In this document: in pieces, positions 1-34,513 of the stretch
Layout of the letters: each line of letters begins with the position of its first letter
Numbering within the stretch: position 1 is the stretch's first letter
Assembly: GCA_032358255.1 (NCBI GenBank)
Contig: JAULBX010027739.1
Coordinates: forward strand, 1-34,513
DNA: 34,513 bases
Direction: 5' to 3'
DNA from: Heterotrichella gracilis
Lineage: Eukaryota; Sar; Xanthophyceae; Tribonematales; Xanthonemataceae
The notes under the pieces: model-generated
Database searches by the model: none
Seen by the model: the letters and a program-made list of their open reading frames with translations, nothing else
What the model was told of the DNA's origin: nothing
Translations under genes and position numbers: made by a program

Positions 1-883
1 TCTGTAGTGCTTAGTACGCTTACTACTATGTGCTCCCGTGTGGTCTGTAACCTTTGACATGGACAGCATGCGGTGATTCTACAACCCCTGCTGGTTGGAT
101 ACGAGTGGTGCCGTATCAGGGGCAACTCGCAGGCGAGGCTTTCAACCGGTGTAGTACAGTAGGTACTACCTAATGCTCATGAGAATTGAGCTTTTCAATA
201 TATCATATATGATATATCTCAAGCTTTTGAGGCCCATTCCCAAGATCATCAAGGAACATGCTACCTGTAGCAATTTCAATTTGACCACCCTGACCACAAA
301 AATGCTCATTCTTGGTTTTAAGGAATTAGTGTGCTATATTCATGTATACTTGGCAGTAAGGAGTTGCTATCTCAATAATTGGGTGCTCCATTCACGTAGT
401 AAGCAGATTGCTCCATTCACTTACTGATGGTAAGCAGTTGCACAGGGATGGTTCACAATTGTGCTCAAGCGTTGGATGATTATTGCCTTTCGATAGTGTG
501 AAGCAAAGAACAGGTGTCTCGGTCAATTTTGACCTGAGCCCTCCGAGGGGCATATCAACCAGCCAGCTATGAAACTTGTGTTAACAGTGTGTCATTCGCT
601 CTGCACTGCACTAGTATGACAACCAGCCCGTTTAAACCGTTGCAAAGAAAAAATCAGAGGTTTGAACCTAAGAACAGCTAGAAAGCCCTGCGAGCTCGCC
701 TGTCGTGGCCGCCGGGGAGAAAGAAAGAAAGGGGACACAAAAAGGCGTAATTAGACGGCCACTAACTCACACCAGGCTGCCAAAATGAACTTTTGGTCCA
801 TAGGTCGTATACAAGCCTGGCAAGTGGTGCAACAACCAACATTGTGCACACATGGCCCACATTTTGAAACATTTTGCGCAAAA
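1..883. other. gene-poor flank, nothing recognised
   Basis: No open frame here resembles a known protein, and no convincing tRNA or repeat array was seen. The right part lies downstream of the stop codon of the minus-strand SGNH gene and probably holds its 3' UTR. I found no TGTAA-type polyadenylation signal close to that stop on the minus strand, so the transcript end is not placed. Confidence 0.4.
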
Positions 884-3800
884 TTAGCATGAAGCCAAAC
901 CTAGCAACTTGAATTTTGGATAAGCGGCTGCAGTGTTCAGTACAAACAATATAATGTATTCACCCTGGTTGATGGTTTTTGGGAGATGAGCTTCTGAATG
1001 TGCTTTATCATGAATCTGACGCAAGGTCAATGTAAATGGTAATGAGTATGGCTGGGAGCTTAAACCATCCAACACATACTCTGCAAACGCATTCTTAAGG
1101 TTGTTGATTCCAAAGGTTGTGTTCCCAATGTACATTGTTACGGAGCCTATTTTCTCGTAAGTCTTTAGAAACATTACCTCCAGCTGAGGTGTACTGCTGA
1201 AATTGACAAGAAAAGCAATGGCATGCTGCCCGCTCTTGTCTAAAGTTTCCCCAATCCAACCAAGTTTTCCAGGCACATCAGCGCGGAATTCCCAGGCGCC
1301 TTGTTTGTACAATGCTGGAAAAGTCTGTAGAGATTGAGCTTCCAATGTTGTTCTCCATGTCCCTTCCTTTTCATCGTTGCCACACATTCTGTGGTTGAAG
1401 ATATTGCCAAAGAACGGCTTTGGTTGTGCACATGGTTTTTCAACCAATGTGCCATTGTCTTTTGCCTGCTGTGCTGCTGTAACCATTTTAACAAACACAT
1501 GATGAGCAACTTCTGCTACCAGTTGATGAGCGATGGGATCTGTTACAAGGGAAAACAATACCTTAGTACAAGGGTCGACAACTTCTTTCGTACTACCGTT
1601 TAGCAGTAACAATAAAAATGCAAGCGTATGCCATACATTCCACTGCGTCAATCAACCTACATGAAATGCCTGAACCAACCCCATACCATGTGGTTGACAA
1701 AGCAAGGTCATGCAGTTTGGTAATGTTCGGGTCGTCCGCCTGAACGTTGCGTGCTAATCAAGATGCTAGAACTCTAAACCACAACATAACATTATTGATT
1801 AGTACATGATACAATTGTAAAAGTACTTTGAAGACATGCTAACCTGGCTTCAAAGCTGGAAAGTAAATACTTCCTTACAATTGTAAAAGTAGATAAATTC
1901 CAATTTTTTACGGCGCATAGTTATGCGTGTTCAAGCAAAACGCCCGACATATGTTCGACAAGACACACTCCTAATCATGCTGTAACCATGCTATATTACA
2001 GACAATGCACATGCCATTGGGCGATGTGGTGTGTACTTTGGTAGGGCGCCATTACAATAAAATATGTGTCGTTACCCGTCGCTTGTTGACATAAGTATTG
2101 AACACACCCTCGGCACTATCACAATGCACAAAAATGTGGGAGATGTTGGTGGCAACAAAAGCTTAGGGCAGGCTAGGGACATCATTACCCATATATTGAC
2201 GAGCGAGGTCTGGGTGGGTTGATTACGTCATTTGGTCTAATTTGATACATTTGAAATATAATATATACGGCATTATCCTGTGAGAGGGCCACGCCAGAGC
2301 CTGCAAAAGTCTGAAAACTGGCTTGTCAAAAGGGCGCGAGCGAGCAATTTTGCACAAGCACCGGACGGGAGTGACTTTGTTGGTGTCAGGCGTGTGTTTA
2401 TGAAGTACATGAAGCTGGATAGTGGTTGCACGTGCACGCATCCGCTGTAAACAAAAACGCGGAACCCTTTGACTTTACTCAATTTATAACACAGTGTCGT
2501 TGCTGTGTCTTTGAGCGGACGTGGCCATGCGTGGGTGTGCTGTTGCGGTGCTTTGGGTATCGTCTGAACATGGGTGGCTTCTCTGGCTTCGAATGCATTA
2601 GGTGAGAGGGCGGGTTATCGGGTGAGGTTTGCAGTCAGGCGATCCCACAAGCGTGTAGTACTAGTGCAGTATTAAATGTGCAGGCGTTTTGGGTAGCGGG
2701 TACGGGCGGGTGTGGGCATGTTTCTGGACTAGCATTTCCCAATGTATTTTCCCAACATTTTAATTCCAAATTTTAATTCCAAATTTGCTGTGGGGTAATA
2801 CCATTTGGGTTACTATAGAGATAAAGAAGCACTTCTTTGTGCAGCAGGTGGTAGCGGGTACGGAGCTGGGGGTGTTTAGTAATAGGGTTTGGGTGCATGC
2901 TGTTTGGGGTATAGTCCGTTTGGGTGCATGCTGTTCAGGGTTTTGAGTACAGGGTGTGGGTGCAAGCTGCCACTGGCAATCAACAATGATACACAAGGCA
3001 GTAGCGGGCAGGTAGTGGGCACACGAATTATGGCCGGTTATAGGTGGGTACAGCAGGGTGGAGTGGGTACGCGGGTGGCAGCAGACTGGGTGGTTGGCAT
3101 GCAAGGAGAGTTCGCATGCATACATGCCTTTCAACCTTACCCAACTGCCCGACTTTACCAGCAAATAAGTGTGTCACCAGCACAACCACTCGTGAAGTAA
3201 CACGTGCCAACGTTACCCACCTGGGTGCGACAAGCCGTTCCAGTAGCAGGGAAGAAGCTCCCTGGGTTTTGCTAACTCTGGCCACACAGCGTCTCGGTAG
3301 CTGGCAACTGCTATTCGATAATGCTTCAGGATAGGCAGGTCGTAATCTTGGATCTTCCACCAAGAGTTGCACCATGATACGCGTCTCGAAGGAATAGCGC
3401 CTGAGAAGTTCGCCAGCAAGTGCCCTTGGTCGGTGCTAGCACAGTGCGAGTTGCAATCACGACCGTTGTAAAGACAGGTCCGAAAAGTCTCCACGAATAG
3501 GATGGCAGGTCTATGAGCATAGTGGTCCTTGGCACGTAAGCTCTGAAGCACGAAGTCAAGGTCCCGAGTCTGCGCACAACACAAGTTGTCTTTATGGACG
3601 CCGAACAACATGCATGGGAATTAAGTAGCAAGGTACAATACAAAATTACTCAACAGCACCCCCCTCCCCTGATCTTACCATATCAGCAGGTCGTGTATAC
3701 GCCTGGCTGTTTACCACTAGGTCAACGACAACCACGTCAGCTTGCAGCCTATGCAGATCGCCATGCCGAAGCCATGTTTCAAGGCTCCAAGACCGGTGGG

Positions 3801-4251
3801 CGAGGTTCACAACACTGATATTTGCGAGTGGATATTTCTCGTGTAGCATGCCCTGTAAGCGGGCGGGCCAAGCACAGTCCTTGTTACAGGACGACCCACC
3901 CCCCGCTTTGTTAGCTAAACCACATCCGGCTGTCATGGATCCGCCAATCACGACAACTTGAACGGCGGCTGTAGAGGAAGTGTTTAGAGTGCGCCCCAAA
4001 CGCCTCCATTCACATGTGTTTCCTGGGGTGAAAGCTTTTGCAAGGTCTGCAGGCTTGAGAGGCTCGGGGTTGGCTGTGCTGAAGGCTTGCTCGCACCAAC
4101 CAATTGTTTTTGAATCCCCTTCACCCGCAGTACAGTTGCTCAAAAACCGATCAGGTCCCGTCTGCGTCTGGACAACAACAAAGCCAAAAATCTGCAACCC
4201 AAATAAAGCAAGCTTTATGAGAAGGTGATGCCTGTGGAATGAAGCCACCAT
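884..4251 (-). CDS. secreted SGNH/GDSL-like hydrolase, 3 exons
   Basis: Model: complement(884..1539, 3221..3569, 3679..4251), 525 aa. Phases agree at both junctions (donors GTAAGA and GTGGGT, acceptors GCAG and ACAG). The N-terminus has a hydrophobic signal-type segment (about residues 10-28). The SGNH block I nucleophile motif is VVIGGSMTAG, with Ser about 105. A block III-like VVDLVVNSQ follows near residue 175. The C-terminal catalytic His motif GLSHPDPIAHQLVAEV (about 303-318) is assembled exactly across the exon 2/3 junction, which strongly supports that 1.7-kb intron. The last about 200 residues are Cys-containing with N-glycosylation sites, ending in a KFKLLGLASC tail. Family knowledge: SGNH enzymes are esterases, lipases or acyl-carbohydrate hydrolases; the substrate cannot be told here. 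The ATG at 4251 has a good GGCATGG context but lies in a 22-bp tandem duplication that also carries acceptor-like TTCCACAG, so an upstream first exon is possible. Confidence 0.8.
1833..1877. repeat. dispersed repeat, copy A
   Basis: About 45 bp starting GACATGCTAACCTGGCTTCA recur almost identically at 14319-14365, inside an intron of the unrelated CDF gene. Here it lies in the long second intron of the SGNH gene, between two direct copies of ACAATTGTAAAAGTA (near 1810 and 1877). It may be the edge of a short interspersed element; full ends were not defined. Confidence 0.6.
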
Positions 4252-4271
4252 GCCTGTGGAAGGAAGCCACC
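4228..4271. repeat. 22-bp tandem duplication over the SGNH start codon
   Basis: Two adjacent 22-bp units (4228-4249 and 4250-4271) differ at one base. On the minus strand each unit carries TTCCACAG followed by GC and then AT, so the duplication doubles a potential splice acceptor and supplies the predicted ATG of the SGNH gene. Confidence 0.8.
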
Positions 4272-6019
4272 AATGGCAGAACAGGCTGCAAAGGAGCTAA
4301 ATGTGCGCGGACGGTTGCCAAGGGTGGAGGTATCGATGCAATAAATAGGGAACCACCCGGTTATGCTACCAGTTCTTGCCGAACTTGTGCCATCTCTGGT
4401 TGCCAAAGGCGGTTTGTGGTATAATGTGCTTGAATGTGCTTGAACAGGTGTCCCCAGTCGAGGGGATGTGCTCTTAGGGCACCACCAGAGCAGCCAGCGG
4501 CCGTGCTGAGGCAGACTACTACGGTGTGCTTTTCTTATGTAGAAAACTGGCCCAGTTGTGACATAAGATGTGACATGTTGGGTTACACAGCAACAGCTGA
4601 ATATTTTTTCCCAGCTGCCTCGTGGGTTTAATCAGCCAATATGCATGCGTGCATAGCCGTGCCCGCTGGTGGCTGGGAATGCCTCCAGTGGTGGTGCACT
4701 GGTAATTTTCATAGACTGGTTATGGCTGTATCTACACTCTGATTTGAATCACCACCCACAATTGCTGTCTGGGTGCCCAATAGTAAAGTATAAATGACCA
4801 TATTTATTCATTTAGGCGATGCATGTCTCGATTGGCGAGCGCTGCGGGGCCCTATGCACCACCTCTGCTACCTTCTGGCACTGCACAAGCCACAGAGTAA
4901 GATTTTTTGGCCACACAGATGAGTTTCATGATGGCCAGCGCTGTCAAAAACTCTTCCGAAGTGGCAAGCTTCGGGGTGGTGCCGGGAATCGCATGGTGCA
5001 ATTAAAGGGTATATGCCAAAATGCCGAGGCACATAAATGGTATACCACTGAAGCATACAACATAAAAAAAATCATGATTTTGTAATGATTTTGAACCTGC
5101 AATATTGGTGCATATAGTGAGCATCTCCAGTGTTCATGCATGCATACAAATGCTGTGGCGGTACACAGGGTCCCTGGCGTTGTATGGTCACTTTTAAGTA
5201 ATCATGAGATGGCTAACAGCATTGTATGAGAAATTATACGAGATGCCTAGGAAGACCCACGTGTCCATAACGCGTATGTTGGTCTGCCAGTGGCCAATTA
5301 CACCCAGCTTGAGCTGCACTTGTTGAACGTTGTACAACTGTGCGCTTGGTTGGCGTCGCTGCGATTGATCATTATGGCAAAAGACTGCAGCTTGCGTGGC
5401 CTTGAAAATCCCATCCATCACAAGCAGCTGAAAGTTTTGACTGTCAGTGAGTACCTGGGGACCGGGTCCATGGTGCACCCATGTAAAGAGGTCACCAAGG
5501 CCCAGGAAAAAGAATGAAAAGACAGCCTCATTGTTGCAATAAGTAACTTGGCAAACTTGGTCATATGCGACCCCAAAACCCCCTAGATCCCTGGGAAAAG
5601 CATGGCCATGCCAACTAGGTGAATGCCTATAGGCGACCTAAGTAACAAGGCCCCCCACCGGTAGCGCGGAGCCCATAATGCATATTGGGTGTATGGCATT
5701 AAGGCATGACACTCAAAGACTAAATTCAATCCACTGCTCACACATACATCAGCGTGTGGGAACATGGCTCGAGGTCAATACCATGCAAGCCTGCAAGCCA
5801 GCCCACCACACACCAGCTACTGAGCAGCTAGTTGCAGCGCATGTGGCAGCACTCCCTTCTGAATACTCAGTCTAGTAGCTCACAGTTCTCACACACACAG
5901 TGATGGAAGTGATCTGATCATTCACAGTGGCGCATGATGGAAGTGACCTGATCCTCGACAGTGGCGCATGATGGAAACGATCTGATCTGATCACCGACTC
6001 ATCGACAGGGCGCATCATG
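4272..6019. other. intergenic region, no gene recognised
   Basis: This stretch lies upstream of the SGNH gene and downstream of the CBM20 gene, both on the minus strand. Frames of 60-95 aa occur, but none shows a family motif, a sensible composition or splice-linked continuity. It should contain the SGNH promoter, but no TATA box or other element could be assigned. Confidence 0.4.
5901..6014. repeat. 34-bp tandem repeat, 3 units
   Basis: Units 5901-5934, 5935-5968 and 5969-6014 all begin TGATGGAA and end CAGTGGCGCA or CAGGGCGCA. The third carries an internal 12-bp expansion of GATCTGATC-like sequence. The array lies just beyond the CBM20 gene's stop codon, in or next to its 3' UTR. Confidence 0.8.
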
Positions 6020-6024
6020 TTACA
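6020..6024 (-). terminator. candidate polyadenylation signal TGTAA for the CBM20 gene
   Basis: TGTAA on the minus strand, about 50 nt past the stop codon at 6071. TGTAA is the usual poly(A) signal of chlorophyte algae. The pentamer is short and could occur by chance. Confidence 0.35.
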
Positions 6025-6070
6025 GCGTCCACCCAAGTCCCAGTGGAGGCAGCGTGATCTCCAGCGAAGT

Positions 6071-9000
6071 TTATCTGCCAGCTGAGCTGTCGCCTTGTGC
6101 TGACTTGGCCAACAGGTCATGCGCCGTCTCCAACGCCTTGCGGAATGAGATGGTTGTCTCCGCCAGCTGCACACAGGGCACCACAACGGTTACTTTGGGT
6201 TTGGGGTTTGGGGTTTAGGGTTTAGGAGTAGGAGTACAGCTGTATGGATCGGGAATGAGATGGTCATCAGCGCCAGCCGCACACACGTCACCACAACGAT
6301 AAATTTCGGTTTAGGGTTCAGGGTTTGGGGTTTAGGGTTGAGATGATTGCGTGCATGGTTGTATTCAGTACCAAGGTGAAGGCATATCTGATTGACTGTC
6401 CACTAGCTTGTAACCAGCAGGTGTATTTTACTACATGTACAACATTGATATAACTGAGTGAGCCCATAGCAGCTGTCCTCATGCACACATAAACAGCGGG
6501 ATCGCAACCCCATGGCCCGCAACGATCATGCAAAATCTCTTTCCAACTTGATGCATCCGGTAGCAAGCCATGACTTCTTCCATCAGGACCAAAGAACCCC
6601 CCCACAACACCCCTCACAGTATGTTGCAACCATACCTGTGCTCGCAACGTCTTGTTTGTTACGTCTAGTTGCTTCAGCTTGCGCTCAGTCTTGGCCTGCT
6701 CATCCGCCATGGTGTTGACCGCTGACTTGAGTGTCGCGTTCTCCTTGCGCACCGTCCTGGCATCCTGCATTTAGGTTTTAGGGTTCAGTGACGCATTCTG
6801 CTCGCGCACAGTCCTGGCATCCTGTGTTTAGGGGCCAGGAGCTAGATGCTGGTTACGAGTTTTGATTGGAACCTGTTGGAACCGTACTGAGATCCTAGCA
6901 AAACCCTACCTCCTGCACCTGCACCAGCTCTATGTGCGCCTGCGCAGCGCAACGTCTACCAAACCCTATCACCCTCTGCCGTGTGCACCACCTGCGCCGC
7001 ATCCTTGTGCACCGCATCCGCTTGGGAGGCTTCTCATTGCAACCCTCCTGAGCCCCTGTTAAAACCCTTTTAAAACCCCGCTTGAACCCCACCTCCTGCG
7101 CCTGCACCAGCTCCATGCGCGTCTTGCCCAGCGCAATGAGAACCCTACTGAAACCTTGTTAAAACCCTACCTCCTGCGCATACACCAGCTCCATGCGGGT
7201 CCTGCGCAGATTGGTGCGCTGCGTAGAATACCTTACCGGCACCCTACGAAAACCCTGTGATATCCAATTGGGAACCCTACCTCCTGCGCCTGCACCAGCT
7301 CCATGTGCCTCTTGCGCAGCGCAACAAGAACCCCACTGACACCCTATTACAGCCCTACCAAAACCCTACCAAAAACCACCTCCGCCTGCACCAGCTCCAT
7401 GCGGTCTTGCGCAGCTCGTTCCGCTGCGCACAAACCCCTAATGAAACCCTACCAAAGCCCTACCTCCTGCGCCTGCACCAGCTCCATGCGCGTCTTGCGC
7501 AGCTCGTTGCGCTGCGTGGAGATGACCGCCTCGACCTCGTTGGCCCAGGCAAGCAGCTTGTGCTCTCGTGTGCTTCGGTTGCCGTTGCTCACCACAGACG
7601 CCCCGGGGTTGCCTTGCCTGAAGGAGGGAGGGTGCATGCAGGTGAGTGCTGAGTCTTGGAGGACGGCACGCTTCAAACGGTAGCAGCAATGCAAGTGTGG
7701 GATGCCTAAGGTGGGTGTTGCACTCATGTCATTCGAATGTTGCACTCATGTTATTCGAATGTTGCACTCATGTTATTCGAAAGTTGCACTCATGTTATCC
7801 GGTACCGCTTGTGGGACAGCTTGGTTTAAGCCTTGGTTTCAACTTTTGATTTGCATGTGCTTCTCAGTCCAAACTTAAACGTGTGAATGCCTCCCAGCTG
7901 GGTGAGCTTGTCCTTACAGGCCTTGAACCCCGCAACCCCACCCCTTAAAGCCCCCGCACCACGCACCAGTTGTCAAACACCTCCACCAGTGCCGGCTCGT
8001 CAAAGTTGAGCGCAAGCACACTGTTTAGGGTTAAGGGTTTATGATGTAGGGTTTAATACCACCCCGCAGCACCCACCAGTTGTCAAACACCTCCACCAAT
8101 GCTGGCTCATCGTACTTGAGCGCCAGCACGCTGTTGTTGCCAGCCTGCCACGTCACAGCTTGCTTGCCGCCGCTGTCCACCTGCAGGCAAAGGGGAGGTG
8201 AGTACTGCTTAGGATTTAGGGTTCAGGGTTGGCCGCCTGCCACGTCACAGCCTGCTTGCCGCCGCTGTCCACCTGCAGGGGAATGGCAGGTGAGCACCGC
8301 TCACGGCTTAGGAACCCTAAACCCTATTCACTTGTACACATGCGACAGATGCGCTGTGCTCCATCATGTGACATGCCACAGGGTGAAGCACAGGGCAGGG
8401 TGGGGGCCTGCAAGTGCGGACTTACTAACAATCCATCTAATTTAGCTTATTGGCCTTTATACATATCCCAGGAGAAAATTTAGTTGTTTCTCCTGGGATC
8501 CCTGAGATTGAACTCCACCACAACCCCCGTTGCCAAACGGACATAAATGTCAAATAAAAATGTCAAACACGAGTGTAAAAAGTCCGCCGTAGCCTATGTA
8601 CCATGCACGCGTTTCTAGTCCACTCACCAGCACGTATTTGTACTCCACCACAGACCCCGTGGGCACCTCCACGTCCACATTCCACATGTCCCCCTCGCTC
8701 CACACTAGCTCAGGGCCAGAAGCCAGGTTCCAATTGCCTGAGAGCAGGGGTACCGTTTGCCAGTGTTAATCAGGTTTTGCAAGCAGCTTATTGTCATCGT
8801 ATCGTCCCTCACACAACCTCACATTTTAGCCCAACATAGTTGCATATGCAAATGAAAGGGGAAAGGAAAAGGGGGGAAAAGGTTGCATACCTATGGCTTC
8901 GTGCGAGCCCACCAGGCGCATGCGCTGCCCATACTGCGCATGGAAGTTGAGCCAGAACTTGACGCGCGCCAGTTTGGGGGTATACAGCGTGGACGCGTCA

Positions 9001-10494
9001 GTCAGCTGCATCTCAGCGAGCTGCTGGGAAGGAGTAGGGGTGGGGGCGAGGTAGGATTGGGACGCGGCTGGCTGGGGAGTAGGGGTAGATGTGGGGGTGG
9101 GGGCGAGGAAGGACTGGGACTGGGACGAGGCTGACTGGGGATCCACTCGGTCCCCGCGGCTGCCGAAGGATGTTTGGAAGGTGGGGGCAGCGGCCCGGGG
9201 CTGGCGGCGGGTGGGCATGGGAGTGGGGGCCGGGGCGGGGGTGGAGGGCGGCGTGGGTGCCACCGGCGCGGGCAGCGTGTGTGTGCGCGTGGGTGGGGGT
9301 GCTGGCGGGGTGTGTGTTGTTGCTGCGCTGGTTGTTGACACCGCGTGGTCGTGGACCAGGGTTGGCGGCGGCGGCGCCTGCTGTGGCGGGAATTGAATCT
9401 GAGACATCTGCGCCGGACACCATGCCTTGAACCATGTGCAACAGCAGCAAAGCAAGGTACGCATGCAACGCAGTGGGGCGTGCCTGAGTGAGGCATTTCT
9501 TGTGACACTTGAACACCAGTACACGATACCATTTCATTCCATTTCTTTCATTCAATTCCATTCACTTCATTTCATTTCAGTCACTTTCATTCTTCGTCAT
9601 TCAACTTCCCTCCCCTTCAATTTACTTTGCAAGCACCCACCTGTCCAGGATTGACCGTGGCCGCGTGCCAGTCGCATATCCGCTGGGGCACCAAACCCTA
9701 AACCCTAACCCTTAAACAGCTTGAATTTGCCGAGTGCTTGTCAGCAGCCAGGCAAGCCAGTCAGAGTCAGCTGTGCAGGCGCCTTTGCATGAGGCGACAA
9801 GGCCGTTATTATCACAACTATACATTTCATGTCACTTATGTTTACTTTGCGCACACCCACCTGTCCAGGTTTTGCCGTGGCCGCGCGCCGGTCGCAAATC
9901 CGCTGCACAATGCTCTCCTTCAGCGACCCATTTCGTTCATTTCATTTGACTTCACTGGACTTCTCACTTCACTTCATTCCATTTCACTTCCCTCCTTCCC
10001 TTCCCTTCCCTTTACATGCCCCCACCTGTCCAGGTTTGGCCGTGGCTGCCCGCCTGTCGCGTATCCGCTGCAGTATGCTCTCCCTCAGCGACCCGTTTGA
10101 TGGCGGGGTATACTGTTCCAGGGAGAGCGAGGTGTCCTGGGTATCCCGGGGTGGGGAGGAGGCACCATTGCTCAGGTGGTTGCTGCCAGCCTGGGGCCGC
10201 ACCAACCTCGCTACAAACACGACAAGGAATAGGATTAGGGGCATTCCGAGGAATAGGGATAGGATTAGCGGCATTACGGGGATGAGGGATAAGGGAGGCT
10301 TGGAGGGATGGAGGTGCACCAGTGGAAGCAGTGCAGTGCTGGTAGTCCAATCAGTGCAGGGTTTTGTCCTGGCGCTTACCTGTCCTTGGGCGGGGGCGCA
10401 TCGCTTGCAGCGCGCTGTGTTGGTGTTGCGATGGAGGCCCCGACCTCTGCCCTGTTGCCATTGGGTGGAAGGGCTTGTGCATGGGCACACCCAT
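6071..10494 (-). CDS. CBM20 starch-binding protein with C-terminal coiled coil, 8 exons
   Basis: Model: complement(6071..6166, 6636..6764, 7464..7617, 8077..8180, 8628..8737, 8891..9407, 10026..10210, 10380..10494), 469 aa. All phases agree, and the start has a strong ACCATGG context. Residues 1-100 are Arg/Pro-rich; 101-240 form a low-complexity Pro/Thr/Ala linker. The CBM20 module spans about 247-350, built from four exons. It shows RLVGSHEAIGNWN with binding-site Trp275 (LGDW equivalent), Trp291 before the VEVP strand, EYKYVL with Lys306, and VTW with Trp320. Residues about 360-462 are charged and heptad-like (e.g. NELRKTRMELVQAQE, TERKLKQLDV). CBM20 binds starch granules; the coiled coil suggests a scaffold or tether rather than an enzyme, as no catalytic domain is present. 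The layout recalls the algal pyrenoid proteins SAGA1/2 but is much shorter, and no canonical Rubisco-binding W-R/K motif was found. Five exons (2, 5, 6, 7, 8) have degenerate copies in neighbouring introns. Confidence 0.82.
6194..6341. repeat. two telomere-like tracts bracketing an exon-8 echo
   Basis: TTTGGGG/TTTAGGG tracts at 6194-6227 and 6309-6341 flank about 45 bp (6250-6290) that resembles the start of CBM20 exon 8 (minus-strand reading LALMTISF versus LAETTISF). The echo keeps exon-like sequence but lacks the CAG acceptor of the real exon at 6167-6169. Confidence 0.75.
6787..6824 (-). repeat. truncated echo of CBM20 exon 7
   Basis: The minus strand reads ACAG then a copy of the exon 7 start (DARTVREQNAS versus DARTVRKENAT). 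It breaks off into GAACCCTAAAACC telomere-like sequence. The acceptor is kept but no donor is visible. Confidence 0.75.
6907..7431 (-). repeat. five echoes of the 3' end of CBM20 exon 6
   Basis: Copies near 6908-6953, 7091-7137, 7170-7226, 7279-7325 and 7377-7430 repeat the coding end of exon 6 (minus-strand RMELVQAQE). Most are followed by the same GTAGGG donor running into TAGGGTTTT-type sequence. Most start part-way through the exon and have no visible acceptor. The true exon is 7464-7617, the only copy joined to a full-length exon. Confidence 0.85.
7716..7803. repeat. 22-bp tandem repeat, 4 units
   Basis: Four head-to-tail units of TGTTGCACTCATGTTATTCG plus AA with a few substitutions, in the intron between CBM20 exons 5 and 6. 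Confidence 0.9.
7967..8276 (-). repeat. echoes flanking CBM20 exon 5
   Basis: The real exon 5 is 8077-8180. A copy of its 3' half lies at 7967-8023 (reading VLALNFDEPALVEVFDNW, donor GTGCGT). A copy of its 5' half with acceptor lies at 8231-8276 (VDSGGKQAVTWQA). Both copies are cut off where telomere-like sequence begins (CCCTAAACAG next to the first, AACCCTGAACCCTAAA next to the second). Confidence 0.85.
8466..8498. repeat. perfect 12-bp inverted repeat with 9-nt loop
   Basis: TCCCAGGAGAAA at 8466-8477 pairs with TTTCTCCTGGGA at 8487-8498. It lies in the intron between CBM20 exons 4 and 5 and would form a stable hairpin in DNA or pre-mRNA. No flanking target-site duplication was identified. 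Confidence 0.9.
9528..9602. repeat. (TTCAT)n-like microsatellite
   Basis: Degenerate CATTTCATTC-type pentanucleotide runs in the intron between CBM20 exons 2 and 3. A related tract recurs at about 9928-9990, matching the tandem duplication of this interval. Confidence 0.8.
9641..9930 (-). repeat. two echoes of the 3' end of CBM20 exon 2
   Basis: Copies near 9641-9690 and 9861-9930 match the end of exon 2 (10026-10210). The nearer copy reads NGSLKESIVQRICDRRAA and keeps the CAG/GTGGGT donor. The farther one is shorter and adjoins telomere-like sequence at 9699-9717. With the real exon, donors are spaced about 165 and 220 bp apart, so exon end plus intron start was copied in tandem. Confidence 0.85.
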
Positions 10495-10510
10495 GGTGCC
10501 TTCCTTGGCT

Positions 10511-10711
10511 GGTGACCTGGAGGGGTAAATGAAGGGTAAAGAAAGGGTATAGGAAGGGTAAAGGCAGGGTACTTGTGACCTGGGAGGGCAAAGGAAGGGT
10601 AAAGGAAGGGTAAAGGTGTACCTTGCGCTGGTGACCTGGGAGGGCAAAGGAAGGGTGACTTTGGGCTGGGGACCTGAAAGGGTAAAGGAAGGGTATGATA
10701 TGCTGGTGACC
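10511..10711. repeat. G-rich minisatellite just upstream of the CBM20 start
   Basis: Irregular repeats of GGTGACCTGGGAGGGCAAAG and GGAAGGGTAAA cover about 200 bp immediately 5' of the predicted ATG (10494, minus strand). They would lie in the promoter or 5' UTR of the CBM20 gene. Confidence 0.8.
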
Positions 10712-12427
10712 GCCTGGTGGGGTTCGGCGCGACAGCTGAGCCTTGTGGCTGTGCTATTGTGCTGTCAAGTTTTGAGATGCAAACACACTGACACGCTTGT
10801 GATGCGGCCTGTGGCCTAAAACGTTGGGGAGGTTCTTGCCCTATCAGCAAGGCCATAACTTCTGTGGGTGCTGTGGTGGTGCGGTGGGTGCTTTAAAAAG
10901 GTGTGTTTAGTGTAAGCAGTGATGAAGTGCATGGAAACCAGACAGCACGCAGGTCCTTCTAGACGCTTGGTGCCCACGAGACAAGAAAAGATGAGCCTGC
11001 CGGGCAAAAAGAAGTGCTGTTGCGTTCACAGGGCTTCTTGGTGCGTAAGATCTGGTCCACCTAGCCTATCTTGCACGCATGCCAAGCCAGAATGCGAAGC
11101 ACCATCTCTGCTGTAAGCCCCAAACACAAGCCGGCGGGTGGCTTGGAAGCCTTCCTTGTAGTTTCAAAAGCAACAATTCCGCGATTAGGCACCACAAACC
11201 ACCAAATTAAGGGGTGCAGGGGAAAACAGCAGGACCCAGGTGCATATATCCCAGGTGGCATGTCAATTTGAAGGACCCAGTGACTAATTGGTGTGTCATT
11301 TTGACACACAAGGTAGGCTTGTCTTGGGACTTGTCGCCAATGTAGCAAGACAAAACTTACTAGGGCGGCAAAGGGCAAAGGTAGAACTCACCGGACGCAG
11401 TGAAGGCGCTGATCAACGGTCCTAGGGTAGCTGGGAAGGACGAATGGCGTCCTTTGGGCGACACGCTGTGAAGGATCTGGTGATCCACGACAGCTTCGTG
11501 CCGAAACTGCTCCTTGGAACTCCCTTGTGAATTTGGTCGAGCTTGTCTGCGCCCGACTGACCGCAGATAACACAGCCGGGCCCTCTCAAGTGTGCAGCGA
11601 AGGTGGGCTGAAGTTAGTCACAGGGACTACCAAGGGTTGCACGAGTTCTCCAACCAGTGGCGTTATGACAGGGGTTTAAATACTGTAGACCAGGAAAGAA
11701 GCTATTGTCAACACGTTGGGACAAGCATGCATATCTTTCAGCCCCTGGATATCAGATCTGGAAATGCATGCATGTGTGGCGTCATGGGGTTAATTGTGCG
11801 CCGCATTGCCCAGCTACTGCACTTGAATGGGACCCTCTTTGCCAACGCAAACACCTAACACTGTACTTAGACAATGTGCAGCACGGCAGCGTTCTTACTG
11901 TACCCCAAGCCCCAATGACCGTCAATTGGTGCCAGGGCGGTAAAGGGTGGAGAGGTGACCTCCCCAGTGCCTGGCACCCCCACTACCGTAGGGCACTTTG
12001 ACGGTAGACACTCCTGCCTAGCTGCACACATCTATCAGCTCTCGCTACACCCATATCAGATACAACCGGTATCACTGTATAGCAGGTTTGTAGCCTTGGC
12101 ACTTGTACATGGACTCGGTAAAGCGCAGACATGTTGGGCACTGGGTTCACCGGTCTGGCATGTGCATCTTATCGGAAGCTTCAAGCCTTGTGCCTGGTTC
12201 GTGGCGCACATATTCTCCAGCCGGTCAGCAAAGCTCGTGCCCTTTATTGAACAATTATTGCTGGCAGGCTGCCCACCTATGCAGTCTGGAGCAGAGGTGC
12301 CGGAGTTTCGGAACCTTGATGGGTGCATGTTCCGTTAATTTTAAAAAAACATGTTCTTCCGATAGGGCCTAGCTTCTATATCACACCAAACAGCAAGACA
12401 TAGATACCTCTATCAAGCCCTTGAGAG
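10712..12427. other. divergent intergenic region between the CBM20 and CDF genes
   Basis: About 1.7 kb separates two genes transcribed away from each other, so it should carry both promoters. No convincing coding frame, TATA box or conserved element was recognised. Confidence 0.5.
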
Positions 12428-15400
12428 ATGTCTGTCCGTGTTGGCTGGGCTCGAGGCCTTCCCCGCCCAGCGCTCAGATGCCATAAACCAGTGGCATCGC
12501 CTGCCATTCTCGCGCCAAAACCCAGGCCACCTGCTCGGAGCGACCCCCCCCACAGCCCCCACACCAGCGTGGTCCAAAGGCGCCATCAAAGAAGACCCCT
12601 CCAGCTCACTATGCACTCCACACCCCAAGGGCACCCGTCAAACAGCCAGCCATCGGAGGATGGTGACTCACCCACAACGCCAGCGCCACCCCATGTGCTC
12701 ATAACCACTCTGTCCAACTCCCGCCTGAGCTGCCAGACCCTAGGCGAGACCCTAGGCGAGACCCCACCCACCCTCCAGCAGCAGCTCCTGGCCTCATTTG
12801 ACTCGTTGGAGCCCCCTGATAGGCGAATCGAGTCGGCCGTCAACCTGTCTTTGGGAGGGAACGTGCTGCTGCTGTTTGCAAAGCTGTTTGCGTTTTCCAT
12901 CTCGGGATCCCTGGCGGTTCTGGCCAGCCTCGCTGACAGCTTTGTGGACATCTTCAGCCAGGTGGGTGAACCTTATACCCTAAATCACAAACCCTAAATT
13001 CTGAACACCAGCAGCGTCTGGCAGCTTTGTGGACATCTTCAGCCAAAGGTGGGTGAACCCTAAACCCCAAACCCTAAACCCTAATTAGCTCGCTGGCGGT
13101 GCTGGCCAGCCTCGCTGACAGGTTTGTGGACATTTTCAGCTGAACCCTCAACCCTGAACACGGTCTTGGCCTGCGTCGCTGACAGCTTTGTGGACATGCA
13201 TCGTCAGCCAGGTGGGTGAACCCTAAACCCTAAATCATAAACCCTAACCGCCTTCCGCCAGCTGGTGACACAACAGTATCGTGAACCCTAAACCCTACAC
13301 GTACAAGTCTGAATATCAGCCAGTCATGTAGGTGATCCCTAAAACCTAGCCATACGTGTACGGCCATTGGCCAGCACCCAATCACCCTTGTCCGGCGCTC
13401 GTGTCTGGTGGGGCTACTCCCCAGTCCACCCCCCACAACCCGCCCTGCATCGCACCCCCTCAACCGCCCAGCTGCTGCAACGACAAGACCAAGTCAGCAC
13501 TTGCGTATCCCAGGGTCTGACAAAGACAGATGCCAGCAGGCAAAAGCCAGTACCCTAAAGCTCTACCACCACAATATAAACAGCCCCACTATGGTGTGCA
13601 GGGTGTGATCAAGTTAGCTGACCGGCAGGCCAAGACCATTGACCCATGCTTCCCAGTGCGCACGGATTCTAAAATCTGATCCAAGTGTAATGGCCTGAAT
13701 TTACCTCTATGATGCTGCTGAGGGTGACAAAACATTACAGACCAGCATGGCATGACAGTAACCTCTACACCCTCAACCACATCAGCACCTTTCATGTTGC
13801 AGGGTGTATCAAGGTAGCGGACCGGCAGGCCAAGACCATCGACCCCCGCTTCCCAGTGAGCAAGGACTTAGAAACCTGACATAAATTCAAAATGGCCTGA
13901 ACCGTACACTACTGTGTTGCCGGGGGTGATACAAGATTACAGACCACCAGTAAAAAAGCCCTAAACACTACACCCTAAAACCACATCAACAACCGCCATT
14001 TTGCAGGGTGTGATCAAGGTAGCTGACCGGCAGGCCAAGACCATCGATCCCCGCTTCCCAGTGGGCAAGACCAGGCTGGAGACCGTGGCTGTCATCAGCT
14101 GTGCAGTGGTGATGAGCCTCAGTGCGGCGGCTGTCATCCAGTCCAGTGCGGGGCAGCTCTGGGAGGGCTGGGCTAAAGGTAAAGCCATGGCTGAGAGATG
14201 GTGGTTGTAAAAGACATGAGCACCCATGATCAGCGTCAGGACTGGTTGGCCACCATTTGCCACACTGGAAACAGTGTCAGTTAAGCCTTGGCTCCAGGAG
14301 TGGGATGAGGCATACCCGGACATGCTAACCTGGCTTCACAGCTGGAAAGCAAATATTTACTTACTTACCTACCCATGATCAGCTGCGATCAGCCACGATC
14401 ACAGCAGCCATGATCAGCTGTGAGTGAGAGCATGATCAGCTGCGATCGGGTGCAATCGGCCTCTTATCAACTGCAATCTGCCTCTTATTATTTACATTGA
14501 TGATGATGCAACTCATGGCTTGCAGGTACGGGTCCTGCCCCTTCTACCCTTCCTGCCCCATGCTTTGCAGGTGTGGTCCCCTCGCTGGATATGTCAGTGG
14601 TAGCGTATGCCATCCTGGGAGGCACCATTGGGCTCAAGGCCTGCCTCTACTGCCTGTGTGCGGCACTGAGCACCATCTCCGACACAGCAATGGCGCTGGC
14701 GGTATGTGAAGGGTTTAGGGGTCAGGGGTCAGGGGTCAGGGCTGAGCAGCTGTTGAAACCCCAAACCCTATACCTAGGTTCACGTAAAGTAGGGATAAGG
14801 TTCACGAAATAGGGTTGATGGGGAGTGTTGGGCCTCAGCACCACCTTTGATGCAGGCATAGCGCTGGCGGTATGTGAAGGGTTTAGGGTGTGAACTGCAG
14901 GTTTTTGTAGGGTTTGGGGTTTGGCGCTTAGCACTGTATCTGATACCTACGGCACTGGCGGTATGTGCAGAGCTGAAACCTGAGTCAACTTCTGAAATTC
15001 CACACAACAAACGCTCATCAAAGTTTGGTCATCACACTGGTTTTGGTCCCTGCGTATCTTACATAGATTACATTGAACCGCAGGTTGATCACATGAACGA
15101 TATCCTGAGCAACATCATTGCAGTGGCAACCGCTGGTGTGGCCTCGCTGCACGTGGGGCTGTGGTGGGCAGACCCGTTGGGGGCGCTGCTCATCTCGGGC
15201 TACATCATCGCATCATGGACCATGATTGCCAAGCAGCAGGTGGGTTTGAATTCACATGCTTTCTGTGAACCATAGAACTGCGTGTAGAACAAGATGCGTG
15301 GAATTGGGAATAATGGGTGTGATTGTGGGGCAGCCTGTGGTGATGATGTTGTGGTGGCCGATCCTGTGGGTGTGGTGCTCATCTCTGGCTGCATTATCGC

Positions 15401-17261
15401 GTCGTGGACCATGATCGCAAAGCAGCAGGTGGGGTGAAAAGGGACTGGGTCCCATGGAACTGTGTGGTTGAGGAACAAGACACATGTCATTTGCAAGAGG
15501 GACATGCCAAGCAACCATGAACTGTTGAGTGTGGGGCAGCCTGCAGTGGGCGCACCCTGTGGGTTGTGCAGGTTGACACGATTGTGGGTGGGCCGCCCTG
15601 CCATGTAGCCAAATATAAATATATTATATCAAATAATGAAGCATATTGCGCATCTAACAGGGAGATGATTAGGCAAAGTAAGGCCTTGTGGCTGTATCAT
15701 GGATCCCCAATGTCAGACATACGAGGGTGGAATGCTCTATCTCAATATATATATATGTAATGGAGGGTTGTGTTTGCAGATCGACAAGATCGTTGGCCGG
15801 GGCGCCCCCGAGGATTTTGTTGCTATGCTGGAGGCCATGGCGGGGGAGCACCATCCGCTGCTCACGGTGCGTAGGACTGCACCCTATAATAATACCGCTC
15901 TACCATGTGATGTTGTACCATGAGTTAATGTACTTTCCAAATGTGTACAGCAAATTATTGGGTTTAGAAACTAGGTCGCTGTTGGAAATGTCGGTAGGGG
16001 CATCCTGGGGATGATTTTGTTGCTATGCCGGACGCGATGGCGTGGGAGCACCACCCGGTGCTCGTTTAATACATTTAAGCACCATCCACTGCTCACGGAG
16101 CGCAACATCACACCCGTGGCCTGACCTTGCGCCCTGATGGTTTCCAAATGCTTACATTTCGACCCACTGAGTTCTTGATGGCGTTATCAAGGGGCAGCCG
16201 CTACCCTCTACCCTGAGGCACAAACCCTAAATTTACCCTGAATGCTGCCGCCTTGCAGGTTGACATTGTCAAGGCGTACCACTTTGGGCAGCGCTATCTG
16301 GTGGAGATTGAGGTGGTTCTGCCCCGTGAGATGACTGTGGAGCAGTCGCATGACATCGCACTGGCACTGCAACAACAGGTGAGGGGGGCAGTGGGAGTGA
16401 AAATGAGGGGGAAACAGGACTAGGGAAAAAGGGTGTCCTATTGTAGGGTTTATTTCGAGCGCCCTAAGGCTGACAGGGACCCAGGGCTAGTCGAGGTTGA
16501 GGTGGTTCTGCCCTGTGGAGCAGTCGCATGATATCGCACTGCAACAACAAGGTGAGGGGGCCAGGTGGAGGGCTAGATTGTGGGATAAGGGTCATAAGAA
16601 ATTAGTGATGATTTTGGAACGGCTTGGTGCTGACTGAGAATATTATTTGCTTATTGTTGTTGGGTCCGCCCCATTTTTGAGGGGCTGGGGCGCGTCGGTC
16701 GGGCCTTTGTGATATGTGGACTATGAGCGGCATTGGCAGCCAAGTATTGCCAACACAATCGCCAATAGCCTGACCCATATTAAGATCGCAATACCCTGAC
16801 CATTATTCATTGCCTGGCATGCGTCATCTCCAATGCCCTGCCTTACAACCCCGTGCGCGGCCATAGGTTAAGGGTCTTGAGCGCGTTGAGCGGTGCTCTG
16901 TGCACTTGGAACCTGAGCGCAGGCAGCAGCCAAATTGGCTTACCCAAATCCCAAAAACCTTGACTGCCTGTATGCACAGGCTGAGGGGCTCGGTGCATGT
17001 TTGCTGTAAGCGGCTTTTACAGCCGATCACTACCTAACTCCCAACACCCTACCTACACCCTTCGACTTATGTGGCCTGCGCCGTTCCCTATACCCTGCCC
17101 AATAACCCCCTGTGCGCCCACAGGTCGAGGGTCTTGAGCGCGTTGAGCGGTGCTTTGTGCACGTGGACTATGAGCGCAGGCAGCAGCCGGAGCACACGAG
17201 CGACAGAGCTATGCAGGCATCGGGGGACAACCTGCGCATCAACACCGCCAGCCTGGCATAA
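12428..17261 (+). CDS. Mn-type cation diffusion facilitator (MTP8-11-like), 7 exons
   Basis: Model: join(12428..12961, 14007..14178, 14571..14701, 15084..15239, 15780..15866, 16259..16378, 17124..17261), 445 aa with all phases matching. Six membrane segments follow a soluble N-terminus of about 125 residues. The metal-site motifs are D170-S-F-V-D174 in TM2 and D281-H-M-N-D285 in TM5. FPVGKTRLETVAVI precedes TM3 and WWADPLGALLISGY begins TM6. The cytosolic C-terminal domain has VDIVKAYHFGQRYLVEIEV and FVHVDYERRQQPEHTS, as in plant Mn-CDF proteins. CDFs export divalent cations from cytosol into vacuole, Golgi or the outside by proton exchange; Mn is the likely substrate of this clade. The start is uncertain: an in-frame ATG at 12611 would remove 61 Arg/Pro-rich residues. 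A small in-frame duplication gives TLGETLGET near 12739-12768. Exons 1-7 all have degenerate copies in adjacent introns. Confidence 0.88.
12969..13001. repeat. telomere-like tract after CDF exon 1
   Basis: Degenerate ACCCTAAA repeats begin 7 nt past the exon 1 donor GTGGGT. The same arrangement recurs after the exon 1 echoes at 13056-13085 and about 13217-13244. Confidence 0.85.
13012..13219 (+). repeat. three echoes of CDF exon 1 3' end
   Basis: Copies at about 13012-13055, 13088-13140 and 13163-13219 resemble the exon 1 end (ADSFVDIFSQ). The first and third keep GTGGGTGAACCC after the exon; the second runs directly into TGAACCCTCAACCC. None has an obvious acceptor, and frame shifts are present (for example an extra AA before the first donor). 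Confidence 0.87.
13602..14178 (+). repeat. about 203-bp tandem repeat, intron end plus exon 2 start, 3 units
   Basis: Exon-2-like starts after a GCAG acceptor occur at 13602, 13803 and 14007 (spacing 201 and 204). Each begins GGTGT and runs through the reading ADRQAKTIDPxFPV. In the first two copies the match ends after about 60 nt and passes into related intron sequence. Only the third continues into the full exon with a donor, so it is taken as the functional one. Confidence 0.88.
14319..14365. repeat. dispersed repeat, copy B
   Basis: Near-identical to 1833-1877 over about 45 bp starting GACATGCTAACCTGGCTTCA. It lies in the CDF intron between exons 2 and 3. Confidence 0.6.
14374..14460. 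repeat. CATGATCAGCTG short repeats
   Basis: CATGATCAGCTG occurs at 14374, 14409 and 14431 with related GATCAGC variants between. This is a local simple repeat in the CDF intron between exons 2 and 3. The core TGATCA and CAGCTG are palindromic. Confidence 0.7.
15351..15428 (+). repeat. echo of CDF exon 4 3' half
   Basis: Reads ADPVGVVLISGCIIASWTMI in one frame, against ADPLGALLISGYIIASWTMI in the real exon. It ends in AAGCAGCAG plus a GTGGGG donor. Upstream the match decays and no phase-matching acceptor is present. A weak echo of the exon 5 start lies at about 15571-15604. Confidence 0.85.
16006..16930 (+). repeat. echoes of CDF exons 5, 6 and 7
   Basis: Exon 5 is echoed twice (16006-16068 and 16075-16101), exon 6 once with an internal deletion (16491-16553, then AAGGTGAGG). 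Exon 7 is echoed upstream of itself (16865-16930, with an AG to AA change at its acceptor). The exon 7 end is echoed again after the stop at about 17285-17328. All are frame-broken. Confidence 0.8.
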
Positions 17262-19071
17262 GCGCTGCTGTTCTTGGGCACAGGATTTCAGGGGACAGCC
17301 TGCGGATCAACACCGCCAGCCTGGCTTGAGCGCTTAGGGTTTAGTTGGGCACAGGGGTTAGTAGTTTGGAGATTTTAGTAGCACGAGCGATGAGGTTGGC
17401 TCGAGCGCTTTGGCTAGCCTGGCATGCGCACTGAGGCTGTAGGGCGCAGGTTTTTGTTTTGGAGGTTCCAACCCTGCTGGCATGGGTGCTCACGCTGTAG
17501 GGTTTCAGTAGCTTGAGGGGTTTAGGGTTTTGAAAGGGTTTTGAAGGGTTCGGCGCTGGTGGCCATTGGAAGCAACCTCTGGGCAGGGCTGGGAAGCTGG
17601 CTGTGTACTGCAGCACCCTAAGAAGGGTAGGGTTTTTTACTTGCAAGTGGGAGGATGATCACCCAAAGCACGATTTTTACTGTTCATGATCTGGAAGATG
17701 GTCACAGGGAGACTCCGTGAGTAGCATTGGCCATGGCCCACTGGTGTGGGTTGTGTGCAGGTATGCTGGCTCAAATGAGTTGAATAGGATGCATTTCAGC
17801 AGTTTCAAATAGTTCGGAACAGATTAGCAGTCAGGGTACCACAGCAGTTTGGGGCTTCAAGCCTTTTTTGGCCCCTAAAAGCGGTTTGAATGTTTTTCTT
17901 TGTGTGTAGGTCACCAAAGACCACGCGGGGTACGCGGGTGCTTTTTGTCCGCACTGCCAAATTTTCAAACAGTAAGCTATCTTTATCTGGTGCACGGAGA
18001 TGTTTCTTTTATGTAGAGTCTGCTGCTGTATTTTTGGGAGGCAATACTTGGAACGCATGCAGGCTAAGGCCAGTTTTCATTGGTGTTTTTGGTTTTTGGT
18101 TAGATGCTGGTGGTTGGATGCTGACCGCCACTTGGGTGCAGGCGATGGAAAATGGGCAGGTGGTGGAACACTGCAATGTGGATGAAACTTTTTGAACTTT
18201 TTGAAACTATCTCGGATTTTGAATGATTACTTTTCCACATGGGTGGGTGGATATATGATTTGCCAGCTTTTCAAGCAAAATTCTGGCCACAAAGATTGGC
18301 AGTGTTTGAACGTTGGCAAAGATTGCTGCAACCCTTGACGCACAGCAGGATCCTCATTCCTCCATCCATGACAACTTGGCATGTACGGTACACTGGCAGT
18401 CATGACTACATGTAGTAACCGTATACACATGTAGTGTGATTGCCGGTCAGCGCCGGTTAATAACGGTTATACTATATGTTATGTGGCTTGTGCCATGACA
18501 TGTGGCACATTGTGGCCAGCATGAGCCCCAAATAAATTTCTAGATATGTGGCCAGATGTGGCGTCAAGTTAACCCGGGGAAGGCCTTGGTTCAACAATTT
18601 ACAGCCAGTATGGTACATCGCTGTTTTGTGTTGGCCGTGAAATGACGTCAACTTTCACTGTGAAGTCAAGTCCTCGGGTGCCATCTTGCTGGCTGTTGGA
18701 TTTTATAAACCGAATATATTGGACAAATTCTGCGATCTTTTACGTGGCTACGTAGCATATACGTAGCAGATGTGTACGTTTACCTGTTACCCCGCTCCCA
18801 CAAATGGCTTCGCGACGGCGGTCGTGAAGTTTTTCCGGGTGTCGCGAATAAGGGTGCACCGCAAGCCATGGGGCCAGCACATTCGGCACTGGCTTCGACT
18901 CACAAGCTGGTACCGCTAGCCCCCATGCCACCACCACCTACGGCATCGCCTGAAACACCACTCTCCACAACCACACGAGTACTCTAGAGATCAGCGCGGT
19001 TCTGCATGCACCAGCGCTCGCTAGGGTTTTCTAGCGATTCGGGGCGATTTGCCTCGCCTCTCAGCGGGCTC
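17262..19071. other. intergenic region, no gene recognised
   Basis: After the CDF stop there is an echo of the gene's last codons (17285-17328), then TTTAGGGTTTT-rich sequence to about 17640. The rest, including the probable promoter of the next gene, holds no frame with recognisable similarity. Confidence 0.45.
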
Positions 19072-20920
19072 ATGTCACAGCCTTGGATGCGCTCCACCAT
19101 CACCCTCGTCCTCGCGCTGCTCGTATTACAGCCAGGAAACAGGGTGGGATTGGGTGTGGGATGTGCAGGATCGACCCATCGAGGTAGGGTATTAATTGGC
19201 GAGTTTATTTCCCCCTTTATCTTTCACTTTCTTTAAAACCTTCCAGGGTTTTGCTGGCTCAGGCTGGGGGCTGTAGAGAGAAGAGTTTTCAGACCCTCTG
19301 TCTAGACATGCCCACCATCCATGAAGTGTCCCCTCCACCCCATTCCACCCGAAACCAAGTGGGACAAGCAAGGTCGCAATTTGAAGGAGGAAACGAGTAT
19401 GGCTTTCGAGTATACCTGATTAACTGGCGGATGCAGAAATCCTATGGGGAGAAAATTACAACGGATCAAACATACGGTCCATCTTGGTACATTTAATATT
19501 GCGGTTATAAAGCGCATTTACCTTGCCTTATATCTGCCTCGCAGGTCTAGGAGGGGGAATCCCTCCCCAAGGGTTTGTCGAGAGCGGCTTGCTGGTGCCT
19601 CAACGCAGGGCGCTCCAGGCTTCCAGCGGCCATGGGCGCCGACCACCACCACCACCCCCACCCTCGCTTCGACGTCCACCACCAAAGCTCAAACCCAGGC
19701 CACCACCAAAGCGTAAGCCCCGGCCACCACCAAAGCTTAAACCCCGACCACCACCACCAAAGCGCAAGCCCCACCCACCACCACCAGCCAAGCACACCCC
19801 CTCACCAGCAGCCAGGCACAACTCCCCCCCACCAGCCAAGCACAGTCCCCCCCCACCAGCCAGACACAGCTCCCCACCACCAGCCAGGCACAGTCCCCCC
19901 CCACCAGCCAGGCACAACCCTCCACCACCAGCCAGGCACAGCCCTCCCCCCTTCCCACCTAAGCGTTCGCGTCCACCCTTTCCTCCCCCTGCCCCTCCCC
20001 GTTTCTCCTCCCTCACACCCCCTGGCTACACACCTTTCGAAGACGCCCTGAGGGGCCTAAATGGGACGGGGGCACGGATGCGCACGGAGCTCAGCAGTTC
20101 CAAGGCCACGGGCCTAAATGCAACGTACGTCAATGCGCCCAATCCCTATCAACCGGGGCAGGGGCTGGGCCTGGATTTTAGGGGGAATTTCAGTGGGTAT
20201 GGTGCAGTACCCTTGCTTGCTGTTCAAGGGGCGGAAAGGATATACGCGGTGGGGGTGAAATTGCAAAAAAGGCACCCCACAGATATCCCAGAGTTCAGCT
20301 ACCGTGCTGAAATCCGTGGGGAGCGGCCCCCCCTACACTCAGAGTGCATCTATAAATGGTCGACATTTTTCCCGCCCGACTGGCAGCCCACCACCACCCC
20401 CTTCCAGGACATGTTCACAATCATCTCCCAATGGAAATTCTACCCTAGCACGATGAAGTACCATTTCGGGGGGCAGGGCAACTATTTGGTCCACCTTTTC
20501 CACGATTATGACCCCGCCACCGGCAACAGCATCCCCACCCCGGGATTTGGCCACCTGGCATTTGGGTTTTATTTCTACGACCCCAACGAGCCCACGCAGC
20601 AGCTGTCCTACGCCTACCATACTACAGTCCCTGATTTGGCCCCCCACATTGGAAAATGGCTGCATTTCCGCAAGGAGGTGAAGTGGACATGGGGCCCCTC
20701 CGCCTACCTACGATTTTATGTGAACGATGTGCTGGTGCTCATTTTGACCCAGCCAACCGTGCACCCAAATGCCTCAAATACGCGCCAGCCCTATTTCTCG
20801 CACGGCATCTACAAGGGGGTGGGGGGCGGGGGGTGGGGAAATGTGTCGGATTTGGTGACCGCGAGGTCCCTGTGGGTGGGGGGGTACCGCATGTATATGA
20901 AGGAGGGCCAACTTTCCTAG
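19072..20920 (+). CDS. secreted Pro-rich protein with polysaccharide-lyase-like domain, 2 exons
   Basis: Model: join(19072..19183, 19545..20920), 495 aa, phase 1 junction. A signal peptide (ITLVLALLVLQPG) follows a short n-region; an in-frame ATG at 19006 would add 22 residues. Residues about 70-200 are an extensin-like stretch of basic Pro repeats (RPPPKLKPRPPP, then repeated HSPPPPAR units), probably a hydroxyproline-rich wall linker. The C-terminal 280 residues look like a beta-jellyroll lyase of the PF14099/PL20-PL13 type. Features are RAEIRGERPP with YKWSTFFPPDW, ISQWKFYPS, GFGHLAFGFYFY, GKWLHFRKEVKWTWGPSAYLRFYVND and YFSHGIYKG. Family knowledge: such enzymes cleave uronic-acid polysaccharides such as glucuronan by beta-elimination. 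Catalytic residues cannot be assigned with certainty from motifs alone. Probably extracellular or wall-bound, acting on self wall or environmental glycans. It has no exon echoes, unlike its intron-rich neighbours. Confidence 0.82.
19640..19960 (+). repeat. Pro-rich coding repeat
   Basis: CCACCAnnAAGC-type units encode alternating (R/K)PPP(K/R) then A(R/K)H(S/N)(S/P)PPP motifs. The first half is basic (Lys/Arg), the second His/Ser-rich. The reverse strand is open only as a shadow. Confidence 0.85.
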
Positions 20921-22021
20921 GAGGTGGCTGAGCAGCCTCTTATTTATATATTGAATTTATTAATTTCACTGCTGCTCATATATTGCGAGCATTTGCTATG
21001 TTTTTTCTTTTGGGGACCCAACAATGCCATTTGCCAGGCAGCCTGACAGCTTAGCGGGCACAAAGGACCAGGCACTGCGTTTTATTAGATTAACTATGCA
21101 TATATTGAACAGGAATTAGGGTTGATAACTGGTACAAATGTTTGCGTCAAACCTGTAGCATTTGCAAGCTACTGTAACAGTAATAAATGTATTTGAACTA
21201 TTTGGAAACTTGTGTCAGCAGGGTGGGTAGGTACCGCATGCCATGGCTTGAAGCGGGCATTTTAGAAAGGAAATTCCTAGAGGTTGACAAGAGTAACAAC
21301 TTATCGATAGTAGATTGCACGATTCTTGAATCCTGGACTTTACCCTCCACCATACGCATGCACCACATGAGGTGTCTCACCTTGCGTTGGCCCTGCCGTG
21401 TTCTGTATATACCTCCGCGTTTCTGTCTCTGTTCCCCATCCTGCTTTTTTATCAGATGAGGTACACACCGCAAGAGCAAATGGGCCCAATTACCCCTGGG
21501 ACCCGGAATGGCGCAATCGGGATCCCAGGGGTGGTCAACCAATTACTGATATCGCCGTCCTGTCAGGGGGCAGTGCAAACGTGACCCTAGCTTGTGGTGT
21601 GCCGCCGTGTGGGCCTTATTTATTTTTTCTTTATACTCAGAGATGTGACTTGAATGCATGTGCCATAACCCTAGACAAGGGTCAGCCTCACCGAGGTAAA
21701 AGGAATATGGATGCATTATAGGTGTCCGGGAGAAAGGCCGCAACGCTCTCCACTTGTTTGCATATTAGCCTTTGTGTAGCTCCTCTGGTTTGCTGGAACC
21801 CCTACGTTAGCTACAGCGTGCAGCTCTTTCCTATGCAAACCTGTGTTGCAGCCGGGTTGGTTCCATGTTGCAGTCAAGTAACACAGTTGACTCAAAGCAC
21901 GCTTAGTTGCCAGCTCCTATATAATCAGCAAAATCGATGGTACCAACTCTCTTCAAACGCTATCAAAGTGTTCAAGTATGTGAACACTTTCCGTCCTTAG
22001 TTGCATGAGCGGGTTCTAGCC
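20921..22021. other. intergenic region, no gene recognised
   Basis: An AT-rich segment follows the lyase-like gene and probably carries its 3' UTR. The remainder up to the next ATG should include the promoter of the HAD/ncPAP gene. No frame is recognisable. Confidence 0.45.
21173..21177 (+). terminator. candidate polyadenylation signal TGTAA
   Basis: TGTAA about 250 nt downstream of the lyase-like stop, in an AT-rich 3' region. It fits the chlorophyte signal but is only a pentamer. Confidence 0.35.
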
Positions 22022-25000
22022 ATGGGGAGGAAAAGGCGCCTCGCCCGGCGCACGAACCCCGCTGGAAAGGCCAGCAGGGCCAGGACGGAACCCCTGGCCT
22101 CGCCACGAACCAGCAATCAGCTTGGCGTATTGGACTGGGGAGGTCACGATACAGAGGAATACTACGGGGCAGACACGGACGACGAGTCTCAGGGAGGCCA
22201 GGAGGAGTATGCTCACGAGGACTTGGCGCTGGGTAACGTGCTGCTAGCACCTGAGGACCTCTTTTCCGACGCTCCTGGGGATGTCCTTTCCGACGCAGAC
22301 GTTCGGGACAGGGGGGAGGGGGCTGCGCACTCCCACAGCCAGGTGTGTGTGTGTGCTGGGGGGGGGCGGGGGAGAGAAGGGAGGGTTTGGCATATGCATG
22401 CATACTCCATACTGGAGAGTGTTTGGTGGCCAAGCTTTGGTCACCTGCTCCAGGCCTATACTGGAGGCCGTGCTGCTGTTGAAAATGGTGTCATGCGCAT
22501 ACACCACCGTACCATACACACCACCAGCACCACCACACGCCATCACCACCACAAGACACCACCACCACTACGTGCACCACAACCACCACACACACCACCA
22601 CACACCACCTATGCCGCATTAATCACCAGCACCAACACCACCACACACCAGCACCATCATTACACACCATCATCGCGTTCACCGCCACAAACACCACTAC
22701 TTTGGGTTGCCGCCGGTGCACCCACACCAGCCACTCGACCCTAAACCCTAAACAAACGTGCAGGCCCCCCAGCCCTATCACCCCCATGCCCCTGGACAAG
22801 CCACTCTGACAGGCTTCGTACCAGACCACCGAGTTCTCATACTATTTGACCTGAATGGTAAGCTCAAACCCTAAACCCTAAACCACTTAACCCTAGACAG
22901 GCTTCACACCACACCACCGAGTGCCCATACTCTTTGACCTGAACAGTAAGCCTAATCCTAAAGGGTTCAAGGGCTTGCACAACTTAGGGTTTAGAGTTTA
23001 TTTACACTAGACAAGCCCCACTGACAGACATCACACCAGATCACCGAGTGCTCATACTGTTTGACCTGAACGGTACGCTCAAACCCTTAACCCTTACACC
23101 CATAAAACTTTAAACCCTAGACAAGCTTACTCTGACGGGCTTCACACCAGACCCCCGAGTCCTCATACTGTTCGACCTGAACGGTAAGCTCAAACCCTAA
23201 ACCCTAAATTATATAAGACCCTAGACCCTTAACCCTAGACGAGCGATCTGACAGGCTTCACACCAGACCACCGAAGTCCTCATACTGTTCGACCTGAATG
23301 GTAAATCCAGACCCTAAACCCTTAACAGTGCTGCGTGACCTGCGTGGTAAGCCATCACAGCCCTCCTGGGGAAAACAAGGTGCACACCCTAAAACTCTGA
23401 ACCCTGACCAAACCACGTGGGTTGTTCCAGGTGTGCTGGTTCACACGAAGCGCACGATTCACACACGACGTGCACGAAAAACCCTAAACGTCAAAACCTA
23501 AACTCTGATTGAATCGTGTTCCAAGTGTGCTGGTGCCACGAGCGCAAGGTTCACATGCATTGTGTACCCTAACTCATTAATCCCAAACGTCAAACTCTGA
23601 CCGAACCATGTTGCATGTCCAGGTGTGCTGTTTCACATGTGCACACGAAGTGCATCCCAAACCCTAACTAAAATCCTAAATTCTGACGGAACTACGTTGG
23701 TTGTTTCAGGTGTGCTGGTTCACAAGAATTCTCCACATGATGTGCAGCTGCGACCAGGGCTCCACCACTTGCTGCGCCTGATTGGGCCCTTCAGGTACAC
23801 CCTAAACCCTAAGACCTGAACCCTAAACCCTAAAATAAGGTTGGTCAGCTGCGTCCTGGGCTCCACCACCTGCTGTGCCTCATCGGGCCCTTCAGGTACT
23901 GTGAAGCAAACCCTAAACCCTAAACTGTCCATATCTAGTTCCTGCCATTCACCTCATCCACCACTCTATTCCAGTTTCCGCCGTTCTGTTCAAGCGAAAA
24001 CCAACAGCGCCAACACCCACTGAGGGTCAAAAGGTACCCATCATTTCCTATCACCTCGTTTACAGGCTTGGCATCTATTCCTCCGCCACAATTGGGACTG
24101 TGCAGAACCATGTGGGAGCCATTCAGAAGGCGCTGCGCCAGGCGGTGGGGAGGGATAGGGAGCTGCTGCGCCTGTGCGGCACTGTTCCCAAGCAGATGTT
24201 CGAGTGCATCTTGCACCGCCACCACTGCAGGCCGGGACCGCAGGTGCGTGGAAAGGGATGTTTGGAAGTGGTGAAGTGCGTTTGTTGGACTTCCTCGAGC
24301 GTGGTAGGGCTTGGGTAGGGCTGGGGTTTAGGGTTTAGGGTTTATACCATCTGCAGCTGATCCTGGTGGATGCATCCTCCAACAATGACACACACTATGC
24401 ATGTGTATCTTTCAGTAGCCACTGCCAAGTGCCAGCCCCTTGGAAACCCTCTTCGAAAAAACCCTAAACCCTAAACAGCCTTGTGATTCATCAGGGTCAA
24501 GGCAAGGACTGGGCGACTGTGAAGCCGCTGGCGGTCCATTTCGGCCCCTCTGTGCATCGGGTGATTCTGATGGATGCATCCACCAAAAGTGGCCACGCGC
24601 CACGCACTCACCTTCTGAAAAGGCACTGCCAAATGCCCAGATAAACCTCTCCATTGAGCCAACCCCACAATCTCAAACCCTAAACAGCCAATATTACCAC
24701 AGGGTCAAGGCAAGGACTGGGCGACAGTCAAGCCGCTGGGGGTGCATTTTGGCCTCTTTGTGAATCGGGTGATACTGGTGGATGACAGCAGGGACAAATC
24801 GGTGCAAGGGGAGGAAGAAAACATGGTGGTCATGCCCAGCTGGGGTAGGGGGAATGAGAGCGACGTGGGTCTGGAGGTGCGTGACAGGAGGCTTAGGGTT
24901 TAGGCTAGGGTTTTGAATTGTGTTGTTCAAGGGTTTGGGGAGGAGGAGAACACAGTGGTGGTGCCAACCTGGGGTAGGAGGAAGGAGAGGGATGTGAATC

Positions 25001-28000
25001 TGGAGGTGCGCGACAGGAGGCATAGGGTTGTGGTCAGGGTTTTTTCTTTTAGGGTTTGGGGATAGGAGGCAGGAGAGCGATGTGGGTCTGGAGGTGCATG
25101 GTAGGACCCTAAACACTTCCCACGCTCCGTGCAGGCGCTGGTTGAGGCACTGCTGGAGACGATTGGTGGGGAACAGTGCCAGCCCAACACGGATGTGAGC
25201 CAGCTTCACACAGCCATTGCCCTGAAGATGCAGAGCCAGGTGGGCATGGTGGGCAGGCTTGTTCTGAATAATATGATTACGATGAATTCAATTTGATTAT
25301 GATGAATTCAATTTGATTATTATTATGATTGTTCAATTTCTAAAAAATATGATATCGTCGTTATATCGTTGATTTCTTATCATTGAACTGTCATGAACTT
25401 ATTATCATCTGCATTTCGTAAGAACACAGTAACCAAAAACCAAAAAATAAACAAAATGAAAGCGACCAAATAAAGCAAACAACTAGTAGGACAGGTCCCA
25501 TTTTTCGAAAGGAAGTACAGGGTTAGTACCGTTGACGCAGCTGAGCCCCTGCCGCTGTCCATGTGAGCAGGCGGCCACCCTTGCTGCAGCCGGCGGGCAC
25601 ACAAGTGAGCAGCCAGGGGTAGATCAAGCAGTGCCAGGCCAAACAGCGCCAGGTCAAGCAGCGCCAGGCCAAACATCGCCAGGTCAAGCAAGGCCAGGTA
25701 AAGGGAGGCGGGGTGAAGCAGGGCTGCTGGCGCCTCTCCAGGACCTGGCACAGCTGGACCAGCGCCTGGTGTCTGAGCTGTATGAGGTACTGGCGCTGCA
25801 CGCCCTCACGGTGAGGAAAAAGTATATCAGTTCAATTTAAGGGTTGTATGTGGCGTAGTCGAGACCCTGTGCAGGGTAGTCCGGTGTTTGTCTGCATTTG
25901 TTCTTTAAACTGGAGGGGTCATATTCTGGGACTTGGCACATGGGGTTCAGCGCCTGGTGGCCGAGCTGTATGAGGTGCTGGCGCTGCATGCCCTCACGGT
26001 AAGGGCAAATTATCTCAGTTCAATTACAGGGGTTGTATGTGGCGTAGTGGAGAACTTGTGCAGGGTAGTCCGGTGTTTGTCTGCATTTGTTCTTTAAACT
26101 GGAGGGGTCATATTCTGGGACTTGGCACATTGGGATCAGCGCCTGGTGTCTGAGCTGCATGAGGTGCTGGCGCTGCATGCCCTCACGGTGAGGGTATATT
26201 GCTGCGGAGACCATGTGCAAACGGCGTGAATAAAACCTTTTAAGTAGGACCCGAAAACTTTGCCAGGAAATGGTTTTTTAATATTAAAATTAATGGGGGG
26301 GGTCTCGCAAATGTGCAACATTTCCGGGACGTTGACGGAGCAGAATTGGGTCCCGTGACCCAACGCACCCATAACTTCAGCTTGTCTGACCGCAACACCC
26401 AAGTCGATAATCGAAAAGCATTTCCACTATTTTTAGAAGCATCTAAAAACTCATTACTTAATTTAGAAACCATATTTTTACCTGACCGATTTCTACAAGA
26501 AGATAAAATCCAACGTATAGCTAAAGCCGTCCCACGTTCTGGATTTACTTCTAAAGGAACTTGGTAAGTTGAGTAAAGCGAACGACTTTCCCGCGCGCGC
26601 ACTGCTGCCTCTGCCCTGAGGTTTATCCCCCTTGTGAAAACAACCGGGGAGGAACCACAGGCGGGCCATTAAAATACAATATTTTAATGTGCACGAAGAG
26701 GCAGTAGTAGGGGAAATACTTAACCTTTTAAGTATATTATAGTTCATATAGCAACAAAATGATTTATTTGATATTATTATGACTATTGTGACTTGCATGA
26801 TTACAATATTACATACCTTGCAAATATTGAAAAGTAGGAAATAGACGCTAAAGCGCTGATTGCTACTTCTTGAGGCTCATATTTCCATGTGCTTGGCTCC
26901 CAGGTCCTCTCCTGGTCCCCCCTTGCATTCGATGATGCCATGGTGCAGCACTGCATCGCCACGCGCATCCTCCCCCCCCACAAGGTCAACACGGAGGGGC
27001 TTTTCAGGGAGGGCTGGCTACCCGGGGTGATCAACCGCATGGTGGCTAAGGGGAGGCTGCAAACGGTGCGTGGGATGCAGGGTCGGTGGTTAGGGTTTTG
27101 ATCAACGCTGCCCACATTGTGTGCGGCTTTCCTGGGCTCTAGGTGTAGGGTTGGGCTCCTGGTGTAGGGTTTAGGGTTGTAGGGTCAGCACCGAGGGGCT
27201 TTCAGGGAGGGCTGGCTGCCTGGGGTGATCTACTGCGTGGTTGCTAAGGGGAGGCTGCAAACGGTGCGTGGGATAGATGGTGGATGGGGGGCGGCTACAA
27301 GCGGTGCGTGGGATAGATGGTGGATAAGGGGAGACTACAAGCGGTGCGTTGGATCCAGTGCTGTTAACTTGGCTTCTAAACAGCGCTGTCCACATTGTGT
27401 GCAGAACCCTGAAGGTTCTAGGGTTTGGGGTTGGACTTCGAGAAGCCCTTCAGGGGGCCATGGCTGCCTGGCCTTGATTTACTATCAAAGTTTTGCAAAC
27501 AGGGTTCAGATTTGTTTTTTTGCGACCCCGCAATCATAAAACCCCGCGTTAATATAATATAATATGTGCCTTTGTTGTTATATGATCATGATATTTCCTC
27601 CCTGCAGTGCTGGAGCAAGCTGCAGTGCAAGGGGCCCAACTACAAGCAGCCTTCTCTGAAGGAGGTGGCGGCGGCGGTGGAGTGGGCGGTGGCGGCGTTT
27701 GGGATGGCCGGCAACCCCACACCGCACAAGCAGAGTGGGGTGAAGAAGCACAAGGATGTGCTGGTAACGCGGGCGGTGCAGCTGATTATGGTACGCTTTT
27801 TCCGGGACCCAGATTGGGTTTTCAGGGGTGTTGACATGGGTGTACTCCTGCTGCATTTGGTGTGCCTATAGGGTTTAAAATATTTAATATATACAAAAAT
27901 ATTTAAAATATACTAAATTAATTTGGTGTGCCTATAGGGTTCAAAATATTATTAATTTGGTGTGCCTATAGGGTTTTAAATATTCAATATATACTAAAAA

Positions 28001-31000
28001 TAGGGTTTAAAATATTTGCAAAAAGAGGGCACTAGACGGGGGAGAAGGGCTGATGTCGCAGCCCGAACATTTGCCTAGGAAGCACAAGGATGCGCTGATC
28101 ACGTGGGCGGTGCAGCTATTCGGCGTGCGCTTTGGGATGCTGGGGGTTAATGTCTTGCCCATGCGTGTGATTCTTCTGCATTTGTTGTGGTTGCGTACTC
28201 GTACATCTTCTACATGCGTTGTGATTATGCCGGAAAGGGGAAGCAAAACGAGTGTTCAGGCTGCGGCCAAGTTCGAGCTAAGCAGGAGGATAGCGTGTAG
28301 GACTGCTGCATTTGCCGTGACTATCTCTGCGATTAGAAGGGGGCAACAAGAAAACCTTGCTCAGGCCGCGGATAAGCATGAGCTGAGGAGGAGTCACATG
28401 CAGCCTGCCAATTGCCAGACGCTGTTTGAGGGACCACACCTTAAACCCTAAATCCCCTTTTTTGCAGGGCAAAAAGGGCCACTTGCAGGTCGCCATCCAG
28501 CAGGCGCTGTTTGATGGGCCCTACTCTGTGCGGGGGCGCGTGGGTGTCCAGGTGAAGCGGTGGGAGGCGGTGCTGGACAGGCTGGTCAAGGTGAGAACCC
28601 TAAACCCTGGGCTCCAAACCCTTACCCTAAAGCTGATTTCTACACCCTAGAGAGACTCTGTGCATGGGTGTTATGGTGAAGCGGCGGGAGGTGGAGCTGG
28701 CCAGGCTGGTGAACGGTGAAAACCTTAAAGCCTAAAACCCTTACTCAAGGTATTGATGGTGTACACCGTCGATTGTGAAGCCCGGACAGGCGCTGTGCGG
28801 GCTGCAACCCTGAACCCTAAACCCTACACCCGAAGGTGCGCAGCCTGAAACCCTACACCCTAGAATATTTCTGTGCAGGGGTGCATGCGTGTCATGGTGA
28901 AGCGGCGGTAGGTGGTGCTGGCCGGGCTGGTCAAAGTGAGAACCCTAAACCCTAGGCAGGCTGAGAAGTGCATAATGAGGCTGCACCATTGGCCGTGGAA
29001 CACAGGGGCGAGAAACAAAGGAGGTAACAATTTCCCTTGTCAGCGGTTCGATGCTGTGATGTGCCGCTCACCTCCCCTGATGCATGCTCGCAGGCGGGGA
29101 AAGTGGCGCGCATGGATGGGCCAGACACCCCACAGCCCTTCGTGCGCTATGTAGTCAACGGGGATCCTGTGGGTGAGGACCATGTGTGGGAGGCCTGTGC
29201 GCGGATGGGGCTGGCAGGGTTTTCTGGAGGGTTTTCTGGAGGGGCCAGCGAATCACAGGCGCAGATGGGTTTCGGTGGGGAAGCGGCTGGTACCGGCGGC
29301 GGTGGTGGTGGTGGTGGTGGCGGCGGTGTTAGTGGTGGTGGTGCTGTGGTGTGGGAGGCGGGTGCACAGCCAAGGGGGCTGGTGGGGTGCAGTGAGGAGG
29401 GGAGTCGGCCACTCATGGATGTGGGTGGCGGTGGGGGGGCGGCATGGGCCAGCAGGGGTTTCTGTGGCGGTGGTGGTGGTGGTGGTTATGGTGGTGGTGG
29501 TGGTGGTGTTCAATCGGCTGTGGCTGGTGGTCGCGATGGTGGTGGTGGTGGTGGTGGTGGTGGGGTGGGGATGGATACAGAGGAGGCGCGGGTGTGGGCA
29601 TCATTATACACCACCGCCACACCCACCCCCCCACAGGATGGAGGGGGTAGGGCCCCGCGGGGGGTGGCAGCCCCACCGGAGATTGGTGGTGGTGGTGGTG
29701 GTGGTGGTGGTGCTCCGCTTGTGGGGGGTGGGGGCCAGGTGTTGGAGGGTGGGGAGGGCGCGGAATGGGCATCGCTCTACAATGTGCCTCAGCAGCAAGA
29801 TCCCCCCCACCCCCATCCCCACCACCACCACAACTTCCAGCAGCACCAGTACCACCAGCAGGGGGAGTGGGGGGTCGAGGGGGGCCGGGGGGCCGGCAGG
29901 GGGGGCGAGGCTGCGGAACAGAGGAGGGATGCACCGCCCACCCCACCACCACCCTCCCCACCCACCACGCATCAAGGCCAACGAAATGTGGTGCCTTTTC
30001 TCCATCCCGGCCACGGCATTTTGCCAATCCCGGGGTCTGCAGTGGCGCATCCCCAATGGAACATGGCGATTGAGCTCCAGGCGGCGCCAGGTGGCGCACA
30101 GGCGGGACCCTACAGCAGGACCCTAGACCCTACACCCTTGTCGGGGTACCCAGCGCAGGAGTTCCTCCCCAGCAATGACTTCCCCCCTGACAATTGGACA
30201 CCCACCCACATGGCGCAGCAGATGCAGTTTCCCCAAGGGGAGTTTTCCCAAGCCCCGGGGATCCCAGGCCAATTTCCACCGCCAGGGCAATTCATGCCAG
30301 GCGCTACCGTCAATGGGGCCGGCATGTCGGGCGATGTCGGCGGCCTGACGCCTGGCCAATCCCTGCCACGCCAGCCTCCGCCAGGCCAATCCTTGCCAGG
30401 CACGTCCACTAATGGGGGCGTCGTGTGGGGTGATGCTGGCGGGCCAGGCCAATCCTCCCCGCGCCAACCCCCGTTAGGCCAGTCCTTGCAGGGCGCGTCT
30501 GTCAACGGCGGTGCCATGTTGCGCAACGCTGACGGGGCTGTGCAAGGTGCAAGGCTGCTGCCGGGCCATGGTGGTGGTGGCGGCGGCGGTGGTGGTGGTG
30601 GTGATGGCAGGGTGCCAATGCAGGCTGGGGCGGGGCAGGCGCGTGCGGCTGGGGCTGCCAACCTGTCCCAGCTGCATCACGAGGTGGGTGGGGTGTGAAG
30701 GGCTGGAGTGTGGGGTGTGTATCATGGGGTTTGGAGTGCGTGGTACGTACCACTGGGTGCACACTGCTTGGTACACTGGTTTTCTTGTAAACTATAGGCG
30801 CGTGCAACTGGGACTGCGAACCTGTCTCAGCTGCACCACGAGGTGGGTGGGTGGGTGGGGGGGTGGGGGTGCATGGCGTGTGATTACTGTTGGTACACTA
30901 CTCTTCTTATTTACTATAGAGTGTATATTTCCTGGGTGCAAATTGTTACAGTTTACCGTCTACCAACAAATACAAATGCTTGGTACAAGATGTAATCGAC

Positions 31001-34000
31001 ATTCATGCGTGACCATTATCAGTACATCATACCCTAGTATATAAAACCCAGATGGCTGTGAAGTCTGAGCGCCGCCAGCACTGCGCGCCGCCAGCACCTC
31101 TCACAGGCCAAACAGTGTCCTCGCCTTGCATACACCCACCACCAACAGTAACAACCTCCTTGACCCTTCGCCCCCCAACACCACACAGGTCGTGGAATTC
31201 ATGCGCGCCGCCAGCCCCACTACCCTCGAGCTGGCTGCTGTGGGTGAGGCCCTGCGCCACGTCAGCGATGCAGCGCGCCAGCTGTGGCCATCCTGCAGGG
31301 TCACGCTGTTTGGGTCACAGGTAGGGGCATAGGGATAGGGCGTAAAGTCATGCTATTGGGGGACTTCGGGTACAGCGCGACTGCAAATTATTAAAAATGC
31401 TTTATTAATTATAACAATATTGTGATTTATATATTCCACAATTTTTGAAATAACATTTAAACTTTAAAGCCATAACCCTACTATTGTTGTTTAATTATTG
31501 TATATTGCCATGATGGATGTTGGATAGGCATATAACCCCTTGCATGTTTCCCTCCATGCAGGCCACCGCGCTTGCGCTCCCCAGCAGCGACCTCGACATC
31601 GTGGTATTGGGGGTGGGCCAGAGGCTGCGCGCCGCGGGTTCGGGGTTTGCGCGCGCGGAGCGTGGGGGTGTGGGCGCCATGCTTGAGCAGCTCCTGGATG
31701 TGCTTGTGGTGGTGGGTGGGTTGGGGAAAAGTGGCAGCTTGTCCAGGCCAAGGTGCCCATCATCAAGTGCCAGATGGCCATAGGTGCGCAGTGCTAGTTG
31801 GTTTTTGCCCTCCTATGGAGGGTGTGGAACAAGGGTTGTGCCCTGCTCAGCTTACATATCTGGCATTTAGTTGTTGGACCCCTCTAACTCCATTCTCGCA
31901 CTCCTGTACCATGGATGTTGAGTTGGGTTAAAATTTGCCTCACTGCAAGGTAAAGCAGAGCCAATTACTACAAAGAAATACAGTTAATGCATATTAGTAT
32001 CATCACATAACTTGCTGGCATACTTGGATGACTGAGCCTCCATCCCGCTCCTGTGTATACAGCCCCCCTGCTCCTGTCTGTGGATCTGTCCATGGGCGCA
32101 GAGAATGGGGCAGCAGCGGTGGCCTTCCTGGGATCCCAGGTGCGATTGGGGAAAAGGGTCAGGTCTAGGGTTTTGTGTTGAAGGGTTTTGTGTCTGTCGA
32201 CCTATCCATGGGCGCAGAGAATGGGGCAGCAGCAGTTGCTTTCCTCGGCTCACAGGCAAATTGTGATCTGTTGTAAATGAGAATGGGTTTTTATTTTATT
32301 TTGTTGCAGCTGTGGCCTTCCTCGGCTCACAGGTGCGATTAGGATAAGGGTCAGGTCTAGGGTTTTTATTCTTTTTTGGAGGGTATTATGTTCATGGGTG
32401 CAGAGGATGGGGCGGCAGCAGTGGCCTTCTTCGGCTCACAGGTGCGTGAGGTTTGGTGGTGTGTGTAGGGGTTAGGTGGGGCCCTTAGGTAGGATGGCAT
32501 GGATAGGGCCTGGAGGTGTTTGGGAGGTTTGGTGGTGCGCATATTGTCTGATGGAGTGTGTAGGGTTTGGCGGTGCGCGCAGGGATTGGTGGTGTGCGCT
32601 CCTTGTGCAATCCTAGCATGGTGACCTGTCCCCTCCCCTCCCCTCGCGCCCTATTGCCAAGGTGCCGCCCAAGGGACCTTCCACTGTATCTGTTGACACA
32701 CAAAATGGAAGATAAAAGCTATTGTTTTCTGCATTCAGATATGTATTTCTTCACAAAACTCTTTCTTTGTGTACATCTCTTTCCCCCCCATGCCCCTGTG
32801 TGTGCTCATTGCCAATGCGCCGCCGAAGGCCACGGTATCTGTCTACATACTCAATGAAAGAAAGTTTGAACCCTGTATATCTTTCACTTCTTACTCATTG
32901 TATTCGGTTTTCCTTTGCTTTTCCAGGTGCGCCTGCTGCCCCCCCTGCGCCCCCTGGTTCTCATCTCCAAGGCGCTGCTCAAGGAGCAGAGGCTGAATGA
33001 GGTGTTCAGCGGGGGGCTGTCATCCTATGCCCTGGTCAACATGGTACTGGCACACCTGCAGGAGGAGGTGGGTGGGGGCGGGGTTGGAAGGGCCAGAAGG
33101 GGGTTCGCATTGTGGGATGGGGTGGCAGGTAGGGAGATGTGGAAGTGAATTTGCATGGGGAGGGTTAGCGCACACAGTATCAAGAGAAACAAACAAACAT
33201 ACTGCAGTAAATTGGGTGATTTTCAAGATTTGGGGGGTGATGACAATTCGTCATATTCTATAGTAATTCGTTGTAGTTTTATTTATGTTAATAAATCATC
33301 TTTTGTTCTTTTTATTGCAGGGCTTTGAGGTTGCTCATGCGGTCAGCACCTCCCTGCGCGCAAGCCACAACGCGCTGACCCTCGTCAGGGAGCTCATCGC
33401 GCTGGGAAACCCTAGCAACCCTAGGCAAGCGCCAGGCGGGCTCCAACCAGAGCCGAATGGGCAGCCTGGGGATTGCGGGGGCGGTGATTTGGGGATGCTG
33501 CTGTACGGTTTTTTCCGCCGGTTTGGGACCGATTTCAGTTACGAGAGCCAGGCTGTGAGCGTGCGCCAGGGGGGTATAATAACCAAGAGCAACCACTGGC
33601 GAAAGGTGTGTTGAGGCGAGGGGAGGGGGGTTGCGAGGGGCACCGTGTCTGTGTTAGCTTTGTTTGCAGGTGGCGACTTTCGAATGGTGCGCATGTTGAT
33701 GTGGGATGATGTCGTGCATCTGCATCCTATCCTAGTCCCTGAACCCTGAACTTTTAGCCCCCCACCACAGTCTGCAGGCAAAATAAAGCCAAAATCCTCC
33801 ATCCTCGCAGGCTGCCGGCAAAAACTCGGGGCTGCGCCTGGGCGTCGAGGATCCCCAGGAGCCTGGCAAGGACATTGGATCATCCTCCTACAACATAGCG
33901 GCGGTGCGCAGGGCGTTTGCTGCGGCTGCCGACTGGCTTCAGCCCCACGTGGGGGGCGGTGGGGTGGTGGGGGGTGGGGAGGAGCGGCTGTGGGCGGTGG

Positions 34001-34513
34001 TGCAGGAGGAGTCTCACAGCAGGTGGGGGGTGGGGGTTGTGGGGTTGTGAGGGGATTGGGTGTTTTTGCAAGGGTTGACGTCAGTGGGGTGCTCTGAGGG
34101 CCTGGGTGGGAGTTTAGGGGATGTGTGCAGGGGGCGAAGGTAGCAAAAGTATGGTGCATGGGGCAGAATGTATGTGCCTCCAATTTCTACTGAAATGAAC
34201 ATGCTTTCGGCTGCCCGCCACCTCTTACTGGAATTGATATACTCCCACCTCCCCTCACATCTGCCACTGGTTGATTTCATTCACCCCCACTCCCCACTCC
34301 CCACCCCCAGCTTTGCAAATGGCTGATTTGTCCCCTAACCCCACCGCTGCAGGTCAGTGGGTGCTGCCCCTGTAGCCCCCGCCTCCATACTAGGGGGTAT
34401 ACTCGATCGGGAGGTGGCTGTGGGGAGGTCGGAGGGGGCGGCAAGGCGGCGCCTGGCGCTCGAGGCCGCACCACCCACAGGTGAGGGCGGGTGGCGGTGG
34501 TGGTGGTGGGGGA
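22022..34513 (+). CDS. putative fusion: NIF/FCP1-type HAD phosphatase plus TRF4-type poly(A) polymerase (3' end outside window)
   Basis: Model: join(22022..22342, 22764..22857, 23710..23794, 24066..24243, 24703..24876, 25135..25239, 25742..25810, 26904..27065, 27608..27790, 28468..28590, 29094..30683, 31189..31320, 31562..31711, 31738..31783, 32063..32139, 32927..33067, 33321..33605, 33811..34022, 34353..34480 and on), at least 1418 aa. Every junction is in phase, and the start has a GCCATGG context. Order: acidic N-terminus (1-107), HAD/NIF domain (about 125-319), middle region with a winged-helix-like end (343-520), Gly/Pro-rich disorder (to about 1010), then nucleotidyltransferase and PAP-associated domains (1025-1375). 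The link from exon 11 to the polymerase is firm (LHHE then [11 protein letters not shown] equals the family's LHEEI..SPT). The link from the phosphatase to exons 7-10 rests on phase and the absence of a visible gene end. Reading through the exon 6 donor instead would meet a TGA about 55 nt on. Two separate genes therefore remain possible. Confidence 0.6.
22498..22720. repeat. (CAC)n-rich simple sequence
   Basis: ACCACCA/CACCAC-rich tract filling most of the 3' half of the first intron of the HAD/ncPAP gene, ending at telomere-like CCCTAAACCCTAAA (22739-22752). Confidence 0.85.
22866..22884. repeat. telomere-like tract after the motif I exon
   Basis: AAACCCTAAACCCTAAACC lies 8 nt past the exon 2 donor and recurs after an echo at about 23191-23208. 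Confidence 0.85.
22897..23297 (+). repeat. four echoes of the HAD motif I exon (exon 2)
   Basis: GACCTGAA (Asp-Leu-Asn) recurs at 22936, 23063, 23174 and 23291 after the real exon (22848), spaced 88-127 bp. Each echo carries about 50-70 nt of exon (reading [10 protein letters not shown] or close) followed by GTAAGC, GTACGC or GTAAAT, mostly then CCCTAAA or related sequence. None has the acceptor seen at 22761-22763. Several have indels. Confidence 0.9.
23428..23895 (+). repeat. echoes of HAD exon 3
   Basis: Three copies of the exon 3 start (CAG then GTGTGCTGGTTCACA or close) lie near 23431, 23525 and 23621, upstream of the real exon at 23710. A copy of its 3' end with GGGCCCTTCAG/GTACTG lies at 23848-23894. 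Telomere-like tracts adjoin at 23798-23836 and 23908-23922. Confidence 0.85.
24356..24640 (+). repeat. two echoes of HAD exon 5 lacking the catalytic Asp pair
   Basis: The copy at 24495-24640 has an acceptor and matches exon 5 (GQGKDWAT onward) but reads VILMDAS where the real exon (24703-24876) reads VILVDDS, and it has no donor. A shorter copy at 24356-24400 reads LILVDASS. Two more echoes of the exon 5 end lie at about 24935-25012 and 25060-25100. Confidence 0.85.
25625..25699. repeat. 15-bp tandem repeat, 5 units
   Basis: Units of CAAGCAGCGCCAGGT with alternating variants. The period is a codon multiple, and the frame of exon 7 is open through it, reading (Q-A/T-x-P-G) repeats. It could therefore belong to an extended exon 7 using a GAGCAG acceptor near 25570 instead of the CCAG at 25741. 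Confidence 0.9.
25931..26190 (+). repeat. two echoes of exon 7
   Basis: Copies at about 25929-25998 and 26119-26188 follow nearly identical flanks (about 190 bp apart). Each reads close to [17 protein letters not shown] and ends CTCACG/GTRAGG. In both, the acceptor CAG has become GGG, so they should not be spliced as exons. Confidence 0.88.
26411..26569 (-). pseudogene. rps7: organellar ribosomal protein S7 fragment in a nuclear intron
   Basis: The minus strand encodes 53 consecutive residues typical of the C-terminal half of plastid-type S7: TYQVPLEV, then [29 protein letters not shown] and SKNSGNAFR. It stops matching where KREETHRMAEANKAFAH would be expected and has no S7 N-terminus. Codons are A/T-ending, unlike the GC-rich host exons. 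It sits antisense in the intron between exons 7 and 8 of the HAD/ncPAP gene. Best read as a nuclear insertion of plastid (or less likely mitochondrial) DNA; it is not a functional gene. Confidence 0.82.
27184..27350 (+). repeat. echoes of exon 8 3' end
   Basis: A long copy at 27184-27273 and two short copies (27281-27315, 27325-27350) of GGGAGGCTGCAAACGGTGCG and its following GGGATAGATGG. The donor GTGCGT is kept in all three or nearly so. Further echoes in this gene: exon 9 at about 28070-28140, exon 10 at 28655-28720 and 28868-28937. Confidence 0.82.
28806..28829. repeat. telomere-like tract near exon 10 echoes
   Basis: CCCTGAACCCTAAACCCTAC tract between two exon 10 echoes. Similar tracts lie at 28595-28609 and 28939-28953, directly after the real exon 10 donor and after its second echo. 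Confidence 0.8.
29295..30606. repeat. (GGT)n tracts coding poly-Gly in exon 11
   Basis: Five GGT/GGC runs (29295-29345, 29465-29511, 29537-29564, 29684-29713, 30568-30606) encode Gly stretches within the 530-residue exon 11. The rest of this exon is Pro/Gln/His-rich, with repeats such as [17 protein letters not shown]. It is probably intrinsically disordered. The G-rich coding strand could form G-quadruplexes. Confidence 0.88.
30798..30842 (+). repeat. exon-11-end echo with intact splice sites (possible cassette exon)
   Basis: Between TATAG and GTGGGT lies a 45-nt, phase-0, stop-free copy of the last 15 codons of exon 11. It reads [15 protein letters not shown], against [15 protein letters not shown] at 30639-30683. 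Inclusion would add a duplicate 15-residue linker before the polymerase domain without breaking frame. Confidence 0.7.
31712..31737 (+). other. 26-nt mini-intron or frameshift in the polymerase domain
   Basis: Reading straight through this stretch leaves the family frame (giving a Ser/Arg-rich tail ending SARWP). Removing GTGGGT...GGCAG (26 nt; 29 or 32 nt with alternative donors 3 or 6 nt upstream) restores [16 protein letters not shown] genuine ultra-short intron, a real frameshift or an assembly error would each explain it. Confidence 0.6.
32196..32443 (+). repeat. three echoes of the third-aspartate exon (exon 15)
   Basis: Copies at about 32196-32255, 32309-32333 and 32386-32441 of exon 15 (32063-32139), reading [20 protein letters not shown] or parts. 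The first ends CACAG/GCAAAT (donor lost), the other two keep CACAG/GTGCG. No acceptors are evident except a GCAG before the short middle copy. Confidence 0.87.

Follow-up and report, generated by a model that had tools for sequence, protein, structure and literature searches.

A sequence-only reading of 34,513 nucleotides from the alga Heterotrichella gracilis (contig JAULBX010027739.1; this whole stretch is referred to as the window) had described at least 35 partial copies of about 20 exons in adjacent introns and had taken the exon-intron boundary itself to be the copied unit. This raises the question of whether splice sites are copied as such. We consider it likely that these exon echoes are instead what can still be seen of recurrent short tandem duplications inside intron-bearing genes.

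Unfiltered self-BLAST of the window (E<=1e-3) returned 75 direct and 2 inverted pairs at offsets below 500 bases, and 82 of 83 direct pairs lay within 2 kb, joining neighbours. Simple repeats at 19.7 and 29-30 kb account for some of the 75 direct pairs. With low-complexity pairs and pairs beyond 1 kb left out before counting, 46 direct and 0 inverted pairs remained (raw score >=60), and 10 third-order Markov shuffles of the window, serving as a random null, gave 0 close pairs under the same filter. Exon echoes thus exist, beside their parents and on the parental strand as first described, and their number is higher than initially counted: 46 echoes could be aligned to 24 parent stretches within 21 exons, with identities of 76-98% and 19 indels overall (4 of the echoes have 20 or fewer exon bases). 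By our own assignment 19 of 25 introns carry an echo, and in our listing donor-side events involve 17 exons and acceptor-side events 7. Neighbouring copies are offset by about 57-334 bp (median 128), including head-to-tail tandem arrays of 111, 129, 189 and 200 bp. Listed echoes end within 5 bases of an exon edge, the single exception being an alignment 18 bases short, and among them an exon interior alone was never copied into an intron. The 58 filtered direct pairs scoring at least 50 comprise 44 between an exon and an intronic copy, 10 between two echoes, 2 confined to introns, 1 exon-exon pair and 1 other. Both intron-only pairs represent a single place (27855-27999), and the one remaining pair falls outside the preset spans, likewise at an exon edge. 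The sole filtered exon-internal pair has a 99-bp offset and is in frame. At lower threshold, a scan for intron-only pairs gave one in each orientation at scores of at least 36 and none at 50 or above, where the 58-pair set had 2.

Gene A lies on the minus strand (6100..10210) and was modelled with seven exons (10026-10210, 8891-9405, 8628-8737, 8060-8180, 7464-7617, 6636-6764 and 6100-6166) from splice sites, frames and a CBM_20 match of 6.7e-20 on the joined exons; its product has a starch-binding CBM20 domain and a coiled-coil region. The model is partial: two joints break the frame, and exon 8891-9405 has no fixed start. On the same strand, acceptor-side echoes were found for exons 6100-6166 (6252..6336), 6636-6764 (6784..6832) and 8060-8180 (8228..8312), the last of which also has a donor-side echo that has lost its donor (7952..8025). 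Five donor-side echoes belong to exon 7464-7617 (6882..7428, as 6882-6948 and 7041-7428) and two to exon 10026-10210 (9546..9933, as 9546-9685 and 9856-9933).

The MTP-type cation efflux gene on the plus strand (12610..17261; PF01545, 2.1e-23, and PF16916) also has seven exons (12610-12961, 14007-14178, 14571-14701, 15084-15239, 15780-15866, 16259-16378 and 17124-17261), and skipping all echoes gives an open reading frame of 384 aa for a homologous protein. Its echoes are all on the plus strand. Donor-side echoes were assigned to exons 12610-12961 (three, 13008..13247), 14571-14701 (14825..14888), 15084-15239 (15350..15433), 15780-15866 (16010..16063) and 16259-16378 (16487..16570); the intron after the echo at 15350..15433 is similar to the 110 bases preceding that echo. 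On the acceptor side, exon 14007-14178 has two echoes in a tandem array of about 200 bp (13597..13864) and exon 17124-17261 has one (16815..16931). A further echo repeats the stop-codon region within the 3' UTR (17288..17355, matching approximately 17220-17284), where the model has no splice site, and the description of the copies as boundary-only does not extend to this case.

The plus-strand region 22764..33607 contains a NIF-phosphatase part (PF03031, 3.4e-9) and TRF4/PAP-type nucleotidyltransferase exons (PF03828, 3e-8), perhaps forming one gene. Exons of the phosphatase part are, as listed, 22764-22857, 23710-23794, 24066-24243, 24703-24876 and 25135-25239, continuing with 25742-25810, 26904-27065, 27608-27790, 28468-28590 and then 29094-30683; without any of the echoes this part is open, homologous and 391 aa long. 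The TRF4/PAP-type exons are 31189-31320, 31562-31783 (modelled with a frame change), 32063-32139, 32927-33067 and 33321-33607. All echoes here are again on the plus strand. Exon 22764-22857 has four donor-side echoes in an array of about 110 bp (22896..23326), and exon 23710-23794 has three acceptor-side echoes with 13-17 exon bases each (23389..23637) and one donor-side echo (23846..23923). Exon 24703-24876 has one echo on the acceptor side (24466..24576) and two on the donor side (24937..25106), and two more copies of exon 25742-25810 plus its intron form a 189-bp tandem array (25929..26200). The remaining echoes are all donor-side: three of exon 26904-27065 (27183..27437), one of 27608-27790 (28079..28133), two of 28468-28590 (28662..28957, as 28662-28733 and 28870-28957), one of 29094-30683 (30796..30866) and three of 32063-32139 (32191..32446, as 32191-32256, 32306-32337 and 32389-32446). 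Two regions served as echo-free controls, namely an SGNH/GDSL-like gene on the minus strand (884..4296; PF13472 match below its cut-off) and a polysaccharide lyase on the plus strand (19511..20920; PF14099). These neighbours with few introns are indeed without echoes, as the filtered pairs leave bins 0-6000 and 18000-22000 wholly uncovered. The lyase has proline-rich coding repeats of its own, apart from which no echoes were seen.

The matched copies start inside an exon, cross the splice site and enter the intron. To define the duplicated unit, the gap separating an exon from its first echo was compared with the DNA after that echo for 16 events from the window and 2 from locus L002 (a nineteenth event, C_E2, had no controls). 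In 12 of the 18 events the true pairing outscored all mismatched controls; the set as a whole had a mean rank fraction of 0.10 and a p value of 2e-9 that is rough, as controls were shared between events; the gaps of B_E1, B_E2b, C_E4, TRF4, A_E2 and A_E3 failed to beat all controls. For a copy in a KH gene, the first gap test gave z=-1.17; by eye the match resumes past an insertion, and a later local test was positive. The gap results and the 111-, 129-, 189- and 200-bp arrays do not support the exon-intron boundary as the copied unit, since the unit seems also to take in the intron up to the echo. Copies do include donors or acceptors, as had been noticed, but their breaking off thereafter is only apparent, with weak homology continuing through the intron. 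Judging from these alignments, the units would look like ordinary tandem duplications of about 57-334 bp passing through a splice site. The proposal of a recurrent local duplication process acting in direct orientation is thus retained, and the process is present in several contigs.

Alignment against controls indicates that the intronic part of the unit was duplicated too and has decayed, with the exonic part still recognisable: looked for alone, the exonic part of an event was detectable in 20 of 24 cases, the intronic part in just 3 of 24. Ascertainment accounts for most of the boundary specificity, because the selected exon keeps an old duplication visible. We regard as unlikely a splice-site-directed process that would copy exon-intron borders, such as the insertion, at breaks close to a border, of a short copy of it made with neighbouring DNA or unspliced pre-mRNA as template. 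Such a process would suit the predominance of exon-linked (44) and echo-echo (10) pairs over intron-only ones (2), the preference for the donor side and the different conservation of exon and intron halves. A first simulation, in which tandem duplication was uniform, expected about half of the pairs to be intron-only (p 3e-8 to 1e-12) and seemed to indicate splice-site targeting. A natural control derived from the events overturned this result: intronic parts decay more quickly than the simulation had allowed for, and the share of intron-only pairs to be expected drops to about 16%. Border copying also has to contend with units that continue through the intron in most testable events and with the echo at the stop codon/3' UTR edge, and echoes reach the exon edge just as tandem geometry demands.

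Even after correction, intron-only duplications are under-represented (1 place vs 25-31 events in all), which may leave a residual exon-edge excess beyond ascertainment (p=0.03-0.07). Further, in echo-versus-echo comparisons exon-derived halves were more alike than intron halves in 8 of 8 arrays (identity 0.878 vs 0.739, null 0.707, p=0.008, with a few copy ends placed some bases off). Plain neutral decay of a single tandem unit would not predict this difference, unless repeat-rich intron parts mutate faster.

Under the tandem duplication reading, a short duplication would span an exon edge, its splice site and the adjoining intron. The extra copy inside the intron may be tolerated while splicing keeps using the upstream donor or downstream acceptor; one exonic copy would be held by purifying selection, and tolerated duplications would persist and then decay. 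In both fully resolved gene models, the exon adjoining the echoes yields an intact protein without them. The distribution over codon positions agrees with exons that function and echoes that are mostly neutral. Of the exon-echo differences, 173 of 331 fall at third positions, roughly the share that would be expected if constraint acts on the exon side only. Differences private to some echoes in multi-echo sets are near uniform over positions 1/2/3 (33/21/38), as are echo-variable columns with extra loci included (38/23/42). The TRF4 exon runs contrary to mostly neutral echoes, with 19 of 22 differences at third positions; codon differences in the echoes of exon 32063-32139 are 18 synonymous and 3 other.

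The TRF4 excess, together with 30 of 44 third-position differences at loci outside the window, is what one might expect if some echoes are in use as alternative exon ends, decoy donors or conversion partners and are selected, which we judge improbable overall. In-frame stops are also few (1 vs 6.8 expected, p=0.007), and by eye some echoes start adjoining an AG, and on the donor side GT is kept in 30 of 35 echoes. GT retention at this level, however, is what a neutral divergence of about 9% predicts, 19 indels interrupt the 46 alignments, and neither the efflux nor the phosphatase model needs an echo. Overall, third positions have more of the differences than a share of 0.445 would give (p=0.003), with overdispersion (P=0.019), but leaving out TRF4 gives 154 of 309, close to the 0.445-0.49 that we ourselves estimated for neutrality. 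Coding constraint on echoes in general, which had been suggested by a TRF4 echo whose 9 differences were all synonymous, fails on this same count.

That haplotypes were collapsed or stuttered in tandem during assembly is very improbable. Synonymous-rich exon differences combined with strongly diverged introns would suit a pair of alleles set next to each other; against this stand arrays of 4-6 copies (exon counted), widely varying identity, similar anatomy in other contigs and two arrays with no second copy elsewhere in the assembly. These two arrays, searched against the genome while ignoring very common words, gave one match each. For the same two arrays, this single match also speaks against introners or another mobile element carrying splice sites, and so does the joining of neighbours by 82 of 83 direct pairs; despite a donor followed by telomere-like sequence recurring in several introns, we give such elements almost no credence. 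Retrocopies had been discounted from the outset, and many echoes carry intron sequence beside the exon part. Among 25 introns, five alignments of at least 8 bases crossed an exon-exon joint, with a far side adding little beyond chance, and none was a convincing joined copy, either as a retrocopy or as a Rogers-type intron gain, in which an upstream exon end joins a downstream exon start. The absence of whole-exon duplication was likewise upheld: an entire exon is covered in just one case, the echo of exon 25742-25810, which lacks the acceptor. Tandem duplication giving mutually exclusive exons was rejected, as no complete exon is duplicated with both acceptor and donor.

How the duplications arise is a matter for conjecture, and template switching or break repair at G-rich telomere-like repeats might be responsible. 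Short repeats of this type (TTTAGGG/CCCTAAA) are common in introns of echo-bearing genes. Telomere-like 6-mers occur at 10 of 17 duplication joints vs 4.0 expected (p=0.0008), and bins richer in telomere-like sequence per kb tend to have higher echo coverage (rho 0.42, p=3e-9, 184 bins), a correlation which is no demonstration of cause. At a young joint in locus L020, microhomology was not obvious by eye. A true bias, doubtful in our estimation, would follow if telomere-like G-rich repeats just inside introns were hotspots for the polymerase to jump back into the exon and re-copy exon ends and donors. Genes would then grow introns from their own exon edges, and selection or conversion could keep some copies, such as those of TRF4, exon-like as spare exon ends. 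On the sequence evidence, tandem duplication would apparently be a known kind of mutation at unusual density and not a splice-site-copying machine.

Look-alike copies are present in other contigs with an uneven distribution. Other stretches that apparently contain intron-bearing genes have few or no echoes, and the rate therefore differs by gene. From the 15-stretch sample, locus L039 was dropped (GC 0.357, probably foreign to the alga).

Work by Gao and Lynch from 2009 and by Hellsten from 2011 is reportedly cited in connection with tandem duplications in genes that splicing makes harmless. The potato RdRp gene gained an intron by an internal tandem duplication crossing an intron-exon boundary (PMC4974935). 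The unit there, as here, spans the border and carries splice signals, but that case concerns one new intron in one gene, whereas introns in our window stay put, and in several genes most of them contain one or several decayed copies. In the review PMC3443670, splicing likewise renders tandem duplications harmless; the system there runs from exon into the next exon, unlike the echoes, which run from exon into existing intron and so are no record of that intron's creation. Minisatellite expansion, as described in PMC2812944, shares head-to-tail repeats that alter gene structure, but copies here are mostly few and strongly diverged, with those at exon edges remaining visible. Interstitial telomeric sequences are inserted during break repair according to PMC7215372; short internal telomere-like runs occur here near duplication joints, and insertion at breaks was not seen. 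The literature searched held single cases and models and no genome-scale pattern of exon-edge echoes, which is weak evidence as subscription literature lay mostly outside the search.

Some genes would thus hold, in most of their introns, a datable record of tandem duplications beside a constrained reference, and a single genome could yield the rate, size and joints of such events. The echoes suggest that splicing tolerates duplicate donors shortly downstream of the real donor. They also serve as a warning that detection alone can create boundary specificity, since the exon half of a duplication stays recognisable for longer than its intron half. Finally, short tandem duplication offers a simple route for intron lengthening. 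Echo-bearing introns are longer (mean 591 vs 303 bases, p=0.003), which fits such growth, though long introns also offer more room for echoes.

The window, one complete contig (C522) from an assembly of 68.5 Mb in 903 contigs, was compared with itself. At offsets below 500 bases, 75 direct vs 2 inverted pairs were obtained (E<=1e-3, simple repeats counted in), and with the low-complexity filter on, 46 direct and no inverted pairs were found at offsets below 1 kb, with no pairs in 10 shuffled windows under the same filter. The close-by direct copies described by the sequence-only reading thus withstand self-alignment and the shuffle null. We aligned 46 echoes, i.e. degenerate partial copies of exon edges sitting in adjacent introns, with their 24 parent stretches, which belong to 21 exons. 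Identities are 76-98%; four echoes carry 20 exon bases or fewer. By our own assignment, 19 of 25 listed introns contain at least one echo and a further echo lies in intron 30684-31188, outside this list. Echo-bearing introns are longer than echo-free ones (mean 591 vs 303 bases, p=0.003). Following our lists, donor-side events (copies of exon ends) touch 17 exons and acceptor-side events (copies of exon starts) 7. In the efflux gene, one copy runs across the stop codon and 3' UTR. A single exon-internal pair (offset 99 bp) lies within a long glycine-/proline-rich exon. Offsets between neighbouring copies range from 57 to 334 (median 128, 28 hand-listed values); they appear clustered around 85-130 and 185-210 bp, the latter close to nucleosome repeat length, with 28 values being too few for a claim.

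Exon models were based on homology and GT-AG borders, some of which were then shifted by a base or two. The joined exons of an MTP-type cation efflux protein yield 384 aa, open up to the stop codon and carrying PF01545 and PF16916, with residues 78-354 aligning to cation efflux structure 3j1z. Joining nine exons of a NIF-type phosphatase results in an open frame of 391 aa (PF03031). Modelled exons contain no echo and both complete models (efflux and phosphatase) work without echoes. The TRF4/PAP-type exons are partly clear (PF03828 and matches to poly(A) polymerase structures), with a frame change within the model at exon 31562-31783, and the minus-strand CBM20 gene is a partial model whose frame is broken at two joints. 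The phosphatase and TRF4 parts may form one gene, the NIF-type phosphatase and TRF4-type nucleotidyltransferase domains possibly sharing 22764-33607, where the long, glycine-/proline-rich exon 29094-30683 seems to carry on both frames. Separately, the lyase gene contains a long proline-rich stretch made from 24- and 48-bp tandem repeats (19676-19951).

The exon-intron boundary itself had been proposed as the copied unit. Our gap test asked how well the intron from exon to first echo matches the DNA beyond the echo, with such DNA of other events as controls. Controls were available for 18 donor-side events, 16 from the window and 2 from L002, a stretch elsewhere in the genome. The matched gap was best in 12 of these 18, with a mean rank fraction of 0.10 (p=2e-9, a rough value since controls are common to several events). 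It was not best for the events B_E1, B_E2b, C_E4, TRF4, A_E2 and A_E3, while event C_E2 had no controls and thus fell outside the 18. An earlier shuffle test of gap homology gave z>2 in 6/17 and values above 0 in 17/17. Because homology carries on past the splice site for most of the events that could be tested, the proposed unit is not supported, and the copied unit is best seen as an ordinary tandem duplication passing through the border.

Whether the border is nevertheless favoured depends on what can be detected. Of the 58 filtered direct pairs, 44 involve an exon and an echo, 10 join two echoes, 2 are intron-only, 1 is exon-exon and 1 falls beyond the set spans. Simulated uniform tandem duplication with equal neutral rates makes about half of detected events intron-only. 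This benchmark was dropped as it overrates intron detectability, real intronic parts rarely passing the score. As a natural control, the exonic and intronic parts of each of 24 duplications were scored separately: 20 of the exonic parts reached the detection score alone vs 3 of the intronic parts. Once calibrated on these events, the expected intron-only share falls to about 16%, and one such place was observed among 25 or 31 events (p=0.07 or 0.03, depending on how events are counted). Border specificity is therefore mostly ascertainment, perhaps not wholly.

Differences between exons and echoes fall on codon positions 1/2/3 as 89/69/173 (2830 aligned positions from 24 window stretches and six sets outside the window). 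For a constrained exon and a neutral echo we estimate a third-position share of about 0.445, or up to about 0.49 with composition; the observed 0.523 is above the former (p=0.003) but not the latter (p=0.13). Differences private to some echoes are distributed 33/21/38 and columns varying among echoes 38/23/42. Several observations stand against neutral echoes. In the TRF4 set (32063-32446: plus-strand exon 32063-32139 and its three donor-side echoes at 32191-32446), third positions hold 19/22 differences, unlike the window's other sets, and at loci outside the window 30/44. Third-position counts are overdispersed (P=0.019), in-frame stops number 1 vs 6.8 expected (p=0.007), and between echoes, exon-derived halves are more similar than intron halves in 8/8 arrays. 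This last contrast could arise if repeat-rich intron sequence changes faster.

Beyond the window, 16 ten-kb stretches were picked at blind positions, on contigs already encountered in the analysis, except C1; exclusion of L039 (C1) by composition left 15. At score >=50, these yielded 46 direct pairs against 8 inverted. Of the direct pairs, 32 fall in two stretches: L040, where the copies lie beside a weak MFS match, and L051, whose gene is presumably VPS13-like. Pair coverage in these two (15-18%) is similar to the window's 18%, and direct pairs at this score are absent from 7/15 stretches. Thirty kinase loci (107 kb), being best matches and hence biased to long exons, gave 8 direct and 1 inverted pair at score >=60. 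A pair was present in 1/4 multi-exon kinase stretches. By eye, copies with a common splice-like edge were found in L002 (a KH-domain gene), L040, L051, L020, L037, L044, L045, L053, L056, L003 and L007. Because similar copies occur in other stretches and are unevenly spread, the echo pattern is not limited to this contig, yet certain genes hold most of it. For two arrays, a search of the genome gave no second match. L039 itself (G000:C1, an 894 kb contig) has a GC content of 0.357 without CpG depletion, unlike other sampled stretches, and its contig probably has a different origin within the assembly.

TTTAGGG-type repeats, a type that PMC8226300 describes as ancestral in green algae, are present in the genome. 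Together with the organellar-type S7 fragment and the proline-rich linker of the lyase, they point tentatively to a green alga of the Chlamydomonas kind. Per kb, direct-pair coverage and telomere-like content rise together (rho 0.42, p=3e-9, 184 bins). Of 17 donor-side events, 10 have a telomere-like 6-mer at the joint or within 20 bases upstream of it, where 4.0 would be expected given these introns (p=0.0008). By eye, several joints show a telomere-like repeat fused to an exon stretch sharing the same short motif; none is obvious in the young joint of L020. Telomere-like repeats correlate with echoes and joints, a correlation that does not establish cause. In the literature, tandem duplications crossing intron-exon borders are described for single genes (PMC4974935), tandem duplication is reviewed as an origin of introns (PMC3443670), and telomere-like insertions at breaks are known from mammals (PMC7215372). 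Against this background, three features set the present case apart: the density of the copies, their survival within existing introns, and the enrichment of duplication joints in telomere-like motifs.

Intron 25811-26903 carries an interspersed-repeat copy (26243-26680; 33 match rows in the genome, own copy included). Its two halves, within a few bases of each other at 13 or 14 other places, are about 163 bases apart here. The splitting piece is covered by a minus-strand match to organellar-type ribosomal protein S7 (PF00177, 3.7e-17, about 26411-26605) and is probably an insertion of organelle DNA into this repeat copy.
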